A stretch of DNA of 64,000 nucleotides from Aquabacterium commune (GTDB taxonomy: Bacteria; Pseudomonadota; Gammaproteobacteria; Burkholderiales; Burkholderiaceae_C). The position numbers and the translations under genes were made by a program. The stretch lies in the NCBI RefSeq assembly GCF_004362855.1, contig NZ_SNXW01000001.1:432121-496120 (forward strand), written 5' to 3'. The notes beneath the pieces were generated by a model. The model did no database searches. It saw nothing but the letters and a program-made list of their open reading frames with translations, and was not told the origin of the DNA. Below, piece by piece: positions 1 through 64,000 of the stretch (the first letter of the stretch is position 1; the number at the start of each line of letters is the position of its first letter).

Positions 1-3000
1 GGAGGCGGCCCGCGCGGCTTCCATCCGGGTGGCGACCTGGGTCTCGGCCTGCAGCTCGATGTCGCGCAGCTGCTGACGCAGGCGGTCGAGGTTCTCGGTC
101 AGGTCGGTCAGGGAACCACGGATCTGGCCGACCTGGCCTTGCAGGCGTGAGCGCGTGATGGCGACCTCACCGGCGTGGTTGACGAGGCGGTCGAGCAGCT
201 GCGGGCGCACGCGCACCGCGGCCTGCGAGGGGCCTTGCACGGCCTCGCGGGCAACCGGGCGCAGGACCACGCCTTGCGGGCGCACCAGGGACGACCAGGC
301 GATGGGCGCGAGGGCCTCAGCGGTCGCAACGGTCGCAACGGTCGCGGCAGAGCCCCGCGGCTCGGTCACGCTGGCGGTGTCATCGGGTGCCGGCGACAAC
401 GCGCCCTGGTCGAGATCGAGGTCCAGTGCCACATCGGCATCGGCATCGGCATCGAGGCTCACCAGGGGGGCCGACGGCTCGGCGATCGGCACCGCCTCGG
501 GCAGGGCCTCCAGGGCGGGCTGCGCCGCCTGGGCCTGGGCATCGGCCTGGCGCAGGGCTTCGAACACATCGACCAGGCGGTCCACCCGGGCTTCGAGCGG
601 GGCGATGGCGTCGCGGTCCACGGCCCCATGGGCCAGCAGGCGCTCGATGCTGGACTCCAGCCGGTGCGCCAGCTCGCCCAAGCGCATGGCGCCGGCCAGG
701 CGCGCGCCACCCTTGAAGGTGTGCAGCGTGCGCATGCAGGCGGCAGGGGCATCGGGCTGATCGGGGTGGTCCAGCCACTGGCGGGTTTGCGACGACAGCT
801 GGGGCAGCAGCTCCAGCGCCTCTTCCTCGAAGATGGGAAAGAGGTCCGCGTCGATGTGGTCGGCGGCGTCGATGTCGTCTTCGTCGTCCCAGGGCAGGTG
901 CAAGGGCGCCAGGGCGTCGTGCGGGCTGGGCGTGGTGTGGGCGATGGTGTGCGAGATCTCGACCGGCATCGGCTCGTCGCTGCTGTGCACCAGGCGCAGG
1001 TGCGATGCAGGTGCCTCGGCAGGCTGGCCGAAATCGCCGGCCTCGATGCGGCGCGAGGCTTCGTGGTCAAAGTCCTCCAGTCGCTGGCGCAGGGGCTCGG
1101 AGGGCTCGCGCAGGAAACCGGCGGCGAACTGGTGAAGCAACTGGCGGATTTCGTCAGCGGCTTCGTTGAACAGCTCGGCGGTGTCGGCATCGGCCGGGCC
1201 CAGCTGCTGCGAGCGCATCAGGCCATGCTCCAGCAAGCGGGCGAGCTGCGACAGGCCGCTGTAGCCCACGGCCGCGGAGTTGCCGGCCAGCGAGTGCGCC
1301 AGGGCCACGGCCTCGTCGCTGACGGGACGGTGCACCTCCAGCGCCCATTCGTTGAGCGCGGTGCACAGGCGGCGCGATTGCTCGTCGGCCTCGTTGAGGT
1401 AGATGTTGAACAGCGGGATGCCGATGCGCAGCGGGCCGATCACCTTGACCTGCTCGTCGCTGTCTTCCGCGGGCACCATCGGCTCAGCGGCCTCTGCGAC
1501 GTCCGCAGCTTCCACGACGTCTGCGGGCTCGGAGAGGTCGATGTCCGGCGCCGCATCCGTGGCCAGCGGCGCAGGCAGGGTCGGGTCGGTGTCGTCGAGC
1601 AGCACGACGTCGGTGGGCTCGATGACCTCCAGCGTGCCCAGGTCCAGCGCGATGTCGGGCTCGGCTGCGGACGCATCGGACGCGGTGATCTCTCTGGCGG
1701 TGTCGCTGTCGCTGCCGGCCACACCATGCGCAGGTGCTTGGGTCAGCTCAGACAGCTCGGGCAAATCAGGCAAATCGGACAGGACTGGCAGGTCGAGCGC
1801 CAGGCGATCTGGCTCGGCGACGGCGTCCAGTTGCATCGCCGGCGGCGGGGTGTCCGGCAGGACATCGCTGAGCGGCAGCTCGGGCCGTGCTTCGGGCAAC
1901 ACCTCGGGCAGAACCTCCGGCAACAGCACGGATGGCAACCGCAGCGGCTGGCGTTCACCGCGCAGGCGCAGGGCTTCGGCAGCGGCCACCACGGGCGCGC
2001 TGTGCCAGCCGGCGTCCTGGCCGGTGGCGATGGCCTCGGTCCAATCGGCCAGGACACCGAGCACCTCGTCGGTGAGGCCGGTGAGGTCGTCATTGGCCGG
2101 TTGCTGCGAGGCCAGCCAGGTGTTGCAGAGCTGTTCGCAGGCCCAGCCGGCTTCGCCAAACTCCTTGAGGCCCACCATGCGCGAGCTGCCCTTGAGCGTG
2201 TGGAAAGCCCGGCGCACGGCCGTGAGGGCGCTGAGGTCCGAAGGCTGGCGCTGCAGCGTGGCCAGGGCTTCGCGCGCCTCGCCGATGACCTCGCGGGCTT
2301 CCTCCAGGAAGATGCCGCGCATCTCGTCGTCGTCTTCCAGGCCGGTCGATGCGACTTCGGCCGTGGGCGTGGGCGCCAGCAGAGGCAGCACCTGCGCTGC
2401 GGGCTCCTCCGGCACGGGCTCCGATGGGTTCAGGTCGGCCAGGACCTGCGCGACCTGCTCGGCCACGTGTTCGCGGGCGGCGGCCACGGCCTGGGCGTCG
2501 GCCTCGCCGTGTGCGCCCTGGCGGGCCTGATCCAACGCGGCTTGCGCGGCCGCGAGCTGGTCGGCCAAGCCGGCCTGGTCCTGCACATGGGGCGTCTCGG
2601 CCAGTTTCTGCAATTGCTCGGAGACATCGTCCAGGCCCGCATCGCCCTGCCCCAGCGCCTGCACCACCTCTTCGGCGGCGGCTTGGGCTTCGTCCTTCTC
2701 GGCCTGGTGAACGTGGTGGGCCGCGGCCTCAACGGGATCGTCGGGCGTCAGCGGTGTTTTTTTTTCCCGGCCCATCAGCGGCGACAACACGCCGGTGGCC
2801 TCGTCGAAAGTGAACAGCGACTTGGCCAGGCCCGGCTGCACGCCCATCATGTCGATGAGGAAGCCGAGCGCGCCCAGGTTGGTGGCCAGGCGGTCGAACA
2901 CGCCAGCTTGCGCGGCAGCGTCCAGGTCGGTCTCGGGCTGCAGCAGGTGCTCGACGTCGTGGCGCATGTGCACGCTGGCCTGGGCAGCGAGGTCCAGGCC

Positions 3001-4557
3001 CAGCACGGCCAGCACGCCGCGGACGGACTGCAGTTGTTTGGGCACCTCGATCAGCGGGCTGCGGTCCTGCGGGTCGCGGAAGAACTGGTCGATGTGCTTT
3101 TCGGACTCGGACAGCGCCGTGCGCAACTCCTGCACCACGCTGCCAATGGTCTGGCGGTCGGAGACGCGGCGGTAGAGGTCCTCCATCCAGCCTTCCAGCG
3201 GGGCGGCCGGCTGGCCTTCGCTGACCTGGCGGATGCGCTCGGCCAGGCGGTGCACGCGGTCGCGCTGCTCGGGCTGGTCGAATTCGGCGTCTTCCAGGCT
3301 GGCTTCGACGTACAGCAGGCTGGTGGCCACTTCCATGGCCAGGCCAGCGTCCGGCGCCTGTGCGCGGGCCACGCTGCGTTGCACGGCATCGGTCAGGGCA
3401 TTGCCCAGAACCTCGCCCTCGGGGAAAAGCTTGCGCAGCGAATCGCCCACGAGCGAGAACTGCTCGCCCAGGCCGCCCAGGCGCAAGACCTCGCCCGCGG
3501 CCACGGCCGACCAGCCTTCCTTGGCACTGCCCACGCGCTTGAGCGCCTGGGTGATGACGGCCGGGTCGTGTCGGCCCAGCGCCGATTGCACCAGGCTGAC
3601 CGGGCGGTGGCGCTCCAGCCCGAAGGTCTGGCGCACGCGGGCCAGCACGGAATGGTCAGAAGGCTGGGCCTCGGCGGCTTGCGCGCAGAAGAACAGCAGC
3701 TCGGAGGCCAGTCGGTCGGAGGGCACGCCATTGCCCTTGACGATCACGCGCAGCTGGCTGAGCAGGGACGACAGCACGCGCTTGGCGTGCACGCTGAGCT
3801 CGATGTGGCGATCGGACAGCCCTTCCAGGAAACCGCTGGCCAGCATCCAGGTGGCGGCCTCGCGGTGGGCACGGCGCTGCTCGGCATCGCGCGCCAGGCC
3901 GGTGCACAGGCCGGCCAGGGTCTGGGCGTCTTCGGGTTGCTGGCGGCGCAGCAGGCTCAGCAGGCCGGCTTCGAAGGCTTCGACGGTCTCGGCATCGGCC
4001 TTGCGCGGCGCGACGTCTTCGGGCGCGGCCAGGGTGGACTCCAGCGACAGCGCCGGCCAGTCCTGCGCCCACAAATCGGACGGGCGCGGCAGCGTGCCGC
4101 CCACGCGGGCCACCAAGGCCTCGTACTGCGGGAACAGCGCCACGGCCGAGACCTGCTTGCCCGCCACGCGGCGCGACATGTAGTCCAGCAAGGCGAAAGA
4201 CGCGCGTTCGATGTCGCGCACCGCGTCGGCGCTCAGCGCGCTGGGGCGGTTGACAAACTTCTGCACCACGGCCTCGCTGGCACGCAGCAGGGCGGCACCG
4301 GCGGGCAAGCCGGCCAGCTCCAGCGCGCCCACGCCTTGGTGGATCTGCTGGCGCGCGGTGCGCAGCACGGCCGGGTCGAGCGCATCGACGTCCGACTGCG
4401 CGGCCGATTGCCGGTCCTTGAGGGCGCGGTGCAGCGCCTTGTGCGCAGCGTCCAGCGACTTGCGCAGTTCCTCCTGCACCCAGGCCAGGGCGCTGAGGTC
4501 GTCGGCATGCAGGTCTGACTCGCGTGCGTCAGCGGCGTCGGGGTGGAGGCTGTCCAT
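1..4557 (-). CDS. chpA: ChpA/PilL, CheA-type hybrid kinase of the type IV pilus chemosensory system (3' end cut off)
   Basis: Histidine kinase of the Pil-Chp pathway that controls twitching motility. It takes its signal from PilJ through PilI and passes phosphate to PilG and PilH. About 1519 residues are in the window, starting at ATG 4557. Three histidine-phosphotransfer modules have clear His motifs: FHTLKGS (His786), AHSLAGN (His1088) and LHTFKGG (His1279). They are separated by Ala/Pro/Asp-rich linkers, and the first 600 residues are helical and degenerate. The last visible part, LLDRLVNHAGEVAITRSRL, is the start of the CheA dimerisation helix pair. The ATPase, CheW-like and receiver domains should lie beyond base 1. 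It is last in pilGHIJ-chpA, 23 bp after pilJ. Family assignment is firm; the number of functional Hpt domains is inferred from visible motifs only. Confidence 0.93.
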   Translation of the reverse strand, partial: MDSLHPDAADARESDLHADDLSALAWVQEELRKSLDAAHKALHRALKDRQSAAQSDVDALDPAVLRTARQQIHQGVGALELAGLPAGAALLRASEAVVQKFVNRPSALSADAVRDIERASFALLDYMSRRVAGKQVSAVALFPQYEALVARVGGTLPRPSDLWAQDWPALSLESTLAAPEDVAPRKADAETVEAFEAGLLSLLRRQQPEDAQTLAGLCTGLARDAEQRRAHREAATWMLASGFLEGLSDRHIELSVHAKRVLSSLLSQLRVIVKGNGVPSDRLASELLFFCAQAAEAQPSDHSVLARVRQTFGLERHRPVSLVQSALGRHDPAVITQALKRVGSAKEGWSAVAAGEVLRLGGLGEQFSLVGDSLRKLFPEGEVLGNALTDAVQRSVARAQAPDAGLAMEVATSLLYVEASLEDAEFDQPEQRDRVHRLAERIRQVSEGQPAAPLEGWMEDLYRRVSDRQTIGSVVQELRTALSESEKHIDQFFRDPQDRSPLIEVPKQLQSVRGVLAVLGLDLAAQASVHMRHDVEHLLQPETDLDAAAQAGVFDRLATNLGALGFLIDMMGVQPGLAKSLFTFDEATGVLSPLMGREKKTPLTPDDPVEAAAHHVHQAEKDEAQAAAEEVVQALGQGDAGLDDVSEQLQKLAETPHVQDQAGLADQLAAAQAALDQARQGAHGEADAQAVAAAREHVAEQVAQVLADLNPSEPVPEEPAAQVLPLLAPTPTAEVASTGLEDDDEMRGIFLEEAREVIGEAREALATLQRQPSDLSALTAVRRAFHTLKGSSRMVGLKEFGEAGWACEQLCNTWLASQQPANDDLTGLTDEVLGVLADWTEAIATGQDAGWHSAPVVAAAEALRLRGERQPLRLPSVLLPEVLPEVLPEARPELPLSDVLPDTPPPAMQLDAVAEPDRLALDLPVLSDLPDLPELSELTQAPAHGVAGSDSDTAREITASDASAAEPDIALDLGTLEVIEPTDVVLLDDTDPTLPAPLATDAAPDIDLSEPADVVEAADVAEAAEPMVPAEDSDEQVKVIGPLRIGIPLFNIYLNEADEQSRRLCTALNEWALEVHRPVSDEAVALAHSLAGNSAAVGYSGLSQLARLLEHGLMRSQQLGPADADTAELFNEAADEIRQLLHQFAAGFLREPSEPLRQRLEDFDHEASRRIEAGDFGQPAEAPASHLRLVHSSDEPMPVEISHTIAHTTPSPHDALAPLHLPWDDEDDIDAADHIDADLFPIFEEEALELLPQLSSQTRQWLDHPDQPDAPAACMRTLHTFKGGARLAGAMRLGELAHRLESSIERLLAHGAVDRDAIAPLEARVDRLVDVFEALRQADAQAQAAQPALEALPEAVPIAEPSAPLVSLDADADADVALDLDLDQGALSPAPDDTASVTEPRGSAATVATVATAEALAPIAWSSLVRPQGVVLRPVAREAVQGPSQAAVRVRPQLLDRLVNHAGEVAITRSRLQGQVGQIRGSLTDLTENLDRLRQQLRDIELQAETQVATRMEAARAAS

Positions 4558-4580
4558 GGCGTTGGTGTCCCTGTTCGGGC

Positions 4581-6914
4581 TCAGGCCGAGATCTTGAAGC
4601 GGGCCACCGACTGCTGCAGCTCGTCGGCGGTTTTGGCCAGTTCGCGCACCAGCTGGGCGGTGGAGCGCGTGCCCTCACCCGTCTGCTCGGTCACGGCAAA
4701 AATGTGCTGGATGTTCGACACCACCACGTTGGCGGAGGCGGCCTCGCGCAGGGCCTGCGAGGAAATCTGCTCGATCAGCTCGGCCAGGCGGCGCGACACG
4801 CGGTCGATGTCGCCCAGTGCGGAACCGGCGGCGTCCGACAGGCGGGCACCTTCCACCACACCCTGCGTGGAGCGCTCCATGGCGGCCACGGCGTCTTGCG
4901 TGTCGGTCTGAATGGTGCGCACCAGCGCGGCAATTTCGCGGGTCGCGTCGGCCGAGCGTTCGGCCAGGCGCTGCACTTCCTCGGCCACGACCGAGAAGCC
5001 CCGGCCCGCTTCACCGGCCGATGCGGCCTGGATGGCGGCGTTCAAGGCCAGCACGTTGGTCTGCTCGGTGATGTCCGAGATCAGTTCGGTGATTTCGCCG
5101 ATTTCCTGCGAGGACTCGCCAAGCCGCTTGATGCGCTTGGAGGTTTCCTGGATCTGCTCGCGGATGGTGTTCATGCCGCCGATGGCGTTCTGCACGGCGG
5201 CCAGGCCGGAGTCGGCCGCGGCCAGCGACTGGCGCGCCACTTCGGCAGAGTGCTGGGCTTGCGCCGACACCTCGTTGATGCGGCCCGCCATCTGCAGCAC
5301 CGACTCGCCGGTTTCGCGGATCTCGCGCAGCTGCTCGTCGGAGGCGGCCAGCAGCTCGGTCGAGGTGGACTCCACCTGCCCGGTCGTGTCCGACACCCGC
5401 GACACCGCGCCCTGCACCTGCGCCACCAGGGTGCGCAGTTCTTCCACCGTGAAGTTCACCGAGTCGGCGATGGCGCCGGTGATGTCTTCCGTCACCGTGG
5501 CCTGTTGCGTCAGGTCGCCCTCGGCCACCATCTGCAGCTCGTTCATCAAACGCAGAATGGCCGCCTGGGTCGCGTCGTTGACGCGCTTGGCCTCGCGCTC
5601 CTGGCGTTCGGCCTCCTGGCGCTGGGCCTCGGCCACCAGGGCGCGTTGGCGTTGGTCGGTCAGGAAGACGCGCAGCAGGCCATACGCCGCCGCCGCCGTC
5701 ACCAGCAGGAAGATCAGGATCAGCGCCACGTTCAGGCCGCCGATGCCGGCACCCTCGGTCAGCTTGCGCTGCACCTCCTCCAGGCCCTTGCGCAGGGGTT
5801 CCGAATCGTCGATCACGGCCACCTGTGCGTCGCGCGCGGCCACCAGGCCTTGCAGCGAGCCCAGGATGAAGGTGGACTGCGTGCGGGTGCGCTCGAAAAT
5901 CTTCAGCAGCGCGTCGAGTTGCTCGCGCACCACCGGATCGCGCGAAGCCACCAGCTTGAGATCCTGGTTGCCGTTGAGCAGGCCCTCGGCGATTTCCTTG
6001 AAGGCGTTGAGGTCCTTGCCCAGCAGGAACACGGCCTCGGTGGACACGCCTTCCACCGTGAGGAATTCGTTGGCCGACTTGCCAATGCGCTGCGTCAGCA
6101 TCACCAGCTGGTTCAGGGACAAGGCCTCGGCAGGGCTCACGCCGCCCTTCTCGATGCGGGCCGAGGCGATGCCCTCGGCCAGGTCCAGCAGCTCGGAGGA
6201 CTGCCCGTTGACTTCGCGCAGCGCCGAGCTCACCTGGGTCAGCGTCTGCTTTTGCGAGAGCACGAAGTTGGCGTTCTTCTCGGCGCGGTCCACCAGCGGG
6301 ATCAGGCCATTGAGCGCCTCTTGCGCCCCGCCCTGCACCTGGTTGAGGCCCATGCCGCTGTCGCCCTGGGCCAGGCCACGCACGTTGCTGGCCAGCACCT
6401 TGGCGCTGTCCGACACCTCGGTGAAGGCCTGCGCGCGGCCGATCAAGGCCTGCGAGACCGACTTGGCCAGGCGTTGCGACTGCATCAGCGCCTGACCGGT
6501 GGCACCGGTCTGCGCGGCGCGGCGGTCTGCGGAGTTCACCGACAGGAAGGCGCTGAGCATCAGGCCCAGCACGCCCACGGCCAGCGTGGCACCCAGCACG
6601 CGCTGCTGGCGGTCCAGGCGCAGGTGGCCGATCAGGGGCAAGCCCGAGCGGGCCTCGCTGGCGGGCTGGCCGTCGGCATCGGGGTGCAGGCGGGTTTCGT
6701 TGTAATCGTCGGGGAACTGCGAGGGCGCGGCTTCCGAGATGATGGAGTCAGACGTCGTGGTCGCGCCGCCCTGGAGGGTCGAGGGCGAGGCCTGCGTGTC
6801 CACCATCTGCACACCCGCGGCGGTCACCATGCCTTCCGTGCTCAGGGCCTCAGGCTGGACCTCGTCTCGGTCCTGTGATTTGCCCAGTTCCTTGAAACGG
6901 CTCAGGAAACTCAT
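4581..6914 (-). CDS. pilJ: PilJ, methyl-accepting chemoreceptor for type IV pili
   Basis: Membrane chemoreceptor feeding the ChpA kinase. It has 777 residues. A cytoplasmic N-terminal tail of about 105 residues precedes TM1 (about 106-126). A periplasmic PilJ-type helical sensor region follows, then TM2 (about 393-415). The C-terminal signalling hairpin has the conserved tip [21 protein letters not shown] followed by [13 protein letters not shown]. The long N-terminal tail is longer than in classical MCPs but usual for beta-proteobacterial PilJ. ATG 6914 is preceded by TGGAGAG at good spacing. It sits between pilI and chpA on the same strand. Confidence 0.95.
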
Positions 6915-6979
6915 GCTCGCTCTCCAATGACTTCAGAATGATTCGGTGTGCAGACCACGGGCTCAGGCCTCCATGCGCA

Positions 6980-7555
6980 TCAGTGCGCGTCGATGCGCGC
7001 GAAAGCTTCGTCCGCGGCCAGTGCCGCCAGGTCGAGCTCATACCAGATGCGGCCCTGGGCGTCGGCCATCTGCTGGCCAATGAAATGGGGTTTGCCGGCT
7101 TCTTCGGCGGTAGGCGCGGGCTGCAGCGCGTTGGCGTTGCGCAGGCCCAGCAGGCGGTCGATGAACAGCGCGGCGTTGACCTGCAGTTTGCCGTTGAAGG
7201 CCACCAGGCGGGCGCCTTCACGGGCCTCGCGGGTGTCGCGGGCGGGAGCGGCGAGCTGGGCGCGCAATGTGCTGCGGGAGGCGTCGCGCGGCAAGCCAAC
7301 GAAACCCGCCAGGTCGATCACCCCATGCAGCTGGCCACGCAGGTTGGCCACGCCCAGGAACCAGGGCTGGCTGTGCGGCACAGCGTGCACCGCCGACAAC
7401 GGGAAGATTTCACCGGCCTGGTCCAGCGGCAGCAAAAAGCCGTGGCCGGCCATCTCGACGGCCAGCCAGTTGCGGGTCGGGGCTTGTTCGCGCACCGTCT
7501 GCAGGCGCTGGGCCAGCCGTTGCTGCAGCTCCCTCAGGGCGTCCTTGTTGGCCAT
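6980..7555 (-). CDS. pilI: PilI, CheW-like adaptor of the Pil-Chp system
   Basis: CheW-domain scaffold of 191 residues expected to bridge PilJ and ChpA. The CheW fold is visible from about residue 27 (NWLAVEMAGHGFLLPLDQ) through the loop LGVANLRGQLHGVIDLAGF. A C-terminal beta-strand segment ends in IWYELDLAALAADEAFARI. The gene lies 15 bp downstream of pilH and 65 bp upstream of pilJ, in the canonical order pilG-pilH-pilI-pilJ-chpA. The start ATG 7555 has a purine-rich stretch (GCGAGGAC) immediately upstream. Confidence 0.9.
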   Translation of the reverse strand: MANKDALRELQQRLAQRLQTVREQAPTRNWLAVEMAGHGFLLPLDQAGEIFPLSAVHAVPHSQPWFLGVANLRGQLHGVIDLAGFVGLPRDASRSTLRAQLAAPARDTREAREGARLVAFNGKLQVNAALFIDRLLGLRNANALQPAPTAEEAGKPHFIGQQMADAQGRIWYELDLAALAADEAFARIDAH

Positions 7556-7570
7556 GTCCTCGCGCCCCGA

Positions 7571-7936
7571 TCAGCCGAAGGCCTTGATCTTGGACAGCAG
7601 CTCTTCGGGGTTGACGGGCTTGACGACGTAGTCGCGTGCGCCCTGGCGCATGCCCCAGACCCGGTCGGTTTCCTGGTTCTTGCTGGAGCAGATGATCACC
7701 GGCACGCTGGCGAACAGCGGGTCGCGGGTGATGGCACGGGTCAGCTGGAAGCCGTTCTGGCCGGGCATGACCACGTCCATGATGATGAGGTCTGGCTTTT
7801 CTTCCGCCAGACGGCGATGCGCCTCTTCGCCGTTCTCGGCGGTGCGCACTTTGTAGCCGCGCTTGGTCAGCAACTCCGACAGCACATGCAGTTCGGTCTT
7901 GGAGTCGTCAACGAGCAGAATCTTCTGGATTGGCAT
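7571..7936 (-). CDS. pilH: PilH, single-domain response regulator
   Basis: CheY-like receiver of 121 residues with no output domain. It shows the acidic pocket LLVDDSKTE, the phosphoacceptor in LIIMDVVMPGQNGF, the conserved Ser/Thr region VIICSSKNQETDRV, and the lysine in YVVKPVNPEELL. In the Pil-Chp system PilH acts with PilG downstream of ChpA; in Pseudomonas it is linked to pilus retraction and phosphate flow. Identification as PilH rather than PilG rests on gene order and the MPIQKILLVDDSKTE start typical of PilH. Confidence 0.92.
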   Translation of the reverse strand: MPIQKILLVDDSKTELHVLSELLTKRGYKVRTAENGEEAHRRLAEEKPDLIIMDVVMPGQNGFQLTRAITRDPLFASVPVIICSSKNQETDRVWGMRQGARDYVVKPVNPEELLSKIKAFG

Positions 7937-8044
7937 AGGAACCTCATGAAACGCCGCCCTGCGTCATCCCCGGGCTCCGCCGGCGGCGTGGAACTCACAT
8001 TCTGGCGGCAATGGGTGACACCCACGGGCCCCATTGAACCCAGG

Positions 8045-8452
8045 TCATCCCTGAGTCTGAGCGGTGCATTGGGCGACAGCCTGCAGCAACTGGTCTTTGG
8101 TGAAGGGCTTGGTGAGGTAGTCCTGCGAGCCCACCATGCGGCCTCGGGCCTTGTCGAACAGGCCATCTTTGGACGACAGCATGATCACGGGCGTGCGGGC
8201 GAAACGCGGGTTGCGTTTGATGATGGCGCAGGTCTGGTAGCCGTCCAGACGGGGCATCAAGATGTCACAAAAAATAACATCTGGGGCGTGATCGTTGACC
8301 TTTGACAACGCATCGAAGCCATCTTCGGCCAGCACCACCTCGTATCCGCCCTGCTTGAGGAAGATTTCGGCGCTGCGCCGGATGGTGTTGCTGTCGTCGA
8401 TGACGAGGACTTTGGTGGTTGCGGGCTCTTGCGGCTTGTCGAAATCAGACAC
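8045..8452 (-). CDS. pilG: PilG, single-domain response regulator
   Basis: CheY-like receiver, about 135 residues, first gene of the pil-chp operon. Visible motifs are VLVIDDSNTIRRSAE, the phosphoacceptor Asp in VIFCDILMPRLDGY, PVIMLSSKDGLFD, and YLTKPFTKDQLL. PilG is the ChpA output linked to pilus extension in Pseudomonas. The start is not an ATG. GTG codons occur at 8458 and 8452; the GGAGGAAGG sequence just upstream is spaced better for 8452, which is used here. A 108 bp gap, unusually wide for this operon, separates it from pilH. Confidence 0.9.
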   Translation of the reverse strand: MSDFDKPQEPATTKVLVIDDSNTIRRSAEIFLKQGGYEVVLAEDGFDALSKVNDHAPDVIFCDILMPRLDGYQTCAIIKRNPRFARTPVIMLSSKDGLFDKARGRMVGSQDYLTKPFTKDQLLQAVAQCTAQTQG

Positions 8453-8494
8453 GGACACCTTCCTCCATCCCTTGCGGGGAGCGCGCAGCGGCCA

Positions 8495-8668
8495 TCAGAC
8501 CGGCACCATCTCGAAATCGTCCTTGCGCGCGCCGCATTCGGGACACACCCAGTTCATGGGAACGTCGGCCCAACGCGTGCCGGGAGCGATGCCTTCTTCG
8601 GGCAGGCCCGCAGCTTCGTCGTAAATCCAGCCACAGATCAGGCACATCCAGGTAGATAAGTCGCTCAC
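8495..8668 (-). CDS. Rubredoxin
   Basis: Small one-iron electron carrier of 57 residues. Both Cys pairs that bind the Fe(Cys)4 site are present: MCLICGW near the N-terminus and WVCPECGARKDDFE near the C-terminus, with the conserved GIAPGTRWADVP loop between. The chosen start is GTG 8668, giving the normal rubredoxin length (VSDLSTWMCLICGW); no clear Shine-Dalgarno is visible. It lies downstream of nothing on its strand and is divergent from thiD. It is more than 10 kb from the AlkB/XylM-type hydroxylase, which has its own ferredoxin reductase, so it is not an obvious partner. Confidence 0.92.
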   Translation of the reverse strand: MSDLSTWMCLICGWIYDEAAGLPEEGIAPGTRWADVPMNWVCPECGARKDDFEMVPV

Positions 8669-8689
8669 GTCGCTTGGGTTCACTTGAAT

Positions 8690-8705
8690 ACAATGAACCC
8701 ATTGT
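8690..8705. promoter_or_regulatory. Palindrome in the rubredoxin/thiD divergent promoter region
   Basis: A perfect inverted repeat, ACAATG-aacc-CATTGT, lies 21 bp upstream of the rubredoxin start and 95 bp upstream of thiD. Its position between divergent genes fits an operator. No cognate regulator can be named. Confidence 0.35.
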
Positions 8706-8800
8706 AGCCACGGGCCTGCGGCGCGATTCCTGGGAATATCACAGGGTGTCGCGCCCACCTCGGGCACTGGCTCACGCTTCTTACATTGCTTACCTCACGC

Positions 8801-9763
8801 ATGAATGCCCCCCAGACCGGCCCCCAGAACGTCTCTGACGAGACCCTCGACCCCGCTGACCAAGATGCGGGTGCCCCGGCCTGTGTCTTGAGCTTCAACG
8901 CCAACGACCCCAGCGGGGCCTCCGGCATCGCGGCCGACATCGCCACCATCGCGGCCATGGGCGCGCATGCCCTGCCCGTGATCACCAGCCTGCTGATCCG
9001 CGACACCGCCGAGGTGTTCGAGTCGGTCGAGATCGACGCCGACGCCATCGCCGAGCAGGCGCGCTCCATCCTCGAAGACGCCACCATCGCGTCGTGGAAG
9101 GTCGGCTTCCTGGGCAGCGCCGAGGGCGTGAGCGTGGTCGCCGAGATCATCTCGGACTACCCCGATGTGCCGCTGGTGTCCTACCTGCCCAACCTGTCGT
9201 GGATGGAAGAGGATGCCCAAAGCGCCTACCTGGAGGCCTTCCGCGAGCTGATCGTGCCGTCCAGCCATGTGCTGGTGGGCAACCACACCACGCTGACCGA
9301 TTTCCTGCTGCCCGATTGGGAGTCCGAGCGCCCGCCTTCGGCGCGCGAACTGGCCGTGGCCGCTGCCGAATTGGGCGCGGGCTATGTGCTGGTGACGGGC
9401 GTGCAGTTGCCCGACCAGTTCATCGACAACGTGCTGGCGACGGCGCAAGGCGCGGTGGCCGGTGAGCGCTTCGAGCGCTTCGAGGCCAGCTTCGTCGGTG
9501 CCGGCGACACGCTCTCGGCGGCCCTGGCGGCCATCATCTCCACCGGCACCGAGCTGGACGTGGCCGTCTCCGAGGCCCTGAGTTTCCTGGACCAGTCGCT
9601 CGATGCCGGCTTCCGCCCCGGCATGGGCGGCGTGGTGCCTGACCGCTTCTTCTGGGCCCTGCCGCCGGGCGAGCCGCCTGCCGAAGGCGAAGACGCCACC
9701 GAGTCCGGCCATCCCGCGCTGGACGATTCCGTTCCTCCGCCGAGTTCCCGCAATGTCCACTGA
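8801..9763 (+). CDS. thiD: Hydroxymethylpyrimidine/phosphomethylpyrimidine kinase
   Basis: Ribokinase-fold kinase of thiamine synthesis, acting on HMP and HMP-phosphate. It has 320 residues. The family N-terminal motif appears as [31 protein letters not shown] with an Asn where many ThiD proteins have Gly or Ser. The catalytic GAGD motif is in [14 protein letters not shown]. It is longer than E. coli ThiD (about 266) because of a 23-residue N-terminal leader and an acidic, Pro-rich C-terminal tail of about 45 residues. ATG 8801 is used. Its last codons overlap the hemL start, so the two are probably co-translated. Confidence 0.88.
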
Positions 9764-11057
9764 TGCCATGAGCAACGCCGCCCTGTTCGAACGCGCCCAG
9801 CGCGTCATCCCGGGCGGTGTGAACTCGCCCGTGCGCGCCTTCAAGGCCGTGGGCGGCACACCGCGCTTCGTCCAGCGTGCCCAAGGCCCCTATTTCTGGG
9901 ACGCCGAAGGCACGCGCTACACCGACTACATCGGCTCCTGGGGCCCGATGATCCTGGGCCACGGCCACCCCGAGGTGCTGGCAGCGGTGCAGAAGGCCGC
10001 GCTGGATGGCTTCAGCTTCGGTGCGCCCACCGAGCGCGAGGTCGAGCTGGCCGAGGAAATCCTCAAGCTCGTGCCCAGCGCCGAGCAGGTGCGCCTGGTC
10101 AGCTCCGGCACCGAGGCGGGCATGAGCGCCATCCGCCTGGCGCGCGGCTTCACCGGCCGCAACAAGATCGTCAAGTTCGAAGGCTGCTACCACGGCCACG
10201 CCGACGCCCTGCTGGTCAAGGCCGGCTCCGGCCTGGCCACCTTCGGCCACCCGACCAGCGCGGGCGTGCCCGCCGAGGTGGTGCAGCACACGCTCGTGCT
10301 GGAATACAACAACATCGCGCAAATCGAAGAAGCGTTTGCCAGCCAGGGCAGCGAGATCGCCTGCGTGATGATCGAGCCCATCGCCGGCAACATGAACTTC
10401 GTGCGCGCCAGCGTGCCCTTCATGCAGCGCCTGCGCGAGCTGTGCACGCAGCACGGCGCCATGCTGGTGTTCGACGAGGTGATGAGCGGCTTCCGCGTGG
10501 CCCTGGGCAGCGCACAGAGCGTGTACGCCAAGGCCATTCCCGGCTTCGCGCCCGACATGAGCGTGTTTGGCAAGGTCATTGGCGGCGGCATGCCGCTGGC
10601 GGCCTTCGCTGCATCGCGCGAGGTGATGTCCCAGCTGGCGCCGCTGGGCCCGGTCTATCAGGCAGGCACGCTGTCGGGCAACCCGGTGGCCACGGCCTGT
10701 GGCCTGACCACGCTGAAAATCATCCAGCGCCCGGGCTTCTTCGAGCAGTTGGGCCAGCGCACCCGCAGCTTGATGGACGGCTTCGTGAAAGTCGCAGGCG
10801 ATGCCGGCGTGACGCTCACGGCCGACAGCGAAGGCGGCATGTTCGGCTTCTTCTTTGCCGACAGCCTGCCGCAGAACTACCAGACCGTGATGGCCAAGGG
10901 CACCGACACCTTCAACCGCTTCTTCCACCTGATGCTGGACCAGGGCGTGTACTTGGCACCGGCCATGTACGAAGCTGGCTTTGTCAGCGCCGCCCACACC
11001 GAGCAAGACATCGCCGACACCGTGGCCGCGGCCGCGAACGCGTTCCGCCAGCTCTGA
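9753..11057 (+). CDS. hemL: Glutamate-1-semialdehyde 2,1-aminomutase
   Basis: PLP enzyme of the C5 pathway to 5-aminolevulinate and heme. It has 434 residues from ATG 9753, or 429 from ATG 9768. The start motif [20 protein letters not shown] is characteristic. PLP contacts are seen in [17 protein letters not shown] and [11 protein letters not shown], and the Schiff-base lysine is Lys274 in [11 protein letters not shown] (counted from 9753). The start overlaps the end of thiD by 11 bp if 9753 is right. The 9768 start gives a family-like [11 protein letters not shown] beginning; neither has a clear ribosome site. Confidence 0.96.
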
Positions 11058-11114
11058 CACGGGGCCTGGGCCAGTCGCTGGTCCCGTCTTTGGCCCTTTC
11101 TTTCGGAAGTCCCC

Positions 11115-12491
11115 ATGCACATCCACATCCTCGGCATCTGCGGCACCTTCATGGGTGGCGTGGCGGCCCTTGCCCGTGAAGCGGGTCACCGCGTGACCGG
11201 TTGCGACGCGGGCGTCTATCCGCCGATGTCCGACCAGCTGCGCGCCCTCGGCATCGAGCTGATCGAAGGCTACGGCGTGGAACAGGTCGCGCTCAAGCCG
11301 GATCTGTTCGTCATCGGCAACGTGGTCAGCCGCGGCAACCCGCTGATGGAGGCCATCCTGGACGCGGGCCTGCGCTACACCAGCGGCCCGCAATGGCTGA
11401 GCGAACACGTGCTGCAAGGCCGCCACGTGCTGGCCGTGGCGGGCACGCACGGCAAGACGACGACGACGTCCATGCTGGCCTGGGTCCTGGAGGCCGCCGG
11501 CCTGCAACCGGGCTTCCTGGTGGGCGGCGTGCCGCAGAACTTCGGGGTGTCGGCGCGACTGGGCCGCACGGACGAGGCAGTGCGCCCGGCCACAGGGCAC
11601 CCCTTCGTCATCGAAGCCGACGAGTACGACACCGCCTTCTTCGACAAGCGCAGCAAGTTCGTGCACTACCGCCCACGCACGGCCGTGCTCAACAACCTCG
11701 AGTTCGACCACGCCGACATCTTTGCCGACCTGGCCGCCATCGAAACGCAGTTCCACCACCTCGTGCGCACCGTGCCCGCCTCGGGCCGCCTGGTGGTCAA
11801 CGCCCGCGAGGAAGCGCTGGAGCGCGTCCTGGCGCGCGGCTGCTGGAGCGACGTGGCGCGCTTCGGCGTCCGTGGCGACGTGCCGGGCTTGCGCGCCCGC
11901 GGCGAGCCCCATGCCTTCGACGTGCTGAAAGCCGGCGTGCTGGTCGGGCGCGTGGAATGGGCCCTGCTGGGCGAGCACAACCAGATGAACGCGCTGGCGG
12001 CCATCGCGGCGGCCGAGCACGTGGGCGTGGCGCCCCAGGTGGCCTGCGAGGCGCTGGCCCGCTTCGACAACGTCAAGCGCCGCATGGAAACCAAGGGCGA
12101 GGTGCGCGGCATCACCGTCTATGACGACTTTGCGCACCACCCCACGGCCATCCGCACGACGGTGGACGGCCTGCGCCGCAAGGTCGGGCCGGACGCGCGC
12201 ATCCTGGCGGTGTTCGAGCCGCGCTCCAACACCATGAAGCTGGGCACGATGAAGGCCCAGCTGCCCTGGTCACTGGAAGACGCCGACCTGGCGTTTTGCC
12301 ACTCGGGCGGCCTGGGCTGGGACGCCCACGAAGCGCTGGTGGAAATGGGCGAGCGCGCCGTGGTGGCCGACACCATCGAGGCCATCGTGGCCAAGGTGGT
12401 CAAGGTCGCCAAGCCGGGCGACCACATCCTGTGCATGAGCAACGGCGGCTTTGGCGGCATCCATGCCAAGCTGCTGGCGGCGCTGGGCTGA
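11115..12491 (+). CDS. mpl: UDP-N-acetylmuramate:L-alanyl-gamma-D-glutamyl-meso-diaminopimelate ligase
   Basis: Murein-recycling ligase that joins the recovered tripeptide to UDP-MurNAc in the cytoplasm. It has 458 residues. It starts with the Mur-ligase Rossmann motif MHIHILGICGTFMGG. The ATP loop is VAGTHGKTTTTSMLAWVL, followed by the conserved IEADEYDTAFFDKRSKFVHY and the hinge LEFDHADIF. The C-terminal domain carries VYDDFAHHPTAI and FEPRSNTMKLG, diagnostic for Mpl rather than MurC. It is 57 bp after hemL on the same strand. Confidence 0.96.
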   Translation: MHIHILGICGTFMGGVAALAREAGHRVTGCDAGVYPPMSDQLRALGIELIEGYGVEQVALKPDLFVIGNVVSRGNPLMEAILDAGLRYTSGPQWLSEHVLQGRHVLAVAGTHGKTTTTSMLAWVLEAAGLQPGFLVGGVPQNFGVSARLGRTDEAVRPATGHPFVIEADEYDTAFFDKRSKFVHYRPRTAVLNNLEFDHADIFADLAAIETQFHHLVRTVPASGRLVVNAREEALERVLARGCWSDVARFGVRGDVPGLRARGEPHAFDVLKAGVLVGRVEWALLGEHNQMNALAAIAAAEHVGVAPQVACEALARFDNVKRRMETKGEVRGITVYDDFAHHPTAIRTTVDGLRRKVGPDARILAVFEPRSNTMKLGTMKAQLPWSLEDADLAFCHSGGLGWDAHEALVEMGERAVVADTIEAIVAKVVKVAKPGDHILCMSNGGFGGIHAKLLAALG

Positions 12492-12539
12492 AGCCTCACG
12501 CCACCCGCCGTTGCCCAGGCCCCAAGCTCAGACCCAAAT

Positions 12540-13580
12540 TCAGGCCTGAATGGCCCGCTTCTGGCGACGCGACACCGCGCCCATCAGGCCCAGACCGGCC
12601 AGCACCAGGGCCACGCCCTCGGGCTCCGGCACGGCGGCCGTGACGTTGGACAGCACGATCAGCTGCGAGGCGGGGTTGGCCAGCACGTTGCTGCCGTCCT
12701 GGACCTGCTCGGCCACCAGGTAGATGGTGCCGTTTTCGTCGATCGTCACGCCTTCGATGCCGTTGTGCGGCAGCACGTTGGACAGGTCGAAGCTGCTCTT
12801 GATCACGCCAGCGCGGGTGATCTCGATGAGCTGGCGCGAATCCAGGCTCAGGATCAGCAGGTTCTCGGCAGCGGCGGTGCCGTTCAGGCCATCGACGGCA
12901 CCCAGCACGGCCACGTCCGACAGGCTGTTCAGGCCGAACAGCGACGTGTAGGTGCTCGAACCCGGGGCCGTGGGCACCGCCGCGAACGACGTGGTCGGCG
13001 TGGCATCGGCACCCGCCGTGGTCGAAAAGGTCAGCGCGTTGTAGATGCTCAGAACGGATGGGTCGTCCTGCTTGACGGTCACGAAGTTGCCATTGCGGGC
13101 GTCGTAGCTGATGCCTTCGATGCCGATGTTGCCGATGGTCGGGCCGAAGGAAACGAAAGGCGCACCGCCCAGGGCCGCGGTGCCGCCGGCGCTGTAGCTG
13201 AACTTGTAGCCGTTTTGCAGGCGCTCTTCGGTGACGACGAACTGGCCATTGCCCAGGTAGGTCAGGCCTTCGGTGTCGTTCTTGGTGGCGCCGGTGCCGG
13301 CCCAGTTGAAGGCCATGCTGCCGATGGTCTGGCCGGTGAGCGAGATCTCGATGATGCCCGAGCCTTCGTCACCGACGAAGAACAGCGTGCCGCGGTCGCG
13401 GGCGTAGGCGATGGCCGAGCCCTCCAGGCCGGACAACAAGCCGCTGGTGTTGGCGCCGTTGAAAATGGGCAGGCTGTAGGTGCCGGTGACCTGGTAGTTG
13501 GCCAGGTTGATCGCATCAGCGGCTTGCGCAGAAACGCAGCCAGCCGCCGCCAGGGCGAGGACGAGGTGTTGGATTTTCAT
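12540..13580 (-). CDS. PEP-CTERM protein with SdiA-regulated-type beta-propeller
   Basis: Exported protein of 346 residues. It has a Sec signal peptide (about 1-20, ending AQA). The body carries the recurring blade motifs of the SdiA-regulated family: GLEGSAIAYARDRGTLFFVGDEG, TEGLTYLGNGQFVVTEE, IEGISYDARNGNFVTVKQD, and GIEGVTIDENGTIYLVAEQ. The C-terminus is a sorting signal: VPEPEG, a hydrophobic stretch and a basic end RRQKR. It should be processed by exosortase and shown at the envelope or in matrix. Its function is unknown; the propeller may bind a ligand. It lies 30 bp downstream of another PEP-CTERM gene and converges on mpl. Confidence 0.83.
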   Translation of the reverse strand: MKIQHLVLALAAAGCVSAQAADAINLANYQVTGTYSLPIFNGANTSGLLSGLEGSAIAYARDRGTLFFVGDEGSGIIEISLTGQTIGSMAFNWAGTGATKNDTEGLTYLGNGQFVVTEERLQNGYKFSYSAGGTAALGGAPFVSFGPTIGNIGIEGISYDARNGNFVTVKQDDPSVLSIYNALTFSTTAGADATPTTSFAAVPTAPGSSTYTSLFGLNSLSDVAVLGAVDGLNGTAAAENLLILSLDSRQLIEITRAGVIKSSFDLSNVLPHNGIEGVTIDENGTIYLVAEQVQDGSNVLANPASQLIVLSNVTAAVPEPEGVALVLAGLGLMGAVSRRQKRAIQA

Positions 13581-13610
13581 GGTGTGAGCCTGTGTGCTTG
13601 TCCGGGGAGA

Positions 13611-14285
13611 TCAGGCTTGACGCTTGCGCGCCACCAGACCGATGACGCCCAGTGCGGCCAGCGCCAGCGCGAGGTTCTCGGGCTCGGGCACGGCCGAGAT
13701 GCTGCCGGGCGAGCCGATTTCAGCGACATCGTTGGCGGCCACGAAAGCGCCGTTGACACCCACCACGCTCAGTTGCGAGATGGTGACGCCGTTCAGGCCG
13801 GCGGCGTTGTCGAAGGTCTGGTAAGGCGAGGTGGCATCGGCAGTGCCGAAGCTGACATTGGCTTGCAGCACGCCGCTGGCGTTGAAGATGTTGACCGCGT
13901 CACCGCCGGTGCTGAGGCCCACGCCCGCGCCGGTGTAGGTGCCGATCTTCAAGCTGGCAGGGGCATTGGCGCCGAACCAGGTGCTCAGAAAAGAAGCTGC
14001 AGCGGCGTTCTCGGTGAAGATCACCGACTCGCCCGCGGCGATGCTGCCGATGCCGGACAGGGCCACCTTGGCCGAGCCGTTGGAGCTGTCGTCCATCGTC
14101 CAGCCGCTGAGGCTCACGGCGGTGCTGCCGAAATTGGTCAGCTCGAACCAGTCGGTGGTGTAGGGTGCATTGCCGCTGGCCCAGGGCGCCACTTCGGTGA
14201 TGCGGACTTGGGCCTGGGCACCGGTGGCGGCCAGGGTGAGGACGCCGGCAGCGGCGGCCAGCAGGGAAGAGGTCAGCTTGTGCAT
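13611..14285 (-). CDS. PEP-CTERM protein with lamin-tail-like domain
   Basis: Exported protein of 224 residues. It has a signal peptide (about 1-25, ending AQA), then an immunoglobulin-like lamin-tail fold: VRITEVAPWASG, DWFELTNFGSTAVSLSGWTMDD and the VIFTENAAAASF strand. The C-terminus is a PEP-CTERM signal: VPEPENLALALAALGVIGLVARKRQA. The start ATG 14285 is preceded by AGGAG at good spacing. It is probably co-transcribed with the downstream propeller protein. Both should depend on an exosortase (EpsH/XrtA) encoded elsewhere. Confidence 0.83.
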   Translation of the reverse strand: MHKLTSSLLAAAAGVLTLAATGAQAQVRITEVAPWASGNAPYTTDWFELTNFGSTAVSLSGWTMDDSSNGSAKVALSGIGSIAAGESVIFTENAAAASFLSTWFGANAPASLKIGTYTGAGVGLSTGGDAVNIFNASGVLQANVSFGTADATSPYQTFDNAAGLNGVTISQLSVVGVNGAFVAANDVAEIGSPGSISAVPEPENLALALAALGVIGLVARKRQA

Positions 14286-14375
14286 GGGTGTACTCCTGTG
14301 GTGGGTGTGCCCGCAGACACATCTCGAAACAGGCGACCATGCGGGGGCCACATGACCCTCCCGTGACAAGCCCCA

Positions 14376-14402
14376 CACCTCCCCCTCAAGCGCGGGGAGG
14401 TG
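14376..14402. terminator. GC-rich inverted repeat, possible terminator
   Basis: A perfect 9-bp stem (CACCTCCCC / GGGGAGGTG) with a 9-nt loop lies 25 bp beyond the stop of the CocE-type gene and upstream of the lamin-tail PEP-CTERM gene. There is no T-run, so it is not a classical intrinsic terminator. It could also be an operator. Confidence 0.4.
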
Positions 14403-14426
14403 CCAGCGCCGGCTTTGCGGCAGCGC

Positions 14427-16502
14427 TCAGTTCAGCGCGCTGGTCGGCACCACGGGCAGCACGACGCTGGAGGGGTGCGCCGGGTCGCTCAAGATGGTGC
14501 TGACGTTGCCGTTGGCCTTGAGCTGCTGCGGCGTCGGCCACACGCCCTGCGCCTGGTTGCTGGCGCTGATGGCAATGCGCAGCTTGTGGCCCTTGCGGAC
14601 CAACGCCGCGGCCGGGAAGACCTCCACCGGCACCAGCATGGCCTGGCCCGGCACCACGGGCAACTTCGAGGCCTCCGTGAAGGGGTGCCAGGGCTGGACC
14701 ATCACGCCCTTGACGACGCGCGAGCGGCTGGCGTCCACCGCGCGGAAGCTGGCCGACATCAAACCCGTGCTGATGGGCGTGGCCACGCCGAAGGCATCGA
14801 CGTCATCGACGCGCACGGCCACGGCGGCCTCGGTGTTCGTGGTGCGCATCCAGATGTCGGCCTGGATGGGGCCATTGAGGTAGAGGTCGCTGGTGAGGGT
14901 CTCGGTCTGGTAGATCAGCGCGTTCTGCGTGCGCTCCACCGTGGCGCTGTTGGTGTAGCAGGGCTTGGGCAGCAGGCCCGCCATGCCCAGGGACCACTGC
15001 ACGAAGCTGCTGGAGCAGTCGCTGCCGTCGTTGATGGCGATGCTGGCCTTGACCGCCGTGCCGTCGCTGCTCTTCTCGTAGGTGACGACCGGGGCTGCGG
15101 GTTCGCGCACGGTGCGCAAGGTGTCGGCGGTGGTGGGCTTTTGCGTGCTCAGGGCCAGGTTGCCGCGCAGGTACAGGCGCTGCGGCGTCATCTGCGGGTG
15201 GGGCCAGTCGGTGGCGCGGGCGAAGCGGGTCGTGCCCAGCAGGCCATAGCCCTCGACGAACTGCGTGACGTTGGGCAAGGCGGCCGCACCGGTGTCGATG
15301 CCCTTGAGGTACTGGTCGAACCACTGCAGCATCAGCGAGGCCGAGCCCGGCGCGCCGTTGGCCAGCGCGGTGTCGGCGCCGGCCGAGGCCGACAGCACCG
15401 CCTGGATGTGCGAGCCCTTGAGCACCACCAGCTTGGTGTTGACGCGGCGCTTGAGCTGTTCGTAGAGCAGCGGCTCGTCGCGCTGGAAGATGTCGTTGCT
15501 GCTGCCCACCAGGAAGGTCGGCACCTGGACCTTGGCCGCGCCCTCCACCGGCGAGCGCACGGCCCAGAAGTCGCCATCGTCGCTGGCGTAGCCGGTCTTG
15601 CCCGACAGCGAATTGGCCACGGTGGGCAGGTACCAGCTGTCGATGGACGCGATGTGCTGCTGGTTCGCCGCCTTGATCTGCTCGGCATAAGCCGGGTTGT
15701 TGTTGATGGCCAGCGAGTTGCCCACGCTCAGCGACTGCGTCAGCGGCAGCCACAGGCTGATGAACTTGGCGTTGAGCAGGCCGCCCACGCCGACGGTGCC
15801 GCGGTAGGCATCGCCCATGGGCACTTGCGCGAACACGGCCTTGACGGCCGGGTGCTGTTGCTGCGCCGTCAGCAGGCTGGTGATGCCCAGGTAGGAGGTG
15901 CCGGCCAGGCCGAGCTGCCCGTTGAACCAGGGCTGGCGGGTGATCCAGTCCACCGCCTCGCCATAGCCGGCCTGCTCGGGCGCGCCCAGCAACTGGGCCT
16001 CGTCGCTCGACATGCCCGAGCCCAGCACGTCAACGGCCACCGAGATGTAGCCGCGCTTGTTCATGAAGCGGTCCTGGCCGCCCACCAGCAAGGTGTTGCC
16101 CGTGCCCAGCACGGTGCCGAGCAGCTGGCCCAGGTCGATGCGGTAGGCCGTCTGCGTCAGGATGACGGGGAAGGCGCCGGCCACGGCCCGGCCATTGGCA
16201 TCGGCCGGCACAGACACCAGCACCGCCAGCTTCTGCCCCGACTTCGTCGTGATGAACTGCAGCGGCAAGGTGACGGAGCCCGGGTGGTCCTCGGCCCGCG
16301 CATAGGCCTTCCAGGTGCTGCCCGCGTTGCTGGTGATGGGCGCGTTGGCTTGCGCCAGGCTGCCGCGCGTGCCCAGGGTGGTGGTTTGCGCCAGGGCGTC
16401 CACGCCCAGGCTGAGGGCGCACAGGGCTGCCATGGCGGCGGCAACGCCGCGCAAGGCCAGGGTGGCGGGTCGCGTCTTGCGGGTCAGGGTGGCGTGGGTC
16501 AT
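14427..16502 (-). CDS. CocE/NonD-family secreted hydrolase
   Basis: Alpha/beta hydrolase of the S15/CocE group (X-Pro dipeptidyl peptidase-like fold), 691 residues, which cleaves esters or amides. It has a Sec signal peptide (about 1-39, ending ALAQ). The nucleophile elbow is GTSYLG with Ser203. The middle holds the S15 core, and the end is the CocE C-terminal jelly roll, with SDLYLNGPIQADIWMRTT and RKGHKLRIAISASNQAQG. ATG 16502 has AAGGAGA upstream. It is 41 bp after a cholesterol-oxidase-like gene, which suggests an ester or lactone substrate in the same pathway. The exact substrate is unknown. Confidence 0.85.
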   Translation of the reverse strand: MTHATLTRKTRPATLALRGVAAAMAALCALSLGVDALAQTTTLGTRGSLAQANAPITSNAGSTWKAYARAEDHPGSVTLPLQFITTKSGQKLAVLVSVPADANGRAVAGAFPVILTQTAYRIDLGQLLGTVLGTGNTLLVGGQDRFMNKRGYISVAVDVLGSGMSSDEAQLLGAPEQAGYGEAVDWITRQPWFNGQLGLAGTSYLGITSLLTAQQQHPAVKAVFAQVPMGDAYRGTVGVGGLLNAKFISLWLPLTQSLSVGNSLAINNNPAYAEQIKAANQQHIASIDSWYLPTVANSLSGKTGYASDDGDFWAVRSPVEGAAKVQVPTFLVGSSNDIFQRDEPLLYEQLKRRVNTKLVVLKGSHIQAVLSASAGADTALANGAPGSASLMLQWFDQYLKGIDTGAAALPNVTQFVEGYGLLGTTRFARATDWPHPQMTPQRLYLRGNLALSTQKPTTADTLRTVREPAAPVVTYEKSSDGTAVKASIAINDGSDCSSSFVQWSLGMAGLLPKPCYTNSATVERTQNALIYQTETLTSDLYLNGPIQADIWMRTTNTEAAVAVRVDDVDAFGVATPISTGLMSASFRAVDASRSRVVKGVMVQPWHPFTEASKLPVVPGQAMLVPVEVFPAAALVRKGHKLRIAISASNQAQGVWPTPQQLKANGNVSTILSDPAHPSSVVLPVVPTSALN

Positions 16503-16543
16503 GGGGTCTCCTTGGGTGATGGGGTGTGGGGCGCGGGCCAGGC

Positions 16544-18205
16544 TCAGAAATCGCGCTGCAGGATGTGTTCGATGTTGCGTTCGGCCAGGGCGGCCACGGT
16601 CAAGGCCGGGTTGGCCACCAGCGCACCGGGGATGAGCGCGCCGTCCATGACGTAGAGCCGCTCGTACCCCGCCACGCGGCCGAACAGGTCGGTGGCCTTG
16701 CCCAGCGGGCAGCCACCCACCGGGTGGTAGGTGCTGCTGTCGGCGAAGGTCTTGCCGCTGAACAGGTCGCTGCGGTAGTGGGTGCCGGCGGCCTGGTTGA
16801 CGCGGTCGAAGATGTGCTTGGCGCTGCGCACCGCGGGCGCGTTCTGGCCGTTCCAGCGCAGCACCGCGCGGCCCGTGGTGGCGTCGTAGCCGAAGCTGCC
16901 CAGCTCGGGGTTTTGCGTCATGACGATGTTCATGTTCGCCCACGACTCCAGCACCAGCGGCAAGGGGATGTTCATGGAGAACACCGGGCGGCCATCCTGG
17001 TCGCGCGTGCGAAAGCCCGTGGCCGGCACCAGCGACTGTTTGGTGCCGGTGGGGTTCCACACCGGGTTGCCACGCACCACGAAGATGTCGCTGTTGGCGC
17101 TCCATTGCGTGCCGACGGCGCTGTTCAGGCGGGGCAAGGTGCCGGTCTCGCGGGCGCGCACCAGCATCTCGGAGGTGCCCATGCTGCCACCGGCCAGGAA
17201 GAGGTGGTCGCAGCCCAGCTCGTAGCGCTGCACGGTGTTGCCCATCACGTCGATTTCCTCGACGGTGACGACGTAGGTCCCATCGGGCGCCTGCGCGATG
17301 CGCTTGACCGAAGACATCGCGCGGATGCTCACCAGGCCCGTGCCCACGGCGTCGGCCAGGTAGTTCTTCGTCAGGTTGCGCTTGCCGTGGTTGTTGCCGT
17401 AGCCGCCTTCCATGCCCAGCGCAGACTTGGGCACCAGGCCGGCCTCTTCCTGCTCCATGTAGTTGAAGTCGTAGCCCGAGGGCAGGAAGTCCGTGGTGTA
17501 GCCGGCGCGGGCCAGGGCCGCGCGGTTGACGCGGGCGTAGCGGTGGTAGGCGCTGCCCTCGAAGTAGGCCGGTCGGATGAGGTTGGCGCCCAACTGGCCC
17601 AGGGCCTTGGGGCACTGGCGGCGCAGGAAGTCATCGACGTCGAAGCCGGTCGGCATCAGGCCCTGCAGCACCTCGCGCTGCGGCGTGATCAGCATCGCCA
17701 TGTTGACCAGCGAGCCACCGCCCACGCCTCGGCCGCAATAGACGTCCATGGCGCCGTTGGGTGCGCGCAGCACGTCGAGCACGCCTGCCGAGTACGGCAC
17801 CTTGATGTTGATGGGGATGTTGAAGAGGCTGGTGGCCACGGCCGCGGCCTGGGTCGAGAACCACATGGCGCGCTCGTCGGGTTTGAGGCTGTTGCAGAAG
17901 ATGTTGCCGTCCTTGCCCGGCTTGTTCCACAGCTGGCCCATCTCCAGCAGGGTGACGGGGATGCCGCGCTGCGCCAGGCGCATGGCGGTGACGGCGCCGC
18001 CGTAGCCGGTGCCCACGACCAGGGCGCGCACGTGCTGGGTGGCCGCGCTGGCCTGCGCGGCACCGGCCACCGACGCGGCTAGCCCGCCCGCGGCCAGGGA
18101 CCGGCCCACCGCGCTCATGGCGCCCACGGCGCCCACGCTCTGCAGGCCGAGGCCGGCGGCGGTGTGCAAGATCTGCTGGCCGAGCTGGCGGCGGGTGGGG
18201 TGCAT
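16544..18205 (-). CDS. GMC-type flavoprotein resembling class I cholesterol oxidase
   Basis: FAD alcohol oxidase or dehydrogenase of 553 residues. The N-terminus TRRQLGQQIL plus a long hydrophobic Ala/Gly region to ASA (about residue 54) looks like a Tat signal. The FAD site is VVGTGYGGAVTAMRL (GTGYGG at 65-70). Further motifs are CGRGVGGGSLVNMAML and, near the end, YHPVGGCPLG (His494) and NPALTVAALAERNIE (Asn532). The last two match the His and Asn of Streptomyces-type cholesterol oxidase. The real acceptor and substrate are unknown; a sterol or other secondary alcohol is inferred. It lies between an AraC gene and the CocE-type hydrolase on one strand. Confidence 0.82.
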   Translation of the reverse strand: MHPTRRQLGQQILHTAAGLGLQSVGAVGAMSAVGRSLAAGGLAASVAGAAQASAATQHVRALVVGTGYGGAVTAMRLAQRGIPVTLLEMGQLWNKPGKDGNIFCNSLKPDERAMWFSTQAAAVATSLFNIPINIKVPYSAGVLDVLRAPNGAMDVYCGRGVGGGSLVNMAMLITPQREVLQGLMPTGFDVDDFLRRQCPKALGQLGANLIRPAYFEGSAYHRYARVNRAALARAGYTTDFLPSGYDFNYMEQEEAGLVPKSALGMEGGYGNNHGKRNLTKNYLADAVGTGLVSIRAMSSVKRIAQAPDGTYVVTVEEIDVMGNTVQRYELGCDHLFLAGGSMGTSEMLVRARETGTLPRLNSAVGTQWSANSDIFVVRGNPVWNPTGTKQSLVPATGFRTRDQDGRPVFSMNIPLPLVLESWANMNIVMTQNPELGSFGYDATTGRAVLRWNGQNAPAVRSAKHIFDRVNQAAGTHYRSDLFSGKTFADSSTYHPVGGCPLGKATDLFGRVAGYERLYVMDGALIPGALVANPALTVAALAERNIEHILQRDF

Positions 18206-18284
18206 CGGGGCCTCCTGTTGCGTGTTGAACGAGGTCCGATGCTAGGCACTCAGCCCGCGCGCACCAATGGCCGGACTGACCAAC

Positions 18285-19319
18285 TCATTGCCCCGGGCGG
18301 CCCAGGCTTTCCCCAATGGCCACCCCCTGGTCGCGCCAGGCCGAGGGTGTCACGCCCGACCAGCGCCGAAAGGCGCGGTGGAAGCTGTGCACCGACAAAA
18401 AGCCCAGCGCCTCGGCGATCTGCTTGAGCGGCATGCGCCCCTCGGCCAGCAGGCGCTCGGCCACCAGTTGCTGGCACTCCTGCATCAGGGCGGCGTGCGA
18501 GGTGCCCAGCAGCAGCAGGTGGCGGCGCAAGGCACGCTCCTGCAGGCCCAGGTGGGCGGCGGTCTCGGCCACCGTGGGCTGGCGCGGGAAGGCCTGCAGC
18601 AGCCACTGGCGCACGCGCTCGGCCACGTCGGTGCCCGCGCGCATGGCGGCCAGCACCGATTCGGCCCGGGTGCGCGCCGACACGTAGGCCACCGGGTCGT
18701 GCATGGGCATGCGCGCGTCCAGCAGGGCGGGGTTGAAGTCGATGCCGCAGTCCTTGCGCCCGAAGGCGATGCGCGGCCCGAAGGTGGCTTCGTAGCGCTG
18801 CGCCTGGCCGACGGGCTCGGCGTAGGGGAAGTCCACCTGGAAGATGTCGGGGTTGCTGGCGCCGGCGAACTTCAGCATCTGCACGGCGCTGGTGGCCACC
18901 AGCTCCATGCGGAAGTGGCCGCTGCGGCCGTTGCGCACCACGGGCGTCACCCGCAGGCGCGCGCCGCGGGTGGACTCCACCAGCTCGATCTCGCTGTGCT
19001 CGACCGTCAGGCCGGCGAAGCGGCGCAGGTCATCGAGCAGCTGGCGCAGGCTGGGCGTGGACAGCACCAGCGGCGTGATGGTGCCGTGGCGCATCAGCGC
19101 GATGCTCTTGCCGGCCACCAGGCCGAAGGCGGCGTCGCCCGTGGCCTCGATGGCGGCGGCCATCATGCGGTCGAACAGCGCCACCGGCAGCCACTCGCCA
19201 TCGTCCTGCAAGGCCTCGGCGGACGCAAAGCCGCAGGCTTGCAAGGGACCCGACGCGTCGAAGCCTTCCACGTCGAGGGTGTAGGCCAGGATCTTCAGGT
19301 TGACGGGGGAGACGCGCAT
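18285..19319 (-). CDS. AraC-family transcriptional regulator (Arabinose_bd type)
   Basis: Regulator of about 344 residues. The N-terminal sensor (about 1-220) is of the PF12625 type seen in many catabolic AraC proteins. The C-terminal double helix-turn-helix contains LGLQERALRRHLLLLGTSHAALMQEC and IAEALGFLSVHSFHRAFRRWSGVTPSAWR. ATG 19319 is used; an in-frame GTG at 19337 is possible and neither has a clear ribosome site. It sits between the AlkB/XylM-type hydroxylase and the cholesterol-oxidase-like gene, all on the minus strand, and probably controls one of them. Confidence 0.85.
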   Translation of the reverse strand: MRVSPVNLKILAYTLDVEGFDASGPLQACGFASAEALQDDGEWLPVALFDRMMAAAIEATGDAAFGLVAGKSIALMRHGTITPLVLSTPSLRQLLDDLRRFAGLTVEHSEIELVESTRGARLRVTPVVRNGRSGHFRMELVATSAVQMLKFAGASNPDIFQVDFPYAEPVGQAQRYEATFGPRIAFGRKDCGIDFNPALLDARMPMHDPVAYVSARTRAESVLAAMRAGTDVAERVRQWLLQAFPRQPTVAETAAHLGLQERALRRHLLLLGTSHAALMQECQQLVAERLLAEGRMPLKQIAEALGFLSVHSFHRAFRRWSGVTPSAWRDQGVAIGESLGRPGQ

Positions 19320-19439
19320 GGGGACAGGGCAGGACACAGGGTCGAACGGATTGCGGGCAATGCAAGCCGGAGGATGGCCCCTGTTGCGGCGCTGTCAGGC
19401 TGGGGCTTTCCATGCGCTGCCCCCCTTGATCACGGGGCC

Positions 19440-20603
19440 TCAGCCGGCCGTCACCATCGCGGGGATGTGGCTGTCGCGGTTGGCCTGGCGGGCCAGTTCG
19501 CGCTCGGCGGCCGAGGCGTGGTCGCGGTCCCAGGCCAGCACCTTGGGCGTCATCAGCTTGTGCCACAGCGGCGGGACCATGGCCACGGCGATGGTGGTGA
19601 GGTAGCCGCCGATCATCATGGGCGCGTCGGGGAAGGGCTTGAGGTCCTGGTAGGGCACTTCGCCCTGGGCGTGGTGGTGCGAGTGGCGGGTCAGGTTGAA
19701 CATGGTCCAGGAGCTGATGCGCTTGTTCGTGTTCCACGAGTGGCGCGGCTGCACCGGGGTGGCCGGGTCGCGCACCATGCCGTAGTGCTCCATGTAGTTG
19801 ACGATCTCCAGCAGCGCCTTGCCCCACAGCGCACAGGCCACGAACCAGGCCGCGGCTTGCGCGCCGCCCAGCCAGGCGGCAGCGCCCACCAGCAGCACGC
19901 TCATCAGGTGGCCGCGGATGACGGCGTTGAAGGGCGTGAGCACGCCGTGGCCTGCGCGCTTGAGGCGCTTTTGCTCGATCTTCCAGGCGCTGATGTTGCC
20001 CTTGATGGTCGAGGCCAGGACGTGGAAGTACACGTTGCGGCCGCGCGGTGCGGTGGCCGGGTCTTCGGTGGTGGACACGTAGCGGTGGTGGCCATAGACG
20101 TGCTCGATGGCGAACACCGTGTCGAAGCTGAAGGCCAGCAGCCAGCGCCCGACCAGCATCGAGACCGGGTCCCAGGTGCGGTGCGTCAGCTCGTGCGCGG
20201 GGATGGTGCCGATCATGCCGATCATCAGGCCGGTGAGCACCACGCCCGAGACGTGGTGGCCCCAGTGGGCCGCATCGCGCATGGCGATGGCGTCGTGGCC
20301 GGTGAACTGCTGCACCAGAGCGCCCAGGCCCAGGGCGTCACCGGGGCTGACCGACCACACGAAGGCCAGCACGATGGCCGACAGCAGCGGCAAGGCCATC
20401 CAGAGCTGGACGGTCAGGATGCCGGTGTGCTGGAGCTTGGGCGTGGCCGTGTCGTCGCCACAGACGGCGTCACCCACCATGTAGATGGCCAGCACGGCGA
20501 TCAGCCCGACCGTGACCCAGACGCCGCCGGCCATCAGCATGGTCAGGGCCAGCAGGCCAATGGCATGGAACAGGAAGTACTTGAGGTAGTGGAACAGCGT
20601 CAT
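19440..20603 (-). CDS. Membrane di-iron hydroxylase, AlkB/XylM family
   Basis: Integral membrane monooxygenase of 387 residues that hydroxylates a terminal or benzylic methyl group. All histidine boxes are present: HELTH (137-141), HVYGHH (168-173), NYMEHYG (269-275) and RHSHHH (306-311). Hydrophobic segments lie at about 13-46, 62-84, 118-136 and 232-262. The C-terminal stretch PPLWHKLMTPKVLAWDRDHASAAERELA, as I recall it, resembles the end of xylene monooxygenase XylM. The core reads equally like alkane hydroxylase AlkB. GAGGAG precedes ATG 20603. It is 80 bp downstream of a ferredoxin reductase gene, its likely electron donor. Confidence 0.88.
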   Translation of the reverse strand: MTLFHYLKYFLFHAIGLLALTMLMAGGVWVTVGLIAVLAIYMVGDAVCGDDTATPKLQHTGILTVQLWMALPLLSAIVLAFVWSVSPGDALGLGALVQQFTGHDAIAMRDAAHWGHHVSGVVLTGLMIGMIGTIPAHELTHRTWDPVSMLVGRWLLAFSFDTVFAIEHVYGHHRYVSTTEDPATAPRGRNVYFHVLASTIKGNISAWKIEQKRLKRAGHGVLTPFNAVIRGHLMSVLLVGAAAWLGGAQAAAWFVACALWGKALLEIVNYMEHYGMVRDPATPVQPRHSWNTNKRISSWTMFNLTRHSHHHAQGEVPYQDLKPFPDAPMMIGGYLTTIAVAMVPPLWHKLMTPKVLAWDRDHASAAERELARQANRDSHIPAMVTAG

Positions 20604-20683
20604 GGGGGTGTCTCCTCGGTGGCGATCAGGCGTCGCTTGTCATGTGGATCAGGCAGGGGCGCAGCAAGCGCTCCGGCAGAGGT

Positions 20684-21739
20684 TCAGGCAGCCGCGGCCA
20701 GGTCGTGCTGCGTGGTGAAGCGGTCGGCGTGGATGTGCGCGCCGGGCAGGCCGCGCTGCAGGAGCACGGCGCGGGCGCTGTCCACCATGGGCGGCGGGCC
20801 GCAGAGGTAGGCGTGGCTGTCGGCAAAAGTTCGGTCGCTCAGGGCGTGCTCGGCCAGGACGTCCACCACCAGGCCGCGCAGGCCTTGCCAGGACGAGCCC
20901 TCGGGCTCTTGCGAGAGCACGGGCACGAAGGCGAAGTGGCGCGGCCATTGGCGCGCCAGCTCGGTGAGGGTGTCCAGGGCGCAGAGGTCGGCCTGGGTGC
21001 GCGCGCCGAACAGCAGCGTGACCGGCCGCTTCACGCCCGCACACAGGGCCTCTTCCAGGATGGCCAGCACCGGCGCCAGGCCGCTGCCACCGGCCACCAT
21101 CAGCATCGGCGCCTCGGCGGTGCGCAGCCAGAAGTCGCCCATCGGCCCTTCGACGCTGACGCTCTGGCCGACCAGCGCTTGCGCGTGGATGTGCGAGGAG
21201 AAGACCCCGCCCGGCACCTTGCGCACGAAAAAGCTCACCTGGGCGTCGGGCTGCATGCGCGTGGCGAAGGAGTAGCTGCGCGAGACCCCGGGCAAGCCTG
21301 CGATGGCCAGCTGCGCGAACTGCCCGGCCTTGTAGGGCAGCGTGCCGTCGAGCTGGATGCGCAGCCGCACGATGTCGTGGGTGAGGTGGTCTTGCGCGAT
21401 GACGCGGCCAGCCACCTGCTGGCGCGCGGCGGCGCCCTGGGTGTCCACCGTGACCTTGACGTCGCCCCGGGGCACGCTCTGGCAGGCCAGGATGTAGCCT
21501 TGGTCCAGCTCGGCGTCGGACAGGATGTAGCCGGCCTGGGTCAGCTCCTTGACCCGGCCCTCCACCAGGCGGCACTTGCAGGTGGCGCAGCCGCCCACGC
21601 GGCAGCTGTGGGGAAAGTCGATGCCCTGGCGCAAGGCGGCCTGCAGCAGCGTCTCCTTGGGCTGGACGGTGATGGCGACGTCGTTGACCAGGGCGGTCAC
21701 GGGCTTGTCGGCCTGGAATTTGGACAGCAACCAGCGCAT
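20684..21739 (-). CDS. XylA-type ferredoxin-NAD(P)H reductase
   Basis: Three-domain electron-transfer protein of 351 residues. The N-terminus is a plant-type [2Fe-2S] ferredoxin with ligands Cys46, Cys51, Cys54 and Cys86. It is followed by a flavin domain with the RSYSFA motif and an NAD(P)-binding domain with VAGGSGLAPVLAIL and CGPPPMVDSA. Domain order matches XylA of xylene monooxygenase and similar reductases. It would pass electrons from NADH to the downstream di-iron hydroxylase, replacing the rubredoxin and rubredoxin reductase used by classical AlkB. It is divergent from a second AraC gene. Confidence 0.9.
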   Translation of the reverse strand: MRWLLSKFQADKPVTALVNDVAITVQPKETLLQAALRQGIDFPHSCRVGGCATCKCRLVEGRVKELTQAGYILSDAELDQGYILACQSVPRGDVKVTVDTQGAAARQQVAGRVIAQDHLTHDIVRLRIQLDGTLPYKAGQFAQLAIAGLPGVSRSYSFATRMQPDAQVSFFVRKVPGGVFSSHIHAQALVGQSVSVEGPMGDFWLRTAEAPMLMVAGGSGLAPVLAILEEALCAGVKRPVTLLFGARTQADLCALDTLTELARQWPRHFAFVPVLSQEPEGSSWQGLRGLVVDVLAEHALSDRTFADSHAYLCGPPPMVDSARAVLLQRGLPGAHIHADRFTTQHDLAAAA

Positions 21740-21837
21740 GCACGCTCCCTTCGATCAGGCAATTGGCAGGGGCCCAGGCACGGGGCCAGGGATGCGTTCA
21801 TCGTAGGAAACGGGGCTGGGGTGCGGGAGGGCCCGCG

Positions 21838-21866
21838 TTGACATCGACAGGTCATTTATTGACAAT
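21838..21866 (+). promoter_or_regulatory. Candidate sigma-70 promoter for the second AraC gene
   Basis: A perfect -35 box TTGACA (21838-21843), a 17-bp spacer and GACAAT (21861-21866) as a moderate -10 box lie just upstream of the AraC start at 21887. A second TTGACA begins inside the -10 area, so the region also carries a short direct repeat. Confidence 0.45.
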
Positions 21867-21886
21867 CGCGGCCCGGAACCCATCCC

Positions 21887-22888
21887 ATGGCCGACACCGA
21901 CTTCTTTCTCCCCTCCCAGTACGTGCAGCAGATCGCCGGGCAGATGACGCGCATGGGCGTGCGCCTGCCGGACTGGCTGCTGCAGCTGCAGCGCCCCGGC
22001 CTGAACGGCGAGCTGGAGGTCCAGCACCTGTCCTTCGCCGACTTCCAGCGCCTGGTGCGCGAGGCCATCGCGCTGACGGGCGAGCCGGCCTTCGGCCTGC
22101 TGGTGGGCGAGCGCCTGCTGGTGCACAGCCACGGCATCCTGGGTTATGCGGCCGTCAACAGCCTCAGCCTGCGCCAGGCCCTGCAGCTGATGGAGCGCTA
22201 CTTCCTCGTGCGCACCTCCCTGCTCAGCGTGCAGGTGGTGACCGACGGGGCGCTCACCCGCCTGGTGTTCTCGGAGCCGCACCCGCTGGGCGACATCCGC
22301 ATGCCGGTGATGGAGGCCGTCATCCTGACGATCAAGAACCTCGTCGATTACGTGACCCTGGGCGTGTGCCAGGTGGCCACGGTGAGCTTCCCCTTCGAGG
22401 CCCCGGCCCATGCCGACCTGGCCCGCGAGCTGTTCGGCTGCGAGGTGCGCTACGGCGGCGACTGGACGGGCTTTGCGCTGAGCTCCGAGCACCTGGACCA
22501 GCCGCTGCGCTCGGGCAACCCGGAGGCCCTGCGCGAGGCCGAGCAGCTGTGCCAGCAGGAGCTGGCCAAACTGACGCGCCAGCAGACCCTGTCAGCCCGG
22601 GTGCGCCGCCTGATGCTGGAAAAGCAAGGCGGCTTCCCCACGCTGCAGGTGAGCGCGCGCCTGCTCAACATGACGCCGCGCACCCTGCACCGGCGCCTGC
22701 AGGACGAGGGCACGTCCTACCGCGACATCCTGGAAGACATCCGCCACCACCTGGCGGTGGAACACATCAAGGCCGGCAAGCTGACGCTGCAGGAGGTGGC
22801 CTACATGCTGGGCTACGACGACCTCTCCAACTTCCGGCGCGCCTTCAAGCGCTGGGAGGGGGTGGCGCCGAGCGCTTTCCGCGCTTGA
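21887..22888 (+). CDS. AraC-family transcriptional regulator (Arabinose_bd type), divergent from the hydroxylase operon
   Basis: Regulator of 333 residues. The N-terminal effector domain includes LVREAIALTGEPAFGLLVGERL and GILGYAAVNSLSLRQALQLMERY, typical of the PF12625 class. The C-terminal DNA-binding domain carries VSARLLNMTPRTLHRRLQDEG and LQEVAYMLGYDDLSNFRRAFKRWEGVAPSAFR. It is divergent from the reductase-hydroxylase pair across 147 bp, the classical arrangement for an activator of that operon. It is unlike the first AraC protein in the sensor domain, so it probably reads a different signal. Confidence 0.88.
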   Translation: MADTDFFLPSQYVQQIAGQMTRMGVRLPDWLLQLQRPGLNGELEVQHLSFADFQRLVREAIALTGEPAFGLLVGERLLVHSHGILGYAAVNSLSLRQALQLMERYFLVRTSLLSVQVVTDGALTRLVFSEPHPLGDIRMPVMEAVILTIKNLVDYVTLGVCQVATVSFPFEAPAHADLARELFGCEVRYGGDWTGFALSSEHLDQPLRSGNPEALREAEQLCQQELAKLTRQQTLSARVRRLMLEKQGGFPTLQVSARLLNMTPRTLHRRLQDEGTSYRDILEDIRHHLAVEHIKAGKLTLQEVAYMLGYDDLSNFRRAFKRWEGVAPSAFRA

Positions 22889-23205
22889 AGGGCGGCCCGC
22901 CGCCTTCGGCGAGCGATGCGCCGTGCACTTTCCGCGGCACGTCGGGCACCTCACCCCCATGCGCCGTGCTTTGTGCGACAAGCGCCGCGCAATTGGCGAC
23001 AAAACTTCCGTCAGCGCGGGCCATCGGCCGCGCGCGGAGGGCCGCGCTCCGCGCTTTTCGCGACACGCTCGGCGCGCCCAGTGCGGCGCTCGGCCCGCGA
23101 AGTGCCACGCACGGCACAGCCCGACGCAAAAGATGACTTGCCGACCGCGGTCGATGGCACTGCCAGTGCGGTGCACGGCACTTTCAGCGCGGCACGCCGC
23201 CCCGC
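22889..23205. other. 317-bp intergenic region between convergent genes, with repeated motifs
   Basis: No gene is visible between the convergent AraC and sigma-54 activator genes. GCACTTTC followed by CGCGGCACG occurs near each end: 22925-22941, and 23178-23196 with two extra bases. Two GCGACAA copies lie 21 bp apart (22975 and 22996). A 6-1-6 palindrome, GCACTG-c-CAGTGC, is at 23157-23169. No intrinsic terminator with a T-run was found for either gene. Confidence 0.45.
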
Positions 23206-25212
23206 TCAGGCGGCTTTGGCGCCCAAACGGCGGTACAGCGTCGCCCGGCCGATGCCCAGCAGCTTGGCCGCGGCGGTGACGTTGCCTTCGCAGCGGGCAA
23301 GGGCGGCTTCGATGGCCTCGTCCTGCGCTTTTTGCATCAGGTTCGGCACCGGATTCGGCGCCAAAGCCCCGCCCACACCGCCCACCCCGGCCTCCGGCAT
23401 GGCCTGGCGCAGCGCCGCCACGCCGACCGCGCCCTGCGGCTCGGCCAAAGCCAGCACGCGCTTGAGCACCTGGCGCAGCTGGCGCACATTGCCCGGCCAG
23501 GGCTGGGCGGCCAGCCAGGCGCGGGCCTCGGTGTCCAGGCGGCCCAGGGGGCAGGCCATGTCGGCCAGCAAGGCCTGGAGCAAGGCGTCGAAGGCACTGC
23601 GCTCGCGCAGGGGCTTGATGTGGAACTCGTAGCCGGCCAGGCGGTAGTACAGGTCCTCGCGGAAGCGGCCTTGCGCCACCAGAGCGCGCAGGTCCTGGTG
23701 GGTCGCGCTGACGATGCGCACGTCCACCTTGCGGGATTGCGCCGCGCCCAGGCGCACCACCTCGCGGCTGTCGAGCACGCGCAGCAGCGTGGCCTGCACG
23801 CCCAGGGGCATGTCGCCGATCTCATCGAGGAACAGGGTGCCGCCATGCGCGGCCTCGACCTTGCCGCAGGCGCCGCCCTTGCGTGAGCCGGTGAAAGCGC
23901 CATCGACGTGGCCGAACATCTCGCCGGCCAGCAACTCGGCCGGCAGGCCCGCGCAGTTCACGGCCACGAAAGGTGACTTGGGGTTGTGGCGCAGGCGGTG
24001 GCTGTGCGCGTGCAGCGCCTGCGCCACCAAGTCCTTGCCGCAGCCCGTCTCGCCGGTGATCAGCACCGGCAGGTCGGCGGCGTAGGCGCGGCTGGCCAGG
24101 GCGAAGGTCTGGCCCAGGTCGGCATCGCCCAGCTCCAGGGCAGTCACCTTGGCGCTCACATTGGCGGTCACATTGGCGGTCACATTGGCGGGCCAGGGGC
24201 CGCCGGCCGGCGTGTCCGTGGCGTCGCCCATGGCCCCCATCGCACCGAACGCACGCTGGCGACGCCCTGCCGCGCCATTGAGCACGCGGGCGCGCAGCTG
24301 GATGCCACCGCGCAGGCGCAAGGCCAGGCGCTCGGGGGCGGCCAGGGCCTGGTCCATCCAGTGCTGGAAGCCGCCCTCGAAGACGTCGTCGAAGTGGATG
24401 CCATCGACCTCGGGCGCCAGGCTCATGAGCTGGCGCGCGCTGCGGCTGATGGCCATGAGCTCGCCGTCCTCGCCGATGGCCAGCAAAGCCTGGGAGCCGC
24501 CACTGCCACCACCGTCCAGGCCCTGGGCCAGGTCCAGCTCGACGTGCAGGAAGGCGGGGCGGGACTCGAACAGCCCGCGCTCGATGCGGTTGGCGCAGCG
24601 CTGGGCCAGCCACAGCGAGCTCTCCAGCATGCCGGGCATGTCGCGGCTGATGTCCACCGTGGCCACGATGCGCCCTGAGGGGTCGAACACCGGCACGGCG
24701 CAACAGTGGAAAATCTGCGTGGCCGAGAGGTAGTGCTCGGGCCCGAAGATGCGCACGGCCTGGTGCTCGGCCAGGGCCACGCTCATGGCGCTGCTGCCGA
24801 TGACCTGCTCGGAGACGTCCACCCCCGGGCGGAAGGCGCGGCGGAAGAACACGTTCTGCGACGGTGTGGCGCCCTCGGCCAGCAGCACCACGCCACTGGC
24901 GTCGGTCAGCATGACGGCGTAGCCCGCGTCGGCCACGGCACCGGCCAGCGTTTCCACGGCGGGACGGGCCGCGCTCAGCAGCATGGCGTGGCGCTCCAGC
25001 AGGGTGCCCAGCGCAGGGCGGTCGAGCTGGCAGAAGTCGATGGCCTCGTCCGGGCGGCGGCCCAGCGACTGGCAGCGTTGCCAGGAACGCAGCACCACGT
25101 CCGACACCAGGCCGTGCGGCGCGCGCCCTTCGTCGAAGAAGCTGCGTCGGGCAGACCAGATCTGCTCGGGTCGGTAAGCGGCAACCGCCTGGAAAGAGCG
25201 CGTGGGGGACAT
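23206..25212 (-). CDS. Sigma-54-dependent transcriptional activator, AcoR-like
   Basis: Enhancer-binding protein of 668 residues. Residues about 1-330 hold an AcoR-type GAF sensor, with the signature GLVSDVVLRSWQRCQSLG and SEQVIGSSAMSVALAEHQAVRIFGPEHYL. The AAA+ domain has Walker A GETGCGKD (387-394), the sigma-54 contact loop GAFTGS (438-443) with Ser in place of the usual last Ala, and Walker B GGTLFLDEIGD. The C-terminal Fis-type HTH is GNVTAAAKLLGIGRATLYRRL. A tandem 12-bp repeat lies in the linker before the AAA+ domain. It is divergent from the aldehyde dehydrogenase operon, its likely target. ATG 25212 is chosen by homology. Confidence 0.9.
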   Translation of the reverse strand: MSPTRSFQAVAAYRPEQIWSARRSFFDEGRAPHGLVSDVVLRSWQRCQSLGRRPDEAIDFCQLDRPALGTLLERHAMLLSAARPAVETLAGAVADAGYAVMLTDASGVVLLAEGATPSQNVFFRRAFRPGVDVSEQVIGSSAMSVALAEHQAVRIFGPEHYLSATQIFHCCAVPVFDPSGRIVATVDISRDMPGMLESSLWLAQRCANRIERGLFESRPAFLHVELDLAQGLDGGGSGGSQALLAIGEDGELMAISRSARQLMSLAPEVDGIHFDDVFEGGFQHWMDQALAAPERLALRLRGGIQLRARVLNGAAGRRQRAFGAMGAMGDATDTPAGGPWPANVTANVTANVSAKVTALELGDADLGQTFALASRAYAADLPVLITGETGCGKDLVAQALHAHSHRLRHNPKSPFVAVNCAGLPAELLAGEMFGHVDGAFTGSRKGGACGKVEAAHGGTLFLDEIGDMPLGVQATLLRVLDSREVVRLGAAQSRKVDVRIVSATHQDLRALVAQGRFREDLYYRLAGYEFHIKPLRERSAFDALLQALLADMACPLGRLDTEARAWLAAQPWPGNVRQLRQVLKRVLALAEPQGAVGVAALRQAMPEAGVGGVGGALAPNPVPNLMQKAQDEAIEAALARCEGNVTAAAKLLGIGRATLYRRLGAKAA
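24157..24192. repeat. Three tandem 12-bp repeats inside the sigma-54 activator gene
   Basis: The unit CACATTGGCGGT occurs twice exactly and a third time with the last base changed. On the coding strand it encodes repeated Ala-Asn-Val-Thr at about residues 342-352, between the sensor and AAA+ domains. Because the unit is 12 bp, gain or loss of copies would keep the frame. Confidence 0.8.
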
Positions 25213-25427
25213 GGGTGCAAAGCGGAACAACAGTGAGCCGCGACAGTACCCAGCCCGGGGCGAACGCGCAATCGGTGACGGCCCGGTGGGGCCCAGGGGA
25301 GGTCCTCGGTGCGCTCTCGGGGGCGCCCAGGGCCTGCCTTGGGCGTGCCTCGGGATGGCCTCGGGCGTGCCTGTCCGGGCCAGCCGCGCGTTCGCATGCC
25401 GCACACCGCGCCGCGCCGTTCGTGCCG

Positions 25428-25490
25428 CCGTCTCAAAGTGAGACGGCCACTGCGCCATGAGACACCCCCTGAGACGAGACGGGCCGAGAC
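25428..25490. promoter_or_regulatory. Inverted-repeat array, probable activator binding sites
   Basis: A perfect palindrome CCGTCTCA-aag-TGAGACGG spans 25428-25446. It is followed by further half-sites TGAGAC at 25458-25463, TGAGAC at 25470-25475, and GAGAC at 25476-25480 (after a one-base shift) and 25486-25490. The array lies about 290 bp upstream of the aldehyde dehydrogenase start and 215 bp upstream of the sigma-54 activator start. This is a typical place for enhancer sites of such activators. That the neighbouring activator binds here is inference. Confidence 0.6.
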
Positions 25491-25535
25491 AGCGGCATGC
25501 CAGACCCTGCCGACACGCTCGGTGTTAACCCGACA

Positions 25536-25550
25536 CCTTCCCTGGGAAGG
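25536..25550. promoter_or_regulatory. Perfect 7-1-7 palindrome
   Basis: CCTTCCC-t-GGGAAGG is a perfect inverted repeat 183 bp upstream of the aldehyde dehydrogenase start. A shorter related palindrome, TTCCCGGGAA, occurs at 31373-31382 upstream of the DUF3683 gene. It could be an operator or a small hairpin. Confidence 0.35.
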
Positions 25551-25733
25551 CGGGCCGTGCGGCGCCGCATGGGCATGAGCTGGATCAATTTGTGCGCTCT
25601 GTCAGGCATGGCCAGCGTGGCCCACCGACCACCGACCTGGCCACCCAAGCTGTCCGCCCAGCTGGCGACAGACCACAGCACACCGCAAGAAGCCGCGACC
25701 GACCGCGACAGACCGTGACTCAAAGGAGACGAA

Positions 25734-27233
25734 GTGAATAACCCCGCCAACAACGCGTCCATTCCAAACACCGCCCCGGCCTGGGAGGCCCGCATCTTCA
25801 GCCCCGGCTGGCGCGCCTCCGAAGGCGGCCACGTGGCCGTGATGGAGCCCGCCACGGGCGAGACCATCGGCGCCATCGGCGTGGCCAACCAGGCCGATGT
25901 GCAGCGCGCCGTGCAGGTGGCCGCGCAGGCCAACGCCGGCTGGGCCGCCACGCCCTTCGACCAGCGCGCCGAGGTGATGCGCCGCGCCGCCACCCTGCTG
26001 CGCGAACGCGCCACCGAGTTCCACCACTGGAACGTGCGCGAATGTGGCTCCATCGGCCCGAAGGCCGAGTGGGAGCTGCACGCCACGTACGAACAGCTGC
26101 AGATGTGCGCCGCCCTGCCCATGCAGCCCATCGGCGAGATCTACCCCTCCACCCTGCCCGGCCGCATCAACCACGTGCAGCGCGTGCCGCTGGGCACCGT
26201 CGCCGTGATCACGCCCTGGAACTTCCCGCTGTTGCTGGCCATGCGCTCGGTGGCCCCGGCCCTGGCCATGGGCAACACCGTCATCCTCAAGCCCGACCTG
26301 CAGGCCGCCGTCACGGGGGGCGCCTTGATCGCCCAGCTGTTCGCTGACGCCGGCCTGCCCGAAGGCGTGCTGCAGGTGCTGCCCGGTGGCCCCGAGGCGG
26401 GTGAGGCGCTGGTGCAGCACCCGGACGTGGCCATGGTGTCCTTCACCGGCTCGACCGCCGTGGGCCGCCACATCGGTGAGGTGTGCGGGCGCATGCTCAA
26501 GAAGTGCATCCTGGAGCTGGGCGGCAACAACGTGCTGATGGTGCTCGAAGACGCCGACCTCGACGCCGCCGCCTCCAGCGGTGCCTGGGGCGCCTTCCTG
26601 CACCAGGGTCAGATCTGCATGCAGGCCGGCCGCCACCTCGTGCACCGCAGCGTGGCCGCGGCCTATGCCGACAAGCTGCGCGCCCGTGCCGAAGCCCTGG
26701 TCGTGGGCGACCCGCACCGCGCTCAGGTCCACCTGGGCCCGGTCATCAACCGCCGCCAGCACGAGCGCATCGACGAAATCGTGCAGGACGCCGTGCGCGC
26801 CGGTGCGCGCCTGCTGACGGGTGGCCCCGTGAGTGGCCCGAACGCAGGCCTGTTCTACCGCCCCACCGTGCTGGCCGACGTCGGCACCGAGATGCGCGCC
26901 TTCAAGGAAGAGATTTTCGGCCCGGTGGCGCCCATCACCGTCTTCGACACCGAAGACGAGGCCATCGCCCTGACCAACGCTTCGCCCTATGGCCTGGCCG
27001 CTGGCATCCACACCCGCCAGCCGCACCGCGCCCAGCAAATCGCGCAGCGCCTGCACACCGGCATGGTCCACATCAACGACCAGACCGTGAACAACGAGTT
27101 CCACGTGCCTTTCGGTGGCATGGGCGCCTCGTCCGGCAACGGCAGCCGCTTCGGTGGCCCGGCCAACCTGCACGAGTTCACCCAGACCCAGTGGGTGAGC
27201 GTGATGGCCCAGGGCATCCAGTACCCGTTCTGA
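25734..27233 (+). CDS. NAD(P)-dependent aldehyde dehydrogenase, benzaldehyde dehydrogenase (XylC)-like
   Basis: Oxidises an aldehyde to the acid in the cytoplasm. It has 499 residues. Catalytic features are Glu261 in LELGGNN and Cys295 in HQGQICMQAGRHLV. The cofactor region includes VAVITPWNFP, ILKPDLQAAVTGG and SFTGSTAVGRHIG. The GQIC and AGRHLV context, by memory of the family, is that of aromatic aldehyde dehydrogenases such as XylC and vanillin dehydrogenase. The start is GTG 25734, fixed by the strong AAAGGAGA just before it. It leads an operon with the MetA-type protein and a two-subunit GMC dehydrogenase. Confidence 0.92.
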   Translation: MNNPANNASIPNTAPAWEARIFSPGWRASEGGHVAVMEPATGETIGAIGVANQADVQRAVQVAAQANAGWAATPFDQRAEVMRRAATLLRERATEFHHWNVRECGSIGPKAEWELHATYEQLQMCAALPMQPIGEIYPSTLPGRINHVQRVPLGTVAVITPWNFPLLLAMRSVAPALAMGNTVILKPDLQAAVTGGALIAQLFADAGLPEGVLQVLPGGPEAGEALVQHPDVAMVSFTGSTAVGRHIGEVCGRMLKKCILELGGNNVLMVLEDADLDAAASSGAWGAFLHQGQICMQAGRHLVHRSVAAAYADKLRARAEALVVGDPHRAQVHLGPVINRRQHERIDEIVQDAVRAGARLLTGGPVSGPNAGLFYRPTVLADVGTEMRAFKEEIFGPVAPITVFDTEDEAIALTNASPYGLAAGIHTRQPHRAQQIAQRLHTGMVHINDQTVNNEFHVPFGGMGASSGNGSRFGGPANLHEFTQTQWVSVMAQGIQYPF

Positions 27234-27292
27234 GCCCCGTCCCCCTGTTCCGAGCTTTCCCCCACCCCTGCCCATTCCAAAAGGAGACACCC

Positions 27293-28198
27293 ATGAGCCT
27301 GTCCAAATCCCTGTTCCCATCCCTGCGCGCATCGGCCCTGGCCGCCGTCGCATGCTGCACCCTCACCAGCCAGAGCGCCCACGCCATCGACATCGACGCC
27401 GGTGACTACACCGCCCTGCCCGAAGGCACCAACGTCGTCGCCCTGTACGGCCAGCACGCGCAACGCAACAGCCTGTATGCCCGCGGCGACCAGGTCAACG
27501 GCAACTACGGCCTGGACTCCAACATCGGCGTGCTGCGCATCATCCACTTCACCAAGATCGCCGGCTACATCGTGGACCCGCAGATCCTGCTGCCCTTCGG
27601 TGAGCTGAAAGCCAAGGGCGATGTGGCCCCCGTGCTGAGCAAGGGCAGCGGCGTGGCCGATGCCATCTTCGCGGCCACGGTCTGGACCCTCAACGACCCG
27701 GTCAACCGCCGCTACCTGGGCATCACGCCCTTCGTCTATGCCCCGATTGGCAACTACGACCGCAACAAGGCCCTGAACCTCGGCGAAAACCGCTGGAAGT
27801 ACGCGCTGCAGGTCGGCTACATCCACGGCATCGGTGAAAAGTTCACGGTGGACCTCGCCGCCGACGTGACGGTCTATGGCAAAAACAACCGGGCCAACGC
27901 TGCAGGACAGACCCTGGAACAAAACCAAAGCTACCAATTGCAGGCCTTCCTGCGCTATGACCTGCGCCCGGGCATCGACCTGCGCGCCGGCCTGTCGCGC
28001 GGGTACAGCGGCAGCAACCAGCTGGACGGCGTCAGCCAGGCCAACACGGGCAACCGCGTGGACAAATTCCAGCTGGGCACCGCAGCCTTCATCACCCCCA
28101 CCACGCAGGTCATGGCGCTGTGGGGCAAGGACCTGACGGTGAGCAACGGTTTCAAGGAAAACTCGCGCATCAACGTCCGCCTGCTGCAACTGTTCTGA
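27293..28198 (+). CDS. Outer-membrane protein of the MetA-pathway (phenol degradation) transporter family
   Basis: Predicted beta-barrel of 301 residues with a Sec signal peptide (about 1-31, ending AHA). The family pattern is visible in DYTALPEGTNVVALYGQHAQ, in the alternating amphipathic strands after it, and in LGITPFVYAPIGNYD. The protein ends in phenylalanine (RLLQLF), typical of outer-membrane barrels. Such proteins (PF13557) accompany degradation of aromatic and other hydrophobic compounds and probably help uptake. AAAAGGAGA precedes ATG 27293. It lies 59 bp after the aldehyde dehydrogenase and 37 bp before the Tat-tagged small subunit. Confidence 0.85.
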   Translation: MSLSKSLFPSLRASALAAVACCTLTSQSAHAIDIDAGDYTALPEGTNVVALYGQHAQRNSLYARGDQVNGNYGLDSNIGVLRIIHFTKIAGYIVDPQILLPFGELKAKGDVAPVLSKGSGVADAIFAATVWTLNDPVNRRYLGITPFVYAPIGNYDRNKALNLGENRWKYALQVGYIHGIGEKFTVDLAADVTVYGKNNRANAAGQTLEQNQSYQLQAFLRYDLRPGIDLRAGLSRGYSGSNQLDGVSQANTGNRVDKFQLGTAAFITPTTQVMALWGKDLTVSNGFKENSRINVRLLQLF

Positions 28199-28235
28199 CC
28201 CCGGACACCGCCCCACACCCCCACGAGGAGACCCC

Positions 28236-28856
28236 ATGAGCACGTCGATGCCCTCCACCGAGATCGCCGAGATCGCCCAGGCCGCCGCGGCCCTGCGCCA
28301 GCTGCCACGGCGCCAGTTCCTGCGCGCGGCCACCGCCGCCGCAGCCGCCGCCACGGCCGCCTTGACCCTGGGCCCCACGCTGGCCTTCGCCGCACAGGCC
28401 ACCGCCTCTTTGCCCGCGCTGAAGTTCATGAACGCCGACGAGGCCGCCGTGATGCAACGCCTGCTGGAAGTGATGCTGCCCACTGCGGGCACGTCCCTGC
28501 TGCCGCTGGCCCAGGTGCCCATGCTGCAAACCCTGGACGCGGCCCTGCTGGCCACCATGGCGCCGCACATCCTCGCGGGCCTCAAGGGCGGCATCGGCTA
28601 TTTCAATGAAGGCCCGCAGGCCACCTTCGGCAAGCGCTTCGTGGACCTCTCCGACGAGCAGGCCATCCGCTTTTGCGACAGCTGGGCCAACGCGCCCGAA
28701 GAGCCCAAGCGCGCCCTGAGCATGGGCCTCAAGAAGCTCCTGGCCCTGTCCTACTTCGCCAACCCGCCCACCTGGGCCCCGCTGGGCTACCCCGGCCCCT
28801 TCACGCGCCGCAGCGGCATCCCCTCGTTGGGCAACGCACCTGCCCCACAGGCCTGA
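28236..28856 (+). CDS. Tat-exported small subunit of a GMC dehydrogenase (gluconate 2-dehydrogenase subunit 3-like)
   Basis: Protein of 206 residues with a twin-arginine motif LPRRQFLRAA at about 23-32. An Ala-rich hydrophobic stretch follows, ending near AFAAQA (about 53). The mature part is helical and lacks Cys clusters: FMNADEAAVMQRLLEVMLP, then DLSDEQAIRFCDSWAN and ALSMGLKKLLALSYFANPP. This pattern and position match small subunits that export and stabilise a GMC flavoprotein. The next gene, 32 bp downstream, is the flavoprotein and has no signal peptide of its own. No cytochrome subunit is encoded nearby. Confidence 0.75.
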   Translation: MSTSMPSTEIAEIAQAAAALRQLPRRQFLRAATAAAAAATAALTLGPTLAFAAQATASLPALKFMNADEAAVMQRLLEVMLPTAGTSLLPLAQVPMLQTLDAALLATMAPHILAGLKGGIGYFNEGPQATFGKRFVDLSDEQAIRFCDSWANAPEEPKRALSMGLKKLLALSYFANPPTWAPLGYPGPFTRRSGIPSLGNAPAPQA

Positions 28857-28888
28857 AGTCCGACGCACCCCACGGAGACAGACACACC

Positions 28889-30481
28889 ATGAACACCGTT
28901 CACATCGCCAAGAACAAGGCCCGCATCCCCGCCGCCGCCGTGCCCAAGCACGGCCTGCAGGTCACCCAGGCCTCGGACATCCGCGACAGCCAGATCAGCT
29001 GGGAAGCCGATGCCGTCGTGATCGGCTCGGGCGCTGGTGGCGCCATCGCCGCCTTCGAGCTGGCCAAATCGGGCAAGAAAGTCATCGTGCTGGAGGCCGG
29101 CCCCTACGTGCCCTCCGAGAAATTCACCGAGATGCTGGCCGTCAGCATGGGCCAGCTGTATGCCGACCACGGCGGCCAGAACAACGCCACCGGCGACATC
29201 GCCATCCTGCAAGGCGCTTGCGTGGGTGGCTCCACCGTGGTGAACGCCGCGCTGTGCTTCCGCACGCCCGACCACTACCTGCACGCCTGGGGCAAGGATT
29301 TCGGCCTGACGAACCTGACGCCCGCCGTCATGAAGCCCTACTTCGAGCTGGTCGAGCGCAACCTGCGCATCAACACCGTGGCGGGACACGAAACCAGTGC
29401 CGGCGCCGAGTTGATCGGCAAGGGCCTGGACAAGCTGCGCCTGCCGCGCGGCAAGGCCCGCCGCAACGTCAAGGACTGCGTGATGAGCGGCGCCTGCTTC
29501 TCGGGCTGCGCCTCCGACCGCAAGCAGTCCATGCTGGTCACCTACCTGCCCTGGGCCGTCTCGCACGGCGCCAAGATCGTGGCCGACACCCGCGTCACGC
29601 GCATCCTCACCACCGAGGGCCGCGCCAGTGGCGTCGAGGCCGAGGTGATCGACCCGGCCACCGGCCAGAAAAAGGCCGACGTGGTGGTGAAGGCGCCCCT
29701 CGTGGTGCTGGCCGCCGGCCCGGTGCAATCGCCCGTGCTGTTGCTGCGCAGCGGCATCGCCAACAGCAGCGGCCAGGTCGGCAAGAACTTCGCCTGCCAC
29801 CCGACCATGTCCGTCACGGGCATCTTCTCGCAGGACGTGCGCGATTTCTTCGGCGCCACCCACTCGCTGTACATGGACAAGTACACCCTGCCCCAGGCCG
29901 GCGGCTACCTGCTGCTCAACGCCGTGCAGGACCCGGTCGAGGCCAGCACCCAGGTCGAGCCCGGCACCGGCAAGCCCTATGCGGCCTACATGACGCACTA
30001 CAAGAACACGGTGCGCCTCATCAGCCTCATCCACGACAAGAACTGCGGCGAAGTCACCTGGAACAATGGCGTCAAGGAGATCAAGTACGACGTTGACGAC
30101 GAGGACTTCGAGGCCATGAAAAAGGGCCTGATCACCACGGCACGCGTGCTGTGGGCCTCGGGCGCCAAGACGCTGCACATCCCGGCGTCGCAGAAGGTGG
30201 AGATCACCCGCGAGCAGGACATCGTGCCGACCATCATGGCGCTGAAGAACGAGAAGTCGCGTTACCGCTACACCTCCTTCCACCCGCAAGGCACCTGCCG
30301 CATGGGCGCCGACCCGAAGCGCACCGTGGTCAACCCGCAGGGCGAAACGCACGATGTGCGCAGCCTCTACGTGGTGGACGCCAGCCTGCTGCCCACTTCG
30401 ATTGGCTACAACCCCTCGGAGACGGTCTATGCCCTGGCCCACTACGTGGTGGACGGCATCACCGGCAAGAGAAAGGCCTGA
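28889..30481 (+). CDS. GMC-family FAD alcohol dehydrogenase, large subunit
   Basis: Flavoprotein of 530 residues oxidising an alcohol, substrate unknown. The FAD-binding motif is VVIGSGAGGAIAAFELAKSG (about 43-62), and the flavin contact region is GACVGGSTVVNAALCF. The C-terminal catalytic region has FHPQGTCRMG (His) and SIGYNPSETVYALAHYVVDG (Asn). It has an unusual Cys cluster, Cys197-x5-Cys203-x3-Cys207 in KDCVMSGACFSGCASDRKQS, that might bind an Fe-S centre or form a disulfide. No signal peptide is seen, so export with the Tat-tagged small subunit is inferred. It could supply aldehyde to the dehydrogenase at the start of the operon. Confidence 0.88.
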   Translation: MNTVHIAKNKARIPAAAVPKHGLQVTQASDIRDSQISWEADAVVIGSGAGGAIAAFELAKSGKKVIVLEAGPYVPSEKFTEMLAVSMGQLYADHGGQNNATGDIAILQGACVGGSTVVNAALCFRTPDHYLHAWGKDFGLTNLTPAVMKPYFELVERNLRINTVAGHETSAGAELIGKGLDKLRLPRGKARRNVKDCVMSGACFSGCASDRKQSMLVTYLPWAVSHGAKIVADTRVTRILTTEGRASGVEAEVIDPATGQKKADVVVKAPLVVLAAGPVQSPVLLLRSGIANSSGQVGKNFACHPTMSVTGIFSQDVRDFFGATHSLYMDKYTLPQAGGYLLLNAVQDPVEASTQVEPGTGKPYAAYMTHYKNTVRLISLIHDKNCGEVTWNNGVKEIKYDVDDEDFEAMKKGLITTARVLWASGAKTLHIPASQKVEITREQDIVPTIMALKNEKSRYRYTSFHPQGTCRMGADPKRTVVNPQGETHDVRSLYVVDASLLPTSIGYNPSETVYALAHYVVDGITGKRKA

Positions 30482-30498
30482 TCACAGGCACGGGCTGA

Positions 30499-31320
30499 TC
30501 AGGCGATCAGCACGTCGGGCACCAGGTTCAGCCCCGGGCAGGCGCCCAGCCGGGCCTGGGGCTCGAACAGGTCCACGCGGTCGGTGACCATGCCGTCCAG
30601 GCCGGACAACCACAGCGTGCCGGCGCGCTCGGCGTCGTTGACGGTGTAGGCCAGCGACTTCATGCCCGCGGCGTGGATGGCCTCGATGCGGCGGGCGTTC
30701 AGGAAGGCCTGGTGCACCACCAGGGCGCAGCAACCCAGCCGGTTGGCCTCGTCGATGCCCTCCGGCTGCCAGCGCTCCAGCAACAGGGCGCGTGGCAATC
30801 CGGGCTGGGCTTCGGCCGCCGCTTCCAGGGCGGTCACGCTGAACGAGCTCAGCAGCGGCTTGACCTCGCTGCGTGCCCACAGCGCAGCCACGCGCTCGGC
30901 CACGACGCGGCCGGTGCGGACGTCGTCGCCCGGGTTGGGCTTGATCTCCAGGTTGACCATCAGCCCCAGGCCTTGCAACCAGCGGGCCAGGGCCTCCAGG
31001 CGCAGCAGCGGCTCGCCCGCATGGGCGCGGCCATGCCAGCTGCCAGCGTCCAGGCGCGACAGCGCGTCCCAGCTCAGCAGCGCGGACGCCCCCTGGCCGT
31101 TGGTGGTGCGGTCGAGTTCCGCATCGTGCAACAGGAAGGGCTCGCCATCGGCACTGAGCTTGACGTCGCACTCGAACATGGCGAAGCCGTGGTCCGCCCC
31201 CAGGCGGAAGGCCGCCAGGGTGTTCTCAGGGGCCAGCGTGCCGGCGCCACGGTGGGCAATCCAGCAGGGATAAGGCCATGGCGCGAGGTGGGAATCCGGC
31301 ATCGTCATGGGCATGAGCAT
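30499..31320 (-). CDS. ugpQ: Glycerophosphodiester phosphodiesterase
   Basis: Cytoplasmic GDPD enzyme of 273 residues from ATG 31320. It cleaves glycerophosphodiesters to glycerol-3-phosphate and an alcohol. The active-site motif [18 protein letters not shown] is followed by the metal ligands in [27 protein letters not shown]. Further along are VNLEIKPNP and [29 protein letters not shown]. Several in-frame ATGs (31320, 31314, 31308, 31302) are possible and none has a clear ribosome site. It converges on the GMC operon and is divergent from the DUF3683 dehydrogenase. Confidence 0.9.
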
Positions 31321-31433
31321 ACCCAGATGCCCCCGCCTTGAAGCGATCCACAAGGCCCGAGGAAGTGGCCTTTTCCCGGGAAGGTCAAGGTGGCTGCGTT
31401 ACCATTCCGCCTCAGGCGCGAAGACACCTCCCC

Positions 31434-34400
31434 ATGAACGCACCCACCGAGCTGAACCACATGACCGCCCAGGCCGCCAAGGTCCTCACCGACGGCCTCC
31501 CGCGCCTGCGCGAGATCCCCTACAACTACACGTCCTTCTCAGACCGCGAAATCGTCCAGCGCCTGCTGGGCCAGCGTGCCTGGGAGGTGCTCAGCCTGCT
31601 GCGCACCGAACGCCAGACCGGCCGTTCCGCGCGCATGCTCTATGAAGTGCTGGGCGACATCTGGGTGGTGCAGCGCAACCCCTACCTGCAGGACGACCTG
31701 CTGGACAACCCCAAGCGACGCGGCCAGCTCATCGAAGCGCTGCAGCACCGCCTGGGCGAGGTGGACCGCCGCCGCCACAGCGCCGACGTCCAGGCCGATG
31801 CCGCCCATGCCGCGCAGGACGCTTCCCGCGACAAGCTCGTGGCCGAGCTGCTGGCCAGCGCCCGCCAGGCCATCGACCGCTTCGCCAAGGCCTTCGACCA
31901 GACCGCCACGCTGCGCAAGCGCACCGCGCAGGTGCTGGGCGCCGTCACCCGCGCCGACAACATCAAGTTCGATGGCCTGAGCCGCGTTTCGCACGTGACC
32001 GACGCCACCGACTGGCGCGTCGAGTACCCCTTCGTCGTCCTCACACCGGACACCGAAGAAGAAATGGCGGCCCTGGTCAAGGGCTGCGTCGAACTCGGCC
32101 TGACCATCATCCCGCGTGGGGGCGGCACCGGCTACACCGGCGGCGCCGTGCCACTGACCTGGAAGAGCGCGGTCATCAACACCGAGAAGCTCGAACAGAT
32201 GACCGAGGTCGAGATGGTGGCCCTGCCCGGCGTGGACAAGCCGGTCGCCACCGTCTGGACGGGCGCAGGCGTGGTCACGCAGCGCGTGGCCGATGCCGCC
32301 GAGCGCGCCGGCTTCGTCTTCGCCGTGGACCCGACCTCGGCCGAAGCATCGTGTGTGGGCGGCAACGTCGCCATGAACGCCGGCGGCAAGAAGGCCGTGC
32401 TGTGGGGCACCGCCCTGGACAACCTCGCCTCGTGGCGCATGGTCACGCCCGACGCGCAATGGCTGGAGGTGGTTCGCCTCAACCACAACCTGGGCAAGAT
32501 CCACGACGTCGAGACGGCCAGCTTCGAGCTGCGTTATTTCCAGGCCGATGGCAAAACGCCCATCCGCACCGAGCGCCTCGACATCCCCGGCCGCACCTTC
32601 CGCAAGGAAGGCTTGGGGAAAGACGTCACCGACAAGTTCCTCGCCGGCCTGCCCGGCATCCAGAAAGAAGGCTGCGACGGCCTGATCACCAGCTGCCGCT
32701 GGATCGTCCACCGCATGCCCAAGCACACCCGCACGGTGTGCCTGGAGTTCTTCGGCAACCCGACCCTGTGCGTGCCCTCGATCGTCGAGATCAAGGACTT
32801 CATGTTCGCCGAAATGGCGCAACCAGGCGGCGCCATCCTGGCCGGCCTGGAGCACCTCGACGACCGCTACCTCAAGGCCGTGGGTTACGCCACCAAGAGC
32901 AAGCGCACGGTGGCAGGCTCCGGCCTGCCCAAGATGGTGCTGATCGGTGACATCGTCGGCGACGACGAAGACCGCGTGGCCCGCGCCACCAGCGAGGTCA
33001 TCCGCCTGGCCAATGGCCGCAACGGCGAAGGCTTCGTGGCCGTCAGCTCGGACGCCCGCAAGAAATTCTGGGCCGACCGCAAGCGCACCGCCGCCATCGC
33101 CAAGCACACCAACGCCTTCAAGGTGAACGAAGACGTGGTGATCCCGCTGCCACGCATGGGCGAGTACACGCTGGGCATCGAGCGCATCAACATCGAGCTG
33201 AGCCTGCGCAACAAGCTGGCCCTGCTGGACGCCTTCGACGCCTTCTTCGCGTCCGAGCCGGCCCACATCGCCAACTTCATCGGCAAGACCGACGACCCGT
33301 CCGAGCTGCCCAGCCCCGAGCAGCTCACCGAGAAAATCGACGCCGCCAAGGCCTTGCTGGCCGAGGTGCGCGCGCGCTGGCGCTTCCTGCACGACCGCAT
33401 CGACACACCGCTGAGCGAGGTCGATGCCGAACTGGTCGCACTGGGCTACCTGCAGCACCGCGACGGCACCTATGTACCCGACGAGATCACCAAGGGCCGC
33501 GACACCGTCTTCAACCTGCTGCAGACGTGGAGCATCCGCGCCGGCTGGAAGAAGGAAATCCGCGAGCCGCTGGCCAAGGTCTTCAATGGTGCGGCCATGG
33601 CGCCCGTGGTGGACGAGCTCAAGCGCATCCACAAGCAGGTGCTGCGTGGCCGCGTCTGGGTGGCCCTGCACATGCACGCCGGCGACGGCAATGTGCACAC
33701 CAACATCCCCGTCAACTCCGACAACTACGAGATGCTGCAGACGGCGCACGAGGCCGTGGCGCGCATCATGAAGCTGGCGCGTGGCCTGGACGGCGTCATC
33801 TCGGGCGAGCACGGCATCGGCATCACCAAGCTGGAGTTCATGACCGACGACGAGATGGCCAAGTTCACGGCCTACAAGTCCAAGGTGGACCCCCAAGGCC
33901 GCTTCAACAAAGGCAAGCTGCTGCGCGGTGACGCCCTGAAGAACCTCGGCGACGACGTCCACGCCGCCGACCTGACCGAGGCCTACACGCCCTCGTTCGG
34001 GCTGATGGGCCACGAGTCACTGATCATGCAGCAGTCGGACATCGGCGACATCGCCACGTCCATGAAGGACTGCCTGCGCTGCGGCAAGTGCAAGCCGGTG
34101 TGCGCCACCCACGTGCCGCGCGCCAACCTGCTCTACAGCCCGCGCAACAAAATTTTGGCCACCTCGTTGCTGGTCGAGGCCTTCCTGTACGAAGAGCAGA
34201 CGCGCCGCGGTGTGTCCATCAAGCACTGGGAAGAGTTCGAAGACGTGGCCGACCACTGCACGGTTTGCCACAAGTGCCTGACGCCCTGCCCCGTGAAAAT
34301 CGACTTCGGCGACGTGTCGATGAACATGCGCAACTTGCTCAACAAGATGGGCAAGAAGAGCTTCCGCCCGGCGGGTGCGGCGGGCATGGCCATGCTCAAC

Positions 34401-35480
34401 ACCAACAACCCGCAGACCATCAAGCTGATCCGCTCGGCGCTGGTGGACGTGGCCATGCCGCTGCAACGCATGGCCAACGACGTGATGAAGGTGGTGGCGC
34501 GCAAGCAGACCGACGCTCCGCCCGCTTCGGTCGGCAAGGCGCCGTTGAAGCAGGAAATCGTCCACTTCATCAACAAGAAGATGCCGGGTGGCCTGCCGAA
34601 GAAAACGGCGCGCGCGCTGCTGGACATCGAAGACCGCGACTACGTCCCCATCATCCGCAACCCCAAGCAGTCGGCCGACACCGAAGCCGTCTTCTACTTC
34701 CCCGGTTGCGGCTCGGAGCGCCTGTTCAGCCAGGTCGGCCTGGCCACGCAAGCCATGCTGTGGCATGCCGGCGTGCAGACCGTGCTGCCGCCGGGCTACC
34801 TGTGCTGCGGCTACCCGCAACGCGGCGCCGGCCAGTTCGACAAGGCCGAGAAGATGATCACCGACAACCGGGTGCTGTTCCACCGCGTGGCCAACACGCT
34901 GAACTACCTGGACATCAAAACGGTGGTCGTGTCCTGCGGCACCTGCTACGACCAGCTGCAGGGCTACCAGTTCGACAAGATCTTCCCCGGCTGCCGCATC
35001 ATCGACATCCACGAGTACCTGCTGGAAAAGGGCATCACCCTGCAGGGCAAGGGCGCCTTCCTGTACCACGACCCCTGCCACACGCCCATGAAGCTGCAGG
35101 ACCCGATGAAGACCGTCAAGGCCCTGCTGGGCGACGGCGTCGTCAAGTCCGACCGTTGCTGCGGCGAGGCCGGCACCCTGGCCGTGAACCGCCCGGACAT
35201 CTCCACGCAGATCCGCTTCCGCAAGGAAGAAGAGATCCGCAAGGGCGAGGCCGAGCTGCGCGGGCAAGGCCTGATCGGCCTGAAGGACAACGTCAAGGTG
35301 CTGACCTCTTGCCCGGCCTGCCTGCAGGGCCTGAGCCGCTATGGCGAAGACACCGCCAACGGCTTGCTGGAAGCCGACTACATCGTCATCGAGATGGCCC
35401 GCCAGATCCTGGGCGAGAACTGGATGCCGGAGTACGTGGCCCGCGCCAACAACGGCGGCATCGAGCGGGTGCTGGTGTGA
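31434..35480 (+). CDS. Very large FAD/Fe-S oxidoreductase (DUF3683, FAD_binding_4, CCG domains)
   Basis: Protein of 1348 residues, a fusion of a D-lactate/glycolate dehydrogenase-type flavoprotein with its iron-sulfur partner. The DUF3683 segment comes first ([22 protein letters not shown]). A FAD-binding domain follows ([39 protein letters not shown]), then the FAD-linked oxidase C domain ([24 protein letters not shown]). Two 4Fe-4S motifs come next, at Cys880/883/886/890 and Cys942/945/948/952. Two CCG-type domains end the protein ([47 protein letters not shown]). It probably oxidises a 2-hydroxy acid and feeds quinone; the substrate is unknown. ATG 31434 matches the family start. Confidence 0.92.
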
Positions 35481-35926
35481 CGCACGGGCCTCGCGGTTCG
35501 TGTGAGCTGTGCGAACGCGACGGCGGCCTGCTGGTCTGGCGCAGTGACAAGCTGCGCGTGATCCGCGCGGTGGGCGATGCGCAAAGCACCGACCACCCCG
35601 GCTTCTACCGCGTGATCTGGAACGCCCATGTCGCCGAGTGGACCGACCTGGCCCCGGCCGACCGCAGCCACCTGATGCAGGCCGTGGCCAAGGTCGAAAC
35701 GGTGCTGCGCGAAGCGTTGCAGCCCACCAAGGTCAACTTGGCCAGCCTGGGCAATGTGGTGCCGCACCTGCACTGGCACGTGATCGCGCGTTTCGACTGG
35801 GATGCCCGCTGGCCCGCGCCGGTGTGGGCGCCTGCCTTGCGCCACGTGCCCGATGCGGCCTCGCGCCTGGCCGTGCCCCTGGACGTCCTCGACGCCCAGG
35901 TGGCAAGCGCCCTGCAAGCGGGCTGA
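35477..35926 (+). CDS. HIT-family protein
   Basis: Histidine-triad nucleotide-binding protein of 149 residues, probably a nucleotide hydrolase or transferase. The triad is HLHWHVIAR near residues 96-104. The N-terminus has a CELC pair that could join a zinc site. The start is GTG 35477, overlapping the stop of the large dehydrogenase by 4 bp (GTGA), so the two are translationally coupled. The pairing of HIT with this dehydrogenase seems common in Burkholderiales as I recall, but its reason is not known. Confidence 0.88.
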
Positions 35927-35929
35927 GGC

Positions 35930-36586
35930 TCAAGCGCCGTCTGTGGTGCCTGGGCTTGTCGCCATGGCCTGTGCCTTGCGCGCCAGCTGCTGCTCCATGC
36001 GCACATAGTGGCTCACCATGTGGGCCAGGCCATCGACCAGCTCGTCGTAGGTGATGGGCGGGTTGGGGTCCGACATGTGCCGGATCACCGTGAACATCCC
36101 TGCGTTGACGAAGATGTAGCTCATGGCCGCAAAGCGCTGCATGCGCGCGTGCTGCGGGTTGTGCAGCAGGTACTGCACGATGATGTCGCCCAGCAGGCGT
36201 GAGACTTCGGCCAGGTCCAGGCGCAGGTCGGCGTTGAACACCTCGCGCGCGTACTTCAGGTAGCGCTGCTCGTCGCGCAGCAGGAGCTCCTGCACCCCAT
36301 AGAGGATGGTCGGGATGGCCTCGGTCAGGGGCATGCGCACGATGCGCGGCGTCAAGGGTTGCAGCACGCCCACCAGGTCGCGCACGAAGCGCGCCAGCAT
36401 GGCTTCGTAGATGGCTTCCTTGTTCTTGAAGTACTCGTACAGCGAGCCCACGCTGACACCCGCGATGTCGGCAATGTGCGTGGTGGTCGTGCCCGCCAGG
36501 CCATGTCGGCCCAGGCTGATGTAGCCGGCGTCCAGGATGGCTTCGACGGTGGACTTGGCGCGCTGCTGTCGGGGAATGCGGGGCAT
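35930..36586 (-). CDS. TetR-family transcriptional regulator
   Basis: Repressor of 218 residues. The N-terminal HTH is classical: ILDAGYISLGRHGLAGTTTTHIADIAGVSVGSLYEYFKNKEAIYEAML (given here only to name its span, about residues 17-64; key residues are the GTTTTHIA helix and GSLYEYF). The C-terminal ligand domain is all-helical. It is divergent from a PF10118 hydrolase, with a strong operator array between (36606-36634). It probably represses both. ATG 36586 gives the usual family start MPRIPRQQRAKST; upstream in-frame codons are read through the operator. Confidence 0.9.
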   Translation of the reverse strand: MPRIPRQQRAKSTVEAILDAGYISLGRHGLAGTTTTHIADIAGVSVGSLYEYFKNKEAIYEAMLARFVRDLVGVLQPLTPRIVRMPLTEAIPTILYGVQELLLRDEQRYLKYAREVFNADLRLDLAEVSRLLGDIIVQYLLHNPQHARMQRFAAMSYIFVNAGMFTVIRHMSDPNPPITYDELVDGLAHMVSHYVRMEQQLARKAQAMATSPGTTDGA

Positions 36587-36605
36587 GGGCAGGAGGCTGC
36601 GGAGA

Positions 36606-36634
36606 TCCGAATTGAATCCGAATGAATATTCGGA
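36606..36634. promoter_or_regulatory. TetR operator: three TCCGAAT half-sites at 11-bp spacing
   Basis: TCCGAAT occurs at 36606-36612 and 36617-36623, and its inverse ATTCGGA at 36628-36634. The last two form a 7-4-7 palindrome. Start-to-start spacing is 11 bp, one helical turn. The array lies 20 bp from the TetR start and about 60 bp from the divergent hydrolase. Confidence 0.7.
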
Positions 36635-36695
36635 ACACACTGTCGTCAATTATCGCGCACGTCAACCTGACCCGCCGTACTTTGGAGACGCCAGC

Positions 36696-37580
36696 ATGAC
36701 CGACACCCTCGCCCGCCGGAACCTGACCGGAGCCCAAGTGGGCATCCCGCCCCGCCACATCGACTTCCGCTTCTCGCAAGCGCAGCAGCGCTATTTCTTC
36801 TTCGACCAGAACCCCCTGGCCAGCCTGGTGTTCGTGGTGTTCTCCGGCATCTTCCCGCCGGGCGAGCGCTTCTTCATGGAGTCGGTGCGCAACTTCCGCG
36901 ACCGCATCACCGACCCGGTGCTCAAGGCGCAGGTGTCCGGCTTCATGGGCCAGGAAGCCTTGCATGGCCGCGAGCACGACCGCCTCAACGACTTCTTCCG
37001 CGAACGCGGCTTCGACGTGGACCTGCCTGCGCGTTACGTGCGTTTCGGATTGCGCCAGCTGGCGCGCTTCTCACCCCGGCTGCAGCTGGCCTGCACGACG
37101 CAGATGGAGCACTTCACCGCCCACCTGGCCGAGCAGTGGCTGACCGACAAGGCCCTGGCCGCATCGTCCGACCCCGAGATGCTCAAGCTCTGGTACTGGC
37201 ACGCGCTGGAGGAGCTGGAGCACAAATCGGTGGCCTACGACGTGTTCGACCTCATCGGCGGTACGCAGCGCGAACGCAAGCAGGCCGGCTGGCTGGTCGG
37301 CTTCTTCATCGGCCTGCCGGTGGTGGCCAGCTGGGTGCACCTGCTCGTCAAGGAAGGTCAGCTGTTCCGGTTCAAAGAGAACCGCCGGGGCCTGAAAGCA
37401 CTGTTCGGACGCGGGGCCCTCATCAGCGAGGTGCTGCGCCACATGCCCACCTTCTGGCGCCGCAAGTTCCACCCCAGCCAGCAAGAAACGCAGGCGCTGG
37501 AGGCTTCGTGGCGCGAGCGCCTGTTCGGTCAAAACGGCGATCTGGTCGATGTCCATCGCAACCCCAAGGCCGCGGCCTGA
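36696..37580 (+). CDS. Predicted metal-dependent hydrolase (PF10118)
   Basis: Protein of 294 residues of the ferritin-like helical PF10118 family, often named YbaQ-like or metal-dependent hydrolase in annotation; its function is not established. Metal ligands are probably in MGQEALHGREH (about 88-98), CTTQMEHFTAHLAE and YWHALEELEHKSVAYDVF. These are repeated E/H-rich helices reminiscent of di-iron carboxylate proteins. TTTGGAGA precedes ATG 36696. The divergent TetR gene and its operator suggest ligand-induced expression. A lipid or steroid-like inducer is possible but not shown. Confidence 0.8.
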   Translation: MTDTLARRNLTGAQVGIPPRHIDFRFSQAQQRYFFFDQNPLASLVFVVFSGIFPPGERFFMESVRNFRDRITDPVLKAQVSGFMGQEALHGREHDRLNDFFRERGFDVDLPARYVRFGLRQLARFSPRLQLACTTQMEHFTAHLAEQWLTDKALAASSDPEMLKLWYWHALEELEHKSVAYDVFDLIGGTQRERKQAGWLVGFFIGLPVVASWVHLLVKEGQLFRFKENRRGLKALFGRGALISEVLRHMPTFWRRKFHPSQQETQALEASWRERLFGQNGDLVDVHRNPKAAA

Positions 37581-37612
37581 GCTGGCCAGACGCTTGACGC
37601 AGCGCCCAAGCC

Positions 37613-39142
37613 TCAGGCCCGCAGGCGGAAACGCCCCACCACGGTGGCCAAGGTTTCGGCCTGGTCCTTGAGGCTTTCGGCGGCCGCGGCGGACTGCTCC
37701 ACCAGGGCGGCGTTTTGCTGCGTCATCTGGTCCAGGCGGGTGACGGCCTGGCTGACATGGCCGATGCCTTCGGACTCCTGATCGGCCGCCTGCGTGATCT
37801 CGCGGATGATCTGGGTGACGTGCTCCACCCCGGTCACGATGCCCTGCATGGAAGCCCCGGCCTCCTGCACCAGGCGCGAGCCTGCTTCGACGCGCTCGGT
37901 CGAGGTGCCGATCAGGGTCTTGATCTCCCGGGCGGCGTCCGCACTGCGTTTCGCCAGCGAGCGCACCTCGCCCGCCACCACCGCGAAGCCGCGGCCCTGC
38001 TCGCCGGCACGGGCCGCTTCCACGGCAGCGTTCAGCGCCAGGATGTTGGTCTGGAAGGCGATGCCGTCGATGACGCTGATGATCTCGTTGATCTTGCGCG
38101 AGGCGGTGTCGATCTCGGTCATGTTGCTGACCACCTGCTGCATCACCTCGCCGCCATGGCGGGCGGCCGCGGTGGCGTCGGTGGCCAGGCTGTTGGCCGA
38201 GCGCGCGGACTCGGCGGTCTGGCGCACGGTGCCGGTGAGCTGGTCCATGGAGGACGCGGTTTCCTGCAAGCTGGACGCCGTGGTCTCGGTGCGCTGGCTG
38301 AGGTCCTGGTTGCCGGCGGCGATTTCGCTGGAGGCCGTCTCGATGGACTGCGCGGCACGCTGCACGGTCTGGATCGACGACGACAGCTCGTGCGTCATGC
38401 GCGCCAGTGCGCCCAGCAGCTGCCCGATCTCGTCGTCACGCTGGCTGTGCAGGTCCACATCGAAGCGGCCATCGGCCACGTGGTTGGCCGCGTCCAGCGC
38501 CAGGTGCACATCCTGCAGGATGCGTTTTTGCATGGCCCAGGCAAAAGCGAAGGCACCCAGGCAGGCCAGCAGACCAATGGTGCCGATCACCACTTCCTGC
38601 AGCACCAGCCCATCGCGCAAGTCGGCCAGATCGGCCTCGGAGTCGGCCTCCACCTGCTTGAGCAAGGCGGTCAACGAAGCCATCATGGCCTTGTGGTCTG
38701 CATCGGCAGACTGCAGCGCAGCGATGCCCGTGTTGGGGTCGATGGCGGAGAGATCCACCGCGGTGTCTGCGCTCTTGAGGAAGCTGCCCAGGCTCTTGTC
38801 AAAGGCCTTGGCGACATCGGTGTTGGCATCGCTGCCCGACAGCACCTCGCTGACCGACGCGCGGCTGGCCTTGCCCAGCTCGCTCAGCTTGCCGCGGAAG
38901 GCGGTGATGTCCGCGTCGCTCATCGATCCGATCACCGTGATCGTGCGGTACAGCCCGGCGTGGGCTTCAGACAGCCGTTGCCGCGCGGTCGAGATGGTGT
39001 CCTGATGGGCCGCGCCCTGTGCGTGCGTGGCCGAAACGCGGGTCTCGTAACGGTTCATGGCCATCAGCACGGCCACCAGGCTGGCCAACAGCACCAGGCT
39101 GACCGCGGTGGGCGCGGCCATCAGTGTCGTGCGCAAATTCAT
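37613..39142 (-). CDS. Methyl-accepting chemotaxis protein
   Basis: Chemoreceptor of 509 residues. TM1 is at about 8-29, then a four-helix-type periplasmic sensor to about 185, and TM2 at about 188-210. The HAMP domain is followed by the long signalling domain. Its hairpin tip reads FQTNILALNAAVEAARAGEQGRGFAVVAGEV. No C-terminal CheR-docking pentapeptide is seen (ends GRFRLRA). CCAAGGAGA lies before ATG 39142. It is the last gene of a cheZ-like/cheY/cheA/cheW/cache/MCP operon, 55 bp after the cache gene. Confidence 0.93.
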   Translation of the reverse strand: MNLRTTLMAAPTAVSLVLLASLVAVLMAMNRYETRVSATHAQGAAHQDTISTARQRLSEAHAGLYRTITVIGSMSDADITAFRGKLSELGKASRASVSEVLSGSDANTDVAKAFDKSLGSFLKSADTAVDLSAIDPNTGIAALQSADADHKAMMASLTALLKQVEADSEADLADLRDGLVLQEVVIGTIGLLACLGAFAFAWAMQKRILQDVHLALDAANHVADGRFDVDLHSQRDDEIGQLLGALARMTHELSSSIQTVQRAAQSIETASSEIAAGNQDLSQRTETTASSLQETASSMDQLTGTVRQTAESARSANSLATDATAAARHGGEVMQQVVSNMTEIDTASRKINEIISVIDGIAFQTNILALNAAVEAARAGEQGRGFAVVAGEVRSLAKRSADAAREIKTLIGTSTERVEAGSRLVQEAGASMQGIVTGVEHVTQIIREITQAADQESEGIGHVSQAVTRLDQMTQQNAALVEQSAAAAESLKDQAETLATVVGRFRLRA

Positions 39143-39197
39143 GTTCTTGTCTCCTTGGACCCACGGGCCCTGAAGGCCCGTCGTCGTCACCTGCGGG

Positions 39198-39665
39198 TCA
39201 TTTGTAGATGCCGCCGCACACCACCGTGTCATCGAGCTTTTCGCAGTACATGCTCTTGGGCTCGATCTTCTTGTTCTCGGGGTTGGTGAATTTGTAGTCC
39301 TGCCAGAAACTGGCTTGCGACTTGGCCATCTCGACGCGCTCCTTGACGAAGGGCTTGCCGTCGATGTCCTTGAGGTCGATGAGGTTCTTGCCCACCATCT
39401 TGGCGTTGGCACCATGGGCGTGCACGGTGCCGTCCAGGCCATAGACGACGATGTAGAGGTCGCTCTTGTGCCAAGCAGCGCTGGCCTTGTCGCTGAACTC
39501 GGCGTAGGCCTTGTCCTTGCCAGACGACTTCACGTAGGCCACGCCTTTCTTCACCATGGTGATGGCGTCGTCCTTGGTGGCGCCGCCTTCGGCAGCCCAG
39601 GCTGGGGCGAGGGTGGTGAGGCTGGCCGTCAGGGCCAGGGCGGCGATGCGGGAGATGTGCTTCAT
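39198..39665 (-). CDS. Secreted single cache-domain protein
   Basis: Protein of 155 residues with a Sec signal peptide (about 1-24, ending AWAA). A single sCache-type sensor domain follows: DAITMVKKGVAYVKSSGKDKAYAEFSD, LYIVVYGLDGTVHAHGANAKMVGKNLIDLKD, and SFWQDYKFTNPENKKIEPKSMYCEKLDD. It has no membrane anchor or output domain, so it should be a free periplasmic ligand-binding protein. GAGGAC is upstream of ATG 39665. It sits between cheW and an MCP, which suggests it presents a ligand to the receptor. That role is inference. Confidence 0.87.
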   Translation of the reverse strand: MKHISRIAALALTASLTTLAPAWAAEGGATKDDAITMVKKGVAYVKSSGKDKAYAEFSDKASAAWHKSDLYIVVYGLDGTVHAHGANAKMVGKNLIDLKDIDGKPFVKERVEMAKSQASFWQDYKFTNPENKKIEPKSMYCEKLDDTVVCGGIYK

Positions 39666-39753
39666 GTGGGTGTCCTCGTGCAGAAAGATGCCGTGCAAGA
39701 GTGACTCCGCTCACGGCCGCGGTCCGGCTGTCAGAGCAGCCAGTTGGCAGGTG

Positions 39754-40230
39754 TCAGTCGATCAAGCCCATGTCCTGGCTCATCAACATGCTCTCGATGT
39801 CGAGCAGGATGACCATGCGCTCGCCCACCTGGGCGAGGCCACGGATGTAGGTGGCGTCGATGGCCGAGCTCATTTCGGGGGCGGGGCGAACGGCCTCGAC
39901 CGGGATCTCCATCACGTCGCTGACCGAGTCCACCACCGTGCCGATGGTGCGCTGGCCGATGTGCAACACGATGGTCACCGTGAAGGCGTTGTACTCCGAG
40001 GAGGTGCAACCGAAGCGCAGGCGCAGGTCCACGATGGGGACGATGGTGCCGCGCAGGTTGACCACGCCTTTGAGGAAGTGCGGCGCGTTGGCGATGCGGG
40101 TCGGGTTCTCGTAACCGCGGATCTCCTGCACCTTCAGGATGTCGATGCCGTATTCCTCGTCACCGAGCCGGAAGGTCAGGTACTCACGTGCCAATTCAGA
40201 TTGCACGTCCAGTTTTTCCATCATGCCCAT
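39754..40230 (-). CDS. cheW: CheW, chemotaxis coupling protein
   Basis: Adaptor of 158 residues linking receptors to CheA. The CheW fold is plain: EYLTFRLGDEEYGIDILKVQEIRGYENPT is its start, with the arm VVNLRGTIVPIVDLRLRFG and the C-terminal ATYIRGLAQVGERMVILLDIE. GAGGAGC precedes ATG 40230. It lies 41 bp after cheA. Confidence 0.96.
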   Translation of the reverse strand: MGMMEKLDVQSELAREYLTFRLGDEEYGIDILKVQEIRGYENPTRIANAPHFLKGVVNLRGTIVPIVDLRLRFGCTSSEYNAFTVTIVLHIGQRTIGTVVDSVSDVMEIPVEAVRPAPEMSSAIDATYIRGLAQVGERMVILLDIESMLMSQDMGLID

Positions 40231-40271
40231 TTGGCTGCTCCTCTTGTTGCGTGGCGTGCTCAGTGGCGATG

Positions 40272-42467
40272 TCAGTGGCGCGAACGGCGCACCAGGCTGC
40301 CCACGTCCAGGATCAGTGCCACACGGCCGTCACCCATGATGGTGGCGCCCGACACGTCGTTGACCTTGCGGTAGTTGGTCTCCAGGTTCTTGACCACCAC
40401 CTGTTGCTGACCCAGCAGTTCGTCCACCAGCAGGGCCACGCGGCCGCTCTCTGCTTCGACGACCACCATGATCCCGCTGTTGTGCTCCCAGTCGAAGCGG
40501 GGCACGTTGAAAACGCGCTCCAGTTCGATGACGGGCATGTATTCGTCGCGGACCTCGACCACGCGGCCCGAGCCGCCCACGGTCTTGATCATCTCGGTGC
40601 TGACCTGGAAGCTCTCGACCACCGAGGACAGCGGCAGGATGTAAACCTCTTCGCCCACACCCACGCTCATGCCGTCCATGATGGCCAGGGTCAGTGGCAG
40701 ACGCACCGCCACGCGCATGCCATAGCCTTCGGCGGAGTCGATCTCGACCGTGCCGCCCAGCGAGGTGATGTTCTTCTTGACCACGTCCATGCCGACACCG
40801 CGGCCAGACACGTCGGTGACCTCGTCGGCCGTGGAGAAGCCCGGCGCGAAGATCAGGCTCCAGACCTCGGGGTCGGTCATGGAGTCCGGCGCGTCGATGC
40901 CCTTTTCGCGGGCCTTCTTGAGCAGCTTCTCGCGCGACAGGCCCTTGCCGTCGTCGCGCACCTCGATCACGATGGAGCCGCCCTGGTGAGACGCCGCCAG
41001 GGTGATGGTGCCAATCTCGGGCTTGCCAGCCGCCAGGCGGTCGGCCGGCATCTCGATGCCGTGGTCGCAGGAGTTGCGCACCAGGTGGGTCAGCGGGTCG
41101 GTGATCTTCTCGACCAGGCCCTTGTCCAATTCGGTGGCTTCGCCCTGGGTGACCAGCTCGACTTTCTTGCCCAGCTTGTTGGCCAGGTCGCGCAGCATGC
41201 GCGGGAAGCGGCTGAACACCGTGGACATCGGAATCATCCGGATCGACATCACCGCTTCTTGCAGGTCGCGGGTGTTGCGGTCCAGGTCGGTCAGGCCGGT
41301 GACCAGTTGCTGGTAAACGACCGGGTCCAGGCCGCGGCTGTTTTGCGCCAGCATGGCCTGGGTGATGACCAGTTCGCCCACCAGGTTGATGAGCTGGTCC
41401 ACCTTTTCCACCGACACGCGGATGGTTGAGGCCTCCAGCGCGGCGGCAGGCTTGTCGGCTTTGGGTGCAGCGGGCTTGACCGCAGCGGCCACGGGCTTGA
41501 GGACAGCGGGTTCGGCGGCAGCGGCGGCCGGGGCCTTGTCGGGTGCACCGGGGGCGTTGTCGAAGAAGCCGTAGCCCTTCTCTTGCGGCTCGGCGGCCGC
41601 CGTGGCGGAGGCCTCAGCGGCGTCAGGCGCGTCGAAGAAGCCGTAGCCGGGGTCGGCAGGCGCGCTCGCGGCTGCAGGCGCATCGGCCAGGTTGACGAAG
41701 GCCACTTGCTCACGCGCCACGTGGAAGGTGAACAGGTCCAGCAGCTCGGACTCGGCGGCGGCGGTGCTCACCTGGAAGCGGCGGATGCCAGCCAGGGCGG
41801 CATCGTCCGGCAAGGGCGAGATGGTGCCCAGGTCGGTGATTTCCTTGAACAGGTCAACGAGGTTGTCTGCCTGGGCCGGGTCGCTCAGGGGGCCGACACG
41901 CAGCTCGACGGTGCGCTGACCCGAGGTCGCAGCAGCGGCGGACGTGGCGGACGTTGCGGCAGTCCCAGCCGGGGCCGCAGCGGAGGCAGCGACAGGCGCC
42001 GCCTTGGCCGGGGCCGCCACAGGCGCAACCTGGGCCACAGGGGCCTCGCCGGACGACATGGCGCGGATGTTGAACAGCAGCTCGGTGGTGTCCACCACGG
42101 CGCCACCGGAGCCCTGGTGGCGGCCCAGCATGGACTTGAGCGCATCGCCCGACTGCAGCAGCACGTCCACCATCGGCGCGGTGGGCGCCAGTTCGTGGCG
42201 GCGCAGCTTGTCGAGCAGCGTCTCCATCTGGTGGGTCAACTCGGCCACATCGGAGAAGCCAAAGGTCGCAGCGCCCCCCTTGATGGAGTGGGCGCAGCGG
42301 AAGATGGCGTTGAGTTCTTCGTCGTCGGCGGCCTCGATGTCCAGCTCCAGCAGGAGCTGTTCCATGTTTTCCAGGTTCTCGCCCGCCTCTTCGAAGAAGA
42401 CTTGGTAGAACTGGCTGAGGTCAATCCCTGCCGAAGACGTGCTGTTGTCGGTGCTCGTGTCTGCCAT
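40272..42467 (-). CDS. cheA: CheA, chemotaxis histidine kinase
   Basis: Kinase of 731 residues. The phosphorylated His is His60 in RCAHSIKGGAATFGF. A P2-like docking domain lies at about 185-260. The linker carries two copies of GYGFFD (274-279 and 298-303) within an Ala/Pro-rich stretch. The P3 dimerisation helices start at STIRVSVEKVDQLINLVGELV. The ATPase domain shows HLVRNSCDHGIE, VRDDGKGLS and GRGVGMDVVKKN. The C-terminus is a CheW-like P5 domain. It is downstream of cheY and upstream of cheW on the minus strand. Confidence 0.97.
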   Translation of the reverse strand: MADTSTDNSTSSAGIDLSQFYQVFFEEAGENLENMEQLLLELDIEAADDEELNAIFRCAHSIKGGAATFGFSDVAELTHQMETLLDKLRRHELAPTAPMVDVLLQSGDALKSMLGRHQGSGGAVVDTTELLFNIRAMSSGEAPVAQVAPVAAPAKAAPVAASAAAPAGTAATSATSAAAATSGQRTVELRVGPLSDPAQADNLVDLFKEITDLGTISPLPDDAALAGIRRFQVSTAAAESELLDLFTFHVAREQVAFVNLADAPAAASAPADPGYGFFDAPDAAEASATAAAEPQEKGYGFFDNAPGAPDKAPAAAAAEPAVLKPVAAAVKPAAPKADKPAAALEASTIRVSVEKVDQLINLVGELVITQAMLAQNSRGLDPVVYQQLVTGLTDLDRNTRDLQEAVMSIRMIPMSTVFSRFPRMLRDLANKLGKKVELVTQGEATELDKGLVEKITDPLTHLVRNSCDHGIEMPADRLAAGKPEIGTITLAASHQGGSIVIEVRDDGKGLSREKLLKKAREKGIDAPDSMTDPEVWSLIFAPGFSTADEVTDVSGRGVGMDVVKKNITSLGGTVEIDSAEGYGMRVAVRLPLTLAIMDGMSVGVGEEVYILPLSSVVESFQVSTEMIKTVGGSGRVVEVRDEYMPVIELERVFNVPRFDWEHNSGIMVVVEAESGRVALLVDELLGQQQVVVKNLETNYRKVNDVSGATIMGDGRVALILDVGSLVRRSRH

Positions 42468-42535
42468 GTCTGGCTCCCGATGTTCGTGGCGATGCTTGCG
42501 GGCACGTGCGCCGGCCCGTCAGCGGATCCCTGTGT

Positions 42536-42898
42536 TCAGCGGATCACCTTCTGGATGACTTCGATCAGCTTGTTCGGGTCGAAGGGCTTGACCAGCCAGC
42601 CAGTGGCGCCGGCGGCACGGCCGGCCTGCTTCATCTGATCGCTGGACTCGGTGGTGAGGATCAGGATCGGCGTGGCCTTGAACTGTGCGGTTTCACGCAG
42701 TTTCTTGGTCAGGCTGATGCCGTCCATGCGGGGCATGTTCTGGTCGGTGAGCACCAGATCGAAGCTGCGGCCGCCGGCCTTTTCCCAGGCATCCTGTCCG
42801 TCCACGGCCTCGATCACGTTGTAGCCAGCGCTTTTGAGTGTGAAAGAAACCATCTGACGCATGGATGCGGAATCGTCAACGGCAAGAATCGAGTGCAT
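42536..42898 (-). CDS. cheY: CheY-like chemotaxis response regulator
   Basis: Receiver of 120 residues without an output domain. The acidic pair is VDDS, the phosphoacceptor is Asp52 in LVLTDQNMPRMDG, the Thr is in ILILTTESSDQM, and the Lys is in WLVKPFDPNKL. It should carry the signal from CheA to the flagellar motor or another target. It is 68 bp upstream of cheA and 115 bp downstream of a CheZ-like gene. Confidence 0.93.
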   Translation of the reverse strand: MHSILAVDDSASMRQMVSFTLKSAGYNVIEAVDGQDAWEKAGGRSFDLVLTDQNMPRMDGISLTKKLRETAQFKATPILILTTESSDQMKQAGRAAGATGWLVKPFDPNKLIEVIQKVIR

Positions 42899-43013
42899 GG
42901 CGCTCTCCGGTACTTGATGAACTTTGCGTGTGGACAGGCAGGGTCAAATCAACTTGACTGACTTTGCAACTTTTTCGTATTTCGGCAGACGGGATGGAAT
43001 CTTTAGCCACGGT

Positions 43014-43463
43014 TCAGAACAATTCCACTGAACCAGCGTCCATCTCGTCCTGCGTGACGGGGTTGGGCTTGAGCGGCCCTTCCTCGACCACGGCGGCGCC
43101 GTCCGGATCGTCGTCGCCAAGGGCGTCGCGGGCGATCTGGTCGGCGCAGTTGCGCAGGCGTTTGTTGGTGTGGGCGATCAACTGCGTGGCCATGTCCTGG
43201 AACTGCAGGGCCGTGACCGCCTTGAACAGCGTTTGACGCACTTCGGTCAAGTGCGGCGTGATTTCGTGGCCCTGGTCGATCACGGTGCCGAGCTGGCCGG
43301 CAGAATCGTGAAATCCTTCCATGAGGGCCAGGCAGGCGTCGTCCAGCAGGCGCTGCAAGCGCTCGAGGTCGTTGCTGGCCGTCATCAGGTGGTCCTGAAG
43401 GCCGGCGGCCAGCAGCAAAGACATCTCGGGGGGCTGGGACGCGACGTTGTCGTCGTGGCTCAT
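43014..43463 (-). CDS. Small CheZ-like protein, putative CheY-P phosphatase
   Basis: Protein of 149 residues, first in the chemotaxis operon. The central helix has ALQFQDMATQLIAHTNKRL. This matches the CheZ active-site pattern, where Asp and Gln lie four residues apart: here Asp90 and Gln94, as in Asp143 and Gln147 of E. coli CheZ (from memory). The C-terminal peptide DAGSVELF resembles the acidic-hydrophobic CheY-binding tail of CheZ. It is shorter than E. coli CheZ (214 residues). Phosphatase activity is inferred. ATG 43463 has TGGAG upstream. Confidence 0.7.
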   Translation of the reverse strand: MSHDDNVASQPPEMSLLLAAGLQDHLMTASNDLERLQRLLDDACLALMEGFHDSAGQLGTVIDQGHEITPHLTEVRQTLFKAVTALQFQDMATQLIAHTNKRLRNCADQIARDALGDDDPDGAAVVEEGPLKPNPVTQDEMDAGSVELF

Positions 43464-43666
43464 CGTGGCTCCACTCAACCAAGGTTAATGTCGGGGGTCG
43501 TCAGAACGACCGGGTACATCGGGTTGTCGGCAGGTTTGCAGTGATCCTGAGGGCTTTGCATCAACGGATCACGCGCTTTGGCCGGTTGGTAGAATTTTTC
43601 ACATTCCCCGTCCAGCGGTGTCCACAATGACGTGGCGAAACTGGGCGTAAATCGAAGGATCGAAGC

Positions 43667-44893
43667 TTGCCTGTGCCGGAGTTCTCATCCCCCCCACCCC
43701 TGGTGAGCCCCAACGGGCTGCAACCGGGCCAGCAACCCGTGCGCCTGCGGGTGCTGCACCTGGAGGACAACGAGGGTGACCACGCCCTGGTCGCGGCACA
43801 CCTGATGCGCGGCGGCATCCAGGCCGACATCCACCGCGTGGAAACCGAGTCCACCCTGATCGAGGCCCTCGCGGACGACTGGGACCTCATCCTCTCCGAC
43901 TACAACCTGCCGGGCTACTCGGGCCTGGCCGCGCTCGACAAGGTGCGCTCGCTGGGCAAGCTGGTGCCCTTCATCCTGGTGTCCGGCGAAATCGGCGAAG
44001 ACATCGCCGTGCAGGCCATGCGCAACGGCGCCAACGACTACCTGCTCAAAAGCAACCTGACCCGCCTGGCGCCTGCGGCCCTGCTGGCCATCGAGGCCAA
44101 CCGCACGCGCATCGCCAAGCAGCGCGCCGACCACGCCCTGACCCGCTCGCGCCAGCAGCTGCGCGAGCTCGCCCAGCACTTGCAGACCAGCATCGAGCAG
44201 GAGCGCGCGGCGATCGCCCGCGAGATCCACGACGACGTCGGGGGCGCGCTCACGGCCGTGAAGTTCGACCTGGCCTGGATGGCGCGGCATGCGCCCTCGC
44301 CCGAGATCGCCGAGCGGGTGGCGCAGGCGCTGGAGTCGGTCAACCACGCCCACGAGGCCAGCCAGCGCGTCATGCACAACCTGCGCCCGGCCATCCTGGA
44401 GCAGGGCCTGGTGGCCGCACTCCAATGGATGACCGACCGCTTCGGCAAGCGCACCGGCCTGGAAGCCACCTTCCGCACCAGCCATGAATCCATGCAACTG
44501 GCGCCCGGCGTGCCCCTGGTGGCCTACCGTTTCGCCCAGGAGGCGCTGACGAATGTCTCCAAACACGCACAGGCCACCAAGGTGAGCGTGGATGTGTCTC
44601 AGGCGGGCGGCGTTCTGTCCATCGAAGTGACAGACAATGGCAAAGGCCTGAGCGGGGAAGACTTGGCCAAGGCCCGGTCCTTCGGCATCCGTGGCTTGCA
44701 CGAGCGCGCGGAGACGGTGGGTGGCTGGGTGGACATCAGCAGCAAGCCCGGCGGCACCACGCTGATCCTGTCGGTTCCTCTGTCCGGCCCCGAGAACGGC
44801 TTCATCGACCGCCTGCTGCCCGGGCTGGACGGTGACGTCGCCAGCATCGACCACGACGACCCTGACGACCCGACCGCCTGGGGCAAACTATGA
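43667..44893 (+). CDS. Hybrid receiver-histidine kinase (HisKA_3)
   Basis: Cytoplasmic sensor kinase of 408 residues with no membrane segment. An N-terminal receiver domain comes first (LHLEDNEGD, Asp78 in LILSDYNLPGYSG). The HisKA_3 dimerisation domain follows with His188 in AAIAREIHDDVGGALTAVKFDLAW. Then comes a HATPase domain with ALTNVSKHA, VTDNGKGLSGED and FGIRGLHERAETVGG. The start is non-ATG: TTG 43667, with GAAGGA well placed, or GTG 43673. It is coupled by ATGA to a NarL-type regulator and divergent from the chemotaxis operon. Confidence 0.85.
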   Translation: MPVPEFSSPPPLVSPNGLQPGQQPVRLRVLHLEDNEGDHALVAAHLMRGGIQADIHRVETESTLIEALADDWDLILSDYNLPGYSGLAALDKVRSLGKLVPFILVSGEIGEDIAVQAMRNGANDYLLKSNLTRLAPAALLAIEANRTRIAKQRADHALTRSRQQLRELAQHLQTSIEQERAAIAREIHDDVGGALTAVKFDLAWMARHAPSPEIAERVAQALESVNHAHEASQRVMHNLRPAILEQGLVAALQWMTDRFGKRTGLEATFRTSHESMQLAPGVPLVAYRFAQEALTNVSKHAQATKVSVDVSQAGGVLSIEVTDNGKGLSGEDLAKARSFGIRGLHERAETVGGWVDISSKPGGTTLILSVPLSGPENGFIDRLLPGLDGDVASIDHDDPDDPTAWGKL

Positions 44894-45519
44894 TCAAAGT
44901 CATCCTCTGCGACGACCACGCCCTCATCCGCCGGGGCATCCGCGACACGCTGGCCGATGCGGCCGACATCGACGTGGTGGGCGAAGCCGCAGACTATGGC
45001 GAGTTGCGCGCCCTGTTCCGTGACCAGACCTGCGACGTGCTGGTGCTGGACATCAACCTGCCTGGGCGCAGCGGCCTGGACGTGCTGCATGTGCTCAAGG
45101 AAGAAGGCAACCCGGTGAAGGTGCTGGTGGTCTCGATGTACCCCGAAGACCAGTACGCCATGCGCGCGCTCAAGGCCGGGGCCTCGGGCTACCTCAACAA
45201 GGGCAGCGATGCTGCGCAGATCGTCGCGGCGGTGCGCACCGTCTCGCAGGGCCGCAAGTACGTCACGCCCGAGATGGCGCAGATGCTGGTGGACAACCTG
45301 ACCACCCCCGCCCAGGAAGACGCGCACCAGAAGCTCTCGGACCGCGAGTTGCAGACGCTGGTGATGATCGCCTCGGGCAAGCGCCTCTCAGACATCGCCG
45401 AACAATTGCTGCTCAGCCCCAAGACCGTGAGCGTTTACCGCGCCCGGGTGTTGGAAAAGCTGGGTCTGACCAACAACTCCGAGCTCACGGTGTACGCCAT
45501 CCGCAACGGGCTGGTGTGA
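44890..45519 (+). CDS. NarL/FixJ-type response regulator
   Basis: Response regulator of 209 residues, the partner of the upstream kinase. It has a receiver domain with Asp54 in LVLDINLPGRSGLDVL and Lys in YLNKGSDA. The LuxR-type HTH reads KLSDRELQTLVMIASGKRLSDIAEQLLLSPKTVSVYRARVLEKLGL (key residues only: the S-x-K-T-V recognition helix at about 177-187). The start overlaps the kinase stop by 4 bp. The downstream flippase gene begins 4 bp after it, so it may be in one operon with surface polysaccharide genes. Confidence 0.94.
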   Translation: MIKVILCDDHALIRRGIRDTLADAADIDVVGEAADYGELRALFRDQTCDVLVLDINLPGRSGLDVLHVLKEEGNPVKVLVVSMYPEDQYAMRALKAGASGYLNKGSDAAQIVAAVRTVSQGRKYVTPEMAQMLVDNLTTPAQEDAHQKLSDRELQTLVMIASGKRLSDIAEQLLLSPKTVSVYRARVLEKLGLTNNSELTVYAIRNGLV

Positions 45520-45523
45520 CGTT

Positions 45524-47053
45524 GTGAAGTCCGCGCCCCAGTCGGCCCTGGGCGCCCTGGCCTGGATGACCGCATCCAGCCAGGTCGGCTTCCTGACTGG
45601 CTTTGCCAACAGCGTGTTCATCACACGCGGCCTGGGGCCGCACGACTATGGCCTGTACGCCTACCTGATCTGGATGGTGGGCATGGCCATCAACCTGAGC
45701 ACCGGCGCCCTCAACATCACCACCATCCGCTTCGTGGCCGAAGCCGTCGGGGCCAAGGACGAGGCCCAGGCCCGCGCGGTGTTTGGTTTCCTGCGCAAGC
45801 TGCTGTGGCTGGGCCTGCTGGCCATGGCCGCCGTGCTGGGCGTGACTTGGTGGTTTGCCGGCGTGCACCCTGCAGCGCTCAATGACCGGTTGGCGCTGTA
45901 CCTGAGCTTCACGGTGGCATGCGCCGCGCTCAAGGCCACCTACATGTTCGAGGCCTCGGTTGGCAAAGGGCACGCGCTGTTTCAGGCCGAGGCCCTGCCA
46001 CCGGCCCTCATTGGCCTGGCCACCCTGCCGCTGAATGCCCTGCTCTGTCTGAGTGGCCAGGCACTGGACGCCTACCTGCTGTTGTTCGCCGGCGCCTCGC
46101 TGGCTCACCCGCTGCTGGCGCACCACATGCTGAAGCGGCAAGGTCTGCTGCACGACGACACCCCGCTCGCCCACGAGACCCGCACCCGGGTGTGGCGTGC
46201 GCTGGGCTGGCACACGAGCTTCACGCTGGTGGGACTGCTGTCCACCAAATCCATGGACACCTACCTGCTTGGTCTGCATGCGCTGCCAGCTTTCGTGGGC
46301 TACTACAACATCGCGTCATCGCTCGCACGCGCCGGGCTGGACCTGCTGTCCAGCGGCTTTTCATCGGTGCTGCTGCCCAGCATTGCCCGCGCTGGGGCCG
46401 AAGGCGGACGCGACAAGGTGCAAGCCATCTTCGAGGGGGCTGTGCGCCTGTACCAATGCATGGGCATCCTGGTGGCTGCGGGCGCCTGGCTGCTGGCCAA
46501 GCCTCTGGTGATGCTGCTGTACGGCACCGCCTACCTGGAGGCCGTGCCAGCACTGCGTGTCATGGCCTTGGTGGGCGGCATCCTGCTGCCCAATGCTGCG
46601 TACTCGGCGGTGTTCATTGCCAGCGACCACCACCGCGCCCGGCTGATGTTCATCGCACTGTCGTCGGCCATCTCCGTCATCACCTCGCTGACCTTCATCC
46701 CCTGGCTGGGATGGGAGGGTGCGCTGATGTCGGTGTTCGCCGGCAACGTGGTCACCTACATCCTCGTGGCCGTGCTGGCCCACACCGTGCTGAAAATCCG
46801 CTTCCCTCTGGGACATGTGCTGCGGCACTGGCTGTGCGGAGGCCTGGCCTTCTTGGCCGTGCTGTGGGCCTTGCCCGCAGACCCAGGCGCCGCGCTGGCG
46901 CTGCTGGGCTGCGGCGTGTTCGGGATGTTGTACCTGATGCTGTCCCTCCGCCTGGGGGCATGGCATGACAGCGACCTCGCCCTGGTGCGAGACAACAGCA
47001 GGCACCTGGACCGCCTGCTGTCCATCCTGACTTTGCGCAGACACCGGACATGA
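45524..47053 (+). CDS. Polysaccharide flippase-like membrane protein (Wzx/MOP family)
   Basis: Integral membrane protein of 509 residues with about 12 to 14 hydrophobic segments. It begins with ALAWMTASSQVGFLTGFANSVFITRGLGPHDYGLYAYL, the typical start of oligosaccharide flippases. Further MOP features are KATYMFEASVGKGHALFQ and FSSVLLPSIARAGAEGGRDKVQ. It would move lipid-linked sugar units across the inner membrane. GTG 45524 lies 4 bp after the NarL stop, and the gene overlaps the next glycosyltransferase by ATGA. No polymerase or full cluster is visible in the window. Confidence 0.82.
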   Translation: MKSAPQSALGALAWMTASSQVGFLTGFANSVFITRGLGPHDYGLYAYLIWMVGMAINLSTGALNITTIRFVAEAVGAKDEAQARAVFGFLRKLLWLGLLAMAAVLGVTWWFAGVHPAALNDRLALYLSFTVACAALKATYMFEASVGKGHALFQAEALPPALIGLATLPLNALLCLSGQALDAYLLLFAGASLAHPLLAHHMLKRQGLLHDDTPLAHETRTRVWRALGWHTSFTLVGLLSTKSMDTYLLGLHALPAFVGYYNIASSLARAGLDLLSSGFSSVLLPSIARAGAEGGRDKVQAIFEGAVRLYQCMGILVAAGAWLLAKPLVMLLYGTAYLEAVPALRVMALVGGILLPNAAYSAVFIASDHHRARLMFIALSSAISVITSLTFIPWLGWEGALMSVFAGNVVTYILVAVLAHTVLKIRFPLGHVLRHWLCGGLAFLAVLWALPADPGAALALLGCGVFGMLYLMLSLRLGAWHDSDLALVRDNSRHLDRLLSILTLRRHRT

Positions 47054-47913
47054 CGCACCCCCTGCTCCAGGCAGCGCTGCGCGAGCTCGACGCAGTGCAC
47101 CGCCCCGATGCCGCCATACCGCCATGCGTGCACATGACCGCGCGCAGCAAGCACCTCGATGAGGCTTTGGCCGACAACCTCGCACGCATCCGGCAACACA
47201 ACCCGGGCTGGTCGCTGACGCTCTATGACGACCAGGACATCGAGGCCTTCCTGCAGGCCCACTACGGCCCTGCCGTGCTGGCGATCTACCAGCAACTCAA
47301 CCCGCGCTACGGTGCAGCCCGTGCCGACCTGTTCCGCTACCTGTGCATCTACCGGCTTGGGGGCGTTTACCTTGACATCAAAAGCGGCACCACGATGCCG
47401 CTGGCGCAATGGCTCCGACCCGAGGACCGCTTCATCCTGTCCCAGTGGGACAACGGGCCGACCGGCCGCTACTCGGACTGGGGCCTGCACCGACCCATCC
47501 GCCACATCCCCGGTGGCGAGTACCAGCAGTGGTTCTTGGTGGCCTCGGCCGGACACCCTTACCTGCGGGCGGTGTGCGGGCGGGTGCTGCGCAACATCGT
47601 GAGCCACCGCGCGGTGCCGGCGAAGTACGGCCGGATGGGCGTGCTGGAAGTGACCGGCCCGATCGCCTTCAGCCTGGCCATCCACCCCATCCTTCGGCGC
47701 CATCCGCACCGCTTCGTGGACGTCGAACGCGAGGGCGGCCTCTGCTACAGCTGCCACCCTGGACAAGGTGACCACATCGCGCGCGACCCGGGGCATTACT
47801 CGCGGCTGCAGGAACCCGTGGTGCGTCTGGGCGCCGGCGCGCACCGCTTGTTCACGCTGGCGCGTGACTTCGACCAGCAGGTTCAGCGCTGGCGGCGGCG
47901 GCTGAGGCGCTGA
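47050..47913 (+). CDS. Glycosyltransferase, GT32-like (DXD sugar-binding)
   Basis: Protein of 287 residues of the Gly_transf_sug family (PF04488). The start IPPCVHMTARSKHLDEALADNL and NPGWSLTLYDDQDIEAFL are typical. The catalytic metal site is in ARADLFRYLCIYRLGGVYLDIKSG, where DIK takes the place of the usual DXD. GPIAFSLAIH lies downstream. It acts in surface polysaccharide or glycan synthesis with the flippase, whose stop it overlaps by 4 bp. Its 3' end overlaps that of the convergent GT2 gene by 31 bp. Confidence 0.85.
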   Translation: MTHPLLQAALRELDAVHRPDAAIPPCVHMTARSKHLDEALADNLARIRQHNPGWSLTLYDDQDIEAFLQAHYGPAVLAIYQQLNPRYGAARADLFRYLCIYRLGGVYLDIKSGTTMPLAQWLRPEDRFILSQWDNGPTGRYSDWGLHRPIRHIPGGEYQQWFLVASAGHPYLRAVCGRVLRNIVSHRAVPAKYGRMGVLEVTGPIAFSLAIHPILRRHPHRFVDVEREGGLCYSCHPGQGDHIARDPGHYSRLQEPVVRLGAGAHRLFTLARDFDQQVQRWRRRLRR

Positions 47914-48911
47914 AACAGCATCCACGGGGTCGAGAGCAACAGCTTGGCGCCCTCGCGGGCTTGCCGCAGGCCCAGGCCGTGGTGCAGACCGTGGCGCAGG
48001 CCGATGGCCCAGAAGCGCCAGGCATCGGCAACACGGTGCTGGCTGCGCGCGAAGTAGCCGAGGTCCAGACAGGCGCGGACCAGCGCCCGGCGAATCTGCA
48101 CCCGGTCGCTGGCGCCTAGGCGAGGCCAATTCAGGTACTCGGCAAACAGCATGAGCCCTGTCCGTTCGATGCGTTCGTGGTTCTGGGTCAGATCGGCCGT
48201 CAGGCTCTGCGCGTGGCGGTGGTACACGCCGCTGGCTTGTGCACGCACAGCCCAGGTCGCACCCCCGAGGTGCACCGAGCGCAAGGCCCAGTCCACATCC
48301 TCGCTGCAGCGCAGCCGCTCATCGAACATCGTGCGCTCGAACACCGCACGGCGCACCACCGTGGCTTGCATGTGCACGAAGCAGCCGCTCATCAGGGCGC
48401 CGACAAAGCCACCCTCCACGCGGCGGGTGAGCGGGTCCAGCGCGGTCGTTCGCAAGCGGGCCAAGGCCTCGTGACGCAGGGCGAACCAGCTGCCATGGTG
48501 CTGTTGTGTGTGCAGGTCAACGATGTCGAAGTCCTGCAGCACCACGTCCACCTCAGGGTGAGCATCGAGCACGGACAGGGCCCGAGACAGGTGCTCAGGC
48601 AGCCAGACGTCGTCGGCATCGAGGAAGGCGACGACATCGCCATCGACCGCGCGGACGCCCGCATTGCGCGCCGCTGCCACGCCCTGGTTGTGCGGCAGCC
48701 GGAGCAGTCGCACACGCCCCGCCAGGATGTGCTGCGCCAGCGCCGCATGGATGTCATCGGGCGAGGCATCGTCCACAACGATCACTTCGGCAGGCGGGGG
48801 CTGCTGGGCCAGGACACTGTCCACCGCCCGGCCCACGAAAGCCGCTGCCCGGTAGGCCGGGATGACCACCGACACCCGCTGGCAGGCAAGCTCCGGCGGG
48901 AACGGGCTCAC
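47883..48911 (-). CDS. Glycosyltransferase family 2
   Basis: Protein of 342 residues with the GT-A fold: VSVVIPAYRAAAFVGRAVDSVL, VIVVDDASPDDIHA, HNQGVAAARNAGVRA and VVAFLDADDVW. The central part includes RCSEDVDWALRSVHLGG, where the ED acts as the general base region. The C-terminus is basic and amphipathic (LFQRLSRRRQR), perhaps membrane-associated. The start is GTG 48911, which overlaps the dps stop by 4 bp (GTGA). It is therefore coupled to dps, an odd partner. It converges on the GT32 gene with a 31-bp overlap. Confidence 0.87.
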   Translation of the reverse strand: MSPFPPELACQRVSVVIPAYRAAAFVGRAVDSVLAQQPPPAEVIVVDDASPDDIHAALAQHILAGRVRLLRLPHNQGVAAARNAGVRAVDGDVVAFLDADDVWLPEHLSRALSVLDAHPEVDVVLQDFDIVDLHTQQHHGSWFALRHEALARLRTTALDPLTRRVEGGFVGALMSGCFVHMQATVVRRAVFERTMFDERLRCSEDVDWALRSVHLGGATWAVRAQASGVYHRHAQSLTADLTQNHERIERTGLMLFAEYLNWPRLGASDRVQIRRALVRACLDLGYFARSQHRVADAWRFWAIGLRHGLHHGLGLRQAREGAKLLLSTPWMLFQRLSRRRQR

Positions 48912-49501
48912 TCTTCCAGCAGCGAGCGCAGCATCCAGGCGGCCTTTTCGTGCACGTCCAGGCGCTGGGTGAGCAGGTCGGCCGAAGGCTCGTCAGAGGC
49001 TTCATCGACCAGGGGGAACAGGGCGCGCGCGGTGCGGGCCACGGCCTCGTGCCCAGTCACCAGGATGCGGATCATCTCCCTGGCCTTCGGGGGCTGCGCG
49101 GGTGCATCGGGCAGCGTGCTGGCCTGGGTGAAATCGGCAAACGAGCCGATGGCGGGGTAGCCCAGGGCGCGCACGCGCTCGGCGATCGGGTCCACCGCGT
49201 TCCACAGTTCGGTGTACTGCGCCATGAACATGGTGTGCAGGGTGTTGAACATCGGCCCCGTCACGTTCCAGTGGAAATTGTGCGTGGTCAGGTAGAGCGT
49301 GAAGGTGTCGGCCAGCAAGCCGTTGAGGCCCTTGGCGATGGCAGCACGGTCGCTCGCGGCGATGCCGATGTCGATGGCGGCGCCCTTGTTGGCAGGCTTG
49401 GCAGCTGATTTGCTGGCGGGCTTGGTGACGGGCTTGGTGACAGCCTTGGCGGCGGATTTGTCTGCAGCTTTGTCAGCGGGTTTCTTGTCGTTCTTGGCCA
49501 T
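48908..49501 (-). CDS. dps: Dps, DNA-protecting ferritin-like protein with basic N-terminal tail
   Basis: Iron-storage and DNA-binding dodecamer subunit of 197 residues. The ferroxidase signature is HNFHWNVTGPMFNTLHTMFMAQY with Asp and Glu in AVDPIAERV. The first 40 residues are a Lys/Ala/Pro-rich tail with AVTKPVTKP-type repeats. This is longer and more histone-like than the E. coli Dps tail and probably binds DNA. AGGAGAT precedes ATG 49501. Its stop overlaps the start of a GT2 gene. Confidence 0.95.
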   Translation of the reverse strand: MAKNDKKPADKAADKSAAKAVTKPVTKPASKSAAKPANKGAAIDIGIAASDRAAIAKGLNGLLADTFTLYLTTHNFHWNVTGPMFNTLHTMFMAQYTELWNAVDPIAERVRALGYPAIGSFADFTQASTLPDAPAQPPKAREMIRILVTGHEAVARTARALFPLVDEASDEPSADLLTQRLDVHEKAAWMLRSLLEE

Positions 49502-49599
49502 GGGGCGGATCTCCTGACGAGGTGGGCAATGTGGGGCTGGACGCCATGGGGAAGACTTTAGCGCGAGCCGGCGCTGGCGGACACCGGCCCACAGGCCAT

Positions 49600-52062
<2,463 letters not shown>

Positions 52063-52170
52063 GGCTGGATTGTAGGGACCGGCAGCCCGTTCACGGGGGA
52101 CGCGCCGTGCGCCCTTCATTCGCCGCGGGGCTTGCTGCATGATGTCTCCCAAACGAACAGGAGGACCGCC

Positions 52171-52713
52171 ATGAGCACCCGCGCCGCCATGCTGCACACC
52201 GTCACGAAACGGCTGATCCTGATGACCGCCACAGCCCTGACGGGCGTTGTCGCGGTGTTTGGCCTGACGCTGTTCTGGCACCAGCGCTTCATGATTTCCT
52301 GGGTGTGCTTCGGCTGCGGCCTGCTGGGTGGCTTCGTCAGCATCCAGCAGCGGCTCAAGACGCTGGGCGACGAGGAGTTGGCCTTGCTGTCGCGGTCGTG
52401 GTTCCAGATCCTGCTGGTGCCGATTTACGGCGGCATCTTTTCGCTGGTGCTGTACGTGGGGCTGCTCAGCGAAATCGTCAAAGGGCCGCTGTTCCCGCAC
52501 TTCGCCATCCCGCCCTTCACCGAGCCGCTGCCCATGCGCGACGACGTCATCCGCTTCCTGAGCCAGACCTACCCGACCTCGGGCCAGGACGTGGCCAAGC
52601 TGCTGTTCTGGTCTTTCGTGGCCGGCTTCTCGGAGCGCTTCGTGCCACAACTCCTGGCGCGCAGCGAGCAAGGCGACAAGGCCGCTCAAAAAGACCCCGC
52701 CGACAAGCCCTGA
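52171..52713 (+). CDS. Hypothetical inner-membrane protein
   Basis: Protein of 180 residues, not recognised. It has hydrophobic segments at about 13-35, 42-58, 80-104 and 145-160. Conserved-looking parts are LLGGFVSIQQRLKTLGDEEL and the C-terminal LLFWSFVAGFSERFVPQLLARSE. The latter motif also appears, as I recall, in other bacterial membrane proteins of unknown function. AGGAGGA lies 8 bp before ATG 52171, so translation is likely strong. It is divergent from uvrD and 39 bp upstream of a YoaK-like gene. Confidence 0.7.
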   Translation: MSTRAAMLHTVTKRLILMTATALTGVVAVFGLTLFWHQRFMISWVCFGCGLLGGFVSIQQRLKTLGDEELALLSRSWFQILLVPIYGGIFSLVLYVGLLSEIVKGPLFPHFAIPPFTEPLPMRDDVIRFLSQTYPTSGQDVAKLLFWSFVAGFSERFVPQLLARSEQGDKAAQKDPADKP

Positions 52714-52752
52714 CGAGGCGGCCATGGCCACTGGCTTGCGCCACAATGGCAC

Positions 52753-53523
52753 ATGCTGTTTCAATACGCGCGCCGCCTCATCGGTCGGGACCGCACGCCG
52801 GACGCCAACCGGCACCTGGGCATCGCGCTGGCGTTCGTGGCCGGCGCCACCAATGCAGGAGCCTTCCTGGCGGTGCGGCAGTACACCTCGCACATGACGG
52901 GGCTGGTGTCCTCGATGGCCGATGACATCGTGCTGGGCAACACGCCCCTGGTGCTGAGCGCGCTCGGCGGGCTGGTGTCCTTCATCCTGGGCGCGGCCAC
53001 CACGGCGGTGCTGGTCAACCTGGCGCGCCGCCACAGCCTGCACAGCCAGTACGCCCTGCCCTTGCTGCTCGAAGCGCTGTGGATGCTGATGTTCGGCCTG
53101 ATGGGCTCGCAACTGGCCGAGATTGGCGAGGACTTCGTGCCCGCCACGGTGGTGGTGCTGTGCTTCATGATGGGCCTGCAGAATGCCGTCATCACCAAGA
53201 TCTCGAATTCCGAAATCCGCACCACCCATGTCACCGGCATGGTCACGGACATCGGCATCGAGCTGGGCAAGCTGTTTTACTGGAACCGCATGCCCGAATC
53301 GGTGAGCCCGCCGGTGCGGGTGAACCTGCGCCGCCTGGGCACGCTCAGTGCGCTGGTCGGCGCCTTCTTCCTCGGCGGCCTGATCGGTGCGCTGGGCTTC
53401 AAGCACCTGGGCTACGCCATGACCCTGCCCCTGGCCTTGCTGCTCGCGTCGCTGGCCCTGGTGCCTGCGGCCGACGACGTTCGCGCGCTGCTGGGCAAAT
53501 CCACACAAGGCCATCGCACATGA
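52753..53523 (+). CDS. YoaK/DUF1275 family membrane protein
   Basis: Inner-membrane protein of 256 residues with about six transmembrane segments. Family motifs are AFVAGATNAGAFLAVRQYTSHMTGLVSSMADDI, MGLQNAVITKISNSEIRTTHVTGMVTDIGIELGK and FFLGGLIGALGF. The function of DUF1275 is unknown; transport has been suggested. Its stop overlaps the start of the next esterase gene (ATGA). Confidence 0.87.
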   Translation: MLFQYARRLIGRDRTPDANRHLGIALAFVAGATNAGAFLAVRQYTSHMTGLVSSMADDIVLGNTPLVLSALGGLVSFILGAATTAVLVNLARRHSLHSQYALPLLLEALWMLMFGLMGSQLAEIGEDFVPATVVVLCFMMGLQNAVITKISNSEIRTTHVTGMVTDIGIELGKLFYWNRMPESVSPPVRVNLRRLGTLSALVGAFFLGGLIGALGFKHLGYAMTLPLALLLASLALVPAADDVRALLGKSTQGHRT

Positions 53524-54521
53524 CACCCATTCACACCTGTCGGTCCCTGAGTCTGGCACTGCTGCTGGGCGCGACCCTGATCGCCCTGCCCGCACAAGCG
53601 CGGCTGCGCGATCGCCCCGCGGGCCATGAGGCCACAGCCAGCACCATCCCTGACACCGCTCCCACCGTTGCGCGCATCACCGCGCCCGGCGACCACGAAT
53701 TCACCCTGCAGCACGGCGGCCTGACGCGCCACTACCGCGTGCACGTGCCGCCCAGCCACAAGCCAGCGCAAGCCACGGCCGTGGTGCTGGCCTTCCACGG
53801 CGGCGGCGGCAACATGGACGTCCAGGCCAACGACCGCTACTACGGCCAGATCAGCAAGGCCGACCAGTTGGGCCACGTCGTGGCCTTCCCCAACGGTTAC
53901 AGCCGGCTGCCCGGCGGCAAGCTGGCCACCTGGAACGCGGGCGCCTGCTGCGGCGCGGCGCGCGACAAGGGCATCGACGACGTCGGTTTCGTGCGGACCT
54001 TGCTCGCCCAACTCAAGCAACAGCTCAACGTGGACCCGGCCCGGGTGTTTGCCACCGGCATCTCCAACGGCGGGATGATGCCGTATCGGCTGGCCTGCGA
54101 GATGGCCGACAGCTTCACCGCCATCGCCGCCGTGGCTGGCACCGACAACACCCTGAACTGCACGCCCTCGCGGCCGGTGTCGGTGCTGCACATCCATGCG
54201 CGCGACGACGATCGCGTGCTCTTCAACGGCGGCGCGGGCAGCCAGGCCACACAGATGACGGACTTCGTCTCCGTGCCCCGCAACATGGCCAAGTGGGCAT
54301 CGCTCAACGGCTGCCAGCCCGAGCCGAAGCGCGTGCTGGAGGTGCCTGGGGCCTACTGCGAGGCCTACAGCGGCTGCCGTGGCGGCGCGCAGGTCAAACT
54401 CTGCGTGACCGAGACCGGCGGCCACAGCTGGCCCGGCGGGCGCAAGCCGCTGGGCGGCGCGCAGGGCTCCAACGCCATCTCGGCCACCGAGCTCATCGGC
54501 GACTTCTTCATGAAGCGTTGA
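53520..54521 (+). CDS. Secreted esterase of the LpqC/PHB depolymerase family
   Basis: Exported alpha/beta hydrolase of 333 residues with a Sec signal peptide (about 1-27, ending AQA). The nucleophile Ser lies in TGISNGGMMPYRLACEM. Oxyanion-hole residues are in LAFHGGGGNMD, and the catalytic His is probably in TGGHSWPGG. Such enzymes (PF10503) cut PHB oligomers, feruloyl esters or acetyl-xylan; the substrate here is unknown. ATG 53520 overlaps the YoaK-like stop by 4 bp. Cys residues (GACCGAA; YCEAYSGCRGG) may form disulfides in the periplasm. Confidence 0.85.
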   Translation: MTPIHTCRSLSLALLLGATLIALPAQARLRDRPAGHEATASTIPDTAPTVARITAPGDHEFTLQHGGLTRHYRVHVPPSHKPAQATAVVLAFHGGGGNMDVQANDRYYGQISKADQLGHVVAFPNGYSRLPGGKLATWNAGACCGAARDKGIDDVGFVRTLLAQLKQQLNVDPARVFATGISNGGMMPYRLACEMADSFTAIAAVAGTDNTLNCTPSRPVSVLHIHARDDDRVLFNGGAGSQATQMTDFVSVPRNMAKWASLNGCQPEPKRVLEVPGAYCEAYSGCRGGAQVKLCVTETGGHSWPGGRKPLGGAQGSNAISATELIGDFFMKR

Positions 54522-54551
54522 GGCCCCGGCAGCGCACCCGCAACGGAACAC

Positions 54552-55910
54552 TCAGGCCAGTCGGAAGGTCTCGCGGTAATCGGGCACACGGGCTTTCCAG
54601 CCCAGTTGCTCGGTGATGCGCAGGCGCAGGGTGTCGGCGGCCTGGGGCTCGCCATGGTTGACGAAGACCTGCTGCGGCGCCTGGCCCAGCGCCTTCAACC
54701 AGGCCAGCAGCCCGGCCTGATCGGCGTGGGCCGAGAGCCCCTCGATCTGGCACACCTCGGCACGGATGCTCACGTACTCGCCGAACAGCTTGACCGACTT
54801 CGCGCCCTCGGCCAGCGACGCACCGCGCGTGCCGCCGGCCTGGAAGCCACTGAGCACGACCGAGTTGCGCGTGTGCGGCCCGTAGTTGGCCAGGTGGTGC
54901 AGCACCCGCCCGCCCGTGACCATGCCGCTGCCCGCGATGATGACCATCGGGTAGCGCTGGCGCATCAGCGCCTTGGACTCTTCGACGTCGCGCACGAAGC
55001 GCGTCATGTGCTGGATGCCCTCGCACTCCTCGTCGGTGAGGCGGTGCAGGTCGTTGTGGCGGTGGTAAAGCCCCGTGGCCGCGATGCCCATGGGGCTGTC
55101 GAGCACGATGGGCAGGTCGGGGATGGCGCGCGCCTGCTTGAGGCGGTAGAGCGCGTACAGCAGCCCTTGCGTGCGCCCCACGGCAAAGGCCGGGATGATG
55201 ACCACGCCGCCGCGCGCGGCCGTGCGCCGGACGATGTCGCCCAGTTGCTCGGTGGGGTCCAGCTCGATGTGCTGGCGGTCGCCGTAGGTGGACTCGATCA
55301 CCACCCAGTCGGCCACTTGCCCGGTGGCGGGCGGCAACATGACCTGGTCGTCTTCCCGCCCCAGATCGCCCGAGAACAGCACCGAGCGCCCCTCGTGCGC
55401 GATGCGCACGCTGCTGGCGCCCAGGATGTGCCCGGCCGGGGTGAACTGCACCTCCACGCCATCGCCCAGCTGCAGCAGGCCGTCATGGCCCACGGCGCGC
55501 ATGTGCGCCAGGCTGTGCTTGGCGTCCTGCACGGTGTAGAGCGGCTCGGCCGGCGCGTGCTTGGTGGCGCCATGGCGGTTGCGGTAACGCGCCTCTTCTT
55601 CCTGCAGGTGGGCCGTGTCCTGCAGGAGGATGCTGCACAGCTCGGCCGAGGCGGCGGTCGTCCAGATGCGACCCTGGAAACCCTGTCGCATCAGCAAAGG
55701 CAGGGCCCCGCTGTGGTCGATGTGGGCATGGGTCAGCAACACCGCGTCCAGCGTCGCCGGGTCGAAGGGCAAAGGCGCCCAGTTGCGCTCGCGCAGCGTC
55801 TTGAAGCCCTGGAAGAGGCCGCAGTCCACCAGCAGGCGTTTGCCGCCCACCTCCACGAGGGTCTTGGAGCCGGTCACGGTGGCGGTGGCGCCGTAGAAGG
55901 TCACGTCCAT
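54552..55910 (-). CDS. MBL-fold beta-CASP nuclease (CPSF-like, RNA metabolising)
   Basis: Metallo-beta-lactamase nuclease of 452 residues, probably acting on RNA. The zinc ligands are HAHIDH (61-66), PAGHILGAS and FSGDLGRED. The beta-CASP domain has VVIESTYGDRQH, VVIIPAFAVGRTQ and IVIAGSGM-type motifs (here MVIIAGSGMVTGGRVLHH). The C-terminal RMMBL region has IEGLSAHADQAGLLAWL and FVNHGEPQAADTL. It lies 14 bp after three small YqjK/E/D-like genes, so it is the last gene of a stress-type operon. Substrate unknown. Confidence 0.9.
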   Translation of the reverse strand: MDVTFYGATATVTGSKTLVEVGGKRLLVDCGLFQGFKTLRERNWAPLPFDPATLDAVLLTHAHIDHSGALPLLMRQGFQGRIWTTAASAELCSILLQDTAHLQEEEARYRNRHGATKHAPAEPLYTVQDAKHSLAHMRAVGHDGLLQLGDGVEVQFTPAGHILGASSVRIAHEGRSVLFSGDLGREDDQVMLPPATGQVADWVVIESTYGDRQHIELDPTEQLGDIVRRTAARGGVVIIPAFAVGRTQGLLYALYRLKQARAIPDLPIVLDSPMGIAATGLYHRHNDLHRLTDEECEGIQHMTRFVRDVEESKALMRQRYPMVIIAGSGMVTGGRVLHHLANYGPHTRNSVVLSGFQAGGTRGASLAEGAKSVKLFGEYVSIRAEVCQIEGLSAHADQAGLLAWLKALGQAPQQVFVNHGEPQAADTLRLRITEQLGWKARVPDYRETFRLA

Positions 55911-55924
55911 GGGATAGCGTTTCC

Positions 55925-56230
55925 TCAGGGTTGAGATGGGGGCAGGCGCCGGAGTCGCTGCCAGGTCTGCCACAACCACACGCCCCTGCTGGCCAGCGAC
56001 AGCAGGGCCGAGGGCCGCCGCATCAGCCAGGCCGCTCCCAGCGTCGCCGCGCCAGCCACCAGGGCGGGGTGGGCGCGCAGCCAGTGGGCACCTTGGCGGG
56101 CCCGGTCGGCCACGCGCTGCACCGGCGCCACGGTCTGTTGCCAGTCTGTGGCGAGTTGGTGGCGCAGCAAGGCGCTGTGCGCACGCAAAAGGCGCTTCTT
56201 GAGGACCAGGTCGGGGTAGCGTGTGCTCAT
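55925..56230 (-). CDS. Small membrane-associated protein, YqjK-like
   Basis: Protein of 101 residues, third of a three-gene set resembling E. coli yqjD-yqjE-yqjK by size, order and topology. It starts MSTRYPDLVLKKRLLRAHSALLRHQLATDW. It has one hydrophobic stretch (HPALVAGAATLGAAWLM, about 57-73) and a basic, Trp-rich end (GVWLWQTWQRLRRL). The start ATG overlaps the stop of the preceding gene (ATGA). The function is unknown and sequence similarity to YqjK is weak. Confidence 0.6.
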   Translation of the reverse strand: MSTRYPDLVLKKRLLRAHSALLRHQLATDWQQTVAPVQRVADRARQGAHWLRAHPALVAGAATLGAAWLMRRPSALLSLASRGVWLWQTWQRLRRLPPSQP

Positions 56231-56646
56231 GGCGCACCTTTGTGCAAGGCCTGGCGGTCGGCATCCAGCTCGGCCAGGGTGTCGCGCAGCATGCCTTGCG
56301 ACTCGCACAGGCGCATCCGCACTTGCCAGAACGCCAGCCCACAGGCGACGCCAAACGCCAGCACCAGCCCGCCCAGCACCGCCAGGCGGTGGGTGTCCCA
56401 GAACAGCACGCTGACGAAAGCGGCCAGGAAGACCAGGCTGACGCTGGCCATCAACACCCCGAAAGCGCCCCAGGCCATCACGGACAGCAGCCGGCGCTTT
56501 TCCTCCTCCACCTCGGTGGCGAGCAGGTCGAGCCGCGTGTGCGCGATGCCCAGCAGCGTGCCGCCCAACTGGCGCAGGGAGGCGCCGAGCCCCCCAGCAC
56601 CAGCGCCCACACCAGCCTCAGGCCCAGGCACAGGCGCACCCGCCAT
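56227..56646 (-). CDS. Inner-membrane protein, YqjE/phage-holin-like family
   Basis: Protein of 139 residues. An amphipathic region (LRQLGGTLLGIAHTRLDLLATEVEEEKRRL) precedes two transmembrane helices (about 52-76 and 82-102). A cytoplasmic coiled tail (ESQGMLRDTLAELDADRQ) follows. The pattern is that of YqjE (PF07332). It starts with ATG sharing one base with the stop of the YqjD-like gene (TGATG) and ends in an ATGA overlap with the next gene. Confidence 0.75.
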   Translation of the reverse strand: MAGAPVPGPEAGVGAGAGGLGASLRQLGGTLLGIAHTRLDLLATEVEEEKRRLLSVMAWGAFGVLMASVSLVFLAAFVSVLFWDTHRLAVLGGLVLAFGVACGLAFWQVRMRLCESQGMLRDTLAELDADRQALHKGAP

Positions 56647-56957
56647 CAACGGCGCCCGATGATCGCGCCCACCAGCAGGCCCACGCCCGCGGCGATGCCG
56701 ATCGACTTCCACGGGTTGTCGTGCACGTACTCGTCCGTGGCTTTGGCCGCGACCTTCGCCTTGTCCACCACGGCCGCTTGCGCCTCGATCAGGCCGGTCT
56801 TGGCCTGGGACAGCGTCGCCGTCACGCGGCTGCGCAGGCGCGTGACCTCCTCGCCCGTGTCATCGGCCGTGGCGACCAGCAGGGCTTCGGCATCGGCCAG
56901 CACCCGCTTGAGGTCGCTCATCAACTGGTCTTTCTGGTTTGCGCTCAGATCGCTCAT
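56646..56957 (-). CDS. ElaB/YqjD/DUF883 family membrane-anchored protein
   Basis: Protein of 103 residues. A helical cytoplasmic part (LMSDLKRVLADAEALLVATADD to AKVAAKATDEYVHDNPW) is followed by one C-terminal transmembrane glycine-zipper helix (SIGIAAGVGLLVGAIIGRR). In E. coli, YqjD of this family binds ribosomes at the inner membrane in stationary phase. GGAGAA precedes ATG 56957. It is 48 bp downstream of a universal stress protein gene. Confidence 0.9.
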   Translation of the reverse strand: MSDLSANQKDQLMSDLKRVLADAEALLVATADDTGEEVTRLRSRVTATLSQAKTGLIEAQAAVVDKAKVAAKATDEYVHDNPWKSIGIAAGVGLLVGAIIGRR

Positions 56958-57005
56958 GGTGTTCTCCGTTCAAGTCAAGGCAACAAGGGAAAGGCAGGAA
57001 GCCGC

Positions 57006-57452
57006 TCAGTGCACCACCAACAGCGGCACCTGGCTGTGCGCCAGCACGCTCTTGGTCAGGCTGCCGTGGATCAGCGCGTCCAGGCCGTGACGGCCGTGCG
57101 TGGCCATGACGATGAGGTCGCAGTTCTGCTTGCGCGCCAGGTCCACGATGGCCTGCTGGACGTCGTCGGTGATGACGAACTGGCCATCGAAATGCACGCC
57201 CGCTGCCTGTGCCTGGGCCGCGAAGGCCTGCAGCAACTCGCGGGCATGGGCCTCGCAGCGCTTGTCGTGGTCCTGGAAGGTGGCCACGTCGTAGGCCACG
57301 GCGGCCTGCTCCACCACCAGCACCGGCAGCGGGGGCTCGGCCGTGAAGCCGGTGATGGATGCGCCCAGCATCTTGGCCAGGCCAATGGCGTGCGTCATGG
57401 CCTTGTGGGAGAGCTCGCTGCCATCCACAGGCACCAGCAAATGTTCGTACAT
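57006..57452 (-). CDS. Universal stress protein
   Basis: UspA-type protein of 148 residues. It starts MYEHLLVPVDGSELSHKAM and has the ATP-binding motif ATHGRHGLDALIHGSLTKSVLAHSQVPLLVV at its end. The G-x2-G-x9-G-(S/T) pattern is approximated (GRHGLDALIHGSLT), so nucleotide binding is likely. GGAGGGG is upstream of ATG 57452. It heads a run of stress-type genes on the minus strand. Confidence 0.92.
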   Translation of the reverse strand: MYEHLLVPVDGSELSHKAMTHAIGLAKMLGASITGFTAEPPLPVLVVEQAAVAYDVATFQDHDKRCEAHARELLQAFAAQAQAAGVHFDGQFVITDDVQQAIVDLARKQNCDLIVMATHGRHGLDALIHGSLTKSVLAHSQVPLLVVH

Positions 57453-57744
57453 GGTTTCCCCTCCGTCCGAAATTCCTGGGCGGCCCGCCTCAGGCCACCC
57501 CTCGGGTTCATCCTAGGCCCATCCACACCACACGCCAAGCCCCTGCGCCATGGCACTGTTGGCGTATCCGGCACACCCTTGATCTGGCTCAGGTTTTGCC
57601 CATCCTGCGTCGGTGGCCCGCGTCCCGCCGCCACGGACCTAAAATCACGGTTTGCCCACGCGCGACTTCCTTGCGCTCCACCTTTGCGCTTTGCCATGCA
57701 CGCCCCGGGCGCATGACGCCGCGGCCGCAGCTTCCACGCACACC

Positions 57745-60618
57745 ATGACCGAACTCGCCAAATCTTTCGAACCCGGCCCCATCGAAGCCAAGCACGGCCC
57801 CCTGTGGGAGCAGCGCGGCCTCTACAAGCCCACGCTGGACGCGTCCAAGCCTTCGTTTTGCATCCAGCTGCCGCCGCCCAACGTCACGGGCACGCTGCAC
57901 ATGGGCCACGCCTTCAACCAGACCATCATGGACTCGTTGACGCGCTACCACCGCATGAAGGGCCACAACACGCTGTGGATCCCCGGCACCGACCACGCTG
58001 GCATCGCCACGCAGATCGTGGTGGAGCGCCAGCTGCAGGAAAAGGGCGTTGAAGGCGAAAAGAGCCGCCACGACCTGGGCCGCAAGAACTTCGTCGCCCG
58101 CGTCTGGGAGTGGAAGGAGCAATCGGGCTCCACCATCACCCAGCAGATGCGCCGCATGGGCGATTCGGTCTCGTGGGACCACGAATACTTCACCATGGAC
58201 GACAAGCTCTCCAAGGTGGTGGTCGAGACCTTCGTGCGTCTGCACGAGGAAGGCCTGATCTACCGCGGCAAGCGCCTGGTGAGCTGGGACCCGATCCTCA
58301 AGTCCGCCGTGTCTGACCTCGAAGTCGAGAGCGAGGAAGAAGACGGCTTCATGTGGCACATCCGCTATGCCGTCGATGGCAGCAATGACAGCCTCGTCGT
58401 GGCCACCACCCGCCCTGAAACCCTGCTGGGCGACACGGCCGTGATGGTTCACCCCGAAGACGAGCGCTACACCGCCCTCATCGGCAAGCAGGTGCGCCTG
58501 CCCATCACCGGCCGCCTGGTGCCCGTGATCGCCGACGAGCACGTGGACAAGGACTTCGGCACCGGCGTCGTCAAGGTCACCCCGGCCCACGACACGAACG
58601 ACTACCAGGTCGGCCTGCGCCACCACCTGCCCATGCTGACCATCTTCGACCTCGAGGCCAAAGTCAGCGCCCACGAAGCCACCGACATCCCCGCTGAATA
58701 CGTGGGCCTGGACCGCTTCGTGGCCCGCAAGAAGATCGTCGCCCAGCTCGAAGCCGACGGCCAACTCGTCGAGGTCAAGAAGCACAAGCTGATGGTGCCG
58801 CGCTGCGCCCGCACCGGCCAGGTGATCGAGCCCATGCTGACGGACCAGTGGTTCGTGGCCATGACGAAGCCCGGCGCGTCCAAAGATGGCAAGCCAGGCG
58901 TCAGCATCGCCGACCAGGCCATCGAGGCCGTGGCCTCGGGCGACGTCAAGTTCGTGCCCGAGAACTGGGTCAACACCTACAACCAGTGGATGAACAACAT
59001 CCAGGACTGGTGCATCAGCCGCCAGCTGTGGTGGGGCCACCAGATCCCGGCCTGGTACGGCAGCAACGGCGAAATCTACGTGGCCCGCTCGGAAGAAGAA
59101 GCCCGCGCCAAGGCCACGGCCGCCGGCTACACCGGCGAGCTGACCCGCGACGAAGACGTGCTCGACACCTGGTACTCGTCCGCGCTGGTGCCCTTCTCGA
59201 CCCTCGGCTGGCCCGAGCAGACCAAGGAGATGGACCTGTTCCTGCCTTCGTCGGTGCTGGTCACCGGCTACGACATCATCTTCTTCTGGGTCGCCCGGAT
59301 GATCATGATGACCAAGCACTTCACCGGCAAGGTGCCCTTCAAACACGTTTACATCCACGGCCTGGTGCGCGACGCCCAGGGCCAGAAGATGTCCAAGTCG
59401 GAAGGCAATGTGCTGGACCCCGTGGACCTGATCGACGGCATCGAGCTCGGTCCCTTGCTGGACAAGCGCACCACCGGCCTGCGCAAGCCCGAGACCGCGC
59501 CGAAGGTTCGCAAGAACACCGAAAAAGAGTTCCCCGAAGGCATCCCCGGCTACGGCGCCGATGCGCTGCGCTTCACCTTCGCCGCACTGGCCAGCCTGGG
59601 CCGCGCCATCAACTTCGACGCCAAACGCTGCGAGGGCTACCGCAACTTCTGCAACAAGCTCTGGAACGCCACCAAGTTCGTGCTGATGAACACCGAGGGC
59701 CAGGACTGCGGCCTGGACAAGCACGCACCCGGCGCCTGCGTCACGGGCGAGTACCTGAACTTCAGCCCCGCCGACAAATGGATCGTCTCGGAACTCCAGC
59801 GCGTGGAGGCCGCCGTCGAGCAAGGCTTCACCGACCTGCGCCTGGACAACGTCGCCAACGCCATCTACCAGTTCGTCTGGGACGAGTACTGCGACTGGTA
59901 CATCGAGATCGCCAAGGCCCAGCTCAACGCCGCCAAGGCCGAGGGCAACGAAGCCAAGGCCCGCGCCACCCGCCGCACCCTGATCCGCGTGCTGGAAACC
60001 GTGCTGCGCCTGCTGCACCCCATCACGCCCTTCATCACCGAAGAGCTCTGGCAGGTCGTGGCACCGGTGGCCGGCCGCAAGGCAGCTGACAGCGACGACA
60101 CCCTCGTGCTGGCGCCCTACCCGCTGCCCGACCTGGGCCGCGTCTGTGCCGAGTCAGACGCCTGGGTGGCCAAGCTCAAGGCCGTGGTCGGCACCGCCCG
60201 CAACCTGCGCAGCGAGATGAGCCTATCGCCTGCCGAGCGCGTTCCCCTGCTCACCACGGGCGATGCGGATTTCATCCGCCAGGCCGCGCCCATCCTCCAG
60301 GCCCTGGGCAAGCTCAGCGAGGTCCAGCTGCTGGACGAAGCCGCCTTCGCCGCCGCCACCAGCATGGCCCCGGTGGCCGTGCACGGCGAAGCGCGCCTGG
60401 CCCTGCACGTCGAGATCGACATCGAGGCCGAGAAGGTCCGCCTGGGCAAGGAAATCACCCGCCTGCAAGGCGAGATCGCCAAGGCCCAGGCCAAACTGGG
60501 CAACGAGAGCTTCGTGGCCCGCGCACCGGCCGCCGTGGTGGAGCAGGAGAAGGCCCGCGTGGCCGACTTCTCCGCCACGCTGGAACGCCTGCAAGGCCAG
60601 CTGCAACGCCTGGCCTGA
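57745..60618 (+). CDS. valS: Valyl-tRNA synthetase
   Basis: Class I aminoacyl-tRNA synthetase of 957 residues. The HIGH motif is HMGH (52-55) in [15 protein letters not shown]. The KMSKS motif is at 548-552 in [18 protein letters not shown]. The editing domain lies between ([22 protein letters not shown]). The C-terminal coiled-coil arm is [32 protein letters not shown] 57745 is the only sensible family start. It is followed after 16 bp by galU. A 292-bp region upstream holds its promoter, and no leader structure was recognised. Confidence 0.98.
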
Positions 60619-60634
60619 GTTCACAAGGACCCCG

Positions 60635-61522
60635 ATGTCGTTTGCCCCGAACACCCCCATCACCAAGGCCATCTTCCCGGTGGCCGGCCTGGGCACCCGC
60701 TTCCTGCCGGCCACCAAGGCGCAGCCCAAGGAAATGCTGCCCGTGGTGGACAAGCCCCTCATCCAGTACGCCGTGGAAGAGGCCTACGCCGCCGGCATCC
60801 GCGAGATGATCTTCGTGACGGGGCGCCACAAGCGCCCCATCGAAGACCACTTCGACATGGCCTTCGAGCTCGAACACGAACTTGAGCTGGCCGGCAAGCA
60901 CGAGTTGCTGCAGCTGGTGCAGTCCATCAAGCCCGACGACATGGAGTGCGTCTTCGTGCGCCAGCCCAAGAGCCTGGGCCTGGGCCACGCCGTGCTGTGC
61001 GGCGAACGCCTGGTGCGCGGTGAGCCCTTCGCCGTGCTGCTGGCCGACGACCTGATGGTCGGCGAGCCGGCCGTGCTGGCGCAGATGGTCGAGCAGTTCA
61101 ACACGCTGCAAGCCTCCATCCTGGCGGTGCAGGAAGTGCCTGCCGAACACACCAAGCGCTATGGCATCGTGGCCGGTGTGGCCGCGGGTGAACGGCTGGT
61201 CGAGGTGCAGCAAATCGTGGAAAAGCCAGCGCCCGAGAAAGCGCCCTCGCGACTGGGCGTGGCCGGCCGCTACATCCTCACCCCCACCGTGTTCGACCAG
61301 ATCCGCCAGCAGCCGCGCGGCGTGGGCAATGAAATCCAGCTGACCGACGGCATCGCCGGGCTGCTGCGCTCAGAGAAGGTCTTCGCCTACCAGTACGCGG
61401 GCAAGCGCTACGACTGTGGCAGCAAGGAAGGCTTCCTGGAGGCCAACGTCGAGCTGGCCCTGCGCCACCCGCAAATCGGTGCGGGCTTCCGCGCTTACCT
61501 CAAGGCGCTGGATCTGGGCTGA
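60635..61522 (+). CDS. galU: UTP-glucose-1-phosphate uridylyltransferase
   Basis: Makes UDP-glucose for envelope and exopolysaccharide synthesis. It has 295 residues. The nucleotidyl-transferase signature is [30 protein letters not shown]. Other motifs are [27 protein letters not shown] and [21 protein letters not shown] precedes ATG 60635. Its 3' end overlaps that of the convergent aroK by 23 bp. Confidence 0.97.
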
Positions 61523-62072
61523 CGGCGGCGTCGTGCCCCAAGGCCGGCAGCAGCCCGGCCATGTCCATCTGCATCATGATCATGTTGACCAGGGTGGACA
61601 CCGAAGGCCGCCCCGTGTCCACACGGTGGTGCGCCACTTCGTCATAAAGCGGGTGGCGCTGGTCGTACAGCTCACGCAGCTTGGCCAGCGGGTCGGCAAC
61701 CTGCAGCAAGGGGCGCTGGGTGTCATGGCGCAAACGCCGGTAGAGCTCTTCGGGCGTGGACCGCAGGTAAATCACCGTGGTGCGCTCGTGCAGGCAAGCC
61801 CGGTTGGCCGGCCTCAGGACCGAGCCGCCCCCCGTGGCCAGCACCAGGGGCGCCCCACCCTCCCGGGTGAGTTCGTCGATCACCTGTTCTTCCAGGTCAC
61901 GGAACGCCGCCTCACCGTGCTGCTCGAAATAGGCACGGATCGGCATGCCGATCCGTTCTTCCAGCACGATGTCAGCGTCGAGGAAACGCGCACCCAGGCG
62001 CCGGGCCAACTGCCGCCCGACGGTGGACTTGCCGCCACCCGGCAGGCCCACCAAAGCAACCACCGATTTCAA
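61500..62072 (-). CDS. aroK: Shikimate kinase
   Basis: Phosphorylates shikimate in aromatic amino-acid synthesis. It has 190 residues. The Walker A motif is [20 protein letters not shown], the shikimate site is FLDADIVLE and [12 protein letters not shown], and [10 protein letters not shown] completes it. The lid arginine is in [13 protein letters not shown]. No ATG fits: TTG 62072 is used, 13 bp after the pilQ stop, and a GTG a few codons later is possible. pilQ-aroK is a conserved pair in proteobacteria. Confidence 0.93.
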
Positions 62073-62085
62073 AAGCCACTTTCTG

Positions 62086-64000
62086 TCAGCGCAAGGCTGC
62101 CTTCTCCGACACCACCTTGGGCGTCAGGAAAATCAACAATTCAGAGCGTTTGGTGGAACGGCTGTTGTTCTTGAACAGGTTGCCCAGCACCGGGATGTCA
62201 CCCAGCACCGGCACACGCTGTTCGGCATTGTTTTCGCTCTGCTGGAAGATGCCGCCGATCACCACCGTGCCGCCATTTTCCACCAGAACCTGGGTCTGAA
62301 CGTGCTTGGTGTCGATCGCGAAGCCCGCGGTGGTCACCTGACCCACGCTGTCCTTGTTCACATCGACGTCCAGGATGATGCTGCCCTCGGGCGTGATCTG
62401 GGGCGTGACTTCCAGCTTCAGGTTGGCCTTGCGGAAGGTGATGGCCGTGGCGCCGCTGGACGTGGCCGTCTGGTAAGGCAGTTCCGTGCCTTGCTCGATC
62501 AGCGCCTTGACCTGGTCGGCCGTGATGACGCGCGGGCTGGACACGATCTTGCCGCGACCGTCGGCTTCCAGGGCGGAAATTTCCAGGTTCAGCGCATGGT
62601 TCACGCTGGAGGTGAACAGCGACACACCCATCGTGGCCGCGTTGAAGCCGTTGATGCCCTGGCTGGGCAGGTTCACAAAGTAGCTGTTGGCCACCGACGA
62701 CACACCGCCCAAGCCCTGGTCGGGCGAAGCCACCGTGCCGGAGTAGTTGCCATTGATGCCCAGGTTCAGGTTGCCCGAAGACGCCACCGCCGTCTTGTTG
62801 CTGGTGCCCAGACGCACACCCAGGTTGCGGCTGAAGTTGTCGTCGGCCTCGACGATGCGGGCCTCGATCAGCACCTGGCGCACCGGGATGTCGATCTTGG
62901 CGATCATCGCCTGGATCTCTTCCAGCTTGGACGGGATGTCGTTGACGAAGAGCTGGTTGGTCCGCGTCTCGAAGATCACGCTGCCGCGCGGCGACAGGAT
63001 GCGGGTGCTGTTGCCCGAACCACCACTGCCACCTGTGCGGCTGCCCGTCAGGCCCTTGGCGATTTCCTCGGCCTTGGTGTAGTTGAGCTGGAAGGACTGG
63101 TTGCGCAGCGGCTCCAGTGCGGCCACCTGGGCCTTGGCTTCGAGGTCGATCTTTTCCTTGGCGTTGATCTCGTCCTTGGGTGCGATCCACAGCACATTGC
63201 CGGACTTGCGCACGCCCAGGCCCTTGGCCTGCAGGATGATGTCCAGGGCCTGGTCCCAAGGCACGTCTTTCAGGCGCAAGGTCACGCTGCCGTTGACCGT
63301 GTCGGACGTCACCACGTTGAAGTTGGTGAAGTCGGCGATCACCTGCAGCAGGGCGCGCACTTCGATGTTCTGGAAGTTCAGCGAGAGCTTCTCACCCGAG
63401 TAGCCCGGGCCTTGCGTCAGTTTGTTGGGGTCCACCTTGCGCGAGCGCACTTCCAGCACGAACTGGTTGTCGCTCTGGTAGGCCGAGTGCTCCCAGTCGC
63501 CGCGCGGGTTCACCACCAGCTTGACGCGGTCGCCCGTCTGGGTGGCCGTGACAGCCTGCACCGGGGTGCCGAAGTCGGCCACGTCGAAGCGCTTGCGCAG
63601 GCGCTCGGGCAAGGAGGCACGCACGAACTCGACCACCAGGGACTGGCCCTGCTGGCGGATGTCCACGCCGACCTGGTTGTTGGGCAGCTCGACCACGACG
63701 CGGCCGGCGCCATCCTGGCCACGGCGGAAGTCGATGTCCTTGAGCGCCAGCGGTGCGACGTTCTTGTTCTCGGCAAAGTGCAGGGCGTCATCGGCCTTGT
63801 CGGCCTGGGGCTTGGCCAGCACCGCAGCGGGTGCGGCGGCCGGTGCCGACGCCACGGAGGGCTCCAGGTAGACCATCAGCGTCTTGCCTTGCAGCTCAGC
63901 GCGGTAGGTCGTGGCCTGGCGCAGGTTCAGCACGACACGCGAGCGGTCACCGGCATTGGCGACGCTCACGGTGCGCAGGTTGCCGTTGTTGATGTCCACC
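62086..64000 (-). CDS. pilQ: PilQ, type IV pilus secretin (N-terminus cut off)
   Basis: Outer-membrane secretin through which the pilus passes. About 638 residues are in the window, and the N-terminus is beyond base 64000. From left to right: an AMIN-type domain (VVLNLRQATTYRAELQGKTLMVYL), a second AMIN-like part (VVVELPNNQVGVDIRQQGQSLVVEF), the STN/N0 domain (LNFQNIEVRALLQVIADFTNFNVV), and an N1-type domain with a Gly/Ser-rich loop (SRTGGSGGSGNSTRI). The secretin core ends VPVLGDIPVLGNLFKNNSRSTKRSELLIFLTPKVV. It is immediately upstream of aroK. Confidence 0.96.
   Translation of the reverse strand, partial: VDINNGNLRTVSVANAGDRSRVVLNLRQATTYRAELQGKTLMVYLEPSVASAPAAAPAAVLAKPQADKADDALHFAENKNVAPLALKDIDFRRGQDGAGRVVVELPNNQVGVDIRQQGQSLVVEFVRASLPERLRKRFDVADFGTPVQAVTATQTGDRVKLVVNPRGDWEHSAYQSDNQFVLEVRSRKVDPNKLTQGPGYSGEKLSLNFQNIEVRALLQVIADFTNFNVVTSDTVNGSVTLRLKDVPWDQALDIILQAKGLGVRKSGNVLWIAPKDEINAKEKIDLEAKAQVAALEPLRNQSFQLNYTKAEEIAKGLTGSRTGGSGGSGNSTRILSPRGSVIFETRTNQLFVNDIPSKLEEIQAMIAKIDIPVRQVLIEARIVEADDNFSRNLGVRLGTSNKTAVASSGNLNLGINGNYSGTVASPDQGLGGVSSVANSYFVNLPSQGINGFNAATMGVSLFTSSVNHALNLEISALEADGRGKIVSSPRVITADQVKALIEQGTELPYQTATSSGATAITFRKANLKLEVTPQITPEGSIILDVDVNKDSVGQVTTAGFAIDTKHVQTQVLVENGGTVVIGGIFQQSENNAEQRVPVLGDIPVLGNLFKNNSRSTKRSELLIFLTPKVVSEKAALR

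Follow-up and report, generated by a model that had tools for sequence, protein, structure and literature searches.

An Aquabacterium commune catabolic island that looks like three separately controlled modules stacked at one chromosomal site

The window (the whole stretch of Aquabacterium commune DNA that was analyzed, 64,000 nucleotides) contains at 14427..30481 an island of ~16 kb, flanked in one Aquabacterium lineage by genes for a mur ligase and a glycerophosphodiesterase. Domain searches recovered every gene named in a first-pass annotation of this DNA, including the hydroxylase, alcohol dehydrogenase, and aldehyde dehydrogenase genes that it had placed together, with two corrections: the start of gmc is moved to ~28889 by reading of the frame (the mechanical ORF start is 28673), and an extra gene, gdh3, absent from that annotation, lies between omp and gmc. 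The features are as follows.

14427..16502, minus strand: cocE, CocE/NonD-family (S15) hydrolase (PF02129, E 3e-39; PF08530, E 2e-29; TIGR00976, 202.6 bits, cut-off 66.3)
16544..18205, minus strand: choX, class-I cholesterol-oxidase homologue of the GMC family (E 5e-157 to cholesterol oxidase chains)
18285..19337, minus strand: araC1, AraC-family regulator that travels with choX/cocE (PF12625, PF12833)
19440..20603, minus strand: hydM, di-iron membrane hydroxylase, placed in a reductase-coupled AlkB clade by tree and motifs (PF00487, E 1.5e-28; AlkB 8f6t, E 4.5e-40)
20684..21739, minus strand: redA, XylA-type 2Fe-2S/FAD/NAD reductase (PF00111, PF00970, PF00175)
21838..21864: predicted module-A operator TTGACA-N6-GGTCATTTATTGACA, a conserved string between araC2 and redA
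21887..22888, plus strand: araC2, AraC-family regulator, divergent from redA-hydM and adjoining redA/hydM in relatives (PF12625, PF12833)
22878..30486: 7609-bp segment that holds all of module B and is missing from genome G599, where the junction is flush (blastn)
23206..~25212, minus strand: sig54, GAF + sigma-54 activator + Fis HTH (PF00158, E 1.5e-60; PF02954, PF01590); start inferred, longest ORF beginning at 25458
25430..25444: predicted upstream activating site, the palindrome GTCTCA-N3-TGAGAC, of which the genome has no other perfect copy
25734..27233, plus strand: aldh, benzaldehyde-dehydrogenase-like (XylC-type) (PF00171, E 1e-159)
27287..28198, plus strand: omp, Phenol_MetA_deg outer-membrane protein (PF13557, E 1.4e-35)
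28236..28856, plus strand: gdh3, Gluconate_2-dh3-type small subunit (PF13618, 33.1 bits, cut-off 23.4)
28889..30481, plus strand: gmc, GMC dehydrogenase catalytic subunit (PF00732, E 9e-44; PF05199)

We divide these genes into module A (araC2 / redA-hydM), module B (sig54 / aldh-omp-gdh3-gmc), and module C (araC1 / choX / cocE). A single operon or regulon was set aside because the genes are divergently oriented and modules A and B have different conserved predicted sites, with no cross-sites found. Their GC contents are 0.693 (A), 0.694 (B), and 0.700 (C), and those of the flanks 0.665-0.671; a foreign origin of module B by composition was rejected, as nothing notable appeared. A tRNA-linked island was likewise rejected, as no tRNA gene was found within the 64-kb window. 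The stretch looks like three separately controlled modules stacked at one chromosomal site, and one pathway is unlikely.

In module A, HydM carries AlkB-type His motifs and the NYxEHYG signature (AHELTHR, EHVYGHHR, NYMEHYGM, RHSHHHA, and PRHSWN, aligned with AlkB rows), and no NCBIfam model matched it at E 0.001. Its clade of 15 rows (support 100/99), which includes three reductase-fused rows, stands apart from five XylM-type rows (100/100; two annotated xylM) and six AlkB-type rows (100/99), in a tree that took in no characterized reductase-fused enzymes, in which row L003 duplicates the paralogue, and for which the program warns of long-branch joins. Identification of HydM as XylM, the xylene monooxygenase, was rejected on the basis of 30% identity and the separate XylM clade. 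RedA, 42% identical to the reductase adjoining xylM on pWW53, is the likely electron donor of HydM; the two are unfused here, in adjacent genes (20684-21739 and 19440-20603), and the HydM relatives of L030, L032, and L055 are single fused frames of 755-772 aa. Parts of PMC8918992 report that reductase-fused AlkB enzymes (ferr_ferrR_AlkB) oxidize medium-chain n-alkanes, and section 11 of PMC12903215 describes a fused alkane monooxygenase of 754 aa on an ICE of P. putida EM2-4. As these sections present them, such enzymes likewise have an AlkB-type di-iron hydroxylase served by ferredoxin/ferredoxin reductase instead of rubredoxin, but they are covalently fused, and the likeness is one of architecture, not of measured identity to tested proteins. 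By analogy with that architecture, HydM would act on the terminal methyls of medium-chain alkanes.

Of 18 hydM loci examined in Aquabacterium, 17 keep the core string of the module-A operator; the strict core was absent from L029, L031, L032, L054, and L055, and a looser form from L108. The exact 15-mer has two copies in 4.2 Mb, each at a hydM promoter, and at up to three mismatches it is no commoner than the control (6+3 vs. 3+7).

The aldehyde dehydrogenase of module B bears out its first-pass description as XylC-like: it is 58% identical over 485 residues to the benzaldehyde dehydrogenase of TOL plasmid pWW53, and the solved structures closest to it are those of hydroxybenzaldehyde/benzaldehyde dehydrogenases. 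Nearer than the TOL enzymes are two unannotated plasmid proteins (65% and 64%; a lookup of their context, H63 and H64, returned no annotated features), and among the 25 NCBIfam matches listed no model exceeded its cut-off. A search of the island genes scanned for an XylB-type (Zn) alcohol dehydrogenase domain gave none, the GMC and Gluconate_2-dh3 proteins being present instead. In the place that XylB takes in the TOL order stands the GMC enzyme, whose partner is probably exported, in keeping with the earlier suggestion that GMC enzymes replace the usual alcohol dehydrogenase. The partner's N-terminus has a TAT_signal match of 19.7 bits (E 8e-04), under the Pfam cut-off of 22.7, and a twin-arginine motif, RRQFLRA, by eye. 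The two proteins are paired in 22 of 23 loci from other genera, which points to a two-subunit GMC dehydrogenase with a Gluconate_2-dh3 partner. His465/Asn508 and Cys197, Cys203, and Cys207 of the catalytic subunit are invariant across 13 aligned rows; the profile alignment to 6a2u/8hdd, in which the Fe-S ligands of FAD-glucose dehydrogenase were sought, leaves the three cysteines uncovered.

Upstream of aldh, a -24/-12 element is weak in the window (score 22, shuffle p 0.43), and a strict sigma-54 promoter scan of the window gave scattered matches, none in the gap before this gene; 15 of 21 module promoters examined reach p 0.03 or less for such an element. The palindrome with up to two mismatches is no commoner than the control (35+35 vs. 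39+39).

Four of the 23 module-B loci were recognized as adjoining ben-cat or pca-type genes, where flank ORFs were covered for 13 loci and the profile scan covered eight flank proteins of three loci. In Alteromonas oceani (L073), neighboring BenD, CatA, and muconate cycloisomerase exceed their NCBIfam cut-offs and BenA falls under its own (739.8 vs. 780.95); in P. neustonica (L069), PcaF is over and PcaD under; the matching neighbors of L078 and L079 were recognized by ORF table and clustering only. BenA and BenB are both encoded in the A. commune genome, over cut-off. We read module B as a route from benzyl alcohol to benzoate in which an exported GMC enzyme would stand in place of XylB. The novelty of the finding lies in this proposed exported cassette for benzyl alcohol; within the portion of the open-licence literature covered, no description was found of a GMC enzyme as benzyl alcohol dehydrogenase in such a cassette. 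The are genes of Acinetobacter ADP1 encode a benzyl ester esterase, benzyl alcohol and benzaldehyde dehydrogenases, and the sigma-54 regulator AreR beside ben-cat, and resemble module B as a sigma-54-controlled module from benzyl alcohol to benzoate near ben-cat; AreB, however, is a Zn-type alcohol dehydrogenase, unlike the exported GMC complex proposed here.

To examine how far the modules travel together, we surveyed 42 Aquabacterium genomes, of which 31 have completeness of 90% or more and contamination of 5% or less; choX occurs in 28 of the 42, hydM in 23, and gmc in 2. ChoX and hydM co-occur at chance level (15 genomes vs. 15.3 expected from totals) and lie within 20 kb of each other in 2 of those 15 (G000 and G033). 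Outside the genus, tblastn of 23 module-B loci, several cut by contig ends and two from one strain, found gmc in 23, aldh in 22 (one at only 36%), gdh3 in 22, sig54 in 20 (one partial), and omp in 15. A class-wide gmc search of 369 genomes (E ≤ 1e-120) returned its own genome as sole match (G033 was not among the matches), and a named genome collection gave 24 loci. In G599, window positions 19435-22877 and 30487-31270 are contiguous on L127 (blastn), a contig of 4.4 kb whose assembly is 82% complete; hydM-redA-araC2 is present, the right half of the island is cleanly absent, and the AraC2 C-terminus is unlike those of other orthologues. The difference may reflect gain of module B in G000/G033 or loss in G599.

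The first-pass annotation had proposed one or two linked catabolic routes. Several routes do appear to be encoded, but a single linked route is unsupported, because the halves lie apart in nearly all relatives examined, the conserved sites are separate without cross-sites, and G599 has module A and lacks module B. In one further Aquabacterium genome, G033, synteny covers the complete set; the modules have therefore stayed linked since the two lineages separated, a pattern that selection to use them jointly could produce. In nearly all other relatives examined, homologues of the two halves occupy unrelated loci, part of what the annotation itself had named as counting against its proposal.

The best surviving alternative, which we regard as unlikely, is one TOL-like route, in which HydM-RedA would hydroxylate the ring methyl of an alkylbenzene, the GMC and XylC-like enzymes would carry the product to benzoate, and a lower pathway would be encoded elsewhere in the genome. 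Modules A and B adjoin each other in G000 and G033, the XylC relative, XylA-type reductase, and benAB fit a TOL parts list with benzoate as predicted product, and partnership of HydM with GMC dehydrogenases recurs, since HydM relatives adjoin others of that family (with aldehyde dehydrogenases in L029 and L055; GMC only noted in L031). Against this, HydM falls outside the XylM clade with AlkB-like motifs, the two modules have separate conserved sites, hydM was found at 0 of 23 other-genus module-B loci (tblastn), and 21 of the 42 Aquabacterium genomes have hydM with gmc not found. The regulator layout of the island is another difference from the TOL upper pathway of pWW53.

Less likely still is one aliphatic route following AlkB-AlkJ-AlkH logic, in which HydM would yield 1-alkanols and module-B GMC and aldehyde dehydrogenases of relaxed specificity would form fatty acids. 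On Polaromonas pPNAP01 and in G159, HydM relatives do have genes for a GMC enzyme, an aldehyde dehydrogenase, and an acyl-CoA ligase as neighbors; however, the GMC enzymes beside HydM relatives are distant from that of module B (32% in L029; 25% over part in L055), and the module-B aldehyde dehydrogenase and its best solved relatives are of the benzaldehyde type. The annotation's statement that no described pathway has this exact set may be true of that precise combination, but the plan of hydroxylase, GMC alcohol dehydrogenase, and aldehyde dehydrogenase (plus acyl-CoA ligase) is that of alkBFGHJKL and recurs beside HydM relatives. As parts of PMC8918992 describe it, alkBFGHJKL of P. putida GPo1 has a hydroxylase, the choline-dehydrogenase-like alcohol dehydrogenase AlkJ, an aldehyde dehydrogenase, and an outer-membrane protein, the same plan as the island; on that description the island differs in having no rubredoxin or acyl-CoA ligase, in the Gluconate_2-dh3 partner of its GMC enzyme, and in its three regulators.

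In module C, CocE has S15 catalytic and PepX_C domains over cut-off, and by eye its N-terminus is signal-peptide-like and that of ChoX Tat-like. ChoX is homologous to class-I cholesterol oxidase (PDB 1b4v, 1b8s, 1coy) over ~495 residues and keeps the His447 and Asn485 equivalents (His494 and Asn532), but Met411 occupies the position of catalytic Glu361. Methionine is found there in 19 of 21 distinct Aquabacterium ChoX sequences compared, window included (L047 and L098 keep Glu), and ChoX scores 94.9 bits against NCBIfam cholesterol oxidase NF058674, far under the cut-off of 850. Sterol chemistry by ChoX is doubtful because of this substitution, and the earlier suggestion of a sterol or terpenoid substrate, which rested on ChoX, is not upheld. 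One sterol, terpenoid, or alkyl-ester pathway spanning the island is very improbable: every gene lies within 16 kb and a strong cholesterol-oxidase homologue adjoins a CocE-type hydrolase, but besides the missing glutamate, A. olei plasmid pTB101 carries araC1-choX-cocE (AraC1 homologue 63%, beside choX), where the 33.6 kb examined contain no relative of HydM, and in G590 the chromosomal site of the island holds araC1-cocE but neither choX, hydM, nor gmc.

We consider it probable that the locus is a composite island of three autonomous modules, for alkane hydroxylation (A), oxidation of benzyl-type alcohol to benzoate (B), and ester/alcohol hydrolysis and oxidation (C). AraC2 would act on its own predicted operator to switch on RedA-HydM, and XylA-type RedA would feed electrons to AlkB-clade HydM for hydroxylation of terminal methyls. 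In module B, the GAF-sigma-54 activator would sense an aromatic inducer, bind the palindrome, and drive aldh-omp-gdh3-gmc; the outer-membrane protein would let substrate in, and the GMC dehydrogenase would be exported to the periplasm by way of its Tat-signal small subunit and there would oxidize a benzyl-type alcohol and pass electrons to the respiratory chain, after which the XylC-like enzyme would yield benzoate for benzoate dioxygenase. AraC1 would control the probably exported cholesterol-oxidase homologue and the esterase, which together may hydrolyze and oxidize some ester or alcohol. Cooperation between modules A and B is possible where they adjoin, although nothing found requires it.

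A bolder reading, conceivable if rather improbable, would make module B a mobile cassette of a kind not yet described, with its own regulation, in which benzyl-type alcohols are oxidized outside the cytoplasm by a GMC dehydrogenase of two subunits, probably an Fe-S enzyme, that is coupled to the respiratory chain and replaces NAD-dependent XylB; in this lineage the cassette would be parked by an alkane hydroxylase as a TOL-like pathway in mid-assembly from separately switched parts. The composite-island reading corrects a tempting one-pathway interpretation and leaves three testable units, two of them with predicted operators. Nested partial islands in related genomes illustrate possible growth or shrinkage of a catabolic island at a single locus. 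If module B is confirmed, it would be a widely spread substitute for the textbook XylB step, and the palindrome together with the gene set could serve to find it in further genomes.

All genes named in the first-pass annotation were found within 14427–30481 of the window, with two corrections: the right-hand GMC dehydrogenase gene (gmc) starts at about 28889, and immediately upstream of it is an additional small gene (gdh3, 28236–28856), which encodes a Gluconate_2-dh3 domain with a weak Tat-signal match. The island comprises module A (araC2 with redA-hydM), module B (sig54 with aldh-omp-gdh3-gmc) and module C (araC1 with choX-cocE). The window's genome spans 4.2 Mb in 39 contigs; Aquabacterium is known for alkane growth, as in strain NJ1 with its five AlkB-type oxygenases (PMC4256197).

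Among 42 Aquabacterium genomes, ChoX, the cholesterol-oxidase homologue of module C, occurs in 28 (E <= 1e-100), HydM, the di-iron membrane hydroxylase of module A, in 23, and the module-B GMC in 2. The totals predict 15.3 genomes with both ChoX and HydM, and 15 have both; in 2 of the 15, the window's genome and its relative G033, the two genes are less than 20 kb apart. A 200-genome sample of the family yielded HydM in 10 (E <= 1e-40), ChoX in 4 (E <= 1e-60) and GMC in 3 (E <= 1e-100), own genome included. Aquabacterium olei plasmid pTB101 carries araC1-choX-cocE together, and the 33.6 kb examined gave no HydM match; ChoX is 83–85% identical to a protein of this plasmid, in keeping with an Aquabacterium host for the window. 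The named genome collection holds 24 module-B loci, one being that of G033; at the remaining 23 (22 strains, other genera), tblastn recovered gmc at 23, aldh at 22, gdh3 at 22, sig54 at 20 and omp at 15, several loci being cut by contig ends, the L071 aldh match reaching 36% only and the L060 sig54 match being partial. hydM was recovered at none of the 23, searched by tblastn up to 9 kb on each side. Alteromonas macleodii pKD02 carries the set within a segment that has Tn3 transposase genes at its borders. The chance-level pairing of ChoX with HydM and the lack of hydM at other-genus module-B loci argue against one linked route over the whole island.

The chromosomal site carries partial islands in related genomes. 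The mur-ligase gene directly adjoins gdpd in G581, G571 and G569; in G590, whose hydM sits on a different contig, araC1 and cocE are the sole island genes in the gap between these two; the complete island is present in the window's genome and G033. A 4371-bp contig of G599 runs from hydM-redA-araC2 directly to gdpd, missing exactly window 22878–30486, and gmc and choX were not found elsewhere in this 82%-complete genome, where module B was either lost or never acquired. The G033 locus has roughly 360 more bases than the window between hydM and araC1 (L028, about 11760–12150). Between cocE and the mur ligase, window 12540–14378 encodes two PEP-CTERM proteins with SdiA-regulated and lamin-tail domains, a pair that G033 also has and that did not turn up at the corresponding position in G590, G581, G571 or G569.

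The predicted AraC2 site of module A is TTGACA/GGTCATTTATTGACA; TTGACA-N6-GGTCATTTATTGACAAT is common to the araC2-redA gap and the promoter of a paralogous hydM on contig C4, the gap being otherwise diverged. This second hydM-redA pair of the genome (L035:10428–14470; 75%/65%) shares the conserved site, and another AlkB-like hydroxylase lies alongside. The exact 15-mer of the site has two genome copies, both at hydM promoters; when up to three mismatches are allowed, its count does not exceed that of a control (9 vs 10). GGTCA-N5-TGACA or TCATTTATTGAC occurs in 17 of the 18 Aquabacterium hydM loci searched, out of 29 hydM places (absent from L108), and in 1 of 18 choX loci (L095). Stricter operator strings were found in L030, from another genus, and not in L031, L032, L054, L055 or L029 of G159.

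Upstream of aldh in module B, the palindrome GTCTCA-N3-TGAGAC at 25430–25444 is the sole perfect copy in the genome (0.11 expected from composition); copies with up to two mismatches show no excess (35 per strand vs 39 in the control). The window holds seven matches in total, below a chance expectation of 20.8, the other six each having three mismatches, and the window scan found no perfect copy near hydM or choX. Nine perfect copies, against 0.016 expected in 375 kb, occur in 7 of the 23 other-genus module-B loci, all upstream of module genes, with a close variant in three further loci. A sigma-54-type element reached p <= 0.03 against base shuffles in 15 of 21 module-B promoters examined; the threshold was not reached in the window (p 0.43), G033 (0.54), L064 (0.62), L058/L059 (0.07/0.04) or L066 (0.07), nor in the window's redA and choX gaps (0.76 and 0.80).

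Among solved structures, HydM matches those of AlkB (E 4.5e-40), and its motifs are AlkB-like; the partner, RedA, is a reductase of the XylA type (42% to its pWW53 counterpart). In a 27-row tree, HydM falls inside a 15-row clade (support 100/99). Separate from it are five rows of XylM type (100/100), two of which are annotated xylM, and six of AlkB type (100/99), two of which have rubredoxin genes as neighbours. One of the 15 rows is a duplicate of the paralogue in the window's genome, L021 stands by itself, and the program warned of long-branch joins. Three clade members (L030, L032, L055) are single reductase-hydroxylase frames. A fused enzyme of this kind is described as expressed and active in PMC8918992, and PMC12903215 describes a 754-aa fused enzyme as required for n-octane growth, in a strain that also grows on n-decane and not on hexane or dodecane; other fused enzymes, as cited there, prefer C10–C12. 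By their architecture these characterised enzymes would belong to the HydM clade, and the substrates of HydM would most likely be medium-chain alkanes. Both L055 and L029 have GMC, ALDH and acyl-CoA ligase genes next to their HydM relatives, and L031 has a GMC gene there.

The module-B ALDH shares 58% identity with the benzaldehyde dehydrogenase of pWW53, two unannotated plasmid ALDHs being nearer; its best solved matches are hydroxybenzaldehyde and benzaldehyde dehydrogenases, and no NCBIfam model among the matches listed reached its cut-off. In Alteromonas oceani (L073), module B is flanked by a ben-cat cluster with BenD, CatA and muconate cycloisomerase over cut-off and BenA below it (739.8 vs 780.95). 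The P. neustonica flank (L069) encodes PcaF above and PcaD below cut-off, L078 and L079 have matching neighbours by clustering and ORF table only, and L061 adjoins a salicylyl-CoA-hydroxylase-like gene (403.7 bits vs cut-off 1078). In all, 4 of the 23 loci were recognised as adjoining benzoate or catechol genes, from listed ORFs of 13 loci and profile scans of 8 flank proteins from 3 loci. Contig C2 of the window's genome encodes BenA and BenB, both scoring above cut-off. Because of the ALDH likeness, these neighbours and the genome's own BenA and BenB, there is good but not full support for module B as a predicted route from a benzyl-type alcohol to benzoate. Across 13 aligned GMC proteins, His465, Asn508 and Cys197/203/207 are invariant; the cysteines, which the aligned part of a comparison with FAD-glucose dehydrogenase does not cover, suggest a putative Fe-S centre, and the small subunit gdh3 would export the GMC protein.

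ChoX is homologous to cholesterol oxidase across about 495 residues (E 5e-157); with the NCBIfam cholesterol-oxidase model it reaches 94.9, far short of the cut-off of 850. It keeps His447 and Asn485 and has Met at the Glu361 position. That residue is treated as the base of cholesterol oxidase in PMC5722936, whose reference list includes a title stating that E361Q suppresses isomerisation and not oxidation. Among 23 rows, covering 21 of 38 Aquabacterium ChoX places (the remainder mostly second or more distant copies), the position is Met in 20, or 19 without the A. olei duplicate, Glu in two Aquabacterium rows and neither in one other-genus row. Aquabacterium has two cholesterol-oxidase-like groups, with Glu (L047, L098) and Met (L081–L097). 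Since Met presumably cannot act as that base, sterol turnover by ChoX appears doubtful; oxidation of some alcohol may still occur.

Methyl-accepting chemotaxis protein (MCP) genes lie near some loci of every module type, and a chemotactic link to the module substrates is possible.

MCP genes in the window and near module loci, with basis of identification
window 37613–39442, MCP gene, PF00015
L035:7612–9165, MCP gene, relative or annotation
L053:19866–21431, MCP gene, relative or annotation
L056:8887–9894, MCP gene, relative or annotation
L135:2322–3587, MCP gene, relative or annotation

The first-pass interpretation was half right: a GMC enzyme in place of the usual alcohol dehydrogenase holds, most likely inside a benzyl-alcohol cassette, and the single sterol or terpenoid route does not. 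The island is most likely a stack of three separately switched modules.
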